Below, piece after piece: positions 1 through 62,954 of a DNA stretch of 62,954 nt (positions within the stretch are counted from its first letter, which is position 1; each line of letters begins with the position of its first letter). The stretch is taken from positions 1 to 62,954 of IMG/VR virus record IMGVR_UViG_3300021093_000072. One strand, given 5' to 3'. Both the position numbers and the translations under genes were made by a program. The notes under the pieces are model-generated. The model saw only the letters and a list, made by a program, of their open reading frames with translations. It made no database searches and was not told the origin of the DNA. Source of the stretch: a virus.

Positions 1-164
1 TGCGGACAAAACGGAACCGCCAGCGGATGCCCCCCAACTTCTGCCAGAATGAGGTGAAGGGTCTCATGTTCTCTTTTCTCGACAGGTGGTGGGATCCGGT
101 GGGGACTGTTACGGGGGGAATCTGGCATCGGGGTCGGATGGGGTCATTTTGGGGGGTCGCCGCC
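1..164. other. upstream region of the Cas12 gene, no supported gene
   Basis: I see no convincing gene here. A reading frame continuous with the Cas12 gene opens after an in-frame TGA at 56-58 and contains GTG codons at 86 and 89, but the extra residues are Gly/Ser-rich and look like translated non-coding DNA. The segment may hold the upstream part of the Cas12 promoter. Confidence 0.4.
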
Positions 165-178
165 CGTATAGTTTGGGC
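165..178 (+). promoter_or_regulatory. putative -10 element (TATAGT) directly before the Cas12 start
   Basis: CGTATAGTTTGGGC sits immediately before the ATG at 179. The hexamer TATAGT (167-172) would place the transcription start at about the A of that ATG, giving a leaderless mRNA. Nearly the same arrangement, CGTATACTTGGGC then ATG, precedes the MoxR-like gene at 52442, and CGTATAATT precedes the SET-domain gene at 27870. No -35 consensus is evident. This is inference from sequence similarity only. Confidence 0.4.
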
Positions 179-2272
179 ATGGGTAGACATAAAAAGAAAA
201 TCATGGATGACCGCAGGCTCGGACGTCTGATTGCGGGGTTAGCTGGCGTGGAGTCACCCCGTGATGGTGGTGTGGTTGAGGTTTGGAACTCAGACCAGGG
301 TGCCCCGCCGGGCGCTGGGGAGACGACAAAGGAACGCCGGGCAAAAAATAAGAATTCTTCAGAACCACTTCACAAATCGATGATTCTGCCGATCCATCCG
401 GATGCAGCTGCGGTGAAATGTCTGCAAAACAGGGAGCTCGCATGCGCGCATGTCTACAAAACTGCGGTTGACCAGTTGAACCACCACTGCAACCTTGCAA
501 ATGGGTCCCAGGAGCGGCAGAATGTCCTGTACGCAGGGGCATCGGGTGTGTCGGGGGCCGCAAGAAAGGTTGAGGTTGACAGGTGGAAGGGGATGGTGAG
601 GCGCAGGAGAGAGGTTTCTGGGTTGATACGCACCGCACGGCTGGCGGGGGATGTGGAGGGGGTGGAAAAACTTGAGAGGGAGCGGACGAAAATTGACGAG
701 GGGTGCCGTCGGCTGGGGGATTCACTCTTCGGTGGGAAGGTGGGGGGTGGAGCGGGCGCGGACACGCCGCTCGCCGCCGCATTCGAAGAATTTCGCAAGA
801 GGTGGGGCTCGTACAAGGGGAATACACACTATTTCACCAGGGCGCTACTGCGTGGTAAACGTTGGTGTGAGGTCGAAGACCACGTGTGGGGCCTGCATGA
901 TGATGGGGCGGGTGGTGACATCCTCGACGGGTGGGTCGGAGCTCACCTCTCCCCAACAAATGTGTGCGAAATTGCAAAGGAGGTGGGTAAAAATTTCTCA
1001 AACGGCATCCGGAACAGCGGTCACGGAAACCGTTTCCGCCTGCGTCGGGGAGGACGCAGACATCGGTGCGGCACTGGCGACAGGACAACCTCTCTGAACG
1101 GTGGGAGGCTTGTTTTGATGAGTGATGGAACATTCTACCTCCTTGTGCGGAGGAGTGGTGCCAGCAGAAGGATCATCGGAGACCGGCCTGAGAATGTTCA
1201 CAGGATCAGGTGTTCCCTGAGGGATCCACGGCAGGACAAAGGAAGGCAGCGCGACGATCTGGTACACATCATCAGGGACAGGGAGGTTGTGAGCAGGGTG
1301 CGTGCGGTCATGCCAGTTTTTCATCGCGGGCTGTGGTATGTGCACATCCTCTACTCGTGCAGAAAGTTGCGTGACAGGGAAAATCTTCTCCCTGGATGCA
1401 CCGTTGGTGTTGATCTGGGTACTGAAACCGTCTCGGTAAACATTGTTGATGATTCGACTGGTCTCACTGTGTTCGCCGGAAAATTATCAACCGTTGAAGA
1501 GTGCAGAGGACGCGAGAGGCGGCTGCTGCGCCAACAAAAGAGGTTCAGCGAGGGGTGTCGTCTCCGAGCAACAGAGTTGGGGATCATCCGCGAAGGTGGT
1601 GCGTGGGGGGAGGGCAAACGCCTGCAGCGTAAGTTTTGGACCGCGAGAGTGAGAGATGTGCATCGCAGGATGAAGAGGACAGAGGGTCAGATCGTAGAGG
1701 CCAGAAAAAACCTCCGCAACAGGGTTGCAACCTTCATCGGCTGCATCGGCGGCCGTCTGTTTTCGGAGGGCGGAGATGTTGCGGGCTGGGCAAAAGACCA
1801 CGGACGCGGCGTGGAGCGCGGTTCTCCTGGGGCATTCAGAAACGCAATGTTCGTAGCTTCAAACAGATGCGGAAGGAGATCGATTGACCTGAGAAAAAAC
1901 CCCATGAAGGTTTCAGAGGGGCATCTGTATCTGGTTGATCAGAAAAAATACAGAGCAACTGGCACAGATATTTTTGAGAAGAACCCACGACGTGCGTATA
2001 CTAAGTTGGGGGCAGACGTGAGGGAAATTGTCAGGAACGGTGTGACCGTTGACAGAGACCTCTATGCTGCTCTCAATCTTTCTCATCCGAATATCGACGG
2101 TACAAAAATCAACAGGGATGCTGCAATGAGAGATTTCAAACACCTCTACTGCGGCACCGACCCAGCTTGTGATGATGGGGGTCGGCAGGGACCTGTCTTT
2201 GGAGGGGTCATCCCATTCGGGAAGTTCGTGCAGATCATAACCGATTTGCACAAAAAACTTTCTGCGGGGTGA
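179..2272 (+). CDS. cas12: compact Cas12-like (type V) CRISPR effector nuclease
   Basis: This is a predicted RNA-guided DNA nuclease that would use crRNAs from the adjacent array. Numbering the frame from the GTG at 86 (728 residues), RuvC-I is GVDLGTETVS with D443. The best RuvC-II candidate is RLFSEGGDVAGW with E561, and RuvC-III is VTVDRDLYAALNL with D656. The N-terminal half is basic and helical, with many Arg/Lys residues, as expected of REC/WED regions. I chose ATG 179 (697 aa) because a -10-like element abuts it; ATG 203 and ATG 380 are alternatives, and residues before about 99 look poorly constrained. The usual CxxC...CxxC zinc ribbon between RuvC-II and RuvC-III is missing: only C595 lies there. 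Size, phage context and lack of adaptation genes recall the phage-encoded CasPhi (Cas12j) and Cas-lambda families, but I cannot assign it to either. A lone TnpB is unlikely, given the length and the array. Confidence 0.83.
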   Translation: MGRHKKKIMDDRRLGRLIAGLAGVESPRDGGVVEVWNSDQGAPPGAGETTKERRAKNKNSSEPLHKSMILPIHPDAAAVKCLQNRELACAHVYKTAVDQLNHHCNLANGSQERQNVLYAGASGVSGAARKVEVDRWKGMVRRRREVSGLIRTARLAGDVEGVEKLERERTKIDEGCRRLGDSLFGGKVGGGAGADTPLAAAFEEFRKRWGSYKGNTHYFTRALLRGKRWCEVEDHVWGLHDDGAGGDILDGWVGAHLSPTNVCEIAKEVGKNFSNGIRNSGHGNRFRLRRGGRRHRCGTGDRTTSLNGGRLVLMSDGTFYLLVRRSGASRRIIGDRPENVHRIRCSLRDPRQDKGRQRDDLVHIIRDREVVSRVRAVMPVFHRGLWYVHILYSCRKLRDRENLLPGCTVGVDLGTETVSVNIVDDSTGLTVFAGKLSTVEECRGRERRLLRQQKRFSEGCRLRATELGIIREGGAWGEGKRLQRKFWTARVRDVHRRMKRTEGQIVEARKNLRNRVATFIGCIGGRLFSEGGDVAGWAKDHGRGVERGSPGAFRNAMFVASNRCGRRSIDLRKNPMKVSEGHLYLVDQKKYRATGTDIFEKNPRRAYTKLGADVREIVRNGVTVDRDLYAALNLSHPNIDGTKINRDAAMRDFKHLYCGTDPACDDGGRQGPVFGGVIPFGKFVQIITDLHKKLSAG

Positions 2273-2430
2273 TATCCAAAAATATCTCCTGAAATACCCA
2301 GCTCTGGAAACTGCACGCCTCTTTTTTGGATCCACATGTGGCATCAGCCTGTTTGTGGACAACATCAAATGGTTGCAGGGTAAAGCACTCCACACACGTG
2401 GGGTGCCCGCTAGGGCATTACCCATCTTAT
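2273..2430 (+). promoter_or_regulatory. CRISPR leader-like region with a hairpin
   Basis: This 158 bp segment separates the cas12 stop from the first repeat. It lies at the end where the repeats are most uniform, opposite the decayed end, so it is the expected leader and crRNA promoter side. An inverted repeat, GGGTGCCC / GGGCATTACCC (2401-2423, with a GCTA loop and a small bulge), lies just before repeat 1. I see no convincing -35/-10 pair. A short reading frame starting at 2326 only reads into the repeats and is not a gene. Confidence 0.45.
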
Positions 2431-3276
2431 GGTGTCAACACCCGTCAAAAAATGGGTGATCACAACCTCTCCCACCCCCAGGGCTCAAAGAGCTGTGGTG
2501 TCAACACCCGTCAAAAAATGGGTGATCACAACAGATGAGCTGGGAAAGATCTAGAAGTCTAGGGTGTCAACACCCGTCAAAAAATGGGTGATCACAACCG
2601 ATGAGTGTGCGGCAGCCATCACGATCAAGGTGTCAACACCCGTCAAAAAATGGGTGATCACAACTGAGTTGCCGAGTCTCAGGGTTGAGGTGTCAACACC
2701 CGTCAAAAAATGGGTGATCACAACCTCGTGTACCTGCATGATGCCTAGCTGGTGGTGTCAACACCCGTCAAAAAATGGGTGATCACAACCTACTTGGAGG
2801 TGCTCCAAATCTGTATTGGGTGTCAACACCCGTCAAAAAATGGGTTATCACAACCATGAACACCTGTCGGAACGCCAGCTAAAGGTGTCAACACCCGTCA
2901 AAAAATGGGTTATCACAACAGTATCTCTCTGAGCGCCAGCTCAAGGTGTCAACACTCGTCAAAAAAAATGGGTGATCACAACATTTGGGTAAAGGTGTCA
3001 ACACCCGTCAAAAAATGGGTGATCACAACTAAAAGCAAGAGCGGTTCCATCACGATCTAGGTGTCAACACCCGTCAAAAAATGGGTTATCACAACTAATA
3101 GCGGTTAGGTCGAGCGCGTGGGATGGTGTCAACACCCGTCAAAAAATGGGTTATCACAACTTCGCAAGAACCTCCTGGTTGAAGCTGCTTGGTGTCAACA
3201 CACGTCAAAAAATGGGTTATCACAACGGTCGCCAGTCCTCGGTGTCAACACCCGTCAAAAAATGGATCATCACAAC
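2431..3276 (+). CRISPR. CRISPR array: 14 repeats of 36 bp, 13 spacers
   Basis: Repeats begin GGTGTCAACACCCGTC and end ATGGGTGATCACAAC, and are 36 bp long. They start at 2431, 2497, 2563, 2629, 2689, 2754, 2819, 2884, 2945, 2994, 3060, 3125, 3191 and 3241. Internal pairing CACCC/GGGTG can form a hairpin near the repeat 3' half, the side expected to adjoin the spacer in a type V crRNA, which supports plus-strand transcription. Most spacers are 29-30 nt, but some are 24 (2665-2688), 25 (2920-2944), 11 (2983-2993) and 14 nt (3227-3240). The left six repeats read GTGATCACAAC; later ones mostly read GTTATCACAAC; the last reads GATCATCACAAC. Repeat 9 has a T substitution and two extra A. Decay at the right end marks it as leader-distal. 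No adaptation genes are present. Confidence 0.97.
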
Positions 3277-3280
3277 ATCA

Positions 3281-3334
3281 CAACTCAACACAAGTAAAAA
3301 AATGGATCATCACAACATCACAAATAATCACAAC
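3281..3334 (+). repeat. degenerate terminal CRISPR repeat copies
   Basis: After the last full repeat comes a decayed copy (3281-3316) that keeps AAATGGATCATCACAAC but has lost the 5' half. A shorter echo, ATCACAAATAATCACAAC, follows (3317-3334). They lack proper spacers and overlap the start of the next gene. Confidence 0.75.
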
Positions 3335-3814
3335 AACATAGCACCAAATCATGTGGTGTTGGACAGGGACGAACTGGCCGAGGCATATAGCCTTGCCCAA
3401 CGCAGGATGGATGGCGTTCAGAAGATGGGGTTGCTCGACAAACACGGAGCAGCTGGTCACAAGAACTCAGAATACCACATCCTCGGGGCAAAAGGCGAGA
3501 TTGCCTTCCGCAAGTTCATCGGATCTTCGGATCCTCTGACTGTCAACACATTCAGGTCTACCCCAGATGTGAGAAATTATGAGGTCAGGACCAGGAGCAG
3601 GGATGATTTTGACTTGATCCTGCGGAACGACGATTCGGACCACAAAATTTATGTTCTGGTGGTTGGTGATGGGTGCAGATTCAGGGTGGTTGGCTGGCTG
3701 CGTGGATCAGAGAAGTATCCACATGGTCAGAAGACATACGGCGGCAGGCCGCCAGCATGGTTCGTACCACAGAGTGCCCTCCACGACATGTCTGAACTGC
3801 CCACTGACGGTTAA
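3302..3814 (+). CDS. PD-(D/E)XK nuclease-like protein next to the CRISPR array
   Basis: The protein is about 170 aa. Residues GAKGEIAF, then TPDVRNYEVRTRS and YVLVV, resemble the E...PD...(D/E)x(K/R) core of the restriction-endonuclease-like fold found in many small phage proteins of unknown role. It has no cysteine cluster, so it is not Cas4-like. The open frame extends back through the last three repeats to 3146, but those residues are translated repeat and cannot be taken as protein. ATG 3302 lies inside a decayed repeat; GTG 3353 or ATG 3407 are alternatives, and none has a clear Shine-Dalgarno. It converges on the minus-strand gene ending at 3819. Role unknown; it could be a DNA-processing enzyme or an inactive relative. 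Confidence 0.6.
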   Translation: MDHHNITNNHNNIAPNHVVLDRDELAEAYSLAQRRMDGVQKMGLLDKHGAAGHKNSEYHILGAKGEIAFRKFIGSSDPLTVNTFRSTPDVRNYEVRTRSRDDFDLILRNDDSDHKIYVLVVGDGCRFRVVGWLRGSEKYPHGQKTYGGRPPAWFVPQSALHDMSELPTDG

Positions 3815-3818
3815 TTTG

Positions 3819-4418
3819 TCAAGAGTTATGATCACCCATATCTCTGCGTTTAGACTCCCACTGTGCCTGTGACTGTATTTCTGTGTTTGGATCGTTGACG
3901 AGGTATTTCACATGGAGATCTGATATATCTTTCCCGAAATCGCGTATCCCTATGAATCTCACATACGGGTTTGGGTGAAAGGCGGTGAGTGCAAGCAGTC
4001 TTTTGAATTTGGGCTTGTCTCGCTGTTCTATGCGTAGTTTATCTACTGCGGCCTCTCCCTGTAGCTGGAGATTTTCTGACACTCTTTTTGTTCCGGTTGC
4101 CCTTTCTTTCTGCATCTCTCTGAAAATATGTACAGCAAGGGCGTCCATACCCGCCTCCTCAAGCCGCAACCGTTCAGGATAAAGCTTGGTTACGCCCTGT
4201 GCTTCTTGGAGGTTTGTGTCTCCGTACTCCTTGATGGCTTCTCTTTCTCCTTCTGGATACAGGTCGAGCAGTGTATGCTCTCTGGTTTCGTCTGCCGGTT
4301 TTTTTATGATTTGGAATTTTGACAGGTTGAACTTCATGTGCGGTTGGGTCTTTTGGCGTGTGCGGTTGGACGCAGAACTTCCTTTACCCGCTCCTACTAT
4401 TGACCATACTTTTTTCAT
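3819..4418 (-). CDS. hypothetical helical protein, possible HEAT-like segment
   Basis: This 199 aa protein is not recognised. It has a basic N-terminus (MKKVWSIVGAGKG), a charged middle likely to be helical, and a segment near residues 145-185 (LLALTAFHPNPYVRF and following) that reads like one or two HEAT-type helix pairs. The start is supported by AAGGAAA upstream of the ATG. It overlaps the oxygenase gene upstream by four bases, so the two are probably co-transcribed. Its last codons (MGDHNS) are encoded by a sequence that resembles the 3' end of the CRISPR repeat. Confidence 0.6.
   Translation of the reverse strand: MKKVWSIVGAGKGSSASNRTRQKTQPHMKFNLSKFQIIKKPADETREHTLLDLYPEGEREAIKEYGDTNLQEAQGVTKLYPERLRLEEAGMDALAVHIFREMQKERATGTKRVSENLQLQGEAAVDKLRIEQRDKPKFKRLLALTAFHPNPYVRFIGIRDFGKDISDLHVKYLVNDPNTEIQSQAQWESKRRDMGDHNS
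3825..3839. other. CRISPR anti-repeat-like 15-mer
   Basis: The plus strand GTTATGATCACCCAT is complementary to the last 15 bases of the array repeat (ATGGGTGATCACAAC) except for one mismatch. It lies about 500 bp after the array, across the end of the minus-strand gene. It could be a stray repeat fragment or an anti-repeat in an RNA; either is speculative. Confidence 0.35.
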
Positions 4419-4969
4419 TGTATTTCCTTATTTTTGTTGAAACCCCAAAAACTAGCAAGAGTATATCTAGTGTTTCCTTTTAGTTCGGTAACACCATGTC
4501 TGTGATTACAATCACCCAAATGCATTGCAACTGTTCCTGCCTTTGGTGTTACTTCAAAATTGTGTTCTGTGTAATATGTTTTACCACCCTGATAATCGTC
4601 ATTTAAATAAATTACACAACCAAAATATCTTTCACCAAATAACTTATGCTGTTCTTCATTATCAGACATATCATCACAATGTGGAATCTGTTTCATTCCG
4701 TCAAACCAACGGACAACATCTAAAGTATCTGGATATACTTTTTCTTCCAAATTATATTCATTGTGAAGTGTTATTTGTAATCTTGAAATAATTTCTTTAC
4801 ACAACTCTTTAATGTTTTTTGGCAAATCTCTATAATTTATAGTTCTTTTGTCCCAAAAATTATTTGGAATTGGTCTCCACATATCTGTGGTTTTTGCATA
4901 ATTTAATAGTGTTTCACATTCACTCTTACTCAAGAATCCATTAATTGTTTTCGCTTGAAATTGTTCCAT
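4415..4969 (-). CDS. 2OG-Fe(II) oxygenase (prolyl-4-hydroxylase-like)
   Basis: This is a predicted iron- and 2-oxoglutarate-dependent oxygenase of 184 aa. The metal-binding facial triad is visible: H97 and D99 in PHCDD, and a distal His in CNHRHGV (H158). R168 in GNTRYTLASFW is the likely 2-oxoglutarate anchor. The order HxD, then GGKTYY, then HxV...R matches the double-stranded beta-helix family. The substrate is unknown; phage relatives may act on proteins or small molecules. AAAGGAAA lies upstream of the ATG. The gene and the next one upstream are strikingly AT-rich compared with their neighbours, which suggests a separate origin. It overlaps the DUF6065-like gene by 29 bp. Confidence 0.85.
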   Translation of the reverse strand: MEQFQAKTINGFLSKSECETLLNYAKTTDMWRPIPNNFWDKRTINYRDLPKNIKELCKEIISRLQITLHNEYNLEEKVYPDTLDVVRWFDGMKQIPHCDDMSDNEEQHKLFGERYFGCVIYLNDDYQGGKTYYTEHNFEVTPKAGTVAMHLGDCNHRHGVTELKGNTRYTLASFWGFNKNKEIQ

Positions 4970-5789
4970 TATTTATTTCCTTTCTATGGAAGGGACACCC
5001 ATTTATTGATCTTTGGTGATTTTCAAATTTTTTCTTTGAATCCATACTCTCAATGCCCTTAGTGTATAAGGAATGATTGGAGTTTGCATCATACTTAATT
5101 TCTTCTCTCTTTTGTGCCCAACTTCTATGTTCTTTTGCAAAATCAGAGTTTGGATCTTCTCTTTGATCTATTGCATCAAATGATTCAAGATAATATCTTG
5201 GAATTGGAAAAATCGTAGCCAGTGGTTCTCCCCTGAAAAACTGGACAGTTTCGTTGGGTTTTGTCAATTTCCAATTCAATGTAAATGTATAAGGAAGCCA
5301 ATCAGTTTCAACTATTGCCTCAAGTGCTTGGGCGCCATGTTTAAAATGATTTGTTGGTCCTTTTACAAATAGGTTATGTCCTTCGGATGTTCTAAAAATA
5401 AATCCAAGATATGAAAATGTTACTATACCATTTCCAAAGTGAGAACTTATAGAATTTTTTTTGATGAAGGTATTATCTTCTTCACTTTCTATACAGAAAT
5501 TAAATTTAATGGCATTTTGATATCCAATATCTCCATTCCATGTTGCGTCAAAAGATATTGGATTTAAAATCTCCCACCCAAAACCATTTGCAACACTCAA
5601 AGGCAAGCAACGATATGCATGACCATTGTTGACATCCATCCATCCTCTTTTTTTTTCTGGTAAAGATACAATATAAGGACATTTTCCTTCGGGATTTTCT
5701 TCTGACATCAATCTAACTATAGTTTTATCTTTATTCATATCAATTATGTAGGATATGCCAGCAAACTTAGGACTTAGGATTCTCCCCAT
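4941..5789 (-). CDS. DUF6065-like protein
   Basis: This 282 aa protein resembles DUF6065 proteins: a Cys-Leu-Pro-Leu then SVANGFGWEILNP segment, GPTNHFKHGAQALEAIVETD, and a WLPYTFTLNWK block followed by FPIPRYYLE. I recall such proteins being found beside 2OG-Fe(II) oxygenases in other genomes, as here. The reaction is unknown. It may supply or bind the substrate of the neighbouring oxygenase, but that is inference from gene order. The DNA is AT-rich, like the oxygenase gene. The start overlaps the end of the upstream gene by 16 bp. Confidence 0.7.
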   Translation of the reverse strand: MGRILSPKFAGISYIIDMNKDKTIVRLMSEENPEGKCPYIVSLPEKKRGWMDVNNGHAYRCLPLSVANGFGWEILNPISFDATWNGDIGYQNAIKFNFCIESEEDNTFIKKNSISSHFGNGIVTFSYLGFIFRTSEGHNLFVKGPTNHFKHGAQALEAIVETDWLPYTFTLNWKLTKPNETVQFFRGEPLATIFPIPRYYLESFDAIDQREDPNSDFAKEHRSWAQKREEIKYDANSNHSLYTKGIESMDSKKKFENHQRSINGCPFHRKEINNGTISSENN

Positions 5790-6184
5790 CTTTCTTTTTT
5801 ATTTTTCGCTTCTATACGCACTTGATCTAACAAAGTAAAGTCTTTTGCTTTGGTTTCTCCCATGTATCCCCAAGCATAGCCTTCATTTATCATCAAAGAA
5901 TTCAAAGACGCACTAGACGAGTCTGAGTATATCTCTACAAGCATTCGACCGTACTTGTCGTCTTTGGTAGTGCGGGCCCACCCAATCTTTGCTTCGATCA
6001 GGTCGCCCAGCTTGTTGCCTGCTTCCTTCAGCCAGCCTGTTTCTTTTCCTATTCGTCGCCATCCAGATTGTGATAATTTGTGTTGCATGTAGATTGCCGA
6101 TGCGGAAAAAATTGATGTCGTTGGCGACATTCCAACGGAGGAAGATCTCTTCTCTTCCCCTGATGAGCTGACGATCCCACCCAC
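5774..6184 (-). pseudogene. thermonuclease-like C-terminal fragment with an SQW-type N-terminal motif
   Basis: The last 70 residues (DDKYGRMLVEIYSD, then NEGYAWGYMGETKAKDF) match the C-terminal half of staphylococcal-nuclease-like proteins, including the one at 28331-28729. The catalytic N-terminal part (Arg and IDTPE) is absent. The middle contains LSQSGWRRIGKETGWLK, a short motif also seen in the small frame just upstream. The annotated start is a GTG at 6184; ATG 6130 and ATG 6088 are alternatives. The same reading frame continues upstream through 20 more sense codons to a TAA at 6245-6247 and then the 31-codon frame at 6245-6340, so the locus may be one gene broken by a stop, or two small genes. 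It is unlikely to be an active nuclease. Confidence 0.55.
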
Positions 6185-6244
6185 GTCTGATATCCCTCGC
6201 AGCTTGTCAGGGTCGAAATTAAATTTCCCTCGTGGTGTCTGTGT

Positions 6245-6340
6245 TTATGGATCCATCGGGCGGTGATCACCTGCCCCTTCGGAAGAAGTCTTCAGCCATT
6301 CGGCCTTCATGCCGATCTGCTGCCACTGAGATTTTGACAT
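6245..6340 (-). CDS. tiny SQW-motif protein or 5' part of the interrupted gene
   Basis: This 31-codon frame starts MSKSQWQQIGMKAEWLK and ends at a TAA, after which the same frame stays open into the thermonuclease-like fragment. The SQW..IG...WLK pattern recurs in the next gene (LSQSGWRRIG...GWLK) and loosely in the protein at 47928 (YSRAQWIKDG), so it is probably a real small motif. There is no clear Shine-Dalgarno. Confidence 0.4.
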   Translation of the reverse strand: MSKSQWQQIGMKAEWLKTSSEGAGDHRPMDP

Positions 6341-6366
6341 TTTGATTTGCGTGTGTGTGTTCCTGT

Positions 6367-8118
6367 TCATTTTTTATTGCGGGAATCGAGAATTTCTTGC
6401 ACCCGCTCCTCGTTGGTCTTGCCAGTGAATGGCTGGTATTGCGCCTCCATCCTGCCCACGATGTCACTCAGGTCGAACCCTGGTATCCGCTCTCCACGAA
6501 GCCTGTGGCGCTCCATGAGTTCCTGATGGGTTGGAACGCCTGGCTGCTCGTGCATATCAATAAAGTTGACCTGGTAGCCATTTTCGATGGCAGCCTCGAC
6601 ATACGGCCTCATCCGCTCCAGCAGCAGGTTGGTGGCATCGATGAACACATGGTCAACACCGCGTTCCATGGAACGTATGGCGTTCTGCAGATTTTCTGCA
6701 TGGATCACCCCAAGGATCTGTGGTTTGAATTCGTATGTGCCATCTGGGTGCTCGTCAGTTGGGGCGGTCATGTGGGCATCGTCGGGACAGTGTATGACGG
6801 TTGATGCGCCCGCCTCGCCAAGTTCGCGTGCCATGCGCCTGCAGAGTGTGCTCTTCCCATAGCCAGTCACTCCACGCATGATGTGCATGGTTTTCTTGGG
6901 CAGCTGTGAAGACTGTGCCTTCTTTGTTCGCTGTCGTTTTGTGGGAGAGACATCTCCGTCGTCCATACGATCACCGGGGACTCTCTGGAGACTCTCGTCC
7001 AACCCCCATGGACCTGCGTGTCCGTATCTTTTAATCATTTTGCCCACATCTTCTATGGTGTACCTTCGATATGCGCCCGCCTGATCCTTCCTTATCCCGC
7101 CGAGCGCATGATAAATCTGACATGGCATGGTGATGTTTTTGCCGTTCGACATGTCGATGCACACATCTTCAGAGTTCTCGATCCAGGCGTGAGGGAACCT
7201 GTGCCCACTTGCACCCCCCCTTCCCCACACCAGACCATGAACCAGCATGTCTCCGCTGTGACCATCCATATGCCTCTTGACAATAGCATTGATTGTGGCA
7301 AGGAAGCAGTCTCCCCCTCCTTCTGTCCACGCATCAGCCGTCTTGATGCTCGATGGTTCATGGTGTGACACTTTCGTTTTCTTAAAGAAAACCGGAGGCG
7401 CCCACATGACCTTTCTCGGGATCCTGCTGGCGATTTCCTGAATTCTGCTGCGGGGGGCCTTGCCTGTGATGGCGTTATATTGGGCGTGGGTTCCTGTCCA
7501 CACAATATTGAACACATCCAAGCCTTCATGGGTCACACCAATGATACGGTCATTGTTGGGCAACTTGATGGACGTTATGTTATTGCCCGCGCTTGAGAAG
7601 GGGAACTTCTCCAGCCGGAGCGGGGTGTCTCTCTGAGGACACTCACCCAGCCATTCTAGCGGTGTCCTGTCCCCGATCTTGGTGTTCAGCCACTGCAGCA
7701 CATCGGGGTTGATGTCCTCTTCTGCCATCTGTGCGATGGTGACGGTGGTCTGCCTGCTCGGTTCCTTGCCATTCAGGCATGGCTTGGTCTTGGTCCTTTT
7801 CTCCTCAGGAGATGCCCTCAGCCACCAATTGTTATTGGGAATTTTATAATTTATCAGATCATCTTCAGAGACACCCTCATCTCTCATAACCTCCCTGACT
7901 ACATCAAGGGCCCCTTCCATATCACCCGTCTTCGCAATCTCTTTTGCCTCCACGAGTTTCGGAAACTCAGAGGACAGCATATCTATGCTCCTTGCAGCCC
8001 CGTTTGGCTCATTAAGGGTGGGATTTACTCTTTTTTCAAAAACCCAGTAGATCCACAAGAGGGCATGTCGTCGGGCATGTTTTTGTTCTTGATCCATCAT
8101 TTCTATTTTATGAACCAT
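6367..8118 (-). CDS. papain-like domain fused to a P-loop polynucleotide-kinase-like domain
   Basis: This is a two-enzyme fusion of about 583 aa. Numbered from a start at 8139, residues about 270-335 form a papain-like/NlpC-type or transglutaminase-like unit with C278 in GGDCFLATINA, H317 in FPHAW and D329 in CIDMSNG. Residues about 415-585 are a P-loop kinase: MRGVTGYGKST (K429) and HVFIDATN (D501), typical of AAA_33 kinases related to polynucleotide kinase. A basic linker (residues 400-410) joins them. Start at 8118 is preferred because GGGAGGG lies about 10 bases upstream. Functions consistent with the domains are protein or peptide cleavage or amide transfer, and phosphorylation of a nucleic-acid end or small molecule. 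The real substrates are unknown. Confidence 0.7.
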   Translation of the reverse strand: MVHKIEMMDQEQKHARRHALLWIYWVFEKRVNPTLNEPNGAARSIDMLSSEFPKLVEAKEIAKTGDMEGALDVVREVMRDEGVSEDDLINYKIPNNNWWLRASPEEKRTKTKPCLNGKEPSRQTTVTIAQMAEEDINPDVLQWLNTKIGDRTPLEWLGECPQRDTPLRLEKFPFSSAGNNITSIKLPNNDRIIGVTHEGLDVFNIVWTGTHAQYNAITGKAPRSRIQEIASRIPRKVMWAPPVFFKKTKVSHHEPSSIKTADAWTEGGGDCFLATINAIVKRHMDGHSGDMLVHGLVWGRGGASGHRFPHAWIENSEDVCIDMSNGKNITMPCQIYHALGGIRKDQAGAYRRYTIEDVGKMIKRYGHAGPWGLDESLQRVPGDRMDDGDVSPTKRQRTKKAQSSQLPKKTMHIMRGVTGYGKSTLCRRMARELGEAGASTVIHCPDDAHMTAPTDEHPDGTYEFKPQILGVIHAENLQNAIRSMERGVDHVFIDATNLLLERMRPYVEAAIENGYQVNFIDMHEQPGVPTHQELMERHRLRGERIPGFDLSDIVGRMEAQYQPFTGKTNEERVQEILDSRNKK

Positions 8119-8200
8119 TTTGGTACGCCCTCCCACCAAGGCAATCCTTTTGGTGATTTACCACATCCTTCTTTGGAGGTTCAGAACCCCATGTGCCGAA

Positions 8201-9039
8201 ATGAATGGCATGGAAAAGAACTGGTATGGGCATGCAAAAGAGGCAGGCATCTTGGCACCGCTTGGGCTGGCAGCAGCGCTGGCAATGGGTGGTTCAGTTT
8301 CTCAATCTGATGGGGCTCAGCCTGGTGAGGCTCAGGCGCCCGTTCAGGTTGCGGCTTCTTCATTTACCCCATCCCCGAAATTTTTGGAGACCCTTGAGAG
8401 ACACGAGGGCTTCAGCCCAAAGACATACAGAGACAGCAGGGGCGTGTTGTCCGTGGGCATTGGATTCAACCTGGAGCGCAAGAATGCTGCAGACCTGCTG
8501 ATGGCAGCAGGTCTTGATGCAGAGGCTGTGATGTCTGGTCGGAGACCGATCACGAGAGAAGAGGCATGGAAACTTGCCAATGCAGATTTGAAGACTGCAA
8601 TTGCCGACGCCAGAAATTTGTTCAGGAACTTTGATTCCCTCCCGGAGGGCATTCAGGAGGTTCTGGTGAACATGTCATTCAACCTTGGTGGCCACAAACT
8701 TTCAGGCTTCAAGAAGATGCGCGCCGCTGTCGAGGCTGGCGATTGGGCTGCTGCGGCAGCCGAGATGGAAAAATCCCAGTGGAGGGGACAGGTGAAGGGT
8801 CGAGCAGTCGAACTGGTGGCCCAGATGCGTGCTGGCGGTCAGACGGCCGCCACTGAAGACCCACAACCTGAGACGAAGGAAGAGGTTGGCGATGACACTG
8901 TTGTCGTGAGGCAGGGTCAGACGCTCTCGGGAATTGCACGGGAGCACCTTGGTGACCCGCGCAGGTGGGTTGAACTGGCAAGACTCAACGGCATCAAAGA
9001 CCCAACCGGCATCAAGCCAGGTCAGAAGGTGAGAATCCG

Positions 9040-9043
<4 letters not shown>
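8201..9043 (+). CDS. GH24 lysozyme (endolysin) with C-terminal LysM
   Basis: This is a muramidase that cuts peptidoglycan for lysis or entry. From ATG 8201 (280 aa) a hydrophobic stretch (residues 14-25, LAPLGLAAALAMGG) may be a signal or signal-arrest segment. The catalytic core follows: RHEGF (Glu) and, nine residues on, the Asp of YRDSRG, aligned with T4 lysozyme E11 and D20. The residue aligned with T4 T26 is Ser (LSVGIG). The C-terminal 45 residues (VVRQGQTLSGIAREHLGD to GQKVRIR) are a LysM peptidoglycan-binding repeat. GGAGGT at 8175-8180 is rather far from ATG 8201; ATG 8210 is an alternative. The stop overlaps the start of the next gene (ATGA). Confidence 0.93.
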
Positions 9044-9681
<638 letters not shown>

Positions 9682-9688
9682 TATCCCC

Positions 9689-10348
9689 ATGCAAGTTCGT
9701 GGAACTGCGAGGCAAGACGGCTTGAGATCATCAGGGACAGATGTCCAGGTTCAATTCGGCTGGTACAGACAGGCCAAGCTTGGCACGCATGACGGGACAA
9801 CACTGGGGCTCTGTGGTCATAAGATTGCCATGGAAGATGGTTCGAATGCCACCCCTGAAGTCTTGATGAAGGCGTTGGAAGCTTGGAATACCGATGTTCG
9901 CTTGCAGGCAGCAGGCCACCGCAATGCAACCGCTGAAGTCTTGATGAAGGCGTTGGAAGATGGGTATGACGGTGTTCGAGTGGCTGCAGCATCCAACCGC
10001 AATGCAACCACTGAAGTGCTGATGAAGGCATCGAAAGATGATAGCACGACGGTTCGATGGACTGCAGCATGCCACCGCAATGCCACCGCTGGGATTAAGG
10101 CGGAATGGGTGATAAATGCTTTAAAAAGTCGTTCAAGGAGTGAAATATTCGCTTTCTTTCAAGATTTGGAATTTAATCGTGGTGAATTTATAATGAGTGA
10201 TTTGATCAGACTCATCATCACGGACAAGCGTGTTGATCTGGGTGGTCTGGATATGTTTCAGGAAGCTGTACAAGATTATAAGTTTGACAACCCCATAGTG
10301 AGCAGGATGATCAAGCGCGAAAAGATGTGGAGGAAGACAGATGCCTGA
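9689..10348 (+). CDS. leucine-rich-variant (LRV) repeat protein, copy 1
   Basis: It contains about four tandem units of about 26 residues with the pattern N-A-T[10 protein letters not shown] then VRxxAA(S/C)HRN, as in LRV/HEAT-like alpha solenoids that bind proteins or nucleic acids. The C-terminal tail, from KAEWVINALKSRS to the end, is almost the same in the next two genes. It begins with a GWYRQAKLGTHDG segment shared with copies 2 and 3. In those copies this follows MPDLV; here a 2-base difference puts the equivalent ATG (9741) out of frame, so ATG 9689 is assumed. It may be a decayed or re-started copy. Confidence 0.75.
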   Translation: MQVRGTARQDGLRSSGTDVQVQFGWYRQAKLGTHDGTTLGLCGHKIAMEDGSNATPEVLMKALEAWNTDVRLQAAGHRNATAEVLMKALEDGYDGVRVAAASNRNATTEVLMKASKDDSTTVRWTAACHRNATAGIKAEWVINALKSRSRSEIFAFFQDLEFNRGEFIMSDLIRLIITDKRVDLGGLDMFQEAVQDYKFDNPIVSRMIKREKMWRKTDA

Positions 10349-11294
10349 TCTTGTTGGCTGGTACAGACAGGCCAAGCTTGGCACACATGACGGAGAAACA
10401 CTTGGGCTCTGTGGTCATAAGATTGCTATGGAAGATGATCCAGCGCGATTACTTGCTGCAGCCGCATATTTGCCTCCCAATGCCTCCGAACATGTGCTCA
10501 TAGAGGCATTGGGACACGAAGATGAATATGTTCGCCGAAGGGCAGCATCCCACCGCAATGCCACTCCTGAAGTCTTGATGGAGGCGTTGGGAGATAGTGA
10601 TTTGTCGGTTCGCTTCCATGCAGCACGCAACTCCAATGCCACCACTGAAGTGCTGATGAAGGCATTGGAAGATGAGAGCGCAACGATTCGACAGACTACA
10701 GCAGAAATTCTGACTGCCACCCCTGAAGTCTTGATGAAGGCGTTGGAAGATAGGGATCCCCATGTTCGCTGGCAGGCAGCATTCAACCGCAGAGCAACCA
10801 CTGAAGTCCTGATGATGGCGTTGGAAGATATTGATTCGGGTATTCGAACGGCTGCAGCATCCAATCGCAATGCAACCGCTGAAGTCTTGATGAAGGCGTT
10901 GGAAGATATGAGTTACTGTGTTCAGGCGGCTGCAGCATCCAACCGCAATGCAACCACTGAAGTGCTGATGAAGGCGCTAAAAAATGAGCACATAAATATT
11001 CAAATGTCTGCAGTATACCACCCCAATACCACCGTTGGGATGAAGGCGGAATGGGTGATAAATGTTTTAAAAAGTCGTTCAGAGGGTGAATTGTACCTTT
11101 TCTTTCGACAGTTGGAATTTCATCGTGGTGAATTTATAATGAGTGATTTGATCAGACTCATCATCACGGACAAGCGTGTTGGTTTGGGTGAACTGGATCT
11201 GTTTCAGAAAGCTGTAAAAGAAAGTCATTTTGATAACCCCATAGTGAGCAGGATGATAGGGATCGAAAAGAATAAGAGGAAGACAGATGCCTGA
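10341..11294 (+). CDS. leucine-rich-variant (LRV) repeat protein, copy 2
   Basis: The 317 aa protein starts [18 protein letters not shown], then has about eight LRV-type units of about 26 residues ([13 protein letters not shown] and similar), then the conserved tail with [17 protein letters not shown] and [15 protein letters not shown]. The start codon lies inside the last codons of copy 1 (AGACAGATGCCTGA), an 8-base overlap. It is the longest copy. It may serve in binding or assembly; nothing shows an enzyme. Confidence 0.85.
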   Translation: MPDLVGWYRQAKLGTHDGETLGLCGHKIAMEDDPARLLAAAAYLPPNASEHVLIEALGHEDEYVRRRAASHRNATPEVLMEALGDSDLSVRFHAARNSNATTEVLMKALEDESATIRQTTAEILTATPEVLMKALEDRDPHVRWQAAFNRRATTEVLMMALEDIDSGIRTAAASNRNATAEVLMKALEDMSYCVQAAAASNRNATTEVLMKALKNEHINIQMSAVYHPNTTVGMKAEWVINVLKSRSEGELYLFFRQLEFHRGEFIMSDLIRLIITDKRVGLGELDLFQKAVKESHFDNPIVSRMIGIEKNKRKTDA

Positions 11295-12207
11295 TCTTGT
11301 TGGCTGGTACAGACAGGCCAAGTCTAGCACACATGGCCTCACTGGAGAGGAGAAGACCCCCCATTGGGAGGGACTGTCTCGTCAGGGATATAGGTTTCAT
11401 CACGCATCGGGTACACATGACGGGACAACACTGGGGCTCGGTGGTCATAAGATTGCCATGGAAGATGATCCGAATGCCACCCCTGAAGTCTTGATGAAGG
11501 CGTTGGAAGATACGGATTGGAGGGTTCGTGCGAACGCAGCAATCCACCCCAATGCAACCGCTGAAGTCTTGATGAAGGCGTTGGAAGATACGGATTGGAG
11601 GGTTCGTGCGAACGCAGCAATCCACCCCAATGCAACCGCTGAAGTCTTGATGAAGGCATTGGAAGATTTTACCGATCTTCCCTGGCAGGCAGCAAGCCAC
11701 CCCAATGCAACCGCTGAAGTCTTGATGAAGGCGTTGGGGAATGAGAGACCCCTTGTTCGAGAGGAGGCAGCAGGCCACCGCAATGCAACCGCTGAAGTCT
11801 TGATGAAGGCGTTGGAAGATGGGTATGACGGTGTTCGAGTGGCTGCAGCATCCAATCGCAATGCAACCACTGAAGTGCTGATGAAGGCATCGAAAGATAA
11901 GAGCATGAGGGTTCGATGGACTGCAGTACGCCACCCCAATGCCACCGTTGGGATGAAGGCGGAATGGGTGATAAATGTTTTAAAAAGTCGTTCAGAGGGT
12001 GAATTGTCCCTTTTCTTTCAAGATTTGGGATTTCATCGTGGTGAATTTATAATGAGTGATTTGATCAGACTCATCATCACGGACAAGCGTGTTGATCTGG
12101 GTGGTCTGGATATGTTTCAGAAAGCTTTAGAAGAAAGACATTTTGATAACCCCATAGTGAGCAGGATGATCAAGCGCGAAAAGATGTGGAGGAAGACAGA
12201 TGCCTGA
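11287..12207 (+). CDS. leucine-rich-variant (LRV) repeat protein, copy 3
   Basis: The 306 aa protein has the same N- and C-terminal blocks as copy 2. An insert of about 28 residues ([17 protein letters not shown] and following) splits the N-terminal block between AK and GTHDG. Two consecutive units (11495-11653) are identical at DNA level over most of their length, which shows recent unit duplication. The 8-base overlap at its end leads into the tail-spike gene, whose first bases, ATGCCTGAT, equal the start of copies 2 and 3. Confidence 0.85.
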
Positions 12208-14614
12208 TAGCGTTAGGATATCTGGTCTCGACTACACGGTTCCGCTCACCAACGCTGACCTGCCCACTGTCACCCCTGCGGCCCCGGCGGCAGGGGCAGT
12301 TGCAAGGCAGATAGATGGGAAAATCAGAGACTTCATATCGGTGAAGGACTATGGTGCGGTTGGCGATGGCCTGACTGACGACAGGGCTGCCATCCAGGCT
12401 GCCATGAATGCCGTTGGCGCCACAGGAGGAACCCTGTTCTTCCCGCAAGGCGTGTACAGCATGAGGACGCCTGGTGGTCAAGGTACGACCACATGGAGTC
12501 ACTGCATCAATGCAACTGTGGCGCTTGGCAAGGACATTTTTATTTTGGGCGAGGGCGCGACCATACGATGCGACTGGAACCCGCCGTCAGGGAGTCCAAG
12601 GGGCACACAGATAGAAACTTTATTTCTGCTCAACACTCAGGGGGGATTCACCCTGCTTGAGGGGCTGACTTTTGACGGCAACAACTTGGCCATATACTGC
12701 TGCAGAATCAACGATGGATCAGGTCACCCTGTAAACAATTCTAATGACCCATACGGCAGGGGAGAGATCACCGTCAGGAGCTGCAGATTTCTGCGTGGAT
12801 TCAAAAAGAGAACTGGCTCTGCAGACCTGTCCCAACTTCCCACCCGATCGGATGGTCAAGGGAGTACTCATGAGAACATCGCGACAGGTGAAGCAACTGG
12901 AATGACGATCTATTGCTGCTGCAAGTCTGTCGTGGTGGACGGTTGCGTGGTCGCCGACATCAGCAGGGAGAGGGGTGCAGGAACACCCTTGGTCTATGGC
13001 AGTTGCGGGATCATAATACAGTCATTTGGCACAACCGAATCGGGTACCGTCACCTACTATCCTCCACGGTGTGTGAGCGTCACCAACTGCCACTTCTCAA
13101 ACATCACCAGTGAAGAACCAGCCGATGTTGACACGGCAGTTCAATGGCCGGTAGATGGTGGATGGGTCACATGGCTAGACAACGTAAAGAGATCAAGGAA
13201 TGTTGACTGCGATGGTCTCAAGATTTTCGGAGGTCAGCCAGATCCCAACGGGTTAGAGGAAACAACGAGAGACTATGTCAGGACATCGGCCTCCATCGTT
13301 GGGTGCAGTTTTGTAAATTGTCGAGGCAGAGACATCAGGATACAAAACGATGAGACTGTCGCAACAGGCAACACAAGCCATCTGTACGTCAAGCCCATCT
13401 TGGGTGGTGGAACCAGGTTCAACTTCGAGACCGGTTGTGGGATATGTTCAAACAACATATTTCATTTTGAAGAAGCCAAAGATGCTTCAGGCAACAGAAT
13501 GGGGGATGGCAACCCATTCTGGGACGAGAACGACAGCGGTTGGTCAGGGCCTGCGAAGAGTTCCGGAACAGTCATAAGCTTCTACACTGGAAGTCCTCGG
13601 ATCAGGGCAATTACCGTGAGGGATAATCATGTTTTCAACAATGTTGACCCGGGTATGGGCAAGATTGGTTGCTTTCTTGACGGTTCTGAAGACATCAACT
13701 TCCCCAATCCCAAAAAGAAAGTCTTGATGGGAACCGTCGTTGGCAACAAGGTGGTTGGTCTGGGCGCCATGAAGTATTTTTCATGGATTACGTCCCGCAC
13801 CAGCGCAAGTGCTGCACCTGAATGCTATTGGAATTTTTGTGAGAACATGTGTAACCAGATTGAAAACGCATTTCTCGCAGGACAAGGTGGATCCTTCTCG
13901 GTGAACTCGATAGTTTTGAGAGGAAATGTTCACTCGGGCACCGCTCCACAAGTTGTCAAGCACTTTGTGAATCCAACACCAACAACATCGGCAGGCTCCG
14001 TGTACAATGCGGGCGTAATAGTGCCATATTTTGCCAATGTTTCCGCAAGGGATAATGTGGGAATAGGCTTGCCATTCCATTCACGATCGGGCTCTAGCAG
14101 CAATTGCGTCACACGAATGTCATCTTTCGGAGATCCCTCTGCTGAAGGAGGGGTGGTGTCTGTCCAATCTTCTCCGAGACTCAACAGCGGCGGCGGCGCA
14201 GATGGTCCCTACCCCCTAGGCAGCGCCTATAAATTCCCGGCCAGAGGATTCGACATACGTGGAAGAACCTTCATGCTCACCTCGAACTTCAACATCAATG
14301 CCAGCATGATGTTCACCACCGATGGCAACAAGGTTATACCGATTGGTCGAACCACCGCGACGCCCGTAAGTGGTCAGCCAGGATACCAAATAGACATACA
14401 CCCAACCCTTGTAGATACGACGGCATCGCAGGCTCGTCCATATCCGGACGCCGGTAGATTGCTGATATACATTACTCTTGAATATGATTTAGAAGCCATA
14501 GAGGCTGGAGCGCTGAGCACAACGAAATGCTCACATGTGAATATAGCGAACAATCTTGATTCTGCCAGCTCCACCACTCAACCCAGAATTTTCACCCTCT
14601 TTGGATTCGGTTGA
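12200..14614 (+). CDS. tail-spike-like pectate-lyase-fold (beta-helix) protein
   Basis: The 804 aa protein has, after a short N-terminal segment, residues 45-80 ([20 protein letters not shown] and following), the typical entry of Pectate_lyase_3/right-handed beta-helix spikes. Many short beta-strand rungs with N-C, V-V and G-G patterns follow to the C-terminus. Such proteins form trimeric spikes that bind or cut host surface glycans. No catalytic residues can be assigned by eye. The DKR-like enzymatic end is not evident, and the C-terminal 120 residues may be a trimerisation or receptor domain. The start overlaps LRV copy 3 by eight bases. It is a paralogue of the following gene. Confidence 0.85.
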
Positions 14615-14624
14615 TGGAGGCAGC

Positions 14625-17600
14625 ATGCCAGAAGAACTGACGGATAATGGCTCTGGAGACCACAGACCAGAAAACATAAGAAGAGACGGTCAGATTGACA
14701 TCATCAGGCCTCTCGTCAATGCAGACCTCCCAATGACCGCAAGGGCAGGGGTTGTCAGAAGGTCGATCAGCCAGAGGCTTGGCGACTTCATATCCGTCAA
14801 GGATTTCGGGGCAAAAGGCGATGGATCGACAGATGACAGACTTGCCATCGTGGCTGCACTTGAAGCCCTCGGAGGTATTGACAGTCCATCAAGAACGCTG
14901 TATTTCCCACCTGGTGTTTACATGCTGAACAGTGTCAGGAGGACGGTGGCGCAGCAAGTTGCGGATCCATCTGGGGGTGTTGCCGACCCAAGGCAGGTTG
15001 TGGTGTCTTTAGACAACCCCAGCAAGCCCTCAGGAAGGGGTACCAGGATATTTGGTCATGGAGCCACCATCAAGTGTGGTTTCCAGTTGCCCAATCCGGT
15101 TCTTGCTCTCGACCAGCTCAACGCGGCCACCCCATACTCGATGAGTCAGGTGTCAACCATGATAATGTTGGTCAATGGGGGAGGAGATCTTCTCATAGAG
15201 GGTTTGAAAATTGATGGGGACAACAGGGCCGGAAACGGCTTGCTGATTCAAGACCAATACGGAGGCACGCAAAGTGGGTCTGGCATACAGGGGCGTGGAA
15301 GGATAACCATAAGAAGTTGCCAGTTCGTAAACATGTATACCAGAAGGATTCCCTACAACACCACCACAGATCTCACCCTGAATACGACAGTTGGCTCAGA
15401 GAGCCCGATTGTGCAGTCCAACGACTCGTCCAGGCATCCGGTTGGCGGATCTGTTGGGTTGAACATATACACATCGTCTTCAAATGTCGTTGTGGATGGC
15501 TGCGTTGTGAAAAATATTGGCAGAGATCCTTTTGGTGGCGTCACGACCATCTCTGGTTGCCACGGCATGGTGATATATGCAGCTGCAGTTGGAGGAACCG
15601 AAACTTCAAGCGCCAGCAACCATTCGCTCTACTATGTTTCAGTGAAAGACGGCAATGATACCAACAGTGGAACCATCGGCTCCCCCGTGAAGACACTGTC
15701 AAAGGCAGCAACTCTTGCCCGTCAAGACACCAGCGGGAAAGAGATCCACATTCTCATACGCGGTGGCGAGTACAAGATGCTTGGCACCCTTGCAAATCCC
15801 GTTTTCTACCTGAATCAGGACGACAGCGGCAGGGCGGGCAAAAAGATAGTGTACAAAGCCTATGGCAACGAAGAGGTGGTGATCACAGGCTCAGAAAAGA
15901 TCAGCCCCTCGGCATTCCGACCACTCAATGAGACTCAAGACGCCACTGTGTGGAACAAGATAAAACCCGATGTCCGCCCCAACATCATGGTCGCTGATCT
16001 CAGCAGTTTTGACTTGGGATTCACGCCGCCAAGTGTATGGAATGGAGGGGGCAATGGCAGTAGTGTTGGGTACGTTACCGACCTGCCCGCAATACCCGAG
16101 TTGTTCTTCAACGACAAGAGGATGACAGTTGCCAGGTGGCCCAACATTGTCACCCCTGAAAGAAACGGATATACATCTGAAGACTTAGCATATGTCGAAT
16201 CGGTTGTCGAACGTGGCACATCAGGGATCTATGCAGCAGCTGTTTGGACAGAAAATTCCTCCACAACTCCATCAGGCGCACCATTCGTCGATGGAATTTT
16301 TGAATATCCAGCCTCCTACGACAGCGTGGTGAGCCGTTGGACATCTGCAGTGGCTTCGGGAATATGGATCCATGGTTTTTGGAGGTTTGATTGGGCAGAC
16401 GAGGTCTACAGGGTGGTAAACATCAACACGACATCACGTCATATAACTGTGAGATCTGGGAAGAGTCAATATGCGCTGCAGGAATACACGATGTGCGATC
16501 CAGATGGAACCCCAAACCCAGAAGGCTCTTACTTCTCATCGCCAGGCAAACGCAGATGGTATGCATTCAATCTTCCGGAAGAGCTTGACGCACCTGAAGA
16601 GTATCTCATTGACATCGCCGAGAAGAAGTTGTACTTCTACCCTCCGCAAAACATACATGCAAATTCGTCCATAAGACTTTCACACCGAGCCGCAGGAGGC
16701 CCAACCGAGAAGGGAGAAAGTCTCTCAGCAGACCGCGCAACTACCAACAGAACGGAATCCGGATTGCCCGGCGGTGATGATCCGATTTTCCCGTATCCTG
16801 GATGGGCTCCAGGAACTTCGACAGATGTTTCGCTTCCACTAACCCAAATTAAGCACTTTTGGAACACTCGAGACATACTCAAGTCACTTTTCAAGTTTCA
16901 CAAGGTGAAAGATGTGAGCATAGAAGGCTTAATATTCAGGGATTGTACTGGCTCGGGTATCGAACTCAACATGTGCGAAAGCATCACCATCAACAAATGC
17001 AAAGTCTTCAACATGCGCAGAGATGGGATTGCGGCCATGGGCGGCAAGAATGTGACCATTCAAAAATGTGAAGTGTATGATATCGGCAGAAGTGCAGTCA
17101 TCAACACTGGAGGTAACAGGCAGACATTAACGGCCGCAAATAAGGTTGTGACCGAGTGCTCCATAAAGAGATGGGGGAAGCTGAAACCAAACGAGACTGC
17201 GGGACTGATAATGAACGGAGTTGGAAATAAAGCATCTAAGAACCTTTTTTCCGATGGAAACACAGCAATACTGTGCTATGGAAATGATAACATCATAGAG
17301 TTAAACCATTTCCATAATCTTTTGGCCGATGTGGATGACCAGGGCTGTATTTATAACGGCGCAAACATATCCAATATAAACAATAAAGTAAAGAATAATT
17401 TCTTCAACAACATTGTCAAGAGGCTTTCTGACGGGCTGCTCTATCCTAGTTGCGAAACATACACGGGCATCACCATCGGTGTCTACTTGGACGGCAATAA
17501 CAGCAACCAGACCATTTCTGAAAATGTGTTCTATGGCTGTAAAACTGAATTTGGTGCAGTGTTTTTCAATGGAGGTGTTTTCAACACCGTCGAAGACAAT

Positions 17601-19934
17601 ATATTTGTTGAATGTGGCGCGGCATATGGGTCAACAAATTACAGCACACAATATTGGCAAACTTTTTTAAACAGTCAAGGCGATGTAATATTCAACAAAC
17701 AAAACTACGGGTGGTTTGAAGACGGACAAGGCACAGAACCTCCTAGAATAGTTGGGTACAGTCCCTACAACTGGGTGGTCAGCAGCAATGGGCAGATGTT
17801 TTTTGTTTCTGAAGATTGGAAGGGGGTCATGAACACCGTAGACATACGCACACCAACTTATCAATCAAAATACCCCCAACTTGCGACATTTATAGAGGAA
17901 CACGAAGGTAATCCAAGGCTTGTTCCTTCTCAAATCCCTTACATGAAAAATACGGCGAACAGGAACGTCATTGTCAACTGCACGAATGCAAACCATCAAG
18001 AGAACAGGGAAGAGGAGGGATTTGCTACAGTTGGCGGTTGGGTGGTGACAAATCAAACGACGAATCTTGATCAGGGGATTTTTGTCAATCCAAATGCCAA
18101 AAATTTCAAATTGACACCTTCTGGGTTGGCCGACGTCCGCGCAGCGGTCGGACAGGATTTCCCCGACATACCTTTTGAAAGCATACCAAAAGTTGATTAT
18201 GTCCCTGAAAAGTATAGCAATATAGTTGATTATCAAGGACAAAAAACAGTGACGGTCAGGAACTGCCACATTGAGAACGTTTACAACAAGGACGGGTGGG
18301 GTAATTACGAACCACTCACCACGACTCAAGCAATCATTGGCGAGGTTTCATTGGAAGCCATCGGCAATCCAGGTTCATCTGTTGTGTGGATCCCATCTGG
18401 GACTGGGGGTTACTGGGCATCGGCAAACACCGATGCGGATGGAATACTCGTATTCGCAGGAGATAGGAGGATCACTTCGGGGTTGGAGGAGTACGACAAC
18501 TGCTCCGCATCCATAGTGGGAAACCACTTTGTAAACTGCAAGGGGAGAGATGTCAAGGCACAAATGGAAGAAGTTGTAATACAAGCCAACATAAGCCACA
18601 ACTCCATCAAGCCAGTTGAAGGCGGCGGAAACAGAATGAATTGCCAGATAGGATGTGGTCAGGTGTGCGATAACATATTCCATTTTGAAACTGCCAAGTT
18701 GCAAAGTGGAGCTATTGAAGGCGACGGCAATCCATTCAGCGACATTCCTGGTGATCGCTCGTGGGGTAATCCTAGTATTTATGAACAAGTTGATTTATAT
18801 AACAGCAGAATATCTGCTGGAACCTCTGTGATAAGTTTTTACGCAGGCAGAAGACTTCCAAGGAATCGCGGCATAACAATCACAGGCAACCATGTGTATA
18901 ACAATGTCTCGGGTACTGGTGGATATTTGGGCAATCTTTTTGTATCCACCGAAGGCACAACCAATTCTGACGGCACACTCAATCCGGCTCCAACATTCCC
19001 GAATGAGCCGAAGCCTGTTCTCTGCTCTGTATCTCAGAACAAGATGGTTGGCAGAGTGGACTCTCAATCTCAAATGTTCGGACATTTGGGTACTCGTGGA
19101 ACTGGTACGCAGTCTTCAGAAGTTCCTGTTACTCCCGTCTACTACATCATCAATGACAACATGATGAATAATTTGCTGTCTGGTAATGAAACTTCTCCAG
19201 GATTCCCAACAAGCACTTTCTTGTCGTTTGCTGACGGTTCCGCCAATAGAAACTTCGTAAAATGCGATGGGAATGTCCATGCCAGAATAGGTTCGCAGCA
19301 TCCAAGGGTTGCGGCAAGAAGACCAAACAACAATAATTTAGATTTTACCTATGATGGCAATCTGTCAGCAACGGACAACAGAAACATCTCCTCGCCATAC
19401 TATTCCAGGTCAACTTCCAACACATCATTCGGCTCCAGAATAGAGACATTGGCATCTTCTGATGGGGAGTCGGATGGTGTCAGGGTGAGGGGATTCTTGA
19501 AAAATTCTAACCCAGGAGGGGACGCAAATTACGGACGAATTCTTCTGAAAGGTATGGATAGCGACCCACTCTCCTGCATAGTGATGATGAGCACAAAAGA
19601 TTGGTGGGAACAGGCGGGTGGCGTGTTCTTCGTTTCTGGAATAGCGATGTCCGATGGGACATGTCTACATCCTATCAACAGCGCTGGTGCATCAACCGTT
19701 GGCGGACTTCTCGTTTTCAGCAAAACAATATTTTCTGGAACCTCACGCCCTCCATCTGTAGATGGCAAGGTTGTCTTGTGGCTTTCGCAAGAGCAAGACG
19801 CCGATGCATTGTCTGCAGGCGCCAACACCTCATATCTTGCCAGCAATCCGGCATTCTACCTGAACTTTATCAACAGACTTGACGACACATCACCGTCGGT
19901 TTCAAGACGGTTCACTTTCTCCGTGTTTGGCTGA
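14625..19934 (+). CDS. giant tail-spike-like beta-helix protein with an inserted second helix
   Basis: The protein is about 1769 aa; GGAGG four bases before ATG 14625 fixes the start. The N-terminus (FISVKDFGAKGDGSTDDR) and both the region before about 15620 and after about 18240 align with the preceding gene: VVDGCVV, then a late block FVNCKGRDV, IGCGQVCDNIFHFE, DGNPF. Between them lie about 870 residues with no counterpart. They begin SLYYVSVKDGNDTNSGT and contain GSPVKTLSKAA, FRDCTGSGIELN and NCTNANHQENREE, which is a separate right-handed beta-helix of the kind seen in polysaccharide lyases. The protein probably binds or degrades a host glycan. It ends 23 bp inside a convergent gene. Confidence 0.85.
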   Translation: MPEELTDNGSGDHRPENIRRDGQIDIIRPLVNADLPMTARAGVVRRSISQRLGDFISVKDFGAKGDGSTDDRLAIVAALEALGGIDSPSRTLYFPPGVYMLNSVRRTVAQQVADPSGGVADPRQVVVSLDNPSKPSGRGTRIFGHGATIKCGFQLPNPVLALDQLNAATPYSMSQVSTMIMLVNGGGDLLIEGLKIDGDNRAGNGLLIQDQYGGTQSGSGIQGRGRITIRSCQFVNMYTRRIPYNTTTDLTLNTTVGSESPIVQSNDSSRHPVGGSVGLNIYTSSSNVVVDGCVVKNIGRDPFGGVTTISGCHGMVIYAAAVGGTETSSASNHSLYYVSVKDGNDTNSGTIGSPVKTLSKAATLARQDTSGKEIHILIRGGEYKMLGTLANPVFYLNQDDSGRAGKKIVYKAYGNEEVVITGSEKISPSAFRPLNETQDATVWNKIKPDVRPNIMVADLSSFDLGFTPPSVWNGGGNGSSVGYVTDLPAIPELFFNDKRMTVARWPNIVTPERNGYTSEDLAYVESVVERGTSGIYAAAVWTENSSTTPSGAPFVDGIFEYPASYDSVVSRWTSAVASGIWIHGFWRFDWADEVYRVVNINTTSRHITVRSGKSQYALQEYTMCDPDGTPNPEGSYFSSPGKRRWYAFNLPEELDAPEEYLIDIAEKKLYFYPPQNIHANSSIRLSHRAAGGPTEKGESLSADRATTNRTESGLPGGDDPIFPYPGWAPGTSTDVSLPLTQIKHFWNTRDILKSLFKFHKVKDVSIEGLIFRDCTGSGIELNMCESITINKCKVFNMRRDGIAAMGGKNVTIQKCEVYDIGRSAVINTGGNRQTLTAANKVVTECSIKRWGKLKPNETAGLIMNGVGNKASKNLFSDGNTAILCYGNDNIIELNHFHNLLADVDDQGCIYNGANISNINNKVKNNFFNNIVKRLSDGLLYPSCETYTGITIGVYLDGNNSNQTISENVFYGCKTEFGAVFFNGGVFNTVEDNIFVECGAAYGSTNYSTQYWQTFLNSQGDVIFNKQNYGWFEDGQGTEPPRIVGYSPYNWVVSSNGQMFFVSEDWKGVMNTVDIRTPTYQSKYPQLATFIEEHEGNPRLVPSQIPYMKNTANRNVIVNCTNANHQENREEEGFATVGGWVVTNQTTNLDQGIFVNPNAKNFKLTPSGLADVRAAVGQDFPDIPFESIPKVDYVPEKYSNIVDYQGQKTVTVRNCHIENVYNKDGWGNYEPLTTTQAIIGEVSLEAIGNPGSSVVWIPSGTGGYWASANTDADGILVFAGDRRITSGLEEYDNCSASIVGNHFVNCKGRDVKAQMEEVVIQANISHNSIKPVEGGGNRMNCQIGCGQVCDNIFHFETAKLQSGAIEGDGNPFSDIPGDRSWGNPSIYEQVDLYNSRISAGTSVISFYAGRRLPRNRGITITGNHVYNNVSGTGGYLGNLFVSTEGTTNSDGTLNPAPTFPNEPKPVLCSVSQNKMVGRVDSQSQMFGHLGTRGTGTQSSEVPVTPVYYIINDNMMNNLLSGNETSPGFPTSTFLSFADGSANRNFVKCDGNVHARIGSQHPRVAARRPNNNNLDFTYDGNLSATDNRNISSPYYSRSTSNTSFGSRIETLASSDGESDGVRVRGFLKNSNPGGDANYGRILLKGMDSDPLSCIVMMSTKDWWEQAGGVFFVSGIAMSDGTCLHPINSAGASTVGGLLVFSKTIFSGTSRPPSVDGKVVLWLSQEQDADALSAGANTSYLASNPAFYLNFINRLDDTSPSVSRRFTFSVFG

Positions 19935-20781
19935 GAGCTCGGACCGAAGATCTTATCAGGGATTCGCATCTGATGATGTATCTTTTAAGCAGCAGGTCAA
20001 ATGCGCTGTCTGATATCCTGTACTTTTCTTTTTTAGGTAGGGAATCTATTGATATGTCGTGTGCTTCCATGGCTGGCTTGAGCACAGACCACCACCTTGA
20101 ATCTTCCGTTAGTGTTTTCGTACCCATCTTGCGATATAACTTCATCTGGTCCGCAAGTCTGCTCTTCGCGGCAGATACAACGTTGTTTTCAGCCATAGTC
20201 ATGTCTGATCCATTTGAAACCATGCGCCTCCATGTCGATATCGCATCATCGGCATTCTGCATCATCATGACATGGAACTCAACATGTAGAGATCCCTGAT
20301 CTGGGTCTGCAAAGGTGCTCATGGCCCTTGGCAGGCTGCCATCAGCTGTCCCCCTCACCACTTCAGCATCAGTCATGCTGTCGAAATCTACATCTGTCCT
20401 CATCCTTGCCCTGTGTATCTGGGCAGCATGCACCAACTCATGAAACAGAACATACCTGTACATGTATGATTTTTTTGCGCTGAGAGATGATGACATACAC
20501 ACGGCCGTGGATGCCGCAGGGACATCGTCTCTCCTATTTTCAGGAGAGACCGAGTGTTTCGCCACCGCATGGTCAACAGCCATGCCCAAGGCAGGAATTT
20601 TGGTCCCGTTGTAGACCACCACTGGCCACCCGAATATGGTCACTTTGAATGATGGCAACATATGGAGTGGCTGTCCAGTAAACCTAATTGCATCATTAAT
20701 GGCACGCGAAACTTCGTCGAATATTCTGCGGTCGCCTTTTGTTTGCGCAGATTTTGATAGGTTTCTGTACCAGTTGGGCAT
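19912..20781 (-). CDS. zincin-like metallopeptidase (HExxH)
   Basis: This 289 aa protein carries LFHELVHAAQIHRAR at about residues 111-125, a zinc-metallopeptidase HExxH signature. The N-terminal part (VTIFGWPVVVYNG) and the C-terminal helical half are unassigned. It has no signal peptide. AGGAGAAAATA lies before the ATG, and the start shares its base with the end of the methyltransferase gene, so they form one unit. It may process a virion protein or a host target. Confidence 0.72.
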   Translation of the reverse strand: MPNWYRNLSKSAQTKGDRRIFDEVSRAINDAIRFTGQPLHMLPSFKVTIFGWPVVVYNGTKIPALGMAVDHAVAKHSVSPENRRDDVPAASTAVCMSSSLSAKKSYMYRYVLFHELVHAAQIHRARMRTDVDFDSMTDAEVVRGTADGSLPRAMSTFADPDQGSLHVEFHVMMMQNADDAISTWRRMVSNGSDMTMAENNVVSAAKSRLADQMKLYRKMGTKTLTEDSRWWSVLKPAMEAHDISIDSLPKKEKYRISDSAFDLLLKRYIIRCESLIRSSVRALSQTRRK

Positions 20782-21488
20782 TATTTTCTCCTGAACAGCA
20801 TGACCGAATCATGCATCCCAAACCACTGTGGTATTTCAGCATGACCTGCGATTGTCCAGTTGTTGTTGATCTCGCGCCAAAATTGTGGTGATCCAGTGGC
20901 TCCGCCCTCACTCTCGCCCACAAAAACTATCTTGTCACCTTTGAAGTTTCTGACAGCAGATGCCTGCCAATCGGCATCGCCCGAATCTTCTAAGTAGGGC
21001 CACACAAGCATGAGGGTATCGCCAGTTTCTGACCTAGAGGCATGCTCCTCTCCGCTCATCTTCTCAACCGGGTCGTAGACATGCCCATCTCGATCTGCTT
21101 CATTATCCCAGTTTTTGAAGAAATGGTTCTCATCGGGAGGATTTGGATCACTCGCTTCCACCGAAGCGCCCTCATCCCTGAGCAACTTTGCCCACAGACC
21201 GCGACCTGCGCCTATCTCTATTATCTTTCCGCCAGAAGACCATTTAACTATCTGCCTAATGACCTCTCGAGTGGGTACTGCCCAACTCATGCTGCGGGTG
21301 AATTTTGATCTCCTGGTGTACTCATCTGCCAACGAAATATGACGTGGACCAGTAGGGTGTTTTCGTGGCCCCATTGCTAATATCTTGTCGTATAGATCTT
21401 CAACACGATCTGATTCAGATGCAGCCTTGAACCAGTTTGTTAAATTATTTTGCACCATGGTACTACGATTCCGATCTATATGGATCAT
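20781..21488 (-). CDS. class I SAM-dependent methyltransferase-like protein
   Basis: In this 235 aa protein, IIEIGAGRGLWAKLLRDEG (motif I) and VEASDPNPPDENHF (acidic residue after strand 2) mark a Rossmann-type SAM-binding domain. The later WREINNNWTIAGH segment looks like the end of the fold. I see no DPPY or NPPY DNA-amino-methyltransferase motif; DPNPPDENHF is near motif II only. The substrate is unknown. ATG 21458 is an alternative start. Confidence 0.75.
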   Translation of the reverse strand: MIHIDRNRSTMVQNNLTNWFKAASESDRVEDLYDKILAMGPRKHPTGPRHISLADEYTRRSKFTRSMSWAVPTREVIRQIVKWSSGGKIIEIGAGRGLWAKLLRDEGASVEASDPNPPDENHFFKNWDNEADRDGHVYDPVEKMSGEEHASRSETGDTLMLVWPYLEDSGDADWQASAVRNFKGDKIVFVGESEGGATGSPQFWREINNNWTIAGHAEIPQWFGMHDSVMLFRRK

Positions 21489-21559
21489 TTACAGATATGC
21501 TATGTATGCACCTGTTGGCTATAAAACGCTTACTGCTGACCTACAAAAACACCTACAGG

Positions 21560-21587
21560 ATGGGCGTTGCATCATAAAAACACCCAT
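21560..21587 (-). terminator. possible rho-independent terminator
   Basis: On the minus strand ATGGGTGTT and AACGCCCAT pair (nine pairs, one G-U) around a 10-base loop, and TGTTTTTG follows about nine bases after. It lies in the roughly 158 bp gap between the gene ending at 21647 and the methyltransferase gene, so it could end the upstream transcript. The T-run is short and displaced. Confidence 0.35.
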
Positions 21588-21646
21588 ACAAATGTGGCGA
21601 ACCCCCTTTCAGGATGCCACCGCAACCAACGAGTTCATCTGGTTGT

Positions 21647-21904
21647 TCAGTTTTTCTTCGGGTGCGTCTCTTCGAGCTCCGCCATCCTGCGCTCGTCTTT
21701 TGCGAAAGCAATTCTATATGCGCGAAGAATCAATCTTTTCGGCTCATCCGGCAGCAGTCTGAAAGCATCGAATATGTTTCTAGTGTAGATGTTGCCTAAT
21801 TTTTTGAATATCATGTGCGTCACGCGCTCCTCAGCCTTCTTCTTTTCTGATCTAAGCTTCGCATCATCAGACACTTTCTTGTTTTTGTTCTTCTGGTTCG
21901 GCAT
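21647..21904 (-). CDS. small Lys/Glu-rich hypothetical protein
   Basis: This 85 aa protein begins MPNQKNKNKKVSDDAK; GGAGG lies directly before ATG 21904, which decides the start (an upstream ATG at 21916 overlaps that site). It is charged and helical, with RLLPDEPKRLILRAYR in the second half. I do not recognise the family. Confidence 0.6.
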   Translation of the reverse strand: MPNQKNKNKKVSDDAKLRSEKKKAEERVTHMIFKKLGNIYTRNIFDAFRLLPDEPKRLILRAYRIAFAKDERRMAELEETHPKKN

Positions 21905-21923
21905 TTCTGCCTCCATCTTTTTG

Positions 21924-22151
21924 TTATGCGACTACCTTGCCCGCCCACGGAAACGCTTTCCATTCCTTGAACGTGGTCACGTCCAAGTCAAACAACATCT
22001 GCATGAACCTCGCAGCGGCACGATTTGCTTGCTCATGATTTCCACCTTCATCCTGAAATGGCATTGCCACATTGCAATGCCAACTCCACGCATAACTGTG
22101 GTCCTCTTGAATCGCCTTCTTCAACGCCTCGAATGCTTCTTTCGTGTCCAT
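21924..22151 (-). CDS. conserved-looking small phage protein (AWSWHCNVA type)
   Basis: This roughly 75 aa protein contains KKAIQEDHSYAWSWHCNVA and a later NRAAARFMQMLF helix. The same pattern is common among unassigned phage proteins as far as I recall. The start at 22151 gives MDTKEAFEAL; an upstream ATG at 22214 gives an extra Ala-rich stretch that looks less likely. No function is suggested. Confidence 0.65.
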   Translation of the reverse strand: MDTKEAFEALKKAIQEDHSYAWSWHCNVAMPFQDEGGNHEQANRAAARFMQMLFDLDVTTFKEWKAFPWAGKVVA

Positions 22152-22242
22152 GTAGTCTCTACATTCACCGCCGCATAACAAAAAATCAATCGGAGCGGCG
22201 GCAGCGACGCGCATTGATTTCGGGCGATCACTCGCCGCCCAG

Positions 22243-22476
22243 TTATTTTGAGCATTGGTTGATGCTCTGGAGTTGAACTATCTTTCTTGACTGCCTCCTG
22301 ATGATCTCGTTCATGATCGAGAATCTCATGGATATCAATTTGAGGAGAGCTTTGACATTCGGATCTGCAGACAGTTCTTGATGATGAGAAATGGCATCGT
22401 GAAGAACTGTGAGAGCATCTCCTGTGCACACTCTATCAAAATCTATCTCCCCATTCCAGGCATTCATCCACGTCAT
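22243..22476 (-). CDS. small hypothetical protein
   Basis: This 77 aa protein starts MTWMNAWNGEIDFDRV and has a helical second half (ALLKLISMRFSIMNEIIRR). It lies between two minus-strand genes with short gaps. I see no family resemblance. Confidence 0.5.
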   Translation of the reverse strand: MTWMNAWNGEIDFDRVCTGDALTVLHDAISHHQELSADPNVKALLKLISMRFSIMNEIIRRQSRKIVQLQSINQCSK

Positions 22477-22485
22477 ATAAGATCT

Positions 22486-22992
22486 TCACTCATAATCCTG
22501 GTTGTCGTCCTCTTCGTCCCTGTCTTCGTGATCGCTAAACCTCTCAATTGGATTCCCATACTGATCGGTCAAGACAACGCTTGGGTGTAGATCAGCCGTC
22601 TCGGAACTGTATGTTAAGGCACGCTTGTGCAGTTCTAGGTCGGTCTCTCTGATGTATTCAACATAAGAAGCATAGAGACTTATGGTCGATGAGATGGTCA
22701 GACTGTCCCCGTGTGAAAGATATATGCCCTTGGTTGGCGGATCTCCAGAGCCCGTCAACAGAAAACCTACACCTAGACCCGGCATCGTGTCTTCTAGATG
22801 TTCGTTAATGGTTGTTTCTCCATCAACAAAAAGCATTTCATCTTCCTTTTCAGATGAGGTATTATCAGGGTTCTCTAGTTCGTTCGGTTCAATCGGGAGT
22901 TCAAAATCCCGAGGAAGATGTTCTTCTTCGTTTGGCTCTTTGGTCATGTGTGGAACCTCCACACACTTTGTCGGCCTAATCGTCCTGCTCAT
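22486..22992 (-). CDS. hypothetical acidic protein
   Basis: This protein of about 168 aa starts at ATG 22992, which has GAAGGAG eight bases upstream; earlier ATGs (23022, 23070) lie before or within the promoter-like element at 23057. The N-terminus is acidic and probably disordered (PNEEEHLPRDFELP), the middle is a beta-rich segment, and the end is a run of Asp/Glu (HEDRDEEDDNQDYE). I do not recognise it. Confidence 0.6.
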   Translation of the reverse strand: MSRTIRPTKCVEVPHMTKEPNEEEHLPRDFELPIEPNELENPDNTSSEKEDEMLFVDGETTINEHLEDTMPGLGVGFLLTGSGDPPTKGIYLSHGDSLTISSTISLYASYVEYIRETDLELHKRALTYSSETADLHPSVVLTDQYGNPIERFSDHEDRDEEDDNQDYE

Positions 22993-23056
22993 AGTTGCGT
23001 CTCCTTCGTTTCTTGTGCCCATTTTTGCCGTTTTTCCCCTGCAGGCCAATGCAGGC

Positions 23057-23066
23057 CAATCATACG
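23057..23066 (-). promoter_or_regulatory. recurrent CGTATGATTG element upstream of a minus-strand gene
   Basis: On the minus strand this reads CGTATGATTG, with the -10-like hexamer TATGAT. It lies about 65 bp before the ATG of the acidic protein. The identical 10-mer occurs at four other sites in the window, always in minus orientation. It overlaps a tandem GCAGGCCAAT repeat (23041-23060). Confidence 0.45.
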
Positions 23067-23093
23067 ACATGACAGGCGTAAGATTCTGGGGTC

Positions 23094-23522
23094 ATGAAGA
23101 ACACAGCACACAACAATCGTAGCAAGAAGACTAACGTGACCGTCAAATCACTTAGGCAACTGAAAGGCAGATGTGTCGTCAGCCAACCTCACACCAGCAC
23201 CTGGAAAATCCTGACAGGTTCCGTGACTTCGAGGCGACCTCACGAAGAAGAAGAAGAAGAAGAAGAAGAAGTTTCCATGCATGCCATCACTACAGACGGG
23301 GTGGCGGAAAATAACCACATCTGCCTCCGTAAGATGGTACTAGAGGCTCGTGCCCGCGAGGGGGAGAGGATCCTGCATGCGGCCCGATTCCAAGAAATCT
23401 TGACAGAAGCCCTTGACAAGATTGAGGTTATAATCGTAGGCATGTCTCCGAATGACACTAGGGTTGCCAAGGTTATGGGTATCATCTCTAGAGCAAGGCA
23501 CATGTCTCAAGAGGTCGGATGA
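23094..23522 (+). CDS. hypothetical protein with poly-Glu tract
   Basis: In this 142 aa protein the N-terminal 45 residues are basic (NNRSKKTNVTVKS), followed by nine Glu (a GAA triplet repeat, about 23246-23271), then a helical C-terminal part (REGERILHAARFQEILTEAL). The last bases overlap the start of the SET-domain gene by four. Function unknown. Confidence 0.55.
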   Translation: MKNTAHNNRSKKTNVTVKSLRQLKGRCVVSQPHTSTWKILTGSVTSRRPHEEEEEEEEEVSMHAITTDGVAENNHICLRKMVLEARAREGERILHAARFQEILTEALDKIEVIIVGMSPNDTRVAKVMGIISRARHMSQEVG

Positions 23523-23992
23523 CCCTGTTGGTGGTAAAAAGCCTTGTGAACTGGTTCATGAAGGCTTCAAAAAACCACGGAGTAACCCTGCATTCAGGTA
23601 TGATATGCAAAAGGTCTCCCATACATGGTGTGGGAATTTTTGCTCCCCAAAAATACAGCAAGGGAGATGATACATACGAGATCATCTGCCCATGTGGTGA
23701 CGACAGTTGCAGGACAGAAGCATGTAGGCTCACAAACCACAGCAAAGATCCGAACATGTTTCTGGACCGAAGGGGTGACTCAGTGTGGGCCGTCGCAAAA
23801 AAGGAAATACCATGTGGCGAGGAGTGCACCATAGACTACAGGTCAGTCATGCCCATATTGACCACTGGCAGACCCATTGGGGCAGGCAGGATTTTGAGAC
23901 AGACTCCAGGAGTTGGAAGACTAGTCAGGGACGAGACTGGCTTGACGCTTCTTGATCAGCTTCAGGCGATTGAGGCTGGTCACTATCGGTAG
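23519..23992 (+). CDS. SET-domain protein
   Basis: This 157 aa protein has, after about 30 residues, KRSPIHGVGIFAPQKYSKGD (SET entry), then RLTNHSKDPNMFLDRRG (the NHS block that binds SAM and the target lysine) and GEECTIDY (the C-terminal Tyr block). These are the canonical SET motifs of lysine methyltransferases. A CPCGDDSCRTEAC segment may bind zinc. It could methylate host or phage proteins; the target is unknown. Its end overlaps the convergent gene by 68 bp. Confidence 0.8.
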   Translation: MTLLVVKSLVNWFMKASKNHGVTLHSGMICKRSPIHGVGIFAPQKYSKGDDTYEIICPCGDDSCRTEACRLTNHSKDPNMFLDRRGDSVWAVAKKEIPCGEECTIDYRSVMPILTTGRPIGAGRILRQTPGVGRLVRDETGLTLLDQLQAIEAGHYR

Positions 23993-24353
23993 GATATTCT
24001 TCGGGCTCTGCCATCTTTATGCCCTCGTCCTCCATGTACCCATAAAGAATTTTACATGCCTCGGTTACTAGCGCCCAGAGTTCATGCGGGTCTCCCTTGC
24101 TGAGTGACTTGTCATAATGCTCTGATGCTTTTGCAAGTGTGATCAGAGCCCTAAAAGAGGCATCCTTAAGCCTCTCAAACCTGCCCTCAAACTTGGTTCT
24201 TGCGTCAATGGCTCGAGCACAAGCCCTAACCACCTCGTCTCTGAGTATCCTTATTTCCTCGTGTGCTTCTTGGAGGAGTTGCCTGTTGTGCTGATGAGGA
24301 TTCATCAGTTCTGCTCGAAGCCTATCAAGTATGTGAGTTTTTGCTCTGTCCAT
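23925..24353 (-). CDS. hypothetical coiled-coil protein
   Basis: This 142 aa protein is strongly helical from about residue 20 to 90, with heptad-like spacing (LLQEAHEEIRILRDEVVRA). The C-terminus is a Pro/Ser/Gln-rich tail (DSDQPQSPEADQEASSQ). Its 3' end overlaps the SET-domain gene by 68 bp. Unknown role. Confidence 0.6.
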   Translation of the reverse strand: MDRAKTHILDRLRAELMNPHQHNRQLLQEAHEEIRILRDEVVRACARAIDARTKFEGRFERLKDASFRALITLAKASEHYDKSLSKGDPHELWALVTEACKILYGYMEDEGIKMAEPEEYPTDSDQPQSPEADQEASSQSRP

Positions 24354-24359
24354 ATTCTA

Positions 24360-24553
24360 TACCAAATTAATCATTTATCACAGAAATTCCATCCGTGAAA
24401 TTTTAAGATTTCACCCGCCGACACTCTACCGTTTCTTGCCATACAACCCACGAAAAATATTGTTTGAATTTTCAAATTTGCCATAAAGGTTTTCGATAGG
24501 TATTTTCATGATGATCATCAGCGATGCAAGAGTTGCACTTTTATGGTCGTCAC
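24360..24553. other. intergenic region, nothing supported
   Basis: This AT-rich interval of about 195 bp lies between two minus-strand genes. I see no gene or convincing terminator or promoter. It may be an untranslated spacer. Confidence 0.4.
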
Positions 24554-24859
24554 TCACGGTCGTATCGACATCATCCTTTTGATGTCTGCACGAAGAGATA
24601 AATTCTGATCTTTTATCTCCTGGATTTCAATGCGCAGCATTTCTGCTTCCGATTTGTGCCTGTCTAACTCTGAGAAGAGAAAATCACATGCGTGTCTTGA
24701 GGACATGGGTTCATGTCCTCTTTTTTGAGCCTCAAGCCACAACTGGCTTAGGATCCTGTTAGGAGTTCCAGGTTCGGCAATGTCCTCCCACATCCTCACC
24801 ATAGAGCGCAAGACTACATTCTCTTTATCTGCATCTTCCGCTGAACGCTTGATATTCAT
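24554..24859 (-). CDS. hypothetical coiled-coil protein
   Basis: This 101 aa protein is charged and helical, with SEAEMLRIEIQEIKDQN at about residues 70-86 reading as a coiled coil. The start is preceded by a purine run (AAAAGAGTGAA). No family is recognised. Confidence 0.55.
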   Translation of the reverse strand: MNIKRSAEDADKENVVLRSMVRMWEDIAEPGTPNRILSQLWLEAQKRGHEPMSSRHACDFLFSELDRHKSEAEMLRIEIQEIKDQNLSLRADIKRMMSIRP

Positions 24860-24917
24860 AGATTCACTCTTTTCATTCGATTTTTTAATCCTGGAAAGTT
24901 CTGCAACCGCATGCGGT

Positions 24918-25121
24918 CTAATCTATCGATGAATGCAAACTGCATGATCCTAGCCAGTTAGAAACGATAAGTGCAACGAAGATGATGGAAAATATTGTCA
25001 ACAAGATAACACTCAAGTTCATTGTCAAGCAAGATCCAATGAATAAACTACGGCCGATGGAGTTACGAATCCTCCTGAAGGCTATTGTTGTGCACGCATT
25101 CATCTTCCTGAGAGCATTCAA
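24918..25121 (-). CDS. small membrane protein, hypothetical
   Basis: This 67 aa protein has a basic N-terminus and one long hydrophobic segment (LSVILLTIFSIIFVALIVS) at about residues 36-54, a plausible transmembrane helix, with a short C-terminal tail. It could be an accessory membrane protein; there is no catalytic motif. Confidence 0.45.
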   Translation of the reverse strand: MNALRKMNACTTIAFRRIRNSIGRSLFIGSCLTMNLSVILLTIFSIIFVALIVSNWLGSCSLHSSID

Positions 25122-25127
25122 TAGTTG

Positions 25128-25304
25128 CTACCTGTCATTTTCACCACCGTTCAGGAGGTTGAAAACTTCGTACACAAGCCCGACAAGACCCGTCAGTGAG
25201 CCTTCGCCTGTCTTCTCGTCGTAATAGCCGTCACAATCGAATTTTTCGAGATATTCTAGGATGTCAACATCGGAGAACAACCTGTTTGCATGTTCATTCA
25301 CCAC
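25128..25304 (-). CDS. small hypothetical protein, GTG start
   Basis: A GTG at 25304 follows GGAGAGGAGAA and overlaps the stop of the gene upstream; it is preferred over the distant ATG at 25358. The product, about 58 aa, has FSDVDILEYLEKF and a Gly-rich middle (DEKTGEGSLTGLVGLV). Not recognised. Confidence 0.5.
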   Translation of the reverse strand: MVNEHANRLFSDVDILEYLEKFDCDGYYDEKTGEGSLTGLVGLVYEVFNLLNGGENDR

Positions 25305-25584
25305 TATTGATTCTCCTCTCCAAAAGTCTGATCTTCCTAGTGAGCCGCACAAGTTCATCTATTGCCTCATCCACAATGATCTGATCCATGGTGGACATGA
25401 CCAAGTTATGCCTGTATGACTTCAACTTTTGTAGCGTGATGACGTCAGACCCGATAACAGACTTGTTCAAAATCCTGATTTCTTCCGCCGCAGAGATGAG
25501 AACATCTCGGTCGCCGCTATCAGGCATGACACAGCCTTCAATTTTGGCGATGATAGACTCTATCTTTTCTGCGAGACAGGTCAT
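25294..25584 (-). CDS. small hypothetical helical protein
   Basis: This 96 aa protein is helical and charged, with a Leu-rich basic C-terminus (ELVRLTRKIRLLERRI). It is likely co-translated with the GTG-start gene after it. No assignment. Confidence 0.5.
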   Translation of the reverse strand: MTCLAEKIESIIAKIEGCVMPDSGDRDVLISAAEEIRILNKSVIGSDVITLQKLKSYRHNLVMSTMDQIIVDEAIDELVRLTRKIRLLERRINSGE

Positions 25585-25639
25585 TGATCAAGAGGATTTT
25601 ACGCTCCTGAAGGCGGTAGTCGAGAGATATTGTGACAAA

Positions 25640-26506
25640 TCAATCCATGAATGAAGCAGCCATTTTGGCCTCCTCGTCATGAATTCTGCGGTCGTATCTG
25701 ACTGTTGTCTGCGGGTTTGAGTGGCCAGCCATCTTCATGGCAACAGAGATGTCTACCCCGCCAAGCCACTCTCCGATGGCGGTACGCCTCAGGTCGTGTG
25801 GCGTAAACGACACCCCGGCCTTGGCCGCCACCCTGCGGATTATCTTGTTGATGGCTCGGCTAGTTATAGGTCTGTGGTACCTCACAAAGGCTCCACACTC
25901 GTGTGGGAGGATATAGAAGCCATCCCTGTCTCTTCCCCTAACGGACAGGTATGCCAGGAGGTCGGCACTTGCCTTCTCTCCAAGAGGAACCTGGCGCCGC
26001 CTGCCACCCTTGCCTATAACATTCACATGGGACATGTCAGGCGAAAAGTCCGTGGTTCTGAGGACTGTCACCTCAACCCTCCGTAGACCCGCCAGGAGCA
26101 GCCTCACCACGGCCCTATCGCGAAGACCTTGGTGGCCATCCCCGCACGCCTCGATGATCTTGTACCTGTCCTCGCGATCCACATGGCGCCCGCACGGGGG
26201 GGATGCCGGGCGGCTCCAGCGGAGGCTGGTGACCCTCTGGAGGTCTTCGTGGCTCTTGAGACCAAGACGCCAGCATTCCCTGATGACCTCCCTGACAAAA
26301 CTCATCTCTTTGGCAACCGTTGCCTGTGACTTACTATGCCCTAGGTGTGATGCTAGCCTGCTGAGGTCATCAACCCCCACCATGTGCCATGCTGCCGCCC
26401 CCTCCCCAAAAAGGAAGACCTCTGCCGACCTGATTGATCCTGAAGCAGAAACCTTAGACAGTGGTGCAAGTCTACTGAGCCAAGATTCGACTGGGTTCTT
26501 GTCCAT
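25640..26506 (-). CDS. tyrosine recombinase/integrase
   Basis: This is a site-specific DNA recombinase of 288 aa that breaks and rejoins DNA through a covalent Tyr intermediate. The catalytic set is present: R142 (AGLRRVEV), K166 (IGKGGR), H237 and R240 (TPHDLRR), H262 (AGHSN), Y271 (VRYDRR). The N-terminal 100 residues are the likely core-binding SAM-like domain. CAGGAAACAG lies before the ATG. It could integrate the phage, resolve multimers, or act in a mobile cassette. I see no clear attachment-site pair nearby. Confidence 0.9.
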   Translation of the reverse strand: MDKNPVESWLSRLAPLSKVSASGSIRSAEVFLFGEGAAAWHMVGVDDLSRLASHLGHSKSQATVAKEMSFVREVIRECWRLGLKSHEDLQRVTSLRWSRPASPPCGRHVDREDRYKIIEACGDGHQGLRDRAVVRLLLAGLRRVEVTVLRTTDFSPDMSHVNVIGKGGRRRQVPLGEKASADLLAYLSVRGRDRDGFYILPHECGAFVRYHRPITSRAINKIIRRVAAKAGVSFTPHDLRRTAIGEWLGGVDISVAMKMAGHSNPQTTVRYDRRIHDEEAKMAASFMD

Positions 26507-26527
26507 TCTGTTTCCTGATAGTTAAAG

Positions 26528-26788
26528 TCATTCGGATATGTGCCACAGGAGGTCGTCCATCCACTGGTGTTTCAGCCTACAGGCTTTGTACTCAGTTGTC
26601 AACTTCAAATTCTGCCTAATCTTGTTCATCTGCTTTGCCTCGTGCTCAGCAGCCTTTCGAGACCTAAAGACGAGATACCTACAACCCATGCCAGGAATGG
26701 AATCCTGAAGAATGAGTACATTCCCATGTTTATCCTGCTCTCCGCAGATGACGACCCATGATTCAGGCGGCAGTCTTCCTTCGGTCAT
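26528..26788 (-). CDS. small hypothetical protein
   Basis: This 86 aa protein has a beta-rich N-terminal half (ESWVVICGEQDKHGNVLIL and FRSRKAAEH) and a helical end (QWMDDLLWHI). It lies 21 bp before the integrase gene in the minus direction. Function unknown. Confidence 0.5.
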   Translation of the reverse strand: MTEGRLPPESWVVICGEQDKHGNVLILQDSIPGMGCRYLVFRSRKAAEHEAKQMNKIRQNLKLTTEYKACRLKHQWMDDLLWHISE

Positions 26789-26825
26789 GAGGTCATCTTA
26801 CGACCTCAACGCCCTGCTGTCAAGA

Positions 26826-27749
26826 CTATTCTCGGTTGGCGGTTGGGTCGAAACCAACAGGCTGGTTCATGATTTTTTCAGCTTGTTCCACAGATGCTGC
26901 AAGATTGCGTGGGTGTAGAAGTTGCTTATTCCTCATGGCTTGTGTGATGAGTTGAAACAACTCTAAGTATCCATCTCTTTCCATCATTTTGAATATTATG
27001 TTACCTCTACCCCAGTTTTGACTCATTCTGCCATAACCTGCGGGCTGACTATAGGCATCCCCTCTGAGTTTTTTCAAACGCTTCAATGCCTCAGCCATCT
27101 CATGAGCTTGAGCTTCAAGCCACTTCCTATTCCTAGACTCGCTTGGCTTTCCTGATTCAAGTGCCTTTCTGCCCACCCTTGCCCAGGACCTCACCATCCC
27201 TCGCAACCTTTCCTCTATGCGACGGTACTCTAGGCGTTCCGCAGAACTTCCTGACTCAACAAATTGGGTATAATTCACTGAGGCAGCACTCGGATTTTGC
27301 CTCTTCACAAAGCGCTCTCTAGTGGGGTCGTAAATGGCATCAGCATTGGCACTTTGCGCCCCCACTGATGAATCTGGTTTTATCTTGAACTGGAATGGTC
27401 TCTTCCCAAAATACATGGTGTTGTCAACATTTTCTCCAATCCAATCGTTGATGACTTTAAACCTTGGATCTGTTTCAGGTATGTTGATGAAAACGGTGGT
27501 GTCTACATCGCTCTTGGGGGTGTATTGGAAAGTTACTGCTGCTCCGACGATTTCATAATGCGTGATCTTGACCCCGGGATGTTCTTTTGACAGGTATGAC
27601 GATATGGTGGAGAGACCGCGCTGGATGTTATGTAACACTTCAGTCTTTAACTTCTCTGTTCCCGGCTCAAATACATCACTCAAATTGCTACTGGGACGAT
27701 CAACAACACCAGCCAATTTACCAGTTAGTCTAAAAATTGGCTTTTTCAT
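26826..27749 (-). CDS. nucleotidyltransferase-fold-like phage protein
   Basis: In this 307 aa protein, IVGAAVTFQYTPKSDVDTTV at about residues 68-87 matches the strand-(G-x)-helix-DxD layout of nucleotidyltransferases, with D83 and D85 as candidate metal ligands. The C-terminal half is helical. Its target and activity are unknown, and the assignment rests on that motif. The upstream region carries a symmetrical TATAATTATA that could drive both this gene and the SET-domain gene. Confidence 0.55.
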   Translation of the reverse strand: MKKPIFRLTGKLAGVVDRPSSNLSDVFEPGTEKLKTEVLHNIQRGLSTISSYLSKEHPGVKITHYEIVGAAVTFQYTPKSDVDTTVFINIPETDPRFKVINDWIGENVDNTMYFGKRPFQFKIKPDSSVGAQSANADAIYDPTRERFVKRQNPSAASVNYTQFVESGSSAERLEYRRIEERLRGMVRSWARVGRKALESGKPSESRNRKWLEAQAHEMAEALKRLKKLRGDAYSQPAGYGRMSQNWGRGNIIFKMMERDGYLELFQLITQAMRNKQLLHPRNLAASVEQAEKIMNQPVGFDPTANRE

Positions 27750-27762
27750 GCATTGCTCCGAG

Positions 27763-27772
27763 TATAATTATA
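27763..27772. promoter_or_regulatory. palindromic TATAATTATA, possible divergent -10 boxes
   Basis: TATAAT can be read on both strands (27763-27768 plus, 27767-27772 minus) between divergent genes. The minus box lies about 17 bp before ATG 27749. Confidence 0.4.
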
Positions 27773-27858
27773 CAATTTTTTACCATGCTCCTTCATGGGA
27801 ATGTCACTGCGTAATTACAGTATCGTGCATGTTCATAAGGTTTTTTCGACTTCTACCG

Positions 27859-27864
27859 TATAAT
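27859..27864 (+). promoter_or_regulatory. TATAAT directly before the SET gene, leaderless candidate
   Basis: In CGTATAATT the last T of TATAAT is six bases before ATG 27870, so transcription would start at about the start codon. This resembles the sites before cas12 and the MoxR gene. Confidence 0.4.
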
Positions 27865-27869
27865 TATGT

Positions 27870-28247
27870 ATGTGGCTGATCAAGACATCGATAGACAGGT
27901 CTAGTATTCACGGATTTGGTTTGTTTGCTCAAGAAGATGTGCCTGCTGGCGCACTGATTTGGCGCAGGAACCCGTCCATCGACATCAAGGTTGAGTGGAG
28001 CGATCAGGTGATAAACTCCATGCCGTCGCATGTCGCAAAGTCAGTTAGGTTAAGAAGTTATGTTGACCATTCGACAGGCGTCAGAACCTTCGGGATTGAC
28101 GGCGATGCATTTGTGAATCATCAAGACATCCCAAATGTTGTGTTTGATTCAAATGGAGATGGCTATGCCTCAAGGCGCATAATCATCGGAGAAGAGATCA
28201 CTAACAACTATCAGGACATAGATCTCTCTTTTTCCCCTCTGCATTGA
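27870..28247 (+). CDS. small SET-domain protein
   Basis: In this 125 aa protein, SSIHGFGLFAQEDVPAGALI starts a SET domain, with DAFVNHQDIPNVVFD (NHxxxPN block) and GEEITNNYQDI (the Tyr block). It is shorter than most SET enzymes but keeps the three signature regions, suggesting a lysine methyltransferase or a derived binding protein. There is no Shine-Dalgarno. It is a distant relative of the SET protein at 23519-23992. Confidence 0.75.
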   Translation: MWLIKTSIDRSSIHGFGLFAQEDVPAGALIWRRNPSIDIKVEWSDQVINSMPSHVAKSVRLRSYVDHSTGVRTFGIDGDAFVNHQDIPNVVFDSNGDGYASRRIIIGEEITNNYQDIDLSFSPLH

Positions 28248-28330
28248 CATCTAACTTGCGCATGATAGGTGCATGCGCAGGTCACCGATGGGAAACTTTC
28301 ACACTTGCCTCAAGTATGGCTGCAGTACCG

Positions 28331-28729
28331 TCAGGAGCTTGCAGATTTGCGCAACTCCTTCAATCGAGATAAGTCTTTTACTTTGGTTCTGCCATTATAT
28401 GCCCAGGCATAGCCAAGTTTTACCATTATGTCATTAATGACTTCTCCAGTGGACTCACTTATAATGCCGAGCAACCTGCCATATTTATCATCTTTGAATG
28501 TCCTGATGACCAAATTGTCCTTATGTTTTTCAATCCAAGATGTAAGAAATACCTTGGACTCTTCACTCATAGACTTTTCTTCTAGGTTTTTTGAATGAGT
28601 TTCAGGGGTATCAATCCCGTGCAAGCGGATTCTTTGTTTGCAAAATACGCCAAATCCAAGATCCATAGTGCAGTCGAGGGTGTCTCCATCCACAACCTTT
28701 TCGACAGAACTAATTTTATATTCGTACAT
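28331..28729 (-). CDS. thermonuclease (staphylococcal-nuclease-like)
   Basis: This is a 132 aa nuclease that cuts single- and double-stranded nucleic acids with Ca2+. VDGDTLDC holds the metal-binding Asp, IRLHGIDTPETH carries the Arg and Glu matching R35 and E43, and KYGRLLG the Arg matching R87. It has no signal peptide, so a cytosolic or virion role is more likely than secretion. The C-terminal half resembles the fragment at 5774-6184. Confidence 0.9.
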   Translation of the reverse strand: MYEYKISSVEKVVDGDTLDCTMDLGFGVFCKQRIRLHGIDTPETHSKNLEEKSMSEESKVFLTSWIEKHKDNLVIRTFKDDKYGRLLGIISESTGEVINDIMVKLGYAWAYNGRTKVKDLSRLKELRKSASS

Positions 28730-28800
28730 AAAGAGTATTACTTGTCTTTGTTTGGTATGTCCTCTGAAGGTGTAAAGGTTGATTTGGGAGAAAAATAATC

Positions 28801-29754
28801 ATGCCGAATGTGGTATCAGACAATCTGCAGAGCAAGCATGCTGACATATTCTTACATGAGGTGTCAAAGAGGTTACCACCACCAAGCTTAAAAGCCATAA
28901 CAATGCTATTAAATACTACCGATCAGGAACTCAGTACTAGACCTGACCCTCCAAATGTCAATGTCGAGTTAAAAAACATAATCATGAATGCTCTTGATGA
29001 GGCCTACATGGCATATCCAGCTCCTCAACTCATTAATCACAAATCATCTGATTTACTGATAAAAAATCACATTATGTTCGTAATATCCCGTTATGGTTTA
29101 ACACAAACTTCAGAAGATAAAGTGAGCCGTCAGGTGGATGAATTGGTCACGAACTTCGTCTCTAAAATAACAGGAAAAAAAGGTACCAGCCGTGACCAAG
29201 CAATTAAAACTATGAACGAGCAATTTGACAATGTGTGCAAATCAGGACGAGATTCAGATTGGTACATCGATTTTATTGGTCATTTAGTAGATTTTCACGA
29301 TGTCCTCTGGGTAAAAAAAGAATGTTTTGAACTGTTAGTCAATGCTTTGGAGGAAATAGGTTGCCCGGAATTTTTGCGTAGATACCCTAGCCAAGGGCAA
29401 CATTTGATAGCAACCATAGTAGATGCACTCAATAACAATGCAACCCTGCCACCCAAAATCCTCAAGGAGGCGGTCATGATGATCAATTCTGATCCCAGTC
29501 TCGCACGCACAATTTATGATATCTTTGGGGTGCGAGGTTTCAAAAATCCTAGCTATATGGTGAAGCGGCAGATGGACACATTGCTGACATCGGTTGCACT
29601 TTTAGGGGAAGAACAGAGCAGAGATGTTCTGTTTTCGATATCCGAAACATCTCAAGCACTTAACAATACACAGTTACAACAACTAGAATCTGGATATCTT
29701 ATAGACTCCATAACGGGGAAACTTTACGATCCAAATAAATCCAATAGCCCATAA
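28801..29754 (+). CDS. hypothetical all-helical protein
   Basis: This 317 aa protein has GGGAGAA before the ATG and is composed of helical segments, with no enzyme motif seen. Residues NNATLPPKILKEAVMMI and DPSLARTIYDIFG recall helical repeat packing but do not form regular units. It precedes the ferritin-like gene by 34 bp. Role unknown. Confidence 0.6.
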   Translation: MPNVVSDNLQSKHADIFLHEVSKRLPPPSLKAITMLLNTTDQELSTRPDPPNVNVELKNIIMNALDEAYMAYPAPQLINHKSSDLLIKNHIMFVISRYGLTQTSEDKVSRQVDELVTNFVSKITGKKGTSRDQAIKTMNEQFDNVCKSGRDSDWYIDFIGHLVDFHDVLWVKKECFELLVNALEEIGCPEFLRRYPSQGQHLIATIVDALNNNATLPPKILKEAVMMINSDPSLARTIYDIFGVRGFKNPSYMVKRQMDTLLTSVALLGEEQSRDVLFSISETSQALNNTQLQQLESGYLIDSITGKLYDPNKSNSP

Positions 29755-29788
29755 AAGGACGGCATTGGAAAAGATCTAAAATAATACC

Positions 29789-30163
29789 ATGAACATGATA
29801 TCTACATTCTTGTGCATGCAGTCACAGATAAAAGTTTGGCATTGGCAGACGCAGTCTTATGCCGAGCACAAGGCACTTGGCAAGTTGTACGAAACACTAG
29901 ATCCACTTGTAGACGACTTCGTGGAGACCTTTGCAGGCGTCTCAGGAGTACCCAAGACCAAGGATTCTTTCCGAACTGAGTGCACAAATCACCCAGGCTC
30001 TGATGCCATCATGAATTACCTGACAGAAAAAGTAGAATGGCTCAATGGCGAGTTACCATCACAGATATCTCAGGTTTCTGTAGAAAGATCAGACCTGATG
30101 AACATCATAGACGAAATGGTGGCAGCCATAAATAAGACAAAATACCTACTGCGACTGAAGTGA
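29789..30163 (+). CDS. ferritin-like (Dps/DUF5856-like) protein
   Basis: The 124 aa N-terminus, STFLCMQSQIKVWHWQTQSY then AEHKALGKLYETLD, resembles small phage and viral ferritin-like proteins with H and E residues in a helix bundle. Whether the metal site is complete I cannot judge. It may bind or store iron, or only keep the fold. No clear Shine-Dalgarno; ATG 29795 is an alternative start. Confidence 0.55.
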   Translation: MNMISTFLCMQSQIKVWHWQTQSYAEHKALGKLYETLDPLVDDFVETFAGVSGVPKTKDSFRTECTNHPGSDAIMNYLTEKVEWLNGELPSQISQVSVERSDLMNIIDEMVAAINKTKYLLRLK

Positions 30164-30213
30164 CCGCAGTTTGAGGTTCGGGCGCATTAGAATGATGTGC
30201 TAGTCTTTTTACA

Positions 30214-30567
30214 TTAAGTTTCTGATGAAGACCATACATCAAACATGGCAAGCGATGGGCTTTTCCCGACACCCATGATGCTTGAATGTTCATTCGAGCA
30301 AGATATACTGAAAAGGACTACCTTATTTCCATCGACCTGTTCGATACTGATCTTTGTCCACATCCTTCTAAGGGCGGAAAGCATTTTGCCAGATATGGCC
30401 TCTTCGGCTTCAGAAAGTGATATTTTAGACCTGAAAGAACCGTGATGCCAGCACCACCCGTCATCACATCTGATAAGCTTGTATTTCCCAGCAGTTGGTT
30501 GCAGGAATGGGAAGTCTTCCCAGAGCGCAAGAGCACGTGCAGCTATTTCCCTATCAACCTGAACCAT
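30214..30567 (-). CDS. small hypothetical protein
   Basis: This roughly 117 aa protein starts at ATG 30567, inside the last codons of the basic protein upstream (ATG 30570 is also possible). The longer frame from 30786 only shadows that gene. It contains RCDDGWCWHHGSFRSKISL, which could be a small zinc or structural module. Function unknown. Confidence 0.55.
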   Translation of the reverse strand: MVQVDREIAARALALWEDFPFLQPTAGKYKLIRCDDGWCWHHGSFRSKISLSEAEEAISGKMLSALRRMWTKISIEQVDGNKVVLFSISCSNEHSSIMGVGKSPSLAMFDVWSSSET

Positions 30568-31054
30568 CATGCTTGAACATGACCATGACAGAGTCTTTTT
30601 TACACTTATCGCTCCTCGAATAGTTCCATTTGTCGACAGACTTGACAATACCAACTCCAGGTATGCGAGAACCGACTCGAATGGTTGGACCATCTTCAAA
30701 GTCAACGAAATCCACAGCGCCAGTTTCTGTGTTGGTGGAGAAGCGCATGAAAGCCGACTCTCCAGTGATGCTTGCTCTTCTATCATCTATCATGCGCAAA
30801 AATCTTTCTGCGCCATACCTGCTCCTGAACTTGATCTCTAGATTTTCATCACAAACCTTCTTCGCCCCCTTGCGGGAGATATTGCTCTTCAGCCCTTTGA
30901 AACATGATGAGGCTGGCGTTTTCGCAGACTCTGACCCCCGTGCCTTACGACTAGCCAAGTCTTCTAATGATCGACTATGGGATGATGATGGCGACTTCCT
31001 CTTCGCTGACTTCGACGATTTTGGAGATGCTGTTTTGCGTGCCTTTTTATTCAT
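30554..31054 (-). CDS. basic Lys/Ser-rich hypothetical protein
   Basis: The first 60 residues of this 166 aa protein are Lys/Arg/Ser-rich (KKARKTASPKSSKSAKRK), like a nucleic-acid-binding or virion-internal tail. A beta-rich C-terminal part follows (GAVDFVDFEDGPTIRVG). AAGGGTAGAA lies before the ATG. Not assigned to a family. Confidence 0.6.
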   Translation of the reverse strand: MNKKARKTASPKSSKSAKRKSPSSSHSRSLEDLASRKARGSESAKTPASSCFKGLKSNISRKGAKKVCDENLEIKFRSRYGAERFLRMIDDRRASITGESAFMRFSTNTETGAVDFVDFEDGPTIRVGSRIPGVGIVKSVDKWNYSRSDKCKKDSVMVMFKHDGSG

Positions 31055-31081
31055 TTCTACCCTTATTGTTCACACGTCAAA

Positions 31082-31166
31082 TGTCGGTGACAGGAATCGA
31101 ACCTGTACAGCTTTTGAGGCCGGCGAATTTTAAGTCCGCTGCGTCTGCCAGTTCCGCCACACCGAC
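31082..31166 (-). tRNA. tRNA-Leu (anticodon UAA)
   Basis: The acceptor arms GTCGGTG and CACCGAC pair fully, with U8 and discriminator A. The anticodon arm GCGGA-CTTAAAA-TTCGC gives anticodon TAA. A long variable arm (typical of Leu) and the T-arm ACAGG-TTCGATT-CCTGT follow. The CCA end is not encoded. It is 85 nt long. A promoter-like CGTATGATTG lies just upstream. The tRNA may supplement Leu UUA decoding in the host. Confidence 0.95.
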
Positions 31167-31177
31167 ATTTTCCACGA

Positions 31178-31187
31178 CAATCATACG
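31178..31187 (-). promoter_or_regulatory. CGTATGATTG element before the tRNA
   Basis: It reads TATGAT at 31180-31185 on the minus strand; transcription would begin at about 31173, a few bases before the tRNA 5' end. It is the same 10-mer as at four other sites. Confidence 0.55.
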
Positions 31188-31242
31188 CCTTGTGAAGTCT
31201 TGTATCCAAAAGTAGTCGAAAAACATGCTGAAGGAGGTAACC

Positions 31243-31386
31243 ATGGAATACCTTATGTTGGCTGAAAATTCCACTTCTAGTGTCTTGGGAACGGTCTTCT
31301 ACACCATATGCATATTTGTTGCAGGTGCAGTTATAGGTCAGGGCTTGTGGAAGTGGGTACAAAAGTTCTTGCCCTGGAATAAGTGA
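31243..31386 (+). CDS. 47-aa single-span membrane protein
   Basis: A textbook AAGGAGGTAACC precedes the ATG. The product begins MEYLMLAENSTSS, has a hydrophobic helix (VFYTICIFVAGAVIG) at about residues 18-32, and ends in an aromatic/basic tail (LWKWVQKFLPWNK). It could be a small holin-like, spanin-like or inhibitor protein; nothing decides among these. It lies alone on the plus strand between the tRNA and a GA repeat. Confidence 0.6.
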   Translation: MEYLMLAENSTSSVLGTVFYTICIFVAGAVIGQGLWKWVQKFLPWNK

Positions 31387-31388
31387 TG

Positions 31389-31440
<52 letters not shown>

Positions 31441-31441
31441 G

Positions 31442-31459
31442 GGGGGGGCATGCCCCCCC
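31442..31459. terminator. perfect G7-CATG-C7 palindrome, possible bidirectional terminator
   Basis: GGGGGGGCATGCCCCCCC is a perfect 18 bp inverted repeat, able to form a 7-pair stem with a CATG loop. It lies between convergent genes ending at 31386 and 31468. A short CTCTACTTTTC follows on the plus side, but no strong T-run, so terminator function is uncertain. Confidence 0.45.
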
Positions 31460-31467
31460 TCTACTTT

Positions 31468-31881
31468 TCACACCCTCTTAGTTAAACTTACAATGCCAAT
31501 ATGCAGCACTGACCCAGGATTGGAACTATCTGGTTGGTTATAGACTTGAACATCTCTAACTGCCCATCCTAGACCAATCTGCTCAGAAGCATGCTTTACT
31601 GCTGCATGCGAAAAAGCATCCGCCATCACAGCATGCAGCATTTCTGGACGACCTTCCATGGCATGGATCGCAAATTGAAGTTTCTTGTCTTTTTTTCCAA
31701 GCCCCACAAGGCGAGATGCCCTGACAAGTATGCCATCAGCATTTTTTGCAATGCCCATATTTAGACCTGAAACCCTGCTGAAGGCACCATATACCGTTTT
31801 GTGGGGGGAAGACTGCTGTCGCCTGTTTTTGGGAGACAGTCGGAATATGTTACTCAGCTTGTGCAGCATTTGGTTCAACAA
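31468..31881 (-). CDS. hypothetical protein
   Basis: This 137 aa protein has a basic N-terminus (FRLSPKNRRQQSSP), then AFSRVSGLNMGIAKNADG and a beta-rich end. It overlaps the gene upstream by 32 bp. Family not recognised. Confidence 0.5.
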   Translation of the reverse strand: MLNQMLHKLSNIFRLSPKNRRQQSSPHKTVYGAFSRVSGLNMGIAKNADGILVRASRLVGLGKKDKKLQFAIHAMEGRPEMLHAVMADAFSHAAVKHASEQIGLGWAVRDVQVYNQPDSSNPGSVLHIGIVSLTKRV

Positions 31882-32425
31882 CCCCCCTTATTGGGGGGGC
31901 AGGAATAAACCCATCGCCAACAGGTGGCTCAGGATTATATTCTGAAGCAACCATGTCTGTAAGACCCATCATATCAATAAAAGCTCTCTGAGCCCTTCCT
32001 CCTCCTGGGCACGACCTGTCAGATGGATTTTTGAGTTTAACCCCTAGCTTTCTCATAGACTCAGAAAATGCTCTGCCGGCATCAAGAGACTCTTTTGTCT
32101 GACTAAGTGAGACACGAGAACTAATGGTGTCTACGCATATGGTGTCGTCAGAAAAGTAAAGCATGTGTAGTAGTATGTCTGGATTAAAATCTGACCTATA
32201 GTAAACAATATTTCCGACACCCTCTGCAACATGAGTTTCTTGCATATTAGAGTGACCAAACATCCCACGCCTGATACTTCTCCGCATGCCATCAAGAATA
32301 TCATTTGGGCTTCTATGGTGCCTAGCGACCAATACAAATGTCTCAAGACCAGACCAAAATCCATTTGGGCCAAGAGGTTCTTGCGCCTGAGCAAGTTTAG
32401 AGCGATGTAGCCAGTTACTGAACAT
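31850..32425 (-). CDS. hypothetical protein
   Basis: This 191 aa protein includes ETFVLVARHHRSPNDIL and a beta-rich IVYYRSDFNPDILLHMLYF segment, with a Pro-rich C-terminus (PEPPVGDGFIPAPPIRG). It overlaps the large protein gene upstream by 11 bp, so they are co-translated. No enzyme motif is seen. Confidence 0.5.
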   Translation of the reverse strand: MFSNWLHRSKLAQAQEPLGPNGFWSGLETFVLVARHHRSPNDILDGMRRSIRRGMFGHSNMQETHVAEGVGNIVYYRSDFNPDILLHMLYFSDDTICVDTISSRVSLSQTKESLDAGRAFSESMRKLGVKLKNPSDRSCPGGGRAQRAFIDMMGLTDMVASEYNPEPPVGDGFIPAPPIRGVVEPNAAQAE

Positions 32426-34505
32426 GCTCTAACTCTCTATCATCGCGATTCCACCTGTGCTCGTATAAATCCTGAGCGGCATCCATTATTGGTTTTGGCA
32501 ATTTCATCCTGAATGTCTGATTTTGAAAATTGTGAATAAGCATGGCTGCATATTGTGCAGTTGCACCCTTGTCTCTTGAAATGGCAGCTTCGCCTTCTAT
32601 GAATCTGCCTTGAAGTATGTACACGGCATATGTGGCAGCTGCATGCGGATCCAATTTGAGGTACGGTATAAGTATTGGGGCGATCCCACTAGGATTTATA
32701 TGTGCACGATGCATCTTCAATATGACGTCTAATGCCCTCTGGGGGTTATTTCTGAAACTTGCAACAAACCCTACCAATTCAGGACCCTTGAATGCGGGCG
32801 CATCTGGATGGTACATGTACTCATGAAATACGCCTTCGTGTTTCAATATTTCTTCCTTTATTTCTGCAGTGATGCCGTTGAATGCTCTTGCTTGGGCGGC
32901 TAAAACATTCGCCCTATTTAAGGCATTCATGTTCATTTTTTCCTCAAATGCGGGTCTGCGTTCGCCCTTCATCCTTACATATTCTAGATATGCTGGTATA
33001 ATGGGAAGTTTTCTTTCAATGAGGTCTCCAAGCGAATCGATTACAGATTTGAATGCTTGATAGGTTCTTTGTCCGTTAACCAAAAGTTTATGTATTGCTG
33101 AAAGTCCAGACTCAACATCTTCATCGTTTCCACCGATTTTTTTGAGGAGCCAAGGCTTTACAAATCTATTCCACTGACTTTCGTTCCAGTTCACCAACTT
33201 TGCCATAGCTATTGAAGACTTGGGATGATTTGAAAATGCAACGCTAATGCACTGGGCTGGGTCGTCCAACATTTTATTTGCTATGCTTGTTTCTTCAATC
33301 CATCGGATGAGCGATATATATCTACTGCCCGTTTGCATTTCTTCGTTATCGTATTTGTATTCTGGATGTATTTTCATGAACGCCGAAATCTCGTCCACAT
33401 ACTCTTGTGGCTCAGAATTTTCCCTATTCTGCATGTGAATGCATTTATTTCCTTGAAATGCTATCGCTGCAAGACCGCGAGCTCCTGATTCGTCAAGAAG
33501 AACCCATATAGGCCCTGATCTGGCATATTGTTCATATCCCCATTGTTGTCTTATGCACACTCGACCACCCATGAATATTTTATGCAACCATGTAATTTTG
33601 CTATTTTCATCAGGGAATTCCTCATTTGTCTGCCCCACCTGAGGAACCTTCTTCCATTTTTCGGCCTTCCTTTCAACATCTTTTTCATACTGCTGATCTC
33701 TTATATTTTTATCAACTCTTTCAACGACATATAAGTCATAAAGATCCTGCCCAACAAGGCTGAATCTTGCGCCCAAAACTCTATCTCTTTTCTTGGCTAT
33801 GTCTAGATCACGATCTAGCTGTTGCCTCGTCTGCCTCCAAGCATTCATGGCTTCTGCAGAAACTTGATCTGCTTGAGGTTTTTGCGAATCCCATTGTTGA
33901 AGAGCATATTGCGCCAAAGACACCTGCCTGCTTGCTTCGGACAATTCAGCATCATCAGGATCAACCCCTCCTGATGAATTGCCCTCGACTCTTTCCGCTG
34001 CCTGGTCTGCGGTCTCTAAAAAATGGGTGAGCACGGAAGCAACCAATCCATTGTCAGGGACATCGGCAGGTGACGATGATGTTACATCAAATCTGTCAGC
34101 AACCCCACGTAGCATGGTGTATGAGAATTCTGGGAAATTCACATAATCAGCAGATAGTGTCTGAACCCACATGATGGCCCTTTCCCTTTTCCTTTCTGCC
34201 ACCTGCTCCCTAGTGGTGTTGTGCGCCTGCATTATTAGCATTGATTTGTTGTTAGGAACAAACTGATCATCTAAAGATGGTGATGTGAATTTCTCAATTA
34301 ATGGGTTAAGAAGGTATACCCGTATCCATGCCCTCATGGTGGTGTCGGGATCATTTGATGCACGCAATTCTTGTGTCAGATTTTCTCTCATGGGCTTGAT
34401 TTTTGCCTCAAAGCGCCGGGCAAATCTGAGTAGGGTGTTATCTTTGACACCAAGATTCTTCAGGTCTGCATCAATTGCAGCGAATTTAAGCATGTGTTTG
34501 TTCAT
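32415..34505 (-). CDS. large hypothetical protein, virion-like candidate
   Basis: This 696 aa protein is largely helical, with a charged Gln/Arg-rich middle (YALQQWDSQKPQADQV; RQQLDRDLDIAKKRDR) and several aromatic-rich blocks (IFMGGRVCIRQQWGYEQY). I do not recognise it and see no catalytic pattern. No clear Shine-Dalgarno lies before ATG 34505. Confidence 0.6.
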   Translation of the reverse strand: MNKHMLKFAAIDADLKNLGVKDNTLLRFARRFEAKIKPMRENLTQELRASNDPDTTMRAWIRVYLLNPLIEKFTSPSLDDQFVPNNKSMLIMQAHNTTREQVAERKRERAIMWVQTLSADYVNFPEFSYTMLRGVADRFDVTSSSPADVPDNGLVASVLTHFLETADQAAERVEGNSSGGVDPDDAELSEASRQVSLAQYALQQWDSQKPQADQVSAEAMNAWRQTRQQLDRDLDIAKKRDRVLGARFSLVGQDLYDLYVVERVDKNIRDQQYEKDVERKAEKWKKVPQVGQTNEEFPDENSKITWLHKIFMGGRVCIRQQWGYEQYARSGPIWVLLDESGARGLAAIAFQGNKCIHMQNRENSEPQEYVDEISAFMKIHPEYKYDNEEMQTGSRYISLIRWIEETSIANKMLDDPAQCISVAFSNHPKSSIAMAKLVNWNESQWNRFVKPWLLKKIGGNDEDVESGLSAIHKLLVNGQRTYQAFKSVIDSLGDLIERKLPIIPAYLEYVRMKGERRPAFEEKMNMNALNRANVLAAQARAFNGITAEIKEEILKHEGVFHEYMYHPDAPAFKGPELVGFVASFRNNPQRALDVILKMHRAHINPSGIAPILIPYLKLDPHAAATYAVYILQGRFIEGEAAISRDKGATAQYAAMLIHNFQNQTFRMKLPKPIMDAAQDLYEHRWNRDDRELEHVQ

Positions 34506-34563
34506 GGTGTAACATTATTTTCAAACAAAAACCGTTTTCTACCTCTTGTGATTAGACACTTGC

Positions 34564-35313
34564 CTATCGGTTATTTGTGGTTCTTTCAATTTTATACAGA
34601 AAAGGGATCCTTCTGATCCTGCATGGCGGTCTTAGCATATTCCAGTGCCTGTGCATCATAACTTCTATGTTGTTTTTTGCATGTGGGCGGTATATTTTGT
34701 TTCCAAACGCTTCCAAAAACGACATCAAATGAACCACCGGTCTCCTGCCTCCAGCCCAAAATTGATCAGGAACCCAGTTATGGTGAGACCACGGCTTTGG
34801 AGGTTCGTCCCCACGCCATTTGTGCCCCTCCCTGTCTGGTATGCAGACGATGTTGCCAGCATGACCCAACCACTCTGGCGAGAACATTTCTTTGAAAATC
34901 AGATCGATTCTTGTCCTTATCACGAATTTATATTGAATGGACCGCCTTCGTTCCGATTCTATCATCATATCTCTAGCACTCAATACAGAATGGTATTGAC
35001 TTTCGTATGATGGCGCTTCTTTGATGGGAACCGATATGTGGCAATCGCGTTCGAAAAAATTTACGGGACACTCGAGCTGAAAATTAGTATTTTTAATACC
35101 ATCGAAAGCACGATACACAGTTTCGTGCGTCACAGGCTCACCAACATCCCATGAGTATCTGTCAAAACTTTTGTTTAGCCAAAAGTGACAGAATACATCC
35201 ACATTGTCAAAACGTTCGCACAATGGTCTGTGGAGCATATCTCGGAAAGAATTCATAACCACATCTGTGATCCTTGCCTGCCCAGATATACATATGGCGA
35301 TATCAGTAGTCAC
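34564..35313 (-). CDS. glycosyltransferase-like protein 1
   Basis: The 249 aa N-terminus AICISGQARITDVVMNSFRD and the later KFVIRTRIDLIF match the sugar-nucleotide-binding GT-A-type family seen in viral and capsule loci (ISGQ(P/A)R and (V/I)(R/K)TR(I/A)DL). The paralogue at 36092-36838 has the same pattern: VIISGQPRYTEESVCS and LVIKTRADLIY. It overlaps the upstream gene by four bases. The acceptor is unknown. Confidence 0.6.
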   Translation of the reverse strand: MTTDIAICISGQARITDVVMNSFRDMLHRPLCERFDNVDVFCHFWLNKSFDRYSWDVGEPVTHETVYRAFDGIKNTNFQLECPVNFFERDCHISVPIKEAPSYESQYHSVLSARDMMIESERRRSIQYKFVIRTRIDLIFKEMFSPEWLGHAGNIVCIPDREGHKWRGDEPPKPWSHHNWVPDQFWAGGRRPVVHLMSFLEAFGNKIYRPHAKNNIEVMMHRHWNMLRPPCRIRRIPFLYKIERTTNNR

Positions 35314-36095
35314 ATTTTTGCCCTGCGCAAGTCGTGCTGCCTGCCGCTCGTTCTCAGCAGGACAAAATTAATTGGCATGTGCACAACCCTAATTCCGCAG
35401 TCTTTCAGGTGGTGCCCAAAGATTGTTTCAGGATGGAGCGTAACTCCTAGTTGCGTCACATATCTCTCGAGATGGTCTGCTATCATCATTGCCTGAATCC
35501 ATATATCTCTTTTTGCTAAGAAAAACTGATCGTTGCAGCCACCATCTCTATGAAAGTTGCAGAAATGCGGCGCAACGAGACTGCCTTCAGCAACATGACT
35601 CATAATCTCATCCCATTTTGGTGTTTCTATAAACTTGATATCAAAACGGGTTCGCATGCATATGTCATGTTTGCCATGCTCAGACTCAAGCGCATGAAAC
35701 ACATCAACGCCCCTTCCCCAGCAGTCAAACATCCCCACGGCGCCGTTGATGGCACGGGCTGCATGGTTGTGTGGCATTTTTAGATGTACCGATTTGACAC
35801 GATCATGATTGTTTGCCCACCTGAAAGCCGCTTCATGGCCGAAGGCCCAAGGCACAAGGTCACGATGTTTGTCAGATACAAGCACATGAGGTGTCTTACA
35901 AACCTGCTTGAACCGCTTTATGGTTTCTGAAGCCGATTCTGACCACCCTCTGCCATCGTGAACATTGTACCCAATGGTGGAGTAGGTTGCAGCGGCCATG
36001 TTCAATGGAACATGTGACTGAACGTGTTTAACGAATGAGGGATGACAATGCTGCCATGACCTTATGTGACCACAGAAAATTGCAGCAACCTTCAT
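35310..36095 (-). CDS. glycosyltransferase-like protein 2
   Basis: This protein of about 261 aa starts at MKVAAIFCGHIRSW, which overlaps the gene upstream; the longer frame is an extension. DICMRTRFDIKF corresponds to the IRTRIDLIF motif of its neighbours, so it belongs to the same broad family but diverges. It has a possible His-rich middle (HLKMPHNHAARA). It sits within the glycan cassette. Confidence 0.55.
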   Translation of the reverse strand: MKVAAIFCGHIRSWQHCHPSFVKHVQSHVPLNMAAATYSTIGYNVHDGRGWSESASETIKRFKQVCKTPHVLVSDKHRDLVPWAFGHEAAFRWANNHDRVKSVHLKMPHNHAARAINGAVGMFDCWGRGVDVFHALESEHGKHDICMRTRFDIKFIETPKWDEIMSHVAEGSLVAPHFCNFHRDGGCNDQFFLAKRDIWIQAMMIADHLERYVTQLGVTLHPETIFGHHLKDCGIRVVHMPINFVLLRTSGRQHDLRRAKM

Positions 36096-36838
36096 TTGTT
36101 GTTTATTGTGCGTTCGATTTTGATCAAAAATCGGAATGGTATCCACTTTATGCCCGCTGCTTCGGAGTGCGCCCAAAGCATATTCTCTATGTTATTACCA
36201 AAACTTGTCAATTTTGGATGCCACTTCTTGTAGAAAGACATCATATGTACCATCGGCCCCATGGGACCCATCCACATCTGGTCGGGAAGCCATGTTTTCT
36301 TGGTCTTCCATTGCTTTGGCGGTTCATCCCCCTTCCACCCCCAACCCTCTGTTGCCGGGATCATACACTTGCTGACCGCCGCATTAATTGATATCGCAGA
36401 TATAGGTTTGCAATAGATCAGATCGGCTCTCGTTTTGATCACAAGCGAAGGTTGTTTTCTAGTTTCTCCAATATGATGCTTCATCAACTTACATGCTTTT
36501 TGCAAGCAATAATACTGACTTTCATAACTAGGGGCTTCTGCAAGCGGTACCCGTATACGATTTGAGCCCCTCTTTGAAAAAAAGTCTATATCGTCTTCGA
36601 AGTGCATTATTTCAGGCGAAATCTGCTCTCGAGTAAAATTAATCAGACGCTCTTCTACATTTTTCATTTCTGATGGCACGAATTTGTTGTAACTGTTTTT
36701 CCCCCAGGTGCAAGATATCACAATTGGATTAAACCCATTATCGCGCAAAGGCTTGATCATGTGATCCCGAAGGCTACACACCGACTCCTCGGTGTACCTA
36801 GGCTGACCTGAAATAATCACATAAGCATGCTGTGGCAT
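36092..36838 (-). CDS. glycosyltransferase-like protein 3
   Basis: The 248 aa N-terminus MPQHAYVIISGQPRYTEES and later LVIKTRADLIYCK match protein 1 (34564-35313), with WKGDEPPKQW near position 170 also shared (WRGDEPPKPW there). The pairing suggests gene duplication. It starts two bases after the stop of the three-domain gene. The sugar and acceptor are unknown. Confidence 0.6.
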   Translation of the reverse strand: MPQHAYVIISGQPRYTEESVCSLRDHMIKPLRDNGFNPIVISCTWGKNSYNKFVPSEMKNVEERLINFTREQISPEIMHFEDDIDFFSKRGSNRIRVPLAEAPSYESQYYCLQKACKLMKHHIGETRKQPSLVIKTRADLIYCKPISAISINAAVSKCMIPATEGWGWKGDEPPKQWKTKKTWLPDQMWMGPMGPMVHMMSFYKKWHPKLTSFGNNIENMLWAHSEAAGIKWIPFRFLIKIERTINNK

Positions 36839-36840
36839 TT

Positions 36841-38694
36841 TTATGTAAACATCTCTTCATACAAGGTTACGAATTTAGGCACATTGGCGTTGTCATGCAT
36901 CGGCATCAGCGAGGCAAGAAGAGAAGAGGCTATGAGCCTCACATCTTTGAGCCCTTGTGCCCCAAACCTTCCCACGATCCACTCTTCGTATCTTCCTATC
37001 AGTTCGTTTCTATTTTTTGGGTAGTCTTGCCCCAATATTATTGAGTCGTACCCAGAAATGCTCTGGTACACCTTGCCAAAGTCGTAAAGTCTATCTCCAA
37101 ATATGCTCAACAGATTCCCCAACTTTCCTCTTGGGTCTATGAACTTTATGCCGCGACCTATGAAAACATTGCTGAAAACCGGGTCCCCATGGATCACACT
37201 AGCATTGATCCTGTTTGACGATTCATACTCCAAAAGACTAGTAATAATCGTCAATATGTGCTTGCCCATGCCTATGCTGGTAAAATCGTAGTATTTCATC
37301 CTTTCATTTATTTTTGATGTGTAGTTAGCGCACACATCCTCGTTCAAAATTTTTGGAATACTCATGCTTGCATGTATCTGCATTAAGGATTCTAATATGG
37401 AAGAGATGTCATCAAATGACATGTCGCCTGAAGCATAGAGGTGGCTCGCAGGATGACCGTCTATCTTTTCCATGCTGATAGTATTCCCTAACACAGAAAT
37501 GATAGAAGGAAAAAACTTTCTGATTGCGTTTGGCATATTACTGTAGAAATACACTTCTCCATCATTGCCAGAATGCTTGATCACATGATCTTTTCTTATA
37601 TCTACAGTGTTATGGCGCCTCGCCACTATAGTCTTTGGATAAACACCAATCCACTTTTCAAGTTCAGACCATGCTGGAACTGCAAAATCATCTATATAAA
37701 AATGAGCGTATGGCTTGCCAAAGACAAGCTCATCATGTGGTATATTAAACTTTAAGAGCGTTTCTCTGGTAATATCACCGATGTCCTCGATGACCATGGA
37801 GACATTGCCTTTGTATGTTTTCATTCTTCTTGCTGTATATATGATGATATGAGCGCCGCGATCCTTGGCCATCCTGAGGAACTCAATGTTCTCATGTATC
37901 GGATCTACCGTTGAATAGTCGCCCCTGATGCGCGGGTGACTCACCAGGGTTCCGTCAAGGTCGAAGCAGAGTCGTAGGTCATCGCAACAGCGTTGGTCAG
38001 CAGAGCACACCTCTCGCAACTGCTCGGGTGTGCCCAAGCATTTATACGGTTCGTAAACGGGAGCTATGAACTTTTTGCCAGAACTGAGCAGTCGTGATAT
38101 AACATTGCTTATGTAGTATTCTCCTCTGCTGCTCTCCCCCATGCGAATGACATGCTTGCAGGCTTCTTTGAGCTCGCTAGCGCATGGAAAGAAATATGCT
38201 CCGCTGCATGCCCTATCTGATATCTTATCCTTTTCTGCAATCGCCATAACCAACCCGGAATCATCACATGAAACATAAGAGAATATGGCAGTCTGACCCT
38301 TGTCTTCAAAGCAGAATATGGCCCCACAAGAAAGAACTTGACTTGTTTCCGCCACGAATCGCGGATGCAGGACATCGCAATCCAAGACAAGCACCGATTC
38401 ATGATCGCCAACACCTTCAAGCCCAAGCAGCAAGGTTTCTGCAGGCCCTCGCGTAGTTCTCTCGAGTTCAACCTTGTCTATACCATCGTGGCCTGCGTGC
38501 GATATAAGTTCGTCTATACGCCAGCCCCTGTGCATTCTGTTCAGTATTATCCTTGCAGGTCTTGTCACTCCTACAGACTCCACAACACGAACCACCATTG
38601 GCTTTCCATCCACCATGGTTGCTGGCTTTGGAGATGGATATTCCTGTTGAGAAAATCGTTCCCCAAGCCCGGCTGCCAATATTATGGTTATCAT
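36841..38694 (-). CDS. three-domain nucleotidyltransferase / HAD phosphatase / kinase fusion
   Basis: In this 617 aa protein, residues 1-235 are a sugar- or alcohol-phosphate nucleotidyltransferase (ILAAGLGERF; VLDCDVL). Residues 240-365 are a HAD phosphatase (CFDLDGTLVSHPR; IIIYTARRMKTY; FYIDDF). Residues 370-617 resemble an aminoglycoside/choline-kinase-like domain, with VIHGDPVFSNVFI (catalytic HGD) and IKFIDPRGK. The combination could make a nucleotide-activated sugar or polyol, with dephosphorylation and phosphorylation steps in one chain. The product is unknown. It overlaps the mutase gene by four bases. Confidence 0.8.
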   Translation of the reverse strand: MITIILAAGLGERFSQQEYPSPKPATMVDGKPMVVRVVESVGVTRPARIILNRMHRGWRIDELISHAGHDGIDKVELERTTRGPAETLLLGLEGVGDHESVLVLDCDVLHPRFVAETSQVLSCGAIFCFEDKGQTAIFSYVSCDDSGLVMAIAEKDKISDRACSGAYFFPCASELKEACKHVIRMGESSRGEYYISNVISRLLSSGKKFIAPVYEPYKCLGTPEQLREVCSADQRCCDDLRLCFDLDGTLVSHPRIRGDYSTVDPIHENIEFLRMAKDRGAHIIIYTARRMKTYKGNVSMVIEDIGDITRETLLKFNIPHDELVFGKPYAHFYIDDFAVPAWSELEKWIGVYPKTIVARRHNTVDIRKDHVIKHSGNDGEVYFYSNMPNAIRKFFPSIISVLGNTISMEKIDGHPASHLYASGDMSFDDISSILESLMQIHASMSIPKILNEDVCANYTSKINERMKYYDFTSIGMGKHILTIITSLLEYESSNRINASVIHGDPVFSNVFIGRGIKFIDPRGKLGNLLSIFGDRLYDFGKVYQSISGYDSIILGQDYPKNRNELIGRYEEWIVGRFGAQGLKDVRLIASSLLASLMPMHDNANVPKFVTLYEEMFT

Positions 38695-39803
38695 TGCTCA
38701 TCACCTTTCATGACCTTATTTGCACGAGAGATACCCATGGCAATGGCCTGATGCATATCGTAATACCTGTACGAGCCCATCCTTCCACCCGTTATTATGC
38801 CTCCACAGGCATCCTCAGCAGCTTTTTCATACTTCTTCTGAACGAAATTATTTTCTATATTATTTATTGGATAAAATGGTTCTGCATCCCCCTCAAATGG
38901 TTGAGGAAATTCATAGACTATATGTGAATTCAAAACCTTAACGCCATCAAGGTGTGCATACTCGACCGACCTGGTGAACGGCACAGAATCGGAAGTGTAA
39001 TTTACCACCGAGCCGCCCTGAGCATCTGCAGTGTAACTTGGCCGCCTCTCAAACCTTATACTTCTGTATGGCAATTTACCGAAACAATATCCGCATAACC
39101 TATCCAAAGACCCACTGAAAACCAACCTGCCCGATTGAGAAAATTTTGCAGTGTCTTCCATAAAATCGGCATTCAGCTCAACATCACATCCGGACAGCAT
39201 GTTTGCGCACGCTTTTGTATATCCACCAACTGGCATGCCAACATATTTGTCATCGTAATAGGAATCATTGTAGTCAAATCTGATTGGTACCCTCTTCACA
39301 ACTTCAGCGGGAACTTCTGAAGGATCCATCCCCCACTGTTTCCTTGTGTAGCCCTCAAAGAATGTCTTATATATTTCTTCTCCAGCATAATGAAGAATTC
39401 TATTCTTGGCGTTTGCGTTGGGATCTATATCTTTAATTCTGACCGAATCTAGTTTTTTCATCGCCTGTTGTGGCGTGCTTACGCCCCACAACTGTGACAT
39501 GGTCAGCAGATTGATAGGGAACGAAAACATACGCCCATGGAAATTGACACGCACGGTGTGATGAATCTGTCTCAATTCACAGAACTGAGACATCCAGTTC
39601 CACAACCTCACATCATTTGTGTGAAATATGTGCGGACCATACACATGATGAAACACTCCATCGATCTCAACATCGTGGGCGTTGCCAGCCACGTGGTCGC
39701 GTTTGTCAATTACAAGTACGGATGCCCCGGCATTTTTTGCCGTGTGGGCGAATGCGCATCCAAAAAGTCCTGCGCCAACAACGACGAAGTCGTATTTTGG
39801 CAC
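38691..39803 (-). CDS. glf: UDP-galactopyranose mutase
   Basis: This flavoenzyme of 370 aa interconverts UDP-galactopyranose and UDP-galactofuranose. VVVGAGLFGCAFA is the FAD-binding GxGxxG site; YGPHIFHTNDVRLWNW, FSFPINLLTMSQLWG and FFEGYTRKQWGMDP are typical of Glf. RMGSYRYYDMHQ near the C-terminus matches the conserved end. The start is GTG, with GATGAAGG just upstream. Together with the downstream fusion and glycosyltransferase genes it indicates a galactofuranose-containing glycan. Confidence 0.92.
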   Translation of the reverse strand: MPKYDFVVVGAGLFGCAFAHTAKNAGASVLVIDKRDHVAGNAHDVEIDGVFHHVYGPHIFHTNDVRLWNWMSQFCELRQIHHTVRVNFHGRMFSFPINLLTMSQLWGVSTPQQAMKKLDSVRIKDIDPNANAKNRILHYAGEEIYKTFFEGYTRKQWGMDPSEVPAEVVKRVPIRFDYNDSYYDDKYVGMPVGGYTKACANMLSGCDVELNADFMEDTAKFSQSGRLVFSGSLDRLCGYCFGKLPYRSIRFERRPSYTADAQGGSVVNYTSDSVPFTRSVEYAHLDGVKVLNSHIVYEFPQPFEGDAEPFYPINNIENNFVQKKYEKAAEDACGGIITGGRMGSYRYYDMHQAIAMGISRANKVMKGDEQ

Positions 39804-39806
39804 CCT

Positions 39807-41249
39807 TCATCCCTTGAGTGATCTTAAGACTCTATACGCCTCTTCGAATTCGTCACGTAAAAGACTCGAGAAAAAAAGCGACCTGTCTGACGGAGAGGCG
39901 ATGTACAATGCCTTCAGAATCTTCTGGTAGTTCACGGTCGGATACTTCTTCTCGATGTGGTTCACGAATGCCTTGATTTTTCGATCAAGGGCTCCTCCAG
40001 ACTGGAATCCAAGCGCCTCCACGGATTTTGAGCCTGTCGCAGCATTAAAATGATTCTTATTCTGCGCCGCCGCATCATTGTTGTTTAATCCATGCAAAGA
40101 ATTGATTCTTATGCCGCCCGCGACGAGTTCATATACCAGAAGTGGGAATGTGATGGCCTTGGCGTGTACCTTCCATTTGACCTTGTTGCCATCCTCGTCC
40201 TCCCACTCTTCACGAACCAGGTCGTTGGAGCCCATGTTTTCGGCGAACTTCTGGTTGCCATAAAAGTCGTATGTAAAGTGGCATCCGGCAAGCAACTTGG
40301 CAAGTCGGTGATATTTGGCAACGATGTCGCCGGGTACACGGGCATCGTCGATAAGACCTTCGGCGATGGCCTGGAACTCCATCATTGCATTGAGCCCGGC
40401 GCCCTGGGCAAGGAACTGCATGGGTATCTGGGCCTCGATGGCATCGTTGACATCCATGGCATCCAGATTGTTCTCTCCCATCTCTTCTTGTATCTCGTTC
40501 TGCTGGCGACCATGCTCGTGCGGATTGTTTGAAATCTGTCCACCGCCCGTGGTAACGAGTTCGGCCTTGAACATCTCTTTCGAAAGCCCGAGCTTTTTGG
40601 CCGCTATAGCCTCCGCAAGGCGCTCAAGCTGGTTCTTGTGGGCAGCCTCAAAAGCAGCGAGTTGACCAAATAGTTGCTGCATGACGCCCATCACAGATCG
40701 GACATTTGGGGCTGAGTCCGCCTCCCTTATGGATGCGATTCCATGGTGCGAACTCTCCTTTGCCAGTTCGTAAGCATGCTGCCGGAAGAAATCCGTCTGT
40801 GTTGCATGGTTCCTGTGGGGATCATTGCCTGCGGTAATCGCGTTCCAGGTTAGCTGGATGCCATTGTCGGTATCCACATGCCAGTTGCCGTCGGCCTGAG
40901 CAGCACGCTTGAACCAGTTGTTCTGAGGATCAGGTATGATCTTAGGTAGCTCACCTGGCTTGAAGGGCACAACCCACTCATCATCATCAGGATCAGTTTC
41001 GGGAGTGGCAGGGACAACATCTGGCTCTGTCTGTGGCGGAGCCGTGGCCGGGCCTGGGCCTGAACGGGTTGCACGATTCTGAGGATCAGGTACGATCTGA
41101 GGTATCTCACCTGGCTTGAAGGGAACCTCCCACTCGTCAGGATCAGTTTCGGGAGTGGCAGGGGCAACATCAGGCTCTGTCTGTGGCGGAGCCGTGGGGG
41201 CAGCAAAAGCAGATTTCTGCCATGACGAAATGTTGAAGTATCTCTTCAT
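39807..41249 (-). CDS. hypothetical protein with two Pro-rich repeats
   Basis: The 480 aa N-terminus is MKRYFNISSWQKSAFA. Two near-identical segments of about 45 residues follow (APPQTEPDVAPATPETDPDE and its copy), each ending EIPQIVPDPQN or LPKIIPDPQN. The rest is helical, with GQLAAFEAAHKNQLERLAEA. The WQKSA motif near the N-terminus also occurs in the metalloprotease at 49579. No function is assigned; a virion or scaffold role is possible. Confidence 0.6.
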   Translation of the reverse strand: MKRYFNISSWQKSAFAAPTAPPQTEPDVAPATPETDPDEWEVPFKPGEIPQIVPDPQNRATRSGPGPATAPPQTEPDVVPATPETDPDDDEWVVPFKPGELPKIIPDPQNNWFKRAAQADGNWHVDTDNGIQLTWNAITAGNDPHRNHATQTDFFRQHAYELAKESSHHGIASIREADSAPNVRSVMGVMQQLFGQLAAFEAAHKNQLERLAEAIAAKKLGLSKEMFKAELVTTGGGQISNNPHEHGRQQNEIQEEMGENNLDAMDVNDAIEAQIPMQFLAQGAGLNAMMEFQAIAEGLIDDARVPGDIVAKYHRLAKLLAGCHFTYDFYGNQKFAENMGSNDLVREEWEDEDGNKVKWKVHAKAITFPLLVYELVAGGIRINSLHGLNNNDAAAQNKNHFNAATGSKSVEALGFQSGGALDRKIKAFVNHIEKKYPTVNYQKILKALYIASPSDRSLFFSSLLRDEFEEAYRVLRSLKG

Positions 41250-41328
41250 GGTTTATTTTTCGACATTTGCTTTTGGTGCACCTCTGTATTGACGAAAGGA
41301 AAAGACCTGTCTCCTTGTAAAAGTCTTT

Positions 41329-41514
41329 ATGGACAATTGGAAGGATCATAGTGTTAGCAGCGAGTTTCGCGCGGCTCTTTGGCGCCGCGAGCGGCGGCTC
41401 GCCATGGAGAAAATGATGCTGATACAAGAAACCAAGAAAGAACAGGCAAAAATAGGTATGTTGGGTAAATTTATGAGATTTTTGCGCTTGACTTTTTTGG
41501 GCAAAACAGGTTAA
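41329..41514 (+). CDS. small basic hypothetical protein
   Basis: The 61 aa C-terminal half is basic and helical (LGKFMRFLRLTFLGK). It lies ten bases before the helicase gene in the same orientation. It could be a real small gene or chance. Confidence 0.35.
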   Translation: MDNWKDHSVSSEFRAALWRRERRLAMEKMMLIQETKKEQAKIGMLGKFMRFLRLTFLGKTG

Positions 41515-41523
41515 GATCAAGCC

Positions 41524-43602
41524 ATGCCTGACCAAAGGATCAGCATTGACCACGGACGAGGGGTGGTATCAATTTTGGCGCCTGGAAATATCACCATCTT
41601 GGGTGCTCTGAAGAAGAGCCTGCCCGAGTCGGGTTTCTCATACGATCCAGGCTACGGATTCAGAATCATGTTCAAAGACCTGCCGTTTCTGGAGGCAGCC
41701 AGTAAGATGTGGGGGCTTGCGAGGGGAGACGCAGAAATGCTTCTAGAAGCATCCAAGATGTCCCACGAAGCTCATCAAGAGCCCGTCATCAAGGCCAGAC
41801 CATCAAGATCAAGACCATGGCATGTGGAGATTTACTTGTCAAGAGAAGCCCTTGATTCTGATATCCCAGGCAAGGCGGTTGCTGCTGTTGACAGTTCTTT
41901 CACCTCTCAAAACCCAAAATTGCAGCCTGCAAGGCAGTTTTTCAAAGATGACCAGTCGGGGATTTTTGGATGGAGGCTGGCTGGAAGCCTAAGCGAATAC
42001 TACAGAATGTTAACATCCCTAGAGTCTAGGGGTGTCAACACCGATACTGTCAGAAGTATTATTGAAAACCTAGCCGCCCGAGGTGTGATCTCTCAGGGAA
42101 GAGAGGAGGGAGTTCTTGAAGGCTTCCGAGAGTTCGATGACTTCAAGTTAAGAGCAGAGGAATTCCAACAGCGTTTTTTTGATGGCAAAAACATACCTGC
42201 TGACAGGAGAAGATTTGCACCAGAACAGATCAAAGGTATGGCTTTCCTATACGGAAATTCATCCGCCCTGCTTGGAGATGATGTTGGAGTGGGCAAGACC
42301 GTGCAGACCATCGTTGCTTCAGAAATGAGAAGGAGGCAGTCGGGAGGATCTGTGCTTTTCATCACGCAGCCCATCCTAGTTGACCAGATTAAAGATGAAA
42401 TCGAGAAGATCACTGGTCTAGATGATGCTCAGGTTTCGACCTCTTATAACACAAACTCTCCTTATCGAGTCCTTTCTTATAACCTGTTTGGAACACCAGG
42501 AACTAGAGAGAGTGCTACAAGGCTCCTGTCTGACCAGGCAAAAAATGGCATAATTAAGATTATGGTTCTTGATGAAGTTCACAATGTCAAGAATGGAGAT
42601 CCATCCAAGAGGGACAACTCAGGTGACTTCAAACACAAGGACAGTCACCAAACCTTTAATATTCAGGAGATCGCCAAACATGTTCCGTTCGTTTGGGGCG
42701 CTTCGGCAACCATCATTGGGAACACCCCCGTTGACATCTTTAACCAACTGAAGGCCGTGAACCATCCACTTGGTCGGATGCCATTCCAGGAGTTCAGGCT
42801 GCGGTTTGACCCGCGTTCGGAATCCATCGACGAACGCCTGATGTCAGCTGACGAACTCAAGGAAAGACTCATCCATTCTGGTGTGTATCTGCAGCGGTCT
42901 AAGGAGCAGATCAGACCAGACATGCCTCCCCTTTGGGTTGACAGCCGAGTGATTGATCTTGATGCTGCGCCAATGCCAGCGAATGCAACACAACAGAGAC
43001 AGGCAATCGCTAGCGCAAAGGCGCCATACACGGTGGCCATGATGATGGAGTTCATCAGGCTTGGAGAAAAGGTAGCAGCCTTCACAAGCTTCAAGAACGC
43101 ACTAGCTGACATCAAGAGAGGGATCGAGAGGGCTCTAGAACAGGAGGGAATTGCTGGCAGGGTGGCAAGCATCGAGGGTTCCCAGCCTGACAGGAAAGAT
43201 GTGATCAGGGATTTCAGAAACCCTGCATCAGACTACAGGGCAATCGTCATCAGCACCCCTGCCGGTGGTACTGGTCTTGACTTCCCGAACATACTGACCA
43301 AAGTGTTTGTTAATGACTTCGACTGGTCTGTGGCAAAAGACACACAGTCCCTAGGAAGGTTCCACCGTATAAACAGCCAAGAACCTGTGAATGTTACTTA
43401 CATGGTGGCTTCTGGGCCGGACTCAGAAAACTTTGAGAGACTAAATGCCAAGAAGCAGGTTGCTGACAGGTTAAGGGCACTTGATCAAGAAGAAGTTAAT
43501 CTTCTACATTCAGGAATTGATGGTTCTGATGAGCGCGTTAAGCAACTACGGCATGAGCGCCTACAACTGAACCGAGAAATTGAGAATTTAGATCGAGCGT
43601 AG
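41524..43602 (+). CDS. SNF2-family DNA helicase/translocase
   Basis: This is an ATP-driven translocase of 692 aa. GDDVGVGKTVQT (Walker A, about residue 250), VLDEVHNVKN (DEVH, Walker B, about 348), GASATIIGNTP (motif III), STPAGGTGLDFPN and QSLGRFHRINSQ (motif VI) define both RecA-like lobes. The first 220 residues are an unassigned domain. It may remodel DNA or displace proteins during phage replication. Its end overlaps a convergent gene by 15 bp. Confidence 0.9.
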   Translation: MPDQRISIDHGRGVVSILAPGNITILGALKKSLPESGFSYDPGYGFRIMFKDLPFLEAASKMWGLARGDAEMLLEASKMSHEAHQEPVIKARPSRSRPWHVEIYLSREALDSDIPGKAVAAVDSSFTSQNPKLQPARQFFKDDQSGIFGWRLAGSLSEYYRMLTSLESRGVNTDTVRSIIENLAARGVISQGREEGVLEGFREFDDFKLRAEEFQQRFFDGKNIPADRRRFAPEQIKGMAFLYGNSSALLGDDVGVGKTVQTIVASEMRRRQSGGSVLFITQPILVDQIKDEIEKITGLDDAQVSTSYNTNSPYRVLSYNLFGTPGTRESATRLLSDQAKNGIIKIMVLDEVHNVKNGDPSKRDNSGDFKHKDSHQTFNIQEIAKHVPFVWGASATIIGNTPVDIFNQLKAVNHPLGRMPFQEFRLRFDPRSESIDERLMSADELKERLIHSGVYLQRSKEQIRPDMPPLWVDSRVIDLDAAPMPANATQQRQAIASAKAPYTVAMMMEFIRLGEKVAAFTSFKNALADIKRGIERALEQEGIAGRVASIEGSQPDRKDVIRDFRNPASDYRAIVISTPAGGTGLDFPNILTKVFVNDFDWSVAKDTQSLGRFHRINSQEPVNVTYMVASGPDSENFERLNAKKQVADRLRALDQEEVNLLHSGIDGSDERVKQLRHERLQLNREIENLDRA

Positions 43603-43992
43603 GGCAGTTATCATTTTGAAAAGATTGCCCCAATGTCTAATCTTGGCAAGACCCGACAAACGCCTGTAGGTTTTTCTGTCTTCGCACTTTACCCTGTAAA
43701 ACCTATTCCTGACAATACCCTTGGGTGTTATTTCAACCACAGTGACCTCGCTAAGACCTTTGAGAGGACCACCTATGTGGACATGCATCTTTTTCTTCTT
43801 ATAATCGTGTATTCTTGGGTGCACAGCCACGGACGAAGCCACTTTCACCATTTGTGATGCGATTTTAGTCGTTGGCTTAACATGGTCACCTGACTTGACT
43901 AGACCATAAAAACCAAGTGACATCCATCCGCCAAAGGAAACGCCTACATCAGAGCGATGTAGGCGTTGGATAATTTCTGAATGCTCTTCCAT
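43588..43992 (-). CDS. hypothetical protein
   Basis: This 134 aa protein has no known motif; YKKKKMHVHIGGPLKGLSEV and RNRFYRVKCEDRKTYRRL suggest a basic nucleic-acid-binding fold. The first codons overlap a strong inverted repeat, so a later ATG (43923) is possible. It converges on the helicase. Confidence 0.5.
   Translation of the reverse strand: MEEHSEIIQRLHRSDVGVSFGGWMSLGFYGLVKSGDHVKPTTKIASQMVKVASSVAVHPRIHDYKKKKMHVHIGGPLKGLSEVTVVEITPKGIVRNRFYRVKCEDRKTYRRLSGLAKIRHWGNLFKMITALRSI
43939..43967 (-). terminator. 12-bp inverted repeat
   Basis: AACGCCTACATC and its exact reverse complement GATGTAGGCGTT flank a 5-base loop (AGAGC on the plus strand). In the minus direction GTTTCC follows, a weak T-run. 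It lies about 50 bp after the end of the glycosyltransferase gene at 44018, so it may terminate that operon, or act as a translational hairpin for the following gene. Confidence 0.5.
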
Positions 43993-44017
43993 CCATTTAT
44001 TTACCGAGAATGATGGT

Positions 44018-45157
44018 CTAGCCCTTTATCATTCCTTTCAGCCTGCTGATAAAGCCACCATGCTTCGAGGCAGAAATGTTTTTCTCTTCAGTGGAAACAT
44101 CTGTCTGTGGAGTGGACAGGACTTGAGTCTGAACCATTTCTGGATCAATTGTTGCCACAGGGGTTGCCTGCGCCTCAATCATCGGCTTCTCCTGCGCCAC
44201 CTTAATTGATTCCTCAAGCTTTGCCTTGGCAGACGCCTCTAGCATCGCCTGCTTCTTACGAGCACATGCACTGCACCCTTGCTTGGGAGCATTTGCGGTT
44301 GGTGCTGGACCAGTTCCTGCAGTAACCTGCTGAGATTCCGCCATAATGACTTGGTCTCCAGCTATACTCCTGCCCAAGTTTATAAGGGCATTCTTGCTCC
44401 TCATGGCATGAACTATTGCAGGGTTGACCAAGCTAGTCTCTCCCGACATGTAGTTCACCAACTTCCAAGGATTGCCGTCAGGAATCTTGTCGGAAAGGGC
44501 GCCAGTCCATTCGGTACCCCACATGTGTAACCACCTTTCGGCAAATCTTGCAGAATGGTCTTCTGTGAACATGTGGGTCATGACTGCAATCGAAACCTCC
44601 TCTGGGAAGACGTGACCACGCTTCCTTGCGAACTCATGGAACTCATGAGCAACCCTCTTGGATGTTTCTGCGAATTCCGAAGTTACTCCCCAAAAGCCTC
44701 CGTTAGAGTTCCTGATCTCACCCTGCATCACGCCAAAATCTCTGCACATGCTGATGAATTCTGCATTGGGACAACTCCACCAGTCTCCCCTGCGGGTGTG
44801 CTGGGTGTTCATTGGCCCCTCAAGAAAACTGTGCCACGGACCATGATCAAACAACTTGGGAAGCAAGTCAGAAACATTACGAACCACGTAATGGTCTGAA
44901 TCTATGAAGACTAGATTCTTCCCCGGCCCTTTAGCCATATGCTTGCACAGGTACTCAAATTTCCAGAACTGAAGTTGATCTAGCTCAATTGAGCTATCAA
45001 GGGGACGATATTCTGCATCCTTGATTGGCTTGTCCGCAAAAGCAACTATTCTGCCTTTGAACCCAGTCCTTCGCAGGCTAGACACAAGCGATTGGAGCAT
45101 GAACGAGTATTCGCCCCAAGCAACACTCCAAACTATAAGTTCTCTCTCTTTAGACAT
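44018..45157 (-). CDS. glycosyltransferase-like protein with GT-A DxD motif
   Basis: The 379 aa N-terminal 250 residues have LVFIDSDHYVVRNV (DSD metal/nucleotide motif) and GGFWGVTSEF, typical of GT-A sugar transferases that use nucleotide sugars. The C-terminal 130 residues are a low-complexity Ala/Glu/Lys tail (ARKKQAMLEASAKAKLEES) ending in a short basic segment. It abuts the next glycosyltransferase. Confidence 0.75.
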   Translation of the reverse strand: MSKERELIVWSVAWGEYSFMLQSLVSSLRRTGFKGRIVAFADKPIKDAEYRPLDSSIELDQLQFWKFEYLCKHMAKGPGKNLVFIDSDHYVVRNVSDLLPKLFDHGPWHSFLEGPMNTQHTRRGDWWSCPNAEFISMCRDFGVMQGEIRNSNGGFWGVTSEFAETSKRVAHEFHEFARKRGHVFPEEVSIAVMTHMFTEDHSARFAERWLHMWGTEWTGALSDKIPDGNPWKLVNYMSGETSLVNPAIVHAMRSKNALINLGRSIAGDQVIMAESQQVTAGTGPAPTANAPKQGCSACARKKQAMLEASAKAKLEESIKVAQEKPMIEAQATPVATIDPEMVQTQVLSTPQTDVSTEEKNISASKHGGFISRLKGMIKG

Positions 45158-46191
45158 TAGCGCACCTCAGAAACATTTGCTATCATTGAAATCCAATCAC
45201 GACGTGCTTCATTTTCGTCGCACCAAATACGTAGCGCACATTCGCGTGCCAAGGCACCCATCCGCCATCTGTTGTCTGGCTGATGCAGATACTCTAGAGC
45301 TCCACGCATGTCGTCAAGATCTTCAACAAGGAAGCCAGTGCGGGTGTGCCACACCATGTTGGTGAAATTCCACTTTGGTGGGGCTATAACTGGCATACCA
45401 GAAAGTTGCGCCTCGACAACGGCACGAGACTGGTTTTCGATGTAAGAGAATGAGCCATTGTAGACAAAAACATCAACTCCCGCAAGCCAGTCACTTACTG
45501 GAATTTCGCACGGCTTTCTCAACTTCCACCGCGAGTCAAAATCATGCCACTTGTATTGTGCAGCAACCTCATCGCTCCACCCCATTAGGTCATACTTCCA
45601 CAGAGGTGCAGCAGACTGCCAAAGCACTGGTAAATCACAGGAAAATTTTGCAGTGTCTGGACGGCTAACCTTGCCCATGACGGGCTGCCTATCTGGTCTA
45701 ACTATCATCGGCCAGTGGTGAGAATCTATGTAATTCTTCAGTATGCGTATTGGTTGAGTTGGTCGTGCTGCTGCGACCTCTGCATGCATCTTTTGAGCGT
45801 GGAACTGACTAGTGTAGAGAACCATATCCACCATACCCTGGCGGATACCGACCAATTCTGCCTCTGTGTGCCACATCATGTCGTTGGCCCATATGAACTT
45901 AAGGCCACGAGATTTTATGCTGCGTAGACGATCTTTATCAGAGAAGAGCCTGAAATTGCAGCACGAAAATGCGAACCCATCGCACTTTTCGGGGAGTTGA
46001 TCATGGGTGCAATACTTTACCCCTAGATAGTCCATCCAGTCTGTCCAGTTTTTTTCTGACAATCTGAATTCATCATTAGGAACAACTGTAATGGCGTAAT
46101 CTTTTGCACACATAGAGACTATGTCCCTCATGCGAGTGTCCGCACCTCCTAGATCTGACGGCCACTGAAATATGTAAAGTGATGGTTTCAT
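45157..46191 (-). CDS. GT4-type glycosyltransferase
   Basis: This protein of about 344 aa has a GT-B fold pattern: SLYIFQWPSDLGGADTRMRD at the N-terminus (the GG loop), VDVFVYNGSFSYIENQSRAV with VVEAQLSGMPVIAPPKW near residues 255-290 (the glycosyltransferase group 1 signature, Glu-x7-Glu-like). The start is chosen at ATG 46191; the frame runs upstream to 46230. The 3' end abuts the next gene. The acceptor is unknown. Confidence 0.75.
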   Translation of the reverse strand: MKPSLYIFQWPSDLGGADTRMRDIVSMCAKDYAITVVPNDEFRLSEKNWTDWMDYLGVKYCTHDQLPEKCDGFAFSCCNFRLFSDKDRLRSIKSRGLKFIWANDMMWHTEAELVGIRQGMVDMVLYTSQFHAQKMHAEVAAARPTQPIRILKNYIDSHHWPMIVRPDRQPVMGKVSRPDTAKFSCDLPVLWQSAAPLWKYDLMGWSDEVAAQYKWHDFDSRWKLRKPCEIPVSDWLAGVDVFVYNGSFSYIENQSRAVVEAQLSGMPVIAPPKWNFTNMVWHTRTGFLVEDLDDMRGALEYLHQPDNRWRMGALARECALRIWCDENEARRDWISMIANVSEVR

Positions 46192-46327
46192 GATGCTTTT
46201 TTTACCTGATGTGAATTCATGGCAGACCATAGGCTGACATCCGACGCAGACACCAACTCTAGTCTACCACCATGCTTTATCGGCTTGAGATTGCGTTTAC
46301 TCATAGGGGGCATCTATTTAACTTGAA

Positions 46328-46429
46328 CTACAGATTTAGATTGGTAGCCAACTCGAACGGGGTTCTTATCTTTCCAAAAAAGCGTATCTGGTTTATGATT
46401 TCTTCGGTAGAAACTGACTTTTGTCCCAT
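46328..46429 (-). CDS. 33-aa small protein
   Basis: AGAAGGAGAAAGTC lies directly before ATG 46429, a strong Shine-Dalgarno. The product, MGQKSVSTEEIINQIRFFGK then a short tail, ends at TAG 46328. A plus-strand frame on the same DNA has no such support. Function unknown. Confidence 0.5.
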   Translation of the reverse strand: MGQKSVSTEEIINQIRFFGKIRTPFELATNLNL

Positions 46430-46487
46430 GACTTTCTCCTTCTATGGAAATTCCACATGAGGAGTATATAGCTTATTAGTAGGAAAG

Positions 46488-46916
46488 TCAAGAACGACAA
46501 TCAAGATCGTCCACAGATCCTATAATCCTCTTGAGATTGTTCTTGAGAATGCGCTCTAGGCGCAATCTGGCTGTGTCGGCGGCTCCCTCGGCCTCTGGCT
46601 GGGTCAGATACTGCCCTATGGTTCTGTAATGGCTGTCTATATTGATATAGACATCCCAGACTTTTATCTTCCTGTTAGGAGATATCCCAGGGCCAACCAC
46701 GCCAAGGATGTCTGGATACTCCGCCCTCTTCTCTATAAATGTGGAGAATATTGGGTCACATCTGCAATATAGAGGATCAACCTGCCTATTGTCTTCTTCA
46801 TGAGCAAGCATCATGCACCACTCCACATCGGTCAATTCATTTATTGACTTAGTCAGTATCTGACGACGGCGCTGCTCTCGAGTTGGCTTTTTGCTGTTAT
46901 TTTTATTTTCATCCAT
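46488..46916 (-). CDS. hypothetical protein
   Basis: This protein of about 142 aa starts at ATG 46916, downstream of the promoter-like TATGAT (46938-46943); the upstream ATG at 46961 would precede that element. It has a Lys/Asn-rich N-terminus (MDENKNNSKKPTREQRRR), then ELTDVEWCMMLAHEED and a helical C-terminus (AADTARLRLERILKNNL). Not recognised. Confidence 0.55.
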   Translation of the reverse strand: MDENKNNSKKPTREQRRRQILTKSINELTDVEWCMMLAHEEDNRQVDPLYCRCDPIFSTFIEKRAEYPDILGVVGPGISPNRKIKVWDVYINIDSHYRTIGQYLTQPEAEGAADTARLRLERILKNNLKRIIGSVDDLDCRS

Positions 46917-46935
46917 TGTGGTTTTCTCGCATGAC

Positions 46936-46945
46936 CAATCATACG
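46936..46945 (-). promoter_or_regulatory. CGTATGATTG element
   Basis: It reads GCGTATGATTGG on the minus strand and lies about 20 bp before ATG 46916. It is the same 10-mer as in four other places. A start there gives a short leader, consistent with the chosen start codon. Confidence 0.5.
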
Positions 46946-46984
46946 CTCGAAGGAATCTCATTACGACGATAGGAACAAGATCAT

Positions 46985-47191
46985 GTGAGCAACGAAAATC
47001 TACGAGAAATTTTCTACCAAAATGTTCTGAACATCCTGTCGAACAAGGGCAACTGGGCCGACTTCAACAAGCACTACAACCTTTGGCTCCAGGTGAAAAA
47101 AATGGAGCAACTTAAAAGACCATCATTCGTGGATGGCAGCATCGATGTGCCCGAGCCCGACCCAGACGATTACCCTCTTATTAATCCCTAA
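46985..47191 (+). CDS. small hypothetical protein, GTG start
   Basis: This 68 aa protein starts at GTG 46985 (SNENLREIFYQN), with AGGAAC upstream. It has a helical N-terminus and an acidic Pro-rich end (IDVPEPDPDDYPLINP). The 3' end overlaps tilS by 11 bp. Function unknown. Confidence 0.5.
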   Translation: MSNENLREIFYQNVLNILSNKGNWADFNKHYNLWLQVKKMEQLKRPSFVDGSIDVPEPDPDDYPLINP

Positions 47192-47900
47192 GGATGCTTC
47201 GGGCCGTCTTAGATGCGAACACAGATCTGTAAGCCTTCAAATGCGGAGTAACCATGCGACGCAGGTAGGCCCTCTCTCTGCATGTGTTCTGATTGGAAGG
47301 GTCGTCGACCCATGGAACCCCAGCCTTCGTGACGAAATCATCGATCACATCTCTGTCAAAATCTAGCATTGGACGAACGACAGGGGATTTGAACATAAAA
47401 GACCTACGTTCGATGAATCTGCTCGTAGAGATTGGAGATCCACGAGCTAACCTCATCAGCACGGTCTCCAGCATGTCATCAGCATGGTGCGCAGTGAGCA
47501 CTTCTCCACCAAAATTGTCGGCTTCTGCAGAGAGGGCTTCATATCTAACCATCCTGCCCTGCTCGTAAACATTACCTGTCTTTGGAACAATAACGCTCCT
47601 GCTGACAAATTCAAAGCCAAGCGCCCAAGCCTGTATCCTAGCGGTCGCTTCGTCTATATGTGCGTCCGGCCGAAGACCATGATTCACATGACACATACAC
47701 ACTTGGGATGGATGGTCGACGATGATTCTGAGTGCGACCGATAGAGCTAACGAGTCCCTGCCTCCACTTGCTCCAACAATGTACCTGCCAACGCTAGATG
47801 TATGTTTCCTAACACCAGCAACCAGTTCGTGTCTCCTTAGATCTGGAACATCTGCCTTAAGATCAAAGAGGATTGGTACGTGTAAATCGGGAATAAACAT
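47181..47900 (-). CDS. tilS: TilS-like tRNA(Ile)-lysidine synthetase
   Basis: This PP-loop ATPase of 239 aa converts the wobble C of tRNA-Ile(CAU) to lysidine. GASGGRDSLALSVAL is the SGGxDS ATP-binding loop; CHVNHGLRP, AHHADDMLETVLMRLARG and PWVDDPSN are the TilS core motifs. It is shorter than bacterial TilS and lacks the usual C-terminal domain. It may help phage or host decode AUA codons. Confidence 0.8.
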   Translation of the reverse strand: MFIPDLHVPILFDLKADVPDLRRHELVAGVRKHTSSVGRYIVGASGGRDSLALSVALRIIVDHPSQVCMCHVNHGLRPDAHIDEATARIQAWALGFEFVSRSVIVPKTGNVYEQGRMVRYEALSAEADNFGGEVLTAHHADDMLETVLMRLARGSPISTSRFIERRSFMFKSPVVRPMLDFDRDVIDDFVTKAGVPWVDDPSNQNTCRERAYLRRMVTPHLKAYRSVFASKTARSILRD

Positions 47901-47927
47901 TGGTAGGTTTACGAAAGGAAGAAGATA

Positions 47928-48704
47928 GTGTCAAAACTGGTCAAATACTCTCGTGCACAATGGATAAAAGATGGTATGGATTTGGGGATAGTGATTTCTC
48001 ATGCGGACACTCCCAAAAAGTTCATGACAAAAATCGCCCAGAGCAAAGATCAATTTATTTCTCTGTGCGATATCTACAATATAGATCCCGATGCACTGAT
48101 GGACGCCCATCGCAGGCGCGGTGTTCTTGAAAACCATAAGTCTGCTAAAGCAATCATACGACGTCTCGGGGCCACCCCCCGCAGGGAAGATTTGGAAAAA
48201 TTCATGGAGACAGCCGCTGTCCTTGAGAAGGTTGCCTTCTTGGGGTCAATAGGACAGGGAATTGGGTGGTTGGCAACATTTGGACTGGGCAGACTGCTGA
48301 AGTGGGGAGCGGGTATTGGACTTGTTGCAGCCCTCATCTACTATCTTGGCAAGGCTGGCTTTTTCGGAAAACCAGCCAAAGTCGATCCAAAGATGATCGA
48401 TGCGGCACGCTCGGCTGGCATACCGAACCCCGAAAAAGTGATGCCATATGCGGCAAATCTGAATCACGGGGAAAATCTGGACGCCCTGAAAAAATTGCAT
48501 GCTGCCATGTGCAAGAAGAGCGGAAGATGCAAAGACAACGGTTCCATAAACACGATAATGAATGTTTTAAGACGCAAAGACGAAACCATCAGCCCCTGGG
48601 CGGTCGCAGGAGCTGCCGCTGGAACTGCAGGAATTGCAGGACAACTTGTCGGCGGCGTCACCGACGTCGTAAAGAGCGTTGCTAGTTTCGCCACCAAAAA
48701 ATAG
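47928..48704 (+). CDS. hydrophobic membrane protein, hypothetical
   Basis: This 258 aa protein starts at GTG 47928 after AAGGAAGAAG. Two hydrophobic segments stand out: LGRLLKWGAGIGLVAALIYY (about residues 119-138) and an Ala/Gly-rich stretch near 225-250 (AVAGAAAGTAGIAGQLVGG). Its YSRAQWIKDG near the N-terminus recalls the SQW motif seen at 6245-6340. It could be a membrane-active or virion protein. Confidence 0.55.
   Translation: MSKLVKYSRAQWIKDGMDLGIVISHADTPKKFMTKIAQSKDQFISLCDIYNIDPDALMDAHRRRGVLENHKSAKAIIRRLGATPRREDLEKFMETAAVLEKVAFLGSIGQGIGWLATFGLGRLLKWGAGIGLVAALIYYLGKAGFFGKPAKVDPKMIDAARSAGIPNPEKVMPYAANLNHGENLDALKKLHAAMCKKSGRCKDNGSINTIMNVLRRKDETISPWAVAGAAAGTAGIAGQLVGGVTDVVKSVASFATKK
48151..48160 (-). 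promoter_or_regulatory. CGTATGATTG element inside a coding region
   Basis: The same 10-mer lies antisense within the membrane-protein gene, about 250 bp before tilS in the minus direction. It may be a long-leader promoter for tilS or a chance match. Confidence 0.25.
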
Positions 48705-48712
48705 CATCCAGA

Positions 48713-49096
48713 ATGAGCAGACCACCAAGCAACTGGCACCAAAGAAGTAAAACGTGCTCTCTCGAGGGCAGAAATGTGTCAGGAAAAAACAAACTAGGCG
48801 TTGAAGAGCACGGCAAGTGCACATCTTGCTGGAGAGACGGCTTTGGAACCATGTTTGCTAGAATACAGACCAAATCAGGCTCTGCCGATGTCTATGCGTC
48901 AACCTGCAGAACACATGCAGAACCAGAGAAGAAAACATTTCAAGGGAAGACTGTCGAATACAACTTTGCAGGCAGAAGATATGATGGCAAAGTCATCGAA
49001 GCTGGTAGATCTATGGCTACTGTCGAGCATTTTGACCCCATGACAGGACATAAAAAGTTAGTTAGGGTTCCCCGCAGTCATATACTTGATTCATGA
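48713..49096 (+). CDS. small hypothetical protein, possibly zinc-binding
   Basis: In this 127 aa protein, HGKCTSCWRDGFG and a later CRTHAE supply three Cys and two His that could bind zinc, followed by a basic beta-rich segment (FAGRRYDGKVIEAGRS). It overlaps the next gene by four bases. Role unknown. Confidence 0.5.
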   Translation: MSRPPSNWHQRSKTCSLEGRNVSGKNKLGVEEHGKCTSCWRDGFGTMFARIQTKSGSADVYASTCRTHAEPEKKTFQGKTVEYNFAGRRYDGKVIEAGRSMATVEHFDPMTGHKKLVRVPRSHILDS

Positions 49097-49578
49097 GAGC
49101 AAAAGCAGTCTGGTGTGACCATGACATGGCAAGAGATCTTGTCATCTGGTCAGATGGCCCCATGGGAAAATCTACCGCACTACTTGCTCTGATTGCAAAA
49201 TTTGAGTCTTGTGTTTCTGCTTCATCTTGGGGCAGTGACGACCTATGGAAACTGAAACCACTGCATGCCCCAACAGCATCGCATGTGAGAATGATGAAAC
49301 CAGTGGACACACTCATGTGGTATCCTCCTATGCGACTAGGGGCATGTCCGATCGATGTACCATCGTCGGTTTGGTATATAGACTCCATGCTGCAGGAGAT
49401 CAGAGCATCAAAGCAATGCGTGGTCGTGATTGACGATGCTGATCTCTTTGGGCGTACCACGGAATGCCTGCGAAAGATCCAAGATGCATGCAAAGACGGC
49501 GGCAGCCAGATGATAGCCTCTGTGAGAAACAGACCGCCATCCGATGGAGACTGGCAAATACATAAGATGGTTGACTGA
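49093..49578 (+). CDS. P-loop ATPase-like protein
   Basis: In this 161 aa protein, WSDGPMGKSTALLAL is a Walker-A-like loop (the usual first Gly is replaced) and CVVVIDDADLFG is a Walker B. It is the size of a small DNA or nucleotide-binding ATPase. Its start overlaps the preceding gene by four bases. Function unknown. Confidence 0.6.
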   Translation: MRAKAVWCDHDMARDLVIWSDGPMGKSTALLALIAKFESCVSASSWGSDDLWKLKPLHAPTASHVRMMKPVDTLMWYPPMRLGACPIDVPSSVWYIDSMLQEIRASKQCVVVIDDADLFGRTTECLRKIQDACKDGGSQMIASVRNRPPSDGDWQIHKMVD

Positions 49579-50469
49579 TCAGGGATTGATCAAGTTATTA
49601 GGATCTGGGTCGAGGCCTTTCGACTCCTCGTCTTTTAAATGTTCAGAGGAAAGATATGCAACTGCATGCTTCTTCATCTTCTCGATTTGACCAGGAGTGA
49701 AGGACCTGCCTCCGAATCTTGCATAGGTCATAATGTTCATCTTATTTGGGTCATCATCAGAGCCTAGCAATATCAGCGAACTTGGCCCCTGAGGGGTATC
49801 GTCCACATTATCTCCGCTGTCATTAAAGGTATGCTGAAGACCAAAATGATGTCCCATTTCGTGACTTAAAACCTGAGGAAGATCAGTGCTGCCAGATATC
49901 CAAATTTGTCCGCATTTGTCATTCCCAACTTCAGCAATCCCGGCGAGGCCAAGGCCTATACCTAGCAGGTAATTTATATCGATCAGCTTTTTGTTATCTA
50001 CACCTTTCATTGGTCTCTTGAGAACCTGCTGAATGATGTTACCTTCCTCTGCCTTTCGCACTGCCTGCAGGGCGATGGAAGAGTGAGGATCAAAAGGCAC
50101 CTCTTCAACAGACCAGTCAAACTCCTTGACAACGAACACGATGCCCGAAGCAGCAAAGTCCTCATTCAGCCCCCTTAGATCGTCCATAATATTTTTCAGT
50201 GACCTCGCTTCGACACGCTCAACGGTTCCATCTGGCCTCTGCCATTTGACCACCTGAACACGGATACTGACACCGAATGTTGCACTCTTGCCATGCTTCC
50301 ACTTCTCCAAAATGGAATAAGCAGATTTCTGCCATTCATCAAACGAAGCGACCCTAGTTTGTATCGAGTCGTCTGCAGGGGTGTTATTTTTGGTGGACGT
50401 AGCCCCTAGGACTGCAAAGGCGGCGAATAGTGTCGTCGCCAAACGATTGGTTTGGCGTGAATAACTCAT
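49579..50469 (-). CDS. pappalysin-like (M43) metalloprotease with signal-like N-terminus
   Basis: In this 296 aa protein, SHEMGHHFGLQHTFND at about residues 203-218 contains HExxHxxGxxH, and NIMTYA at about 250-255 the Met-turn, as in M43 metalloproteases. The N-terminus (ATTLFAAFAVLGATS) is hydrophobic and could be a signal or lipoprotein-like leader. FDEWQKSAYSI recalls the N-terminal WQKSA of the protein at 39807-41249. It may digest host or virion proteins outside the cytosol. Confidence 0.8.
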   Translation of the reverse strand: MSYSRQTNRLATTLFAAFAVLGATSTKNNTPADDSIQTRVASFDEWQKSAYSILEKWKHGKSATFGVSIRVQVVKWQRPDGTVERVEARSLKNIMDDLRGLNEDFAASGIVFVVKEFDWSVEEVPFDPHSSIALQAVRKAEEGNIIQQVLKRPMKGVDNKKLIDINYLLGIGLGLAGIAEVGNDKCGQIWISGSTDLPQVLSHEMGHHFGLQHTFNDSGDNVDDTPQGPSSLILLGSDDDPNKMNIMTYARFGGRSFTPGQIEKMKKHAVAYLSSEHLKDEESKGLDPDPNNLINP

Positions 50470-50475
50470 ACATAA

Positions 50476-51462
50476 TCAATACAAACATTTTAAACCAATT
50501 CCTTCGTCATAAGTGCTTAATACGCAGTTATTTATGCAAGAATGTGCCGAAAACAACTTGGTAGTTTTTGAGGAATTGCCCGCCTTCTTCAGCAACATGC
50601 GAACACCATGTGCATAAGCTTTAGGATCATTTTTAACGCACCACATACATGGTGACACATCATGTGTGGCCCCAAGTATGAACATGTTTGCTTCATCATG
50701 ACACAGTTCACAATGGTCAAATTTGAAGTGCCTTTCAATCCAGTCCGCAGGAACAGGATGCGTTCTTCTAGTGCTCTTTGCGATGATCTCGATAAGATAT
50801 TCTGCATCATCGCCAATCATGGAGTGCAGAAGTTCGCTAGGCGATGTATCGTGAAACAAAATACGCGAGTAACCGCCAACTTGTCGATAGATACGCGAGT
50901 AACCGCCAACCCACCGAAAACCATCTTCCGACTTAACATGGGTAACGCATCGACTCAACATTAGTGACAGTCTGATGTCGTCTTTGTGTGTGACAGCATA
51001 GGCAAGCGCCACAGCAGCACTAAAAGAAAAACTGCGAGACCGCCAATTTAAAAACTTCAGGTGTTTTTGCATCATCGGAAGATATGGCAAAAGCTCGTGG
51101 CTCATCAGCGGAACCATTGGTCTTATGTACCTGATTAACTTAGATGCCACAACCTTATAAAGAAATGGCTTTTTCCATTCTGGAATGTCAAATTTTGATT
51201 GCGCACTCATAGATGACAGAACCATGCTGCCTAGCATCATAGAAAAAGACCAAGGATCACATCCTGGCCAAAATTCCCCACAATTGCTTGATAAATGCCA
51301 CCCAAGAGGGTCGTGCCCTTCTAGTGGTCTAGAAAGATGGAATCGGACTATGCCGCTATGATGACCACAAAACTCAAGTACAAAATCATCACCGTGTCTT
51401 GATATGGATAAGTTAGGAACCTTGAACTTGTGCCCTGAGTTAGCATTCACGGGACGGGACAC
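50476..51462 (-). CDS. hypothetical protein with Cys/His clusters
   Basis: This 328 aa protein contains HCELCHDEANMF and CMWCVKNDP, which could bind zinc, and SRIYRQVGGYSRILF, a 10-residue repeat encoded by two 20-base copies (ATACGCGAGTAACCGCCAAC on the plus strand, about 50861-50910). The 5' end overlaps the sigma-like gene by 16 bp. Unassigned. Confidence 0.55.
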   Translation of the reverse strand: MSRPVNANSGHKFKVPNLSISRHGDDFVLEFCGHHSGIVRFHLSRPLEGHDPLGWHLSSNCGEFWPGCDPWSFSMMLGSMVLSSMSAQSKFDIPEWKKPFLYKVVASKLIRYIRPMVPLMSHELLPYLPMMQKHLKFLNWRSRSFSFSAAVALAYAVTHKDDIRLSLMLSRCVTHVKSEDGFRWVGGYSRIYRQVGGYSRILFHDTSPSELLHSMIGDDAEYLIEIIAKSTRRTHPVPADWIERHFKFDHCELCHDEANMFILGATHDVSPCMWCVKNDPKAYAHGVRMLLKKAGNSSKTTKLFSAHSCINNCVLSTYDEGIGLKCLY

Positions 51463-52349
51463 AACTTATCCTGCCTCATGAGGCGGATTACCTCAGCAAG
51501 GGCGCAAGACGCATCCCTGTCGCAGCGACCAGGCTTGTCCTCAATGATCGCCTGAATAGTGTTCTGTGAATTTTCGGTAAGAAGTGCTCTGTTGTCTTTT
51601 AGCCATGTGCTGAGTGCCTCTTGGTGCTCGAGATTGTATTCCGACGACCCAGGATCAGCAATCTGAACCATTTGCCTACAGTCGTCATCGGCAAAGATAC
51701 TAACACTCTGCCTATTCCTTTGCTGATTGACCTCTCTAAAACTCTGGCATCTGATGGAGTTGTTGAGGGCGTTGACTGCGTATGTGGAGAACTTGAGGTT
51801 CCTATGTGGATCAAAAAGATCAATGCAGTCAAGCAACTTAAGACTGCTCTTGGCGAGGATGTCTTCCTCGTCGGATGTGACATAATGGGCGCACAACTTG
51901 TTATTCTTGCGCCACCAGTCAATCATGAGCGGATAGTTAAGGTAGTATAAATTTTCCCTGATGTATACCGCCCTGTGAAACAGCGTCCCACCCCAGTCAT
52001 CTTCAACGATCTCGACCCAGGTTTTGCCTTTCCCGTGCATAGAAATGAGTTCCCTGCGAGCACTTAGGGCAGCACCGAAAAACTCGTTCTCTTCTGCACG
52101 AGTCAGAACAACTGAATTCCTAACCCCTTGACTGTTGGAGGTGCAGCCTTCACTGCGCTTCCTGATCATGTTGTAGGCCCGTTCTAGCCTGATGGGACAA
52201 ACGACAAGAGAATTAACTGGCGTCTTGTCAACGAACCTCTGTCCGATTCCTGTTGGAGAGGCTAGAGCATGCCTCACCTTGGTTTCAATATCAAAGATCA
52301 ATAGAGCCTCCTTGCGATCGTTATTATTGACGCGAACTCCGTGCGCCAT
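51447..52349 (-). CDS. sigma-70-like factor
   Basis: This protein of about 300 aa, starting at ATG 52349 (TAGGAGTGGTAGGAT upstream), would replace or add to host sigma for phage promoters. LLDCIDLFDPHRNLKFSTYA, then VNALNNSIRCQ, matches region 2 of sigma-70 factors (core-binding and promoter melting). The preceding RENLYYLNYPLMIDWWRKN fits region 1.2/2.1. The C-terminal QNTIQAIIEDKPGRCDR may be a reduced region 4, but no strong helix-turn-helix is evident. A frame extending to 52409 would start on TTG within the promoter-like element. Confidence 0.72.
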   Translation of the reverse strand: MAHGVRVNNNDRKEALLIFDIETKVRHALASPTGIGQRFVDKTPVNSLVVCPIRLERAYNMIRKRSEGCTSNSQGVRNSVVLTRAEENEFFGAALSARRELISMHGKGKTWVEIVEDDWGGTLFHRAVYIRENLYYLNYPLMIDWWRKNNKLCAHYVTSDEEDILAKSSLKLLDCIDLFDPHRNLKFSTYAVNALNNSIRCQSFREVNQQRNRQSVSIFADDDCRQMVQIADPGSSEYNLEHQEALSTWLKDNRALLTENSQNTIQAIIEDKPGRCDRDASCALAEVIRLMRQDKLCPVP

Positions 52350-52406
52350 GTGTATCCTACCACTCCTATCTCGAGCATGCAAGACCCCTCTTGAAAGTTT
52401 CTGTGC

Positions 52407-52416
52407 CAATCATACG
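52407..52416 (-). promoter_or_regulatory. CGTATGATTG element upstream of the sigma-like gene
   Basis: It reads GCGTATGATTGG on the minus strand, about 60 bp before ATG 52349. It is one of five identical 10-mers, and the gene it precedes encodes a sigma-like factor, so autoregulation is possible. Confidence 0.5.
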
Positions 52417-52430
52417 CTGCCTCGATGGCG

Positions 52431-52436
52431 TATACT
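52431..52436 (+). promoter_or_regulatory. TATACT in GCGTATACTTGG before the MoxR start
   Basis: The flanks match the GCG...TTGG of the minus-strand element. The hexamer ends six bases before ATG 52442, so a leaderless mRNA is possible, as at cas12. Confidence 0.4.
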
Positions 52437-52441
52437 TGGGC

Positions 52442-53962
52442 ATGAACCCAGAGGAAGCAGTCACGGTCAGCCACGAAGACGCAGAAGTCATTCTGAATCA
52501 ATGCTTTAAGTATGGCAGAAACGCTCTCATGGTGGGGGCTCACGGCACTGGCAAGACATCCCTGATACAGAAGGTGGCGTCCCATAATGGACTTGAACAG
52601 GGCTCGTCATTCGTCTACCTGAGTGGATCAACGCTCGACCCATGGGTGGATTTCGTTGGAGTTCCACGCCCAGAGGGCGACTACCTCAAGTTCTACCGGC
52701 CATCCTACATGGATCCAGATAAGGTGCAACTCTTGGTGATCGACGAGATCAACAGGAGTCAGGCGAAGGTTCGCAACGCCTGCATGGAGCTTGCACAGTT
52801 TAAAACTGTCAACGGAGTCCACTTCCCAAAACTGAAAGCAGTATGGGCATGTGCCAATCCAGCTGACCAGGATTCTGGGTACACGGACACAGAGTCCATC
52901 GATGTTGCTCTAGCAGACAGGTTTCACACAATCATGAGATTACCGATTGAGCCTAGCAAGGCGCATTTCGTTTCACGATTCGGCGATGAAATTGGATTGG
53001 CGGCAATAGAATGGTGGAGATTTATGTCTTCAGAATCCAAAAAGAAGGTGAGCCCTAGAAGACTAGAGTATGCCATCGATCTCTATATGGTAGGGATGCC
53101 CCCCGAGGTAGGCATGCCTGGTGTCATGGAGTCAACATACCTCAAGGACTTCTTGAGTGGAGATGACCCATTGCGTAAAATACACAACTACCTGTCCAAA
53201 GGAGACATTGTATCACTTGCTGAATTGGTGATGAGCCATGCCGCCATGCCAGCCCTCCAGAAGATAGCGGAGCATGACAAGAAGACCATGCTCTCGGTCA
53301 TCGATGCTCTGCCTGCAGAGCATTGCGTGTCTTCGGCCATTCGTCATGATCAATTCAGGAAGGAAATCGGAGTACTTTACGCAGAGTGGTGGGCGAACGA
53401 GAAGAGGCATGAGATACCGGCATCGCCAACCCTTAAGGTGGTGCACAGCCTAGCAAGTTTGACAAAATCAGAAGTTCACCAGTGGGCTCAAGCGCTCGTG
53501 AATAACTCCGAGCCAGGGGCTTCAATACCCATGTGCAAGAGCATGAACGCAGATCAGTTTGGGGTTGCATTCAGGCAGAGGTATTGCTGTCCTGCAGCAA
53601 ATTATTCTGTCACATCCTACAACATTAAGCCATGGTGTGAAGAACTGTCAACCGAGTTGAGGGCATCTTTCAAAAAGATTGAATCTGAAGCCCGAAAGGC
53701 CGAAAAAGAAGAATCTGAAAACGGCTTCCCAACTGACCTTGCAGAAATACTCGAAGATAACCCTAGCATAATCGTGGAAAATGCCAAATATCTGCGGCGA
53801 AGCTTGACCCGATGGGTCATTCCAATTTTGGAAAGGGAAGGCTCATGCGGCATGATCAAACTCCGAGACACTCGTGTTTTCAGAAATCCTAAGATGAAGA
53901 TTGGAATTGGAACCACAGTCAACTATAATCTTTGCACGGACACGGGGAATGTCCCATTCTGA
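52442..53962 (+). CDS. MoxR-family AAA+ ATPase
   Basis: This protein of about 506 aa acts as an AAA+ chaperone paired with VWA proteins. GAHGTGKTSLIQK (Walker A), LLVIDEINRSQ (Walker B) and WACANPADQDS (sensor 1) are clear, followed by the arginine-finger region ALADRF and a long helical C-terminus. A TTG-start frame from 52391 is an alternative. It overlaps the VWA gene by 11 bp, which points to a functional pair. Confidence 0.88.
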   Translation: MNPEEAVTVSHEDAEVILNQCFKYGRNALMVGAHGTGKTSLIQKVASHNGLEQGSSFVYLSGSTLDPWVDFVGVPRPEGDYLKFYRPSYMDPDKVQLLVIDEINRSQAKVRNACMELAQFKTVNGVHFPKLKAVWACANPADQDSGYTDTESIDVALADRFHTIMRLPIEPSKAHFVSRFGDEIGLAAIEWWRFMSSESKKKVSPRRLEYAIDLYMVGMPPEVGMPGVMESTYLKDFLSGDDPLRKIHNYLSKGDIVSLAELVMSHAAMPALQKIAEHDKKTMLSVIDALPAEHCVSSAIRHDQFRKEIGVLYAEWWANEKRHEIPASPTLKVVHSLASLTKSEVHQWAQALVNNSEPGASIPMCKSMNADQFGVAFRQRYCCPAANYSVTSYNIKPWCEELSTELRASFKKIESEARKAEKEESENGFPTDLAEILEDNPSIIVENAKYLRRSLTRWVIPILEREGSCGMIKLRDTRVFRNPKMKIGIGTTVNYNLCTDTGNVPF

Positions 53963-55088
53963 ATCCATAGAAGATTTTGCCAACGCGCTTGCCATCCTCG
54001 AACTAAAATCGTCTGGTCTTGCTGCCATATGTCGCCACCTGCCGAAGTTTGCTGATGAAAGAATAAAGACAGCCTGTGTGATGATGGATGGAGATAGGTT
54101 GTCGTTACATATATGCCCCAAATTCTGGAAGGATCTAGATGTCGAGGGCAAGGCTTTCGTCTTGGCGCATGAGGCAATACATGTTGCCTTCTGCCACATG
54201 GCACGCGGCAAACATTTTCACCAGTCAGTCATGAATGTGGCAGCAGACGCAGTCACCAATAGCATGATCAAAGACATTTATAATATTTCACCCCCAAGTA
54301 ATCTTGCTGACAAAATAATTACCGGAGAATTAGTTGACGCATGTTGGGATGATTCTATGGAATCGATTATAGCAAAATTGACCACCAACATCTGCACATA
54401 CATCTTAAGTAACAACCCTTGGGCATCTGACCACCATTATTACGAGTTAGATGACATGTCTCTAGCCGTGGAAAAGTTGATTCGGTCACTACCAGAGAAT
54501 GCCCGCAAGGATCTCAAGTGGACGAGTGGCGGGACGATAGCCGAGACCCGCATCCTGCGGCACAAAAGTATGACAGCAGCCAAAAAGTTGCTGGACTATC
54601 TTCGCAGTGGCAGGCATGGCGTGGGAGAGCGACAGACATATTCATGGACCAAGGAGCCTCGCAGGTCATCTGACAATCTGCTCATACCATTCCAAGAAGA
54701 CTCCAAAAACAAGTCAAAGTGCAGGATCAACATGTACCTTGACAGTTCGAGAAGCATGGACTTCTTGGAAGAACAACTATTGGGTTGTGGCAGGGAGCTT
54801 CAGCGACGACGGGTGGAATGTAATCTTTTCTGGTTCGACACAGCAGTCTACAAGACCGCCACAAGGAGAACAATATATATTGGCGGCGGAGGAACCAATT
54901 TTGAAGTCGTCGTGAAGCACGCAGAAGAGCAGAAAAATATTGACCTCAACTTGGTGATAACCGACGGCATAGCGGCTTCTGTGAGGGTAAAAAACCCCTC
55001 CGAATGGCTATGGCTCATCACGAATGGAGGCTCAGGAGCGGCATTGAGGGGAATGCCGCAGAAACCCGTCAGTTGGGCCTTTCACTAG
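53952..55088 (+). CDS. VWA-like metallopeptidase-domain protein (DUF2201-like)
   Basis: In this protein of about 378 aa, the N-terminal half has LAHEAIHVAFCHMARG (HExxH, about residue 72) of the putative metallopeptidase domain. The C-terminal half has MYLDSSRSMDFLEEQ (MIDAS DxSxS, about residue 263) and GGGGTNFE, as in VWA-like domains. DUF2201 proteins of this design are partners of MoxR ATPases, as here. The exact client is unknown; metal-dependent binding or complex remodelling is expected. Confidence 0.82.
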   Translation, partial: SHSESIEDFANALAILELKSSGLAAICRHLPKFADERIKTACVMMDGDRLSLHICPKFWKDLDVEGKAFVLAHEAIHVAFCHMARGKHFHQSVMNVAADAVTNSMIKDIYNISPPSNLADKIITGELVDACWDDSMESIIAKLTTNICTYILSNNPWASDHHYYELDDMSLAVEKLIRSLPENARKDLKWTSGGTIAETRILRHKSMTAAKKLLDYLRSGRHGVGERQTYSWTKEPRRSSDNLLIPFQEDSKNKSKCRINMYLDSSRSMDFLEEQLLGCGRELQRRRVECNLFWFDTAVYKTATRRTIYIGGGGTNFEVVVKHAEEQKNIDLNLVITDGIAASVRVKNPSEWLWLITNGGSGAALRGMPQKPVSWAFH

Positions 55089-55452
55089 AAAGTCGTTTCT
55101 GCCCGTCTTTTTCAAGCACAAGCTCGACACGAGTTCTAAGTTCCGTAAATTTCAACTCCATATCCCTCAAACGAACCGAAATCTCCATCAGGAGGACTTT
55201 GTTAGCCTCCGAGGAGTCACTGACCTGTTTGGAGATCTCACCGTCCTTTGACTTCAGAGAGGCTATCTCGCCCTCTATGAAGCTAAGGCGCGTGTTGACT
55301 ACCTGCTGGGTTGTCCAAATGGTTGCCACAAAAACTCCTACCGTTATTATAATTGACCATATATTTTTTCCAGCCTGTGTGGCATGATTTATTGTTCCGA
55401 CCATTTCTGAAATATTCTCCCCGGACTGAACCCTAGAATTTTTTTTGGTCAT
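55069..55452 (-). CDS. membrane protein with coiled coil
   Basis: In this 127 aa protein, one hydrophobic segment (IWSIIITVGVFVATIWT, about residues 31-47) is followed by a heptad-rich helix (NTRLSFIEGEIASLKSKD; DMELKFTELRTRVELVL). This could be a membrane-anchored assembly or lysis-accessory protein, perhaps a spanin-like or holin-like factor. It converges on the VWA gene with a 20 bp overlap. Confidence 0.55.
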   Translation of the reverse strand: MTKKNSRVQSGENISEMVGTINHATQAGKNIWSIIITVGVFVATIWTTQQVVNTRLSFIEGEIASLKSKDGEISKQVSDSSEANKVLLMEISVRLRDMELKFTELRTRVELVLEKDGQKRLSSERPN

Positions 55453-55477
55453 GATGAGTTTTACACCACAGTCTCAG

Positions 55478-55774
55478 CTAATCCTTTGATTTTTTAAATT
55501 TTCTGTATCCAAGTCTCCAGAGTGCATGTGAAATGTCTGTGGCAGCTTCTTCGATGGCTGTTTCGTCCATATCCCAAAAGCATGCATGAAGGAATTCATG
55601 TATCCAAACTTCGAGTTCTTCCTCATCGCTCAACTTGCTGTCAAGACATATTCTTTTATTAGGTTGACCTATGTCTGTACAATACCCACGAGTGTCCTTT
55701 GATATGGATCCAGACTTGGTCAATTTATAAACCTTGCCACGAAGATTTACTGACCTAACCTTCTTCTTGCTCAT
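55478..55774 (-). CDS. small zincin-like protein (HExxH)
   Basis: This protein of about 98 aa contains VWIHEFLHACFWDMDE, with HEFLH at about residue 66, like small predicted phage metallopeptidases. Start MSKKKVRS (55774) is preferred over the upstream ATG at 55795, which overlaps the giant gene. Only the motif supports activity. Confidence 0.55.
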   Translation of the reverse strand: MSKKKVRSVNLRGKVYKLTKSGSISKDTRGYCTDIGQPNKRICLDSKLSDEEELEVWIHEFLHACFWDMDETAIEEAATDISHALWRLGYRKFKKSKD

Positions 55775-55782
55775 TTTCTGCC

Positions 55783-58700
55783 TCACGAAGAACAAGTTGG
55801 GATCATCAATTTTCCGCTACATATGGATCCGCACCCTCCAAGGATGACGCCTCCAGTGTTGCAGCCACCACTATTTTCGCCATTACATAACTGGCACCTG
55901 GTGATGTCAGAGAAGCACATGGCGACAAGATCATGCGACTTGGAGCAGGAAACCACCCTGACTGTGTCGCTGCACACCATCCTCTCGTGCACTGACCCTG
56001 AAGCCAAGTCATATTCATAGGTTTTGTCGACGCCGCCAAATCCAAGCAAGAACCTCCCCTGCAGGCCACTGCCACATGCTTCACCGTCATGGGAAATCTT
56101 AGAAATATGTTTCAGGGCAGATCTGACCACTGGATCTGGTCCAACCATACCTATGGGTGCAACCATCACATCCTTCATACCGTCGATGTCTTGAGCATCT
56201 GAGATCCACACGCCAACACACGAAGCCCCGTCTCGTGCCCCAAGCAACTTCCAAGTCCCGCCAGAGCTACCAGCAAAAACAGAGCCGACTCCAAGTGGGT
56301 CGTCTCTCAAATTGCCAAGGTGCAAGACTCCGTCGCCTCGTGACGCAAGAACATGAACTGACCCGTCTCCCATGACCATGCAGACAACTGAATCGGGTGA
56401 CTCATCTGGAGTGGTCGACCAAACCTCTACAAATTGCCCTTGGCTATTGGAAAGCAGTATCGCTGACTGTTCTTCATTGACAAGGAGCAGCATCTCCATG
56501 CGCAAAGAGTTGAACACTGGAACATATGAGGTGATAGAACCCGAATTGGGAGAAAACGACATGTTCAGAGAGAAAGATTCTCCATCAAAACCAAAGCACA
56601 TGATCGTGCTGCCATCCGCAGACACAACAGGAACAACAGTCACGCCAGAAATTTCACACGGCTCATGGAACGAATGGTTGCCTGAAGGAGATTCTCCGAC
56701 ATACAATATGGAAGCTGGCGTTGTTGCGATCTGGTCTGTCTTGCGAGCTACTAGGTATATGCCCCTGACGCCATCTGCCTCCACGGCAATTGCCTGGAAA
56801 ACGGTTCCATTGTCCACAGACAGCCCAGACCAGAACACCTGCGAACCGAATGCGTCTAGGTGACAGCAGGGGACTGCACCGAAGTTTTCATACAGGATAA
56901 AGTGCTCGCGATCACCTGTGGAGCAGTTTTCTCTTGCACTGATAGAGCAGTTAATACACTCCGATTGGCACTCCGATGATGACCTACTCTCCACCAGCCC
57001 CCTCGCCGATTTGGGCAAGGATGCAAGATCGCATTTCGAAACAGCTTCACCGTTGAACTTGAAGAATTTCGTATAACCCGCTGTTCCAGAAATCCTGTTG
57101 ATTTGTGACATGTTCTGCTGGCTGACCTGAGACATATTGATGGTAAACCCATGCTCAGTCGTGTCAATATCTTTGCCTGCAGAGGTGCCCACATGGCATA
57201 TTATTCCATTTGCAACCACTGCAGTAGCGACATCAAGTTGCAGGAAAACAGAGATTGTCGGATCATCCGTGACCAGCACTGAACCAGCAGCAACGCCACG
57301 ACCATCAGACATCACCAATATGTTATCCTGCTTGATCATGGATGCAGATACAAACGCAAGCCTCTCATCCTTCCTTTGCACCAGGATGGGATGCTCTGGG
57401 CTGACGACTATAGACCCGCCAACCGTTGCCCTACCCTTCTCATAGCCAAGGGAAACCTGGGTCACGGAGGCATTGACCTTGCTAAACGACATTGGTGGAG
57501 CAGACCAGCCAGAAAGCAAATCAGTGAATGTGGGAGAAGATGAACCCCCTCCGCCAAAAACAACCCCTGCTACAACGTCCCCGTGAGCCAACTCCTCAAC
57601 CAGTCTCGTCGTGCCATCCCACATCAAGATGCGGGTGCCAACCGCAAAGCAGAGCATGCAGCATGTATTGCAGGACGGGGGACATAATGGATCTCCCGAA
57701 ACCCCGCAGCCGTCTGAAGAGTGTGCGCAAGACCTAATCACTGGTCTCCAGAAGTAGTGAGTGACACCGTCAATGTTGCACTGCCTCTCTAAAGACCATT
57801 CTGCACAGCCCATGTCTGCAGCATTAGAGAAGTTCGGTCGAAAATCAACCTGGCAAATCGTTTCGCCACCAGCGCAACAACTTTCAGCATAGGCAAGCTC
57901 CCTCCCGTCGCGACTGTGGACAACACCAGCGGTTGCTGGTGGCGGAGTTACGGAGGTTGTCACTGCATAGGAACATCTAAACCATGGATCTTCTGACATG
58001 TCAGCACAAGACGCCATGGTTAATTGCCGTGTGCAACTCGATATATCTGGAGAGAATTCAATATCATATTGAGTGGCGGTGGCATTTTGGCTTGAGTCAC
58101 ATCCCGCAAAAATGAACACTCTAATTAATTTGAACCACTCATCTTCAGTGTTGTCGATTTCAACATGATTTTCGGTGATGGTCAGAACCACTTTTTTCTG
58201 TTGCGTCTGGGCGACACAACCTGTGTCATGAATGATGGAGTTTTCTGGTGCAGAAATTTCGTCATTCCCCAAGAATGGGTGAGGTGGGGTGTTAAATGGT
58301 CTCTGTGCTAGATAAAATTCAGAAGGAGTCTCGGGGCATGCATCTTCACCTTCCACTAACTCACCGTAGTCGGGGAAGGGGTGAGAGCGAAGCAGATTGG
58401 TCTCATCTTGGTCTTGCCCCTTAGAGGCAAGCACCATGATCCTATCCCGTAATGAGTAAGTCACGTAACTCATGCAGATGCTCAGTGCTCGTTCCCCCGG
58501 ATCACCCAAAAACTCTAATCCATCTAAACTGAGCGCATAAACCCTCAAACATGCGCCTGATGTGGATATGCTGCTGCTGCCGCTACCAGAGCATTGACCT
58601 TGCGCATTGCACATAGATAATGGTTGGCCAGTATATGGAGGGGGTTGACCCGGGACCCCAGGAGGGCCTGATTGGCCGCTACCAGTAGGAGTAGAACAAG

Positions 58701-60885
58701 GACATGGTACACCGCCACCGCCACCGGTTGAGCTTGAAGAAGAGTCACTAGACGAGCTGCTGGATGACGAAGAGTCACCAGACGAGCTGCTGGATGACGA
58801 AGAGTCACTAGACGAGCTGCTGCTGGAGCTACTTCCATCAGGGCAGTTGGACCCCTCGCACTCACAGAAATCGCAGTTGCATCCCACACATGATATATTG
58901 AGGGAGAAGAAACGGCTAGCAGATTCTCCCCACAACCCTTCGCAGTTGGGATATATCACCACCCTCAATTTGTATGCCCATGGATCCTCATCGTCCGTGA
59001 TGACCATGTTCTCATCAATGTAGAGACATGTCTTCATGCTGACAGATGAATCGAGCCAGTACCATTGTCCCGAAGCTTGATTATAGAATGTGTTGACACA
59101 ACCTGTTTCTATGATCACCTCTTGAGCAGCAAGCATTTGTGCACAGCCACCAATTGGTGGCTGGCTGGAAGAACTGGAAGAACTGGAAGAACTGGAAGAA
59201 CTAGAAGAACTAGAAGAACTAGAAGAACTGGAAGAACTGGAAGAACTGGAAGAACTAGATGGACCAGATGTGGTGGATGACGACTGACCAGATGTGGTTG
59301 ATGACGACGAACCAGATGTGGTTGATGATCCTGAAGTCGTTGAGCTTGATGGTTCTTGGCAGCATTCAGGTCTGGCCTCACAGTTCGTGCAGCCTGAAGT
59401 GCATGGGCAATCTGGTCTGCATGGGTCAACACCGGTGGCGTTGCACAAACCGCCTGCGTCACATTCTGGATCGTCACAGCACCACGGGTCAAAGAAGCAA
59501 GGACTATCTGGGTTGCAGCATTCAGGACAAAGGCAGCACAACGAATTGGGGAACAAATCGCAAGGGTCTACCCCACCACCACACAAATCTGGGTGGTCGC
59601 AGCAAGGGTCATACGTGGGCGAATCGGGATCGCTGAACGACGAGCAAAAGCAGCGTGCTCTTCTCGAGTCGCAGCCTGCTCCCCTCAAAGCTGCCAGACA
59701 AGCACTACTGCAAGGGTCACCGTTTGGAGGGTTGCATGCGTCAGGCGGGAAACACTGTGCACAAGCACAATCATCACAACTTGTGCAATCAAGGTCGGGT
59801 GGTGGATTATCTCCGCAACATTCGCAGGGGCAAATGGCACTCGGGCCTGGTCCGCCCATCAGGAATGCAGGAACATCTCCTTTAGGATGCTCGACAGGAG
59901 CGAATCTTCCGTTCAGGGCTGTCTGAATATAAAGGGATTGATTTCTATATATGGAATCTCCGGGAGAAGAATTTGTGAATGTGAATGTGTTTGGAGAATC
60001 GGGTATATCAACTTCGCCGAACCCGCACAGCGGTAGCTTGCCTCCTGGGGTCTTCGTCTTGTATATGACGGCCCGAGACCTGCCTGCTGTTGCCGCCCAA
60101 TCTATGCACAACCTGCCGTATCGCTTACCACCTGAAGTTTGGCAGGTGAGAGCCCCCCTGATGTCCATGATGATGTCAACTGGGCGGTTTGGGACAGGCT
60201 GAGTCAGCTGTAGACTGGTAAAGCTCATGCTGAAATCACAATTACCTACTCCTGACGAGCACTGCGAGAAGGGTATCTGAATGCTCATCTTCGGGTGTAT
60301 AAACCTCATCAGGTTGATCAGCTTGAAGAAGGAGTTCCCCCACCTACCAACGGCACCCGCATATGCACGCATGCTGATATATCCATCGTCAGCAAAGTTT
60401 GGAGGATTCAGCAGTCTGTCGGCATCGGCCTGATCGTAGAGGCCACCCGCAATGAGGCTAGGAAAGTTGCCAAGCCAGTCATCTGTGGCAACAGCATCGG
60501 CATTGAAAGACGATGGAACCCTGAAGAATCCTGCGGATGACCCCCCGCTGCCATTGCATGGGATCTTACCATGACTTTCAAACAATCCACTGCTGTGGCC
60601 TGGCAGAAGTTGCAAGGCGCAGTCTCTGCAGTTTTCCATGACTTCCAACATGGCCCCAACGGAATCAGGGGTGATTTCAATGAGAGGTATGAATTCAGAA
60701 GACGGGTCATCCACAGATTGGAGATATCCAAGCCTGACTGCCTCCCTACGCAGCCTGATTTGCTCTCTGCAGTATAAAAGCAACTCCTTGATACCTTCTG
60801 CGCCCAAGCTGCTAGGGTCAAACTCGTTTTGAGTTTTTATAGATAGCTGGTAGCCAGTAGGATCAAATGGGTTGCCTGCGCTCAT
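55783..60885 (-). CDS. giant poly-Ser/Cys-rich virion-type protein with degenerate Hint domain
   Basis: This 1700 aa protein has three apparent parts. Residues 1-350 are beta-rich. A Cys-rich block (CCECCGD-like, residues 350-520) is followed by poly-Ser linkers (about 542-577 and 685-717) and more Cys-rich modules. A Hint domain lies at about 1078-1232: CFAVGTRILMWDGTTRLVEE (block A, with C1 after CML), VVSPEHPILV (block B) and ANGIICHVG at the end, where the intein His-Asn junction is not kept. Residues 1290-1680 repeat a beta-propeller-like pattern. It probably is a tail fibre or surface protein; the Hint could still cleave. Overlaps the next gene by four bases. Confidence 0.75.
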   Translation of the reverse strand: MSAGNPFDPTGYQLSIKTQNEFDPSSLGAEGIKELLLYCREQIRLRREAVRLGYLQSVDDPSSEFIPLIEITPDSVGAMLEVMENCRDCALQLLPGHSSGLFESHGKIPCNGSGGSSAGFFRVPSSFNADAVATDDWLGNFPSLIAGGLYDQADADRLLNPPNFADDGYISMRAYAGAVGRWGNSFFKLINLMRFIHPKMSIQIPFSQCSSGVGNCDFSMSFTSLQLTQPVPNRPVDIIMDIRGALTCQTSGGKRYGRLCIDWAATAGRSRAVIYKTKTPGGKLPLCGFGEVDIPDSPNTFTFTNSSPGDSIYRNQSLYIQTALNGRFAPVEHPKGDVPAFLMGGPGPSAICPCECCGDNPPPDLDCTSCDDCACAQCFPPDACNPPNGDPCSSACLAALRGAGCDSRRARCFCSSFSDPDSPTYDPCCDHPDLCGGGVDPCDLFPNSLCCLCPECCNPDSPCFFDPWCCDDPECDAGGLCNATGVDPCRPDCPCTSGCTNCEARPECCQEPSSSTTSGSSTTSGSSSSTTSGQSSSTTSGPSSSSSSSSSSSSSSSSSSSSSSSSSSSSSSSSQPPIGGCAQMLAAQEVIIETGCVNTFYNQASGQWYWLDSSVSMKTCLYIDENMVITDDEDPWAYKLRVVIYPNCEGLWGESASRFFSLNISCVGCNCDFCECEGSNCPDGSSSSSSSSSDSSSSSSSSGDSSSSSSSSSDSSSSSTGGGGGVPCPCSTPTGSGQSGPPGVPGQPPPYTGQPLSMCNAQGQCSGSGSSSISTSGACLRVYALSLDGLEFLGDPGERALSICMSYVTYSLRDRIMVLASKGQDQDETNLLRSHPFPDYGELVEGEDACPETPSEFYLAQRPFNTPPHPFLGNDEISAPENSIIHDTGCVAQTQQKKVVLTITENHVEIDNTEDEWFKLIRVFIFAGCDSSQNATATQYDIEFSPDISSCTRQLTMASCADMSEDPWFRCSYAVTTSVTPPPATAGVVHSRDGRELAYAESCCAGGETICQVDFRPNFSNAADMGCAEWSLERQCNIDGVTHYFWRPVIRSCAHSSDGCGVSGDPLCPPSCNTCCMLCFAVGTRILMWDGTTRLVEELAHGDVVAGVVFGGGGSSSPTFTDLLSGWSAPPMSFSKVNASVTQVSLGYEKGRATVGGSIVVSPEHPILVQRKDERLAFVSASMIKQDNILVMSDGRGVAAGSVLVTDDPTISVFLQLDVATAVVANGIICHVGTSAGKDIDTTEHGFTINMSQVSQQNMSQINRISGTAGYTKFFKFNGEAVSKCDLASLPKSARGLVESRSSSECQSECINCSISARENCSTGDREHFILYENFGAVPCCHLDAFGSQVFWSGLSVDNGTVFQAIAVEADGVRGIYLVARKTDQIATTPASILYVGESPSGNHSFHEPCEISGVTVVPVVSADGSTIMCFGFDGESFSLNMSFSPNSGSITSYVPVFNSLRMEMLLLVNEEQSAILLSNSQGQFVEVWSTTPDESPDSVVCMVMGDGSVHVLASRGDGVLHLGNLRDDPLGVGSVFAGSSGGTWKLLGARDGASCVGVWISDAQDIDGMKDVMVAPIGMVGPDPVVRSALKHISKISHDGEACGSGLQGRFLLGFGGVDKTYEYDLASGSVHERMVCSDTVRVVSCSKSHDLVAMCFSDITRCQLCNGENSGGCNTGGVILGGCGSICSGKLMIPTCSS

Positions 60886-62954
60886 ACATTGACCTTAATT
60901 TTTGATCTGAGCATGGCAAATCTTTCGATAGCTGATATTTCATCAACTCCAGATGCGTTACTGAAACCAACCGCACCGCCAAAATCGAAACCAGAGTCGA
61001 TAAAGCCTGCATCGGAATTGTGCACCAAATATCCATCAGCCAGATAGAGATTGCCGCCAACAGTCGACAGTGATATGGTGGCAACCGTTTCATCTGATTT
61101 TGCGATTAAATATACCGTCTGCCATGTGCCTCCAGCAGTCATGACCATGTCGCCAACCTCGATTCGCTGTACGCTCCTGTAGGCAATATTCCCGTCCCTC
61201 ATGACGGGCATAGCATGTTCAGCCGTCAACTTGAGCACGCCATTTATTACAAAATATGAGGTCTCAAAGCCTGCTGCAACCTCTGACACCACCACGAGAT
61301 GATTCACAAATGTACTGTCTTTGGGCCAATTGTCCCTGATTTCAGTGGATGTTATTGGGATGTCAAGATCCTTAGATGGGGACACGGGGCGCTTTGACAT
61401 GAGGATTTCGCCAGGCCTCACCTCCTCAATTGGCTTGTATCCTTTAGTTGTGCTGACGACTGTCCCGACCGCCAGGCAGCAGGATGGGGCACACACCACC
61501 TCATCCCTCAAGGAGGAACATATGGGTGAAGAAAAATTGGGGATTATTTGATAACTTTCTCTGTCTGCACCGCCAACACTGGTGGGCGCACAGCATGGAT
61601 TTTCTGCTATATTTCTTACTAGCGTGTAGCAGCCGTTTTCCACAATCATTTTTGCCACATCGTGAGGAATTTCCACCGATGTGTTGCCGCAGGACGGACA
61701 ATCAACAGATATTGATTCCTTGAAGGCTTGACTGTCCATGGCCGACAGGATGGACTCCTGAGAATCTATTTTAGAACCTGAAGCCAAATCAAAATGCAGT
61801 GTTCCTGATGGACATGATGGTATGCATGCTCCACCAATCAATGTGTCAAATCTGCCACCTGATGATGTCGCATAATCTCCAGTCGACAACTCCTGGCCAC
61901 CACCTAGATTTTCTTTGGTTGGCCCTGTAACGGTCGGGCAATCGTTGGAGGTCACAGATCCGTTGCTCTGCTGCGTGGATGATGAAAATTCTTCTAGAGT
62001 GACAGTTTCCACCTTGATCTTGATGGCTGATTGGCTGAATCCATCGATGCATGCACATCCAGGGAACGCCACGAATCGGAGGGCGTAATCCCAAATTTGT
62101 GCTTGCACCCCCGGTGGCATGAATGGAGACAAGCTCGGTTGGCCTGGTATTCTTCTCCAAGCTCTAGCGGCTACACTCGTTGAAATGAGCGACTCCTCTT
62201 GTCCCGAGCCAAGAGTGTCATCAGACCCATCTCCGTCCCGAAGCCATCCAGAAGCGTTTTCATTTGGCGAAAAATCAATAGTTTTGCACGAGAAAGATCC
62301 TGGCGTAACCAGGAAATAATAGACATGGGTTGATGGTGGAATTGGTCCGCTTGTGCTACCACCTCTGAGGCTGACACATCCACTGTCAAACAATATCGCA
62401 TCATTGCCAACATGAACTGGCCCAAGATGAAGATCAGGGTTGCTGCCGGGCACAGACCAGCATGCAATGTCTAGAGGAAGTGCGGTTCTTGGATGCAAGA
62501 AGTTGTCGTTGGCTTCAGCCACCTGTATGTCGGCATTTCTATCTCCGTATAATCCCCCCTGTACAGCGGTGCTGTAGCCGGTGAAATATGTCTGGAGGCC
62601 TTTTGGAAAAGAGCCACCATCAGTGAGCTGAGATGGCAGCGGCCTCATGCGGGGAGAATTTGTGGTTGAACCCATTGGTCTGAAAGGACGCATGCTCTGC
62701 CAAATTGAATCGTTTTGCCAATACCCTATCATCTGGTAGTAACTGCTGCTGGAAGAAGAAGAATAACTGCTAGAAGAAGAAGAACTGCTGCTTGAAGAAC
62801 TAGAATAACTAGAACTGCTGCTTGAAGAAGAAGAACTAGAAGAACTAGAAGAACTAGAAGAACTAGAAGAACTAGAACTGCTGCTTGAAGAAGATGATGA
62901 ACTGCTACCAGAAGAACTAGAAGAACTAGAACTGCTGCCGGAAGAACTAGAAGA
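60882..62954 (-). CDS. poly-Ser protein with intein-like Hint domain, 5' end outside the window
   Basis: The frame is open to the right edge; the first roughly 70 codons visible are poly-Ser with Gly/Tyr, so the true start lies beyond the window. From the ATG at 62732 the remainder is 616 aa: YWQNDSIWQSMRPF, beta-rich blocks, then a Hint domain at about residues 417-572. It has CLAVGTVVSTTKGYKPIEEV (C1, block A), LKLTAEHAMPVM (TxxH, block B) and LYLADGYLVHN followed by S. These are the residues needed for protein splicing in a mini-intein of about 155 residues. A short DAGFIDSGFDFGG tail follows. It is probably a tail fibre or surface protein. Confidence 0.78.
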   Translation of the reverse strand, partial: SSSSSGSSSSSSSSSGSSSSSSSSSSSSSSSSSSSSSSSSSSSSSSSSSYSSSSSSSSSSSSSYSSSSSSSYYQMIGYWQNDSIWQSMRPFRPMGSTTNSPRMRPLPSQLTDGGSFPKGLQTYFTGYSTAVQGGLYGDRNADIQVAEANDNFLHPRTALPLDIACWSVPGSNPDLHLGPVHVGNDAILFDSGCVSLRGGSTSGPIPPSTHVYYFLVTPGSFSCKTIDFSPNENASGWLRDGDGSDDTLGSGQEESLISTSVAARAWRRIPGQPSLSPFMPPGVQAQIWDYALRFVAFPGCACIDGFSQSAIKIKVETVTLEEFSSSTQQSNGSVTSNDCPTVTGPTKENLGGGQELSTGDYATSSGGRFDTLIGGACIPSCPSGTLHFDLASGSKIDSQESILSAMDSQAFKESISVDCPSCGNTSVEIPHDVAKMIVENGCYTLVRNIAENPCCAPTSVGGADRESYQIIPNFSSPICSSLRDEVVCAPSCCLAVGTVVSTTKGYKPIEEVRPGEILMSKRPVSPSKDLDIPITSTEIRDNWPKDSTFVNHLVVVSEVAAGFETSYFVINGVLKLTAEHAMPVMRDGNIAYRSVQRIEVGDMVMTAGGTWQTVYLIAKSDETVATISLSTVGGNLYLADGYLVHNSDAGFIDSGFDFGGAVGFSNASGVDEISAIERFAMLRSKIKVNV
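62742..62954 (-). repeat. Ser-codon microsatellite (poly-Ser linker)
   Basis: The coding strand is a mix of TCT, AGT, AGC and TCA triplets encoding Ser with occasional Gly or Tyr. Similar tracts occur at about 59160-59265 and 58735-58830 in the adjacent gene. Confidence 0.9.

What the first reader, a model, noticed from the sequence alone, without database searches (positions are those of the whole stretch)
23057..52416. Five identical CGTATGATTG elements, all on the minus strand, at starts of genes or the tRNA
Sites at 23057, 31178, 46936, 48151 and 52407. About 0.1 occurrences are expected by chance in both strands of a 63 kb sequence. Four lie directly upstream of a gene or tRNA, with GCG or TCG before and TTGG or TTGT around TATGAT. 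No -35 is shared, so a phage-specific sigma factor is plausible.
Basis: partly seen in the sequence, partly recalled or inferred. Interest (0 to 1): 0.75.

Follow-up and report, generated by a model that had tools for sequence, protein, structure and literature searches.

The report
Phage promoter box before tRNA genes
A ten-letter DNA word, repeated exactly in an uncultured large bacterial virus, sits just in front of tRNA genes and a few protein genes and is most likely the virus's signal for starting transcription, a known kind of element in a new sequence version.

Summary
CGTATGATTG occurs five times in the window, all on the minus strand (0.08 expected); four copies lie 10-65 nt before a tRNA or gene. 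The fifth (48151) is antisense inside a well-supported plus-strand gene. The count alone is only moderately surprising (2 of 100 simulations reach it); position is the strong evidence. I tested it blind: a near-identical contig extends the phage 27.8 kb leftwards, and its single exact copy lies between a tmRNA terminator and tRNA-Gly. A sister, CGTATGATGA, precedes tRNA-Met. De novo comparison of the 34 nt before all six RNA genes returns GCGTATGA/CGTATGAT as the top octamers (3 of 6 genes, nominal p about 5e-8). The last T of TATGAT lies 9-21 nt before tRNA 5' ends; related CGTANNAT boxes lie 6-7 nt before two ATGs. This is the geometry of a -10 promoter box, and no -35 is present. A sigma-70-family protein (51447-52349) with region 2 and no detectable region 4 is encoded under one copy and is a plausible reader, but nothing here separates it from a host sigma factor. 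Verdict: most likely a real -10-only phage promoter; the phage-specific-sigma claim is plausible, not shown.

The parts
23057..23066 (-). Exact CGTATGATTG; proposed -10 element before ORF 22486-22992 (ATG at 22992 with GGAG-type Shine-Dalgarno; alternative ATG at 23022)
31178..31187 (-). Exact CGTATGATTG; proposed -10 element of tRNA-Leu(TAA), last T of TATGAT 13 nt before the tRNA 5' end
31081..31167 (-). tRNA-Leu(TAA) gene downstream of the box
   Evidence: ARAGORN, Rfam
46936..46945 (-). Exact CGTATGATTG; proposed -10 element, last T 22 nt before ATG of ORF 46488-46916
48151..48160 (-). Exact CGTATGATTG, antisense inside plus-strand gene 47976-48704; chance copy or antisense start
   Evidence: plus gene coding score 79, minus ORF 47931-48137 score -4
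52407..52416 (-). Exact CGTATGATTG; proposed -10 element before the sigma-like gene
51447..52349 (-). Sigma-70-family protein, 300 aa, region 2 present, region 4 not detected; candidate reader of the box
   Evidence: low-confidence model
27857..27864 (+). Related box CGTATAAT, last T 6 nt before ATG of ORF 27870-28247 (leaderless geometry)

Best explanation
CGTATGATTG is the -10 element of a class of phage promoters that lack a -35 box. A sigma factor on RNA polymerase binds TATGAT together with the adjoining CG on the upstream side and TTG on the downstream side, opens the DNA and starts RNA about 7 nt after the hexamer, giving tRNAs with short 5' leaders and mRNAs with short to moderate leaders. 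Shown: the sequence, its position, recurrence outside the window, absence of -35, spacing compatible with a -10 box. Inferred: that transcription starts there. Open: which sigma reads it; given that it is a promoter I put about even odds on the phage protein 51447-52349 and the host housekeeping sigma.
For: Five exact copies against 0.08 expected; four of five directly upstream on the same strand. Blind test: the only exact copy in 27.8 kb of extension lies between a tmRNA terminator and tRNA-Gly. Unbiased octamer comparison before six RNA genes returns GCGTATGA and CGTATGAT first, 3 of 6 genes; extension alone 2 of 5, p 2e-5. Last T of the hexamer 9, 9, 13 and 21 nt before tRNA 5' ends and 6-7 nt before two coding ATGs. 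CG is the most enriched dinucleotide before TANNAT in sense-upstream zones, 9 against 1.35 expected, next at most 3. No -35.
Against: No transcript data. One of six exact copies is antisense in a gene. One-mismatch neighbours are near background (5 extra, about 4.5 expected), so the box is unusually rigid for a promoter, although T4 late promoters are rigid too (PMC2988020). Most genes of the phage have no such box, and a motif sampler over all upstream regions did not find it. The wider CGTANNAT family is only suggestive (Fisher p 0.05 under the strict coding rule).
Confidence: 0.85

Rival explanations
1. Phage-sigma version: the box is read by the phage's own reduced sigma (51447-52349), as T4 late promoters are read by gp55, and the copy at 52407 gives positive autoregulation.
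For: Sigma region 2 in Pfam, PHROG, NCBIfam and PDB searches; no region 4 found, matching the missing -35; box upstream of its own gene; rigid decamer with conserved bases outside the hexamer; jumbo phages without a polymerase often encode sigma factors (PMC13282480).
Against: Weak E-values; helices in the C-terminal model could be a degenerate region 4; a sigma needing its own promoter needs a first source of transcript; sigma relatives in distant phages have region 4-like C-termini and those phages show the decamer at chance.
Confidence: 0.42
2. Host-sigma version: the box is simply this phage's preferred form of the host housekeeping -10 box (TANNNT type), with no phage sigma needed.
For: TATGAT is one base from TATAAT; variants CGTAAAAT, GTGTAAGAT and GTGTAATTT occupy the same place before tRNA-Ser, tRNA-Arg and the tmRNA; one related box has a perfect TTGACA at 17 nt (26795); leaderless genes with TANNNT boxes are common in several bacterial phyla (PMC3160421).
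Against: Does not explain why ten bases are fixed exactly while one-mismatch versions are near background, nor the consistent lack of -35 at decamer sites. Host unknown.
Confidence: 0.43
3. Operator or RNA-level element: the decamer is a binding site for a regulator, or a processing or translation signal in 5' leaders, not the -10 box itself.
For: Location near 5' ends alone would also fit; sequence is very rigid.
Against: Not palindromic; the copy before tRNA-Gly directly follows a terminator, leaving little room for another promoter; spacing never below 6 nt in the supported cases fits a -10 box; no resemblance to a Shine-Dalgarno sequence.
Confidence: 0.1
4. Chance repetition of a 10-mer.
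For: Some 10-mer as extreme occurs in 2 of 100 simulated sequences, and a coding 10-mer is nearly as frequent.
Against: Upstream placement and recurrence before tRNAs outside the window.
Confidence: 0.03

Closest known systems
T4 late promoters read by gp55 (PMC2988020)
   Same: A rigid -10-region box, no conserved -35, read by a reduced phage sigma; the phage here encodes a sigma-like protein without detectable region 4.
   Different: T4 consensus TATAAATA differs (one copy in 90.7 kb here); T4 has about fifty sites for late genes and needs gp33 and gp45, whereas here few sites, half of them before tRNAs, and no co-activator was looked for.
Sigma-28/FliA-type composite -10 (consensus GCCGATAA; PMC2859248)
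   Same: GC bases directly upstream of the core -10 form a composite box; region 2 of the phage protein is nearest to WhiG/FliA-like models.
   Different: Core is TATGAT rather than CGATAA-like, and no TAAA-type -35 is evident.
TANNNT boxes of leaderless bacterial genes (PMC3160421)
   Same: Box ends 6-7 nt before ATG at two genes here, the same geometry.
   Different: Here the CG before the hexamer and TTG after it are fixed at the decamer sites, and most decamer sites have leaders of 13 nt or more.

Membership tests
Bacterial-type -10 promoter element | TANNNT-like hexamer upstream of transcription units on the sense strand | tested here: met
Bacterial-type -10 promoter element | Spacing that places the start about 7 nt after the hexamer, never inside the RNA | tested here: met
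   distances 6-60 nt in supported cases, (inferred starts, not mapped)
Bacterial-type -10 promoter element | Transcription starts there | not testable with these tools
   no RNA data
Sigma-70 housekeeping promoter (TTGACA plus -10) | -35 hexamer 16-18 nt upstream | tested here: not met
   1-4 of 6 matches at decamer sites, as in random sequence
T4-type late promoter | TATAAATA consensus | tested here: not met
   one copy in 90.7 kb
Sigma-70 family protein (51447-52349) | Region 2 | tested here: met
   Pfam 0.0018 (below curated cut-off), PHROG 2.6e-4, NCBIfam 4e-5
Sigma-70 family protein (51447-52349) | Region 4 helix-turn-helix | tested here: not met
   no hit for the C-terminal 84 aa; a degenerate form cannot be excluded from the low-confidence model
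gp55 family | Sequence relation to gp55 and clamp-binding C-terminus | tested here: inconclusive
   no gp55-annotated PHROG hit; clamp-binding motif not tested

The most novel reading that the evidence does not exclude
A large CRISPR-carrying phage encodes a reduced sigma factor lacking region 4 that reads a private composite -10 box (CG-TATGAT-TG), used largely for its own tRNA genes and for the sigma gene itself: a small self-reinforcing regulon unlike the structural-gene regulon of T4 late transcription.
Probability: 0.25. Interest if true: 0.6.

Novelty: new member of a known kind. Interest (0 to 1): 0.38.

Why it matters
Promoters of uncultured huge phages are almost unknown. A defined box with a candidate sigma in the same genome gives a directly testable pair, and the context suggests that phage tRNA genes can have promoters of their own rather than relying on read-through.

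Tried and rejected
Gibbs sampling over all upstream regions found no convincing motif. Searches for close relatives by sigma, ATPase and helicase proteins gave none in viral contigs and only distant phages; records found with the ATPase profile are distant and hold the decamer at chance. Their sigma proteins are 19-25% identical and end in region 4-like helix-turn-helix sequences by eye. Host assignment through the UDP-galactopyranose mutase gene was inconclusive (Planctomycetota first, at 44-45%, then mixed). The decamer occurs in 14 papers; the ten listed are unrelated by title. Pattern scans for contigs covering the right half found nothing, and the left extension ends with one contig. Boxes at 26795, 23084 and -23042 were not counted as firm promoters because the ORFs below them score poorly as coding. 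A Shine-Dalgarno or RNA-processing role was considered and set aside (rival 3).

Full report
Observation. The five exact CGTATGATTG sites exist where stated, all on the minus strand, against 0.08 expected. It is the most over-represented dispersed 10-mer of the window, but a coding word is nearly as extreme, and 2 of 100 simulated third-order Markov sequences contain a 10-mer of equal surprise. Counting alone would not carry the claim.

Position. With genes predicted from a hexamer coding model, four of five sites lie on the same strand within 100 nt of a start (p about 2e-5 to 8e-5): before ORF 22486-22992 (or 23022), tRNA-Leu 31081-31167, ORF 46488-46916, and the sigma-like ORF 51447-52349. 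The fifth, 48151, is antisense inside 47976-48704, whose coding score is high, while the minus ORF below the motif scores as non-coding. I read it as a chance copy or an antisense start.

Blind test outside the window. The record is 62,954 bases of a virus with no near match among deposited phages over 40000-62000. Scanning viral contigs with the repeat of its CRISPR-like array found ten near-identical contigs from other samples. One of them (IMGVR_UViG_3300020578_000249) runs 27.8 kb past the left end. It contains exactly one further CGTATGATTG, at window coordinate -7058 on the plus strand. ARAGORN places tRNA-Gly(TCC) shortly downstream and a tmRNA upstream (Rfam finds both). The tmRNA is followed by a strong stem-loop with a T-rich tail (-21.6 kcal/mol), then four bases, then the motif. 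A tRNA behind a terminator needs its own start, and the motif takes up much of the space available. I found this site after forming the prediction, so it is an independent confirmation, though a single one.

RNA genes as an unbiased probe. Five tRNAs and one tmRNA lie in the 90.7 kb. Asking which octamers recur in their 34-nt upstream sequences, without naming the motif, gives GCGTATGA and CGTATGAT first, in 3 of 6 genes (nominal p 2e-8 and 5e-8, not corrected for the 155 octamers looked at). In the extension alone CGTATGAT precedes 2 of 5 (p 2e-5). tRNA-Ser has CGTAAAAT, tRNA-Arg GTGTAAGAT and the tmRNA GTGTAATTT at similar places.

Geometry. Distances from the last T of TANNAT to the RNA 5' end or ATG are 9, 9, 13 and 21 nt for tRNAs and 6, 7, 22, 37 and 60 nt for ORFs with coding support. 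A -10 hexamer ends about 7 nt before the start (established for sigma-70 promoters), so 6-7 nt to an ATG implies a leaderless message; TANNNT boxes about 12 bp before start codons are taken as the mark of leaderless bacterial genes (PMC3160421). Across all NN-TANNAT boxes, CG is the most enriched dinucleotide in sense-upstream zones (9 against 1.35 expected; next at most 3). A gene-caller-free version gives 14 of 30 against 60 of 413 (p 7e-5; 10 of 24 and p 0.002 without the decamers); a stricter coding rule that also admits internal ATGs weakens this to p 0.05. So CG-TATGAT is firm and the wider CGTANNAT family only suggestive.

No -35. At decamer sites the best TTGACA match at 15-19 nt is 1-4 of 6, like random sequence, and beyond the decamer only isolated columns agree in four of five gene-associated copies. 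One related box (26795) has a perfect TTGACA at 17 nt, which looks host-like, although the ORF below it has no coding support.

Who reads it. ORF 51447-52349 matches sigma region 2 in Pfam, PHROG, PDB and NCBIfam searches at modest E-values. By eye the region reads KFSTYAVNALNNSI, without the tryptophan pair of housekeeping sigmas. No region 4 is detected. The structure model is poor (pLDDT 48), and its Foldseek matches are mostly sigma factors but none better than E 0.17. Promoters without -35 read by a reduced sigma recall T4 gp55 (PMC2988020), and many jumbo phages without their own polymerase encode sigma factors (PMC13282480; PMC7824862). On the other side, the box is one base from TATAAT, variants sit before other RNA genes, and the sigma gene itself carries the box, so something else must transcribe it first. 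I cannot choose; about equal odds.

Breadth. In 48 distant records (about 7.2 Mb) the decamer occurs five times, chance level; in three named huge-phage genomes it occurs 0-2 times. It belongs to this phage lineage, not to huge phages in general. Near-identical contigs from other samples keep the sites they cover, but at 99.7-99.9% identity that is no test of selection.

Verdict. Most likely a real -10-type phage promoter, a known kind of element with a new and unusually fixed sequence. The phage-sigma reading is open and testable. Interest 0.38.

Noticed in passing
window 86-3320: CRISPR-like array (36-bp repeat GGTGTCAACACCCGTCAAAAAATGGGTGATCACAAC, about 14 copies, 24-30-bp spacers at 2431-3276) directly after a 728-aa ORF with weak TnpB/Cas12 hits (phrog_506, NCBIfam TnpB, PADLOC Cas12u3) and RuvC-like GVDLG and DRDLYAALNL motifs by eye: candidate phage-encoded compact type V CRISPR system, no hit in deposited phages.
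   Followed up: partly
L113 13083-13426 (left extension, about window -7446 to -7105): The phage carries a tmRNA gene (tag ANESLMLQAA) beside tRNA-Gly.
   Followed up: no
window 47181-47900: tRNA lysidine synthetase (TilS) N-terminal domain protein, above NCBIfam cut-off.
   Followed up: no
window 9845-12003: Three neighbouring genes with 78-bp (26-aa) tandem repeats, next to a tail-spike gene.
   Followed up: no
window 31436-31465: GGGGGGGGGCATGCCCCCCC palindrome; two independent contigs of the same phage end within about 20 bp of it.
   Followed up: no
window 23059-23084: Two head-to-head boxes (CGTATGAT minus, CGTAAGAT plus) about 10 bp apart, possible divergent promoters; plus ORF 23094-23522 has weak coding support.
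   Followed up: partly
window 27870-28247: ORF whose start (SIHGFGLFAQEDVPAGALIWR) looks like a SET-domain protein by eye; no NCBIfam hit.
   Followed up: no

What the first reader, a model, noticed from the sequence alone, without database searches (positions are those of the whole stretch)
60990..61490. Mini-intein candidate in a poly-Ser virion-type protein
A 155-residue Hint domain keeps C1, TxxH and a C-terminal HN followed by Ser, the set needed for protein splicing. Splicing would join the Ser-linked N part to a short C-terminal tail; cleavage would release it.
Basis: partly seen in the sequence, partly recalled or inferred. Interest (0 to 1): 0.7.

Follow-up and report, generated by a model that had tools for sequence, protein, structure and literature searches.

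The report
C-terminal Hint domain on phage protein
The end of this phage protein is a self-processing (intein-type) domain from a widespread but apparently undescribed family that phages carry at the ends of flexible, fibre-like proteins, where it probably cuts itself off and may weld the protein to a lysine rather than splice like an ordinary intein.

Summary
ORF 60882-62954(-) ends in a 154-residue Hint domain (Cys493-Asn646, 61017-61478) with C1, TAEH, HN and Ser+1. A phage-Hint profile scores it at 61 bits; the best of 2,000 shuffles scores 5.7. AlphaFold gives a Hint fold; bacterial intein-like (BIL) domains are among the best PDB matches. The intein reading is only partly supported. Pattern scans and phage-record searches show a family of C-terminal Hints on collagen-like, Gly/Ser/Pro-linker and other tail-type phage proteins. 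C1 and HN are nearly always kept and the C-tail is usually 2-27 aa. The +1 residue is mostly not a nucleophile and changes from T to V between orthologues. So classical splicing is not the shared function, although this member could chemically do it. New: all 25 other tails in the discovery set hold a lysine (12.9 expected), and 6/6 held-out tails agree. BIL2 of Tetrahymena, a top structural match, joins its upstream domain to a lysine by an isopeptide bond. Best mechanism: autocleavage through a Cys1 thioester, with the upstream protein released or passed to an amine. The next gene carries a second Hint lacking the terminal Asn. No activity or virion location is shown.

The parts
61017..61478 (-). 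Hint domain of P0001, Cys493-Asn646 (154 aa): C1, TAEH, HN
60885..61016 (-). 44-residue C-tail after HN, starting Ser647 (+1), lysines at +39 and +41; model shows a low-confidence helix
61479..62738 (-). upstream part of P0001 (residues 73-492), Cys-rich towards the Hint; no known family above cut-off
62739..62954 (-). poly-Ser stretch (residues 1-72) cut by the contig end; short imperfect DNA repeats
55783..60885 (-). P0002, 1700 aa, next gene, start overlaps the P0001 stop (ATGA); poly-Ser linkers and Cys-rich parts
57190..57651 (-). second Hint domain in P0002 (Cys1079-Val1232): C1 and SPEH kept, terminal Asn replaced by Val

Best explanation
Shown: P0001 ends in an intact Hint domain that belongs to a family of C-terminal Hint modules on phage linker-rich, mostly tail-type proteins; BIL domains are its best sequence-profile match and among its best fold matches. 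Inferred: the domain is active. Cys493 turns the bond to the upstream poly-Ser/Cys-rich protein into a thioester, and Asn646 cyclisation cuts off the C-tail. The upstream protein is then freed, or passed to an amine (a lysine in its own tail or in a partner protein, as in BIL2), or to Ser+1 in this member. The product would be a mature virion-type protein without the Hint.
For: Invariant or nearly invariant columns over 26 Hints at 20-30% identity to P0001 include Cys1, Thr/Glu/His of block B and the final His-Asn. 49 of 50 pattern hits in IMG/VR give a Hint match with HN 2-27 aa before the stop, although the pattern covered only block B. Genes sit in tail clusters of Erwinia, Yersinia and NCTB phages or beside collagen-like tail fibre genes. 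Fold: 2LWY Foldseek E 1.6e-8; BIL2 6Y75 Z 18.6, 1.7 A over 138 residues. All 25 non-window tails of the discovery set hold Lys, 12.9 expected; one tail per lineage p about 2e-7 (n=14), held-out tails 6/6, p about 0.001. BIL2 forms a Lys isopeptide bond (PMC8616854).
Against: No biochemical data. P0001 itself has Ser+1, so ordinary splicing is possible. The lysine pattern was noticed after the fact and the tails are partly related by descent; in P0001 (44-aa tail) a lysine is expected anyway. Two related Hints end with no tail at all (second copy in L138, and L140). P0001 has no close relative, so constraint on its own residues is untested.
Confidence: 0.6

Rival explanations
1. A true class 1 mini-intein: Cys493 thioester, transfer to Ser647, Asn646 cyclisation, leaving the upstream protein joined to the 44-residue tail by a normal peptide bond.
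For: C1, TxxH, HN and Ser+1 all present; mini-inteins such as Ssp DnaB score within 1 Z unit of BIL2; unlike most relatives the C-tail is long enough to be a real product part.
Against: +1 is Cys/Ser/Thr in none of 17 IMG/VR clusters and changes T to V between orthologues; no inteinless homologue found; relatives have the domain as a C-terminal module.
Confidence: 0.25
2. Cleavage only: the Hint frees itself and the tail, giving the upstream protein a defined free C-terminus.
For: A-type BILs mainly cleave (PMC7664689; PMC7765530); tails are short and not conserved in sequence.
Against: Does not explain why every short tail holds a lysine.
Confidence: 0.3
3. A folded but inactive Hint kept as a structural C-terminal cap or trimerisation module.
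For: Neighbouring P0002 lost the terminal Asn yet keeps the fold; some other copies are degenerate.
Against: The residues conserved across 26 divergent members include all the catalytic ones.
Confidence: 0.12

Closest known systems
PHROG 38766 (Erwinia/Yersinia/Dickeya jumbo phage 'virion structural protein', collagen-like)
   Same: C-terminal Hint of the same sequence family (25 of 26 aligned members match); linker-rich upstream part; tail gene cluster
   Different: Upstream part is collagen-like, not poly-Ser/Cys-rich; tail about 10 aa, not 44; +1 Thr or Val, not Ser
BIL domain of Clostridium thermocellum (2LWY) and BIL2 of Tetrahymena BUBL1 (6Y75, 6TMM)
   Same: Best profile match (2LWY) and top fold matches; same C1/TxxH/HN core; BIL2 transfers its upstream domain to a lysine (PMC8616854)
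   Different: Cellular proteins; BILs lack the +1 nucleophile that P0001 has; about 15-22% identity in the structural alignment
Class 1 mini-inteins (gp41-1, Ssp DnaB, Mtu RecA)
   Same: Fold, catalytic residues, Ser+1
   Different: Inserted in conserved enzymes with inteinless homologues (established knowledge); here a C-terminal module of a protein without known relatives
Hedgehog autoprocessing domain (1AT0)
   Same: C-terminal Hint using Cys1 thioester chemistry; P0002 resembles it in lacking the terminal Asn and having a further C-terminal region
   Different: No evidence here for a sterol- or other adduct-binding region

Membership tests
Hint (Hedgehog/intein) superfamily | Hint fold and blocks A, B, F, G | tested here: met
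Class 1 intein | Cys/Ser at position 1, block B TxxH, terminal HN, Cys/Ser/Thr at +1 | tested here: met
   all in P0001, but +1 is not conserved in relatives
Class 1 intein | Insertion within a conserved protein that has inteinless homologues | tested here: inconclusive
   No homologue of either flank of P0001 found; relatives carry the domain at the C-terminus
Class 1 intein | Protein splicing activity | not testable with these tools
   needs expression or mass spectrometry
A-type bacterial intein-like (BIL) domain | Hint with conserved C-terminal His-Asn in non-conserved proteins | tested here: met
   definition from PMC7765530
A-type bacterial intein-like (BIL) domain | No nucleophile at +1 | tested here: not met
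   P0001 has Ser647; the feature is met by 17 of 17 IMG/VR clusters. P0001 is therefore called BIL-like and not filed as a BIL
PHROG 38766 | Hint part of the profile | tested here: met
   E 2.2e-6, profile 319-470 of 478
PHROG 38766 | Collagen-like N-terminal part | tested here: not met
   P0001 aligns only from residue 447/476 on; upstream is poly-Ser/Cys-rich
Virion structural protein | Present in particles | not testable with these tools
   No proteome of this virus; PHROG label is annotation; the literature searches gave no virion proteome of a relative

The most novel reading that the evidence does not exclude
Phage C-terminal Hint domains are self-contained, ATP-independent isopeptide ligases that weld fibre-like virion proteins to lysines of their own tail or of partner proteins; tandem Hint genes such as P0001 (complete) and P0002 (no Asn) are two parts of one cross-linking system.
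Probability: 0.28. Interest if true: 0.85.

Novelty: new variant of a known kind. Interest (0 to 1): 0.58.

Why it matters
If active, these domains mean that many phages mature or covalently link long flexible tail-type proteins with built-in intein chemistry, a maturation route not described in the open papers searched here. The lysine in the tails makes an isopeptide mechanism directly testable, and the domains could serve as new protein-ligation tools.

Tried and rejected
Close relatives of P0001, P0002 and the window's ATPase gene were sought in IMG/VR by peptide patterns: none found. P0002 in INPHARED: no match. Plasmids: no match. An alignment of six divergent Hints was too variable for the pattern search. 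Hits L009 and L010 turned out to be ordinary inteins in a methylase-like and a helicase-like protein and were left out. A DNA pattern for the exact P0001 C-junction found nothing. Shared upstream repeats between P0001 and P0002 are only weakly supported (2 of 300 shuffles reach the score), while a repeat within P0002 is clear (0 of 300). Direct phmmer of P0001's Hint against PDB gave nothing significant; the family profile did. Literature on Hint domains in phage tails: the open papers found mention inteins or Hint domains in terminase and ribonucleotide reductase genes only. The clusters with long C-exteins (L086-L097, L088/L098) are uninformative for the lysine test because long tails nearly always hold lysine.

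Full report
What is there. The window is the whole of one virus record of 62,954 bases. The ORF at 60882-62954 on the minus strand runs off the contig end inside a poly-Ser tract, so the protein's N-terminus is not known; the DNA there is an imperfect short repeat, a likely cause of the assembly break. Residues Cys493-Asn646 form a 154-residue domain with TAEH at 577-580, HN at 645-646 and Ser at +1, followed by 44 residues. The start codon of the next gene (P0002, 1700 aa) overlaps the stop codon (ATGA), so the two are probably translated together.

Chance. A profile made only from Hint domains of other phages scores this ORF at 61 bits and P0002 at 38 bits, while the best of 2,000 shuffles of the region scores 5.7 bits. 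Pfam Hint_2 and PHROG 38766 give matching weak hits for P0001, and Pfam and an intein-containing NCBIfam model do so for P0002. AlphaFold2 with 26 family members gives a core at pLDDT mostly above 90. Foldseek places 2LWY, a bacterial intein-like domain, first (E 1.6e-8). VIA-align gives BIL2 (6Y75) Z 18.6, 1.7 A over 138 residues, tied within about 1 unit with Ssp DnaB and Mtu RecA mini-inteins, so the fold alone does not separate BIL from intein.

The family. Tblastn found the domain in tail clusters of Erwinia jumbo phages, phage NCTB and Alcaligenes phage Afa-NA1, at the C-terminus: HN, then 3-13 residues. A degenerate DNA pattern covering only block B (NG..K.T.EHP) returned 50 stretches of IMG/VR; 49 gave a Hint match, all with HN 2-27 residues before the stop. 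After clustering at 85% identity, the 17 representative clusters have Hint lengths of 151-171 aa, Cys at position 1 and HN, with +1 = V, A, I, L or K, never Cys, Ser or Thr. Upstream parts include collagen-like stretches, Pro/Thr- or Gly-rich linkers and repeats that look to me like BACON domains (own reading, not tested). A second pattern that cannot overlap the first gave a cluster with Ser/Gly linkers on both sides of the Hint and C-exteins of 116-130 aa, and others followed by about 100 aa. P0001, with poly-Ser upstream and a 44-aa tail, lies between these. Invariant or near-invariant columns over 26 Hints include Cys1, T/E/H of block B and the final HN; P0002 is the one that lost the Asn.

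Fixed module or insertion. In the Erwinia phages the next two genes share the start of the Hint protein, by alignment scores above all 300 shuffles, but end after their collagen part without a Hint. This looks like a domain added at an end, not an intein inserted in a conserved site.

Splicing or not. Between genes in the same gene order, an Erwinia phage reads HN-TDIVAKAEKN and Yersinia phage fHe-Yen9-02 reads HN-VDLVSKAEKN. The +1 nucleophile is therefore dispensable, whereas Cys1, HN and a tail lysine are kept. That argues against class 1 splicing as the shared function. P0001 has Ser+1, so it could still splice.

The lysine. All 25 non-window tails of the discovery set hold at least one Lys, against 12.9 expected from C-termini of the same lengths in 190 control ORFs; Val is the next most enriched (20 against 11.6) and Arg is not enriched. 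One tail per lineage gives p about 2e-7 for 14 lineages, if they are independent. This was seen after the fact, so I looked at tails not used to notice it: second Hint genes in two of the same phages, huge phage LR756508, fHe-Yen9-02, a Desulfatibacillum MAG protein, and L085. All six have Lys (p about 0.001, or 0.0045 without the two that have near relatives in the discovery set). Two further copies have no tail at all. For P0001 the lysines lie at +39 and +41 of a long tail and prove nothing on their own. In Tetrahymena BIL2, a lysine takes the upstream ubiquitin-like domain by an isopeptide bond (PMC8616854).

Mechanism. Shown: domain, residues, family, conservation. Inferred: N-S acyl shift at Cys493, Asn646 cyclisation, and release of the upstream protein or its transfer to an amine. 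My split over outcomes is cleavage only 0.30, amine (lysine) transfer 0.28, splicing at Ser+1 0.25, inactive 0.12, remainder other. P0002 can at most do the first step (Cys1, SPEH, no Asn) and keeps a further C-terminal region, which resembles the layout of Hedgehog; its model has the same fold. Several other phages also carry more than one Hint gene or copy (NCTB, G009, G010, G011, G014), so a joint role is worth testing.

Limits. No particle proteome or activity exists here for this virus; 'virion' is an annotation label for the PHROG and an inference from gene order in relatives. The open papers found describe Hint or intein domains in phage enzymes such as terminase; most subscription papers are not covered, so an earlier description cannot be excluded.

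Noticed in passing
window 86-3330: A 728-aa TnpB/Cas12-like protein (NCBIfam TnpB 2.8e-5, PHROG transposase 1.1e-6, PADLOC Cas12u3 only 0.017) lies beside about 14-15 copies of a ~35-base repeat (TCAACACCCGTCAAAAAATGGGTGATCACAAC core), mostly at 60-66 base spacing: a likely phage CRISPR array.
   Followed up: partly
window 55478-55795 (-): 105-aa protein with an HEFLH zinc-peptidase-like motif directly after P0002, followed by a small protein with one hydrophobic segment at 55069-55452.
   Followed up: no
window 9593-12207 (+): Three tandem paralogues with HEAT-like repeats ([11 protein letters not shown]) and a shared segment (GWYRQAK..GTHDG).
   Followed up: no
L005:2810-3271: Phage NCTB has a stand-alone Hint-like ORF (153 aa) ending VHNKVD that lacks the block B His, next to two full C-terminal Hint proteins.
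   Followed up: partly
L140:1518-2852 and L138:7236-7940: Degenerate or tail-less Hints: one protein with Hint-like halves ending exactly at HN, and one ending CHQ.
   Followed up: partly
L032:5455-6381: A lipoprotein-like ORF in a Desulfatibacillum MAG carries a C-terminal Hint ending HN-TGGGGGGK, so the module also occurs in a bacterial contig.
   Followed up: partly
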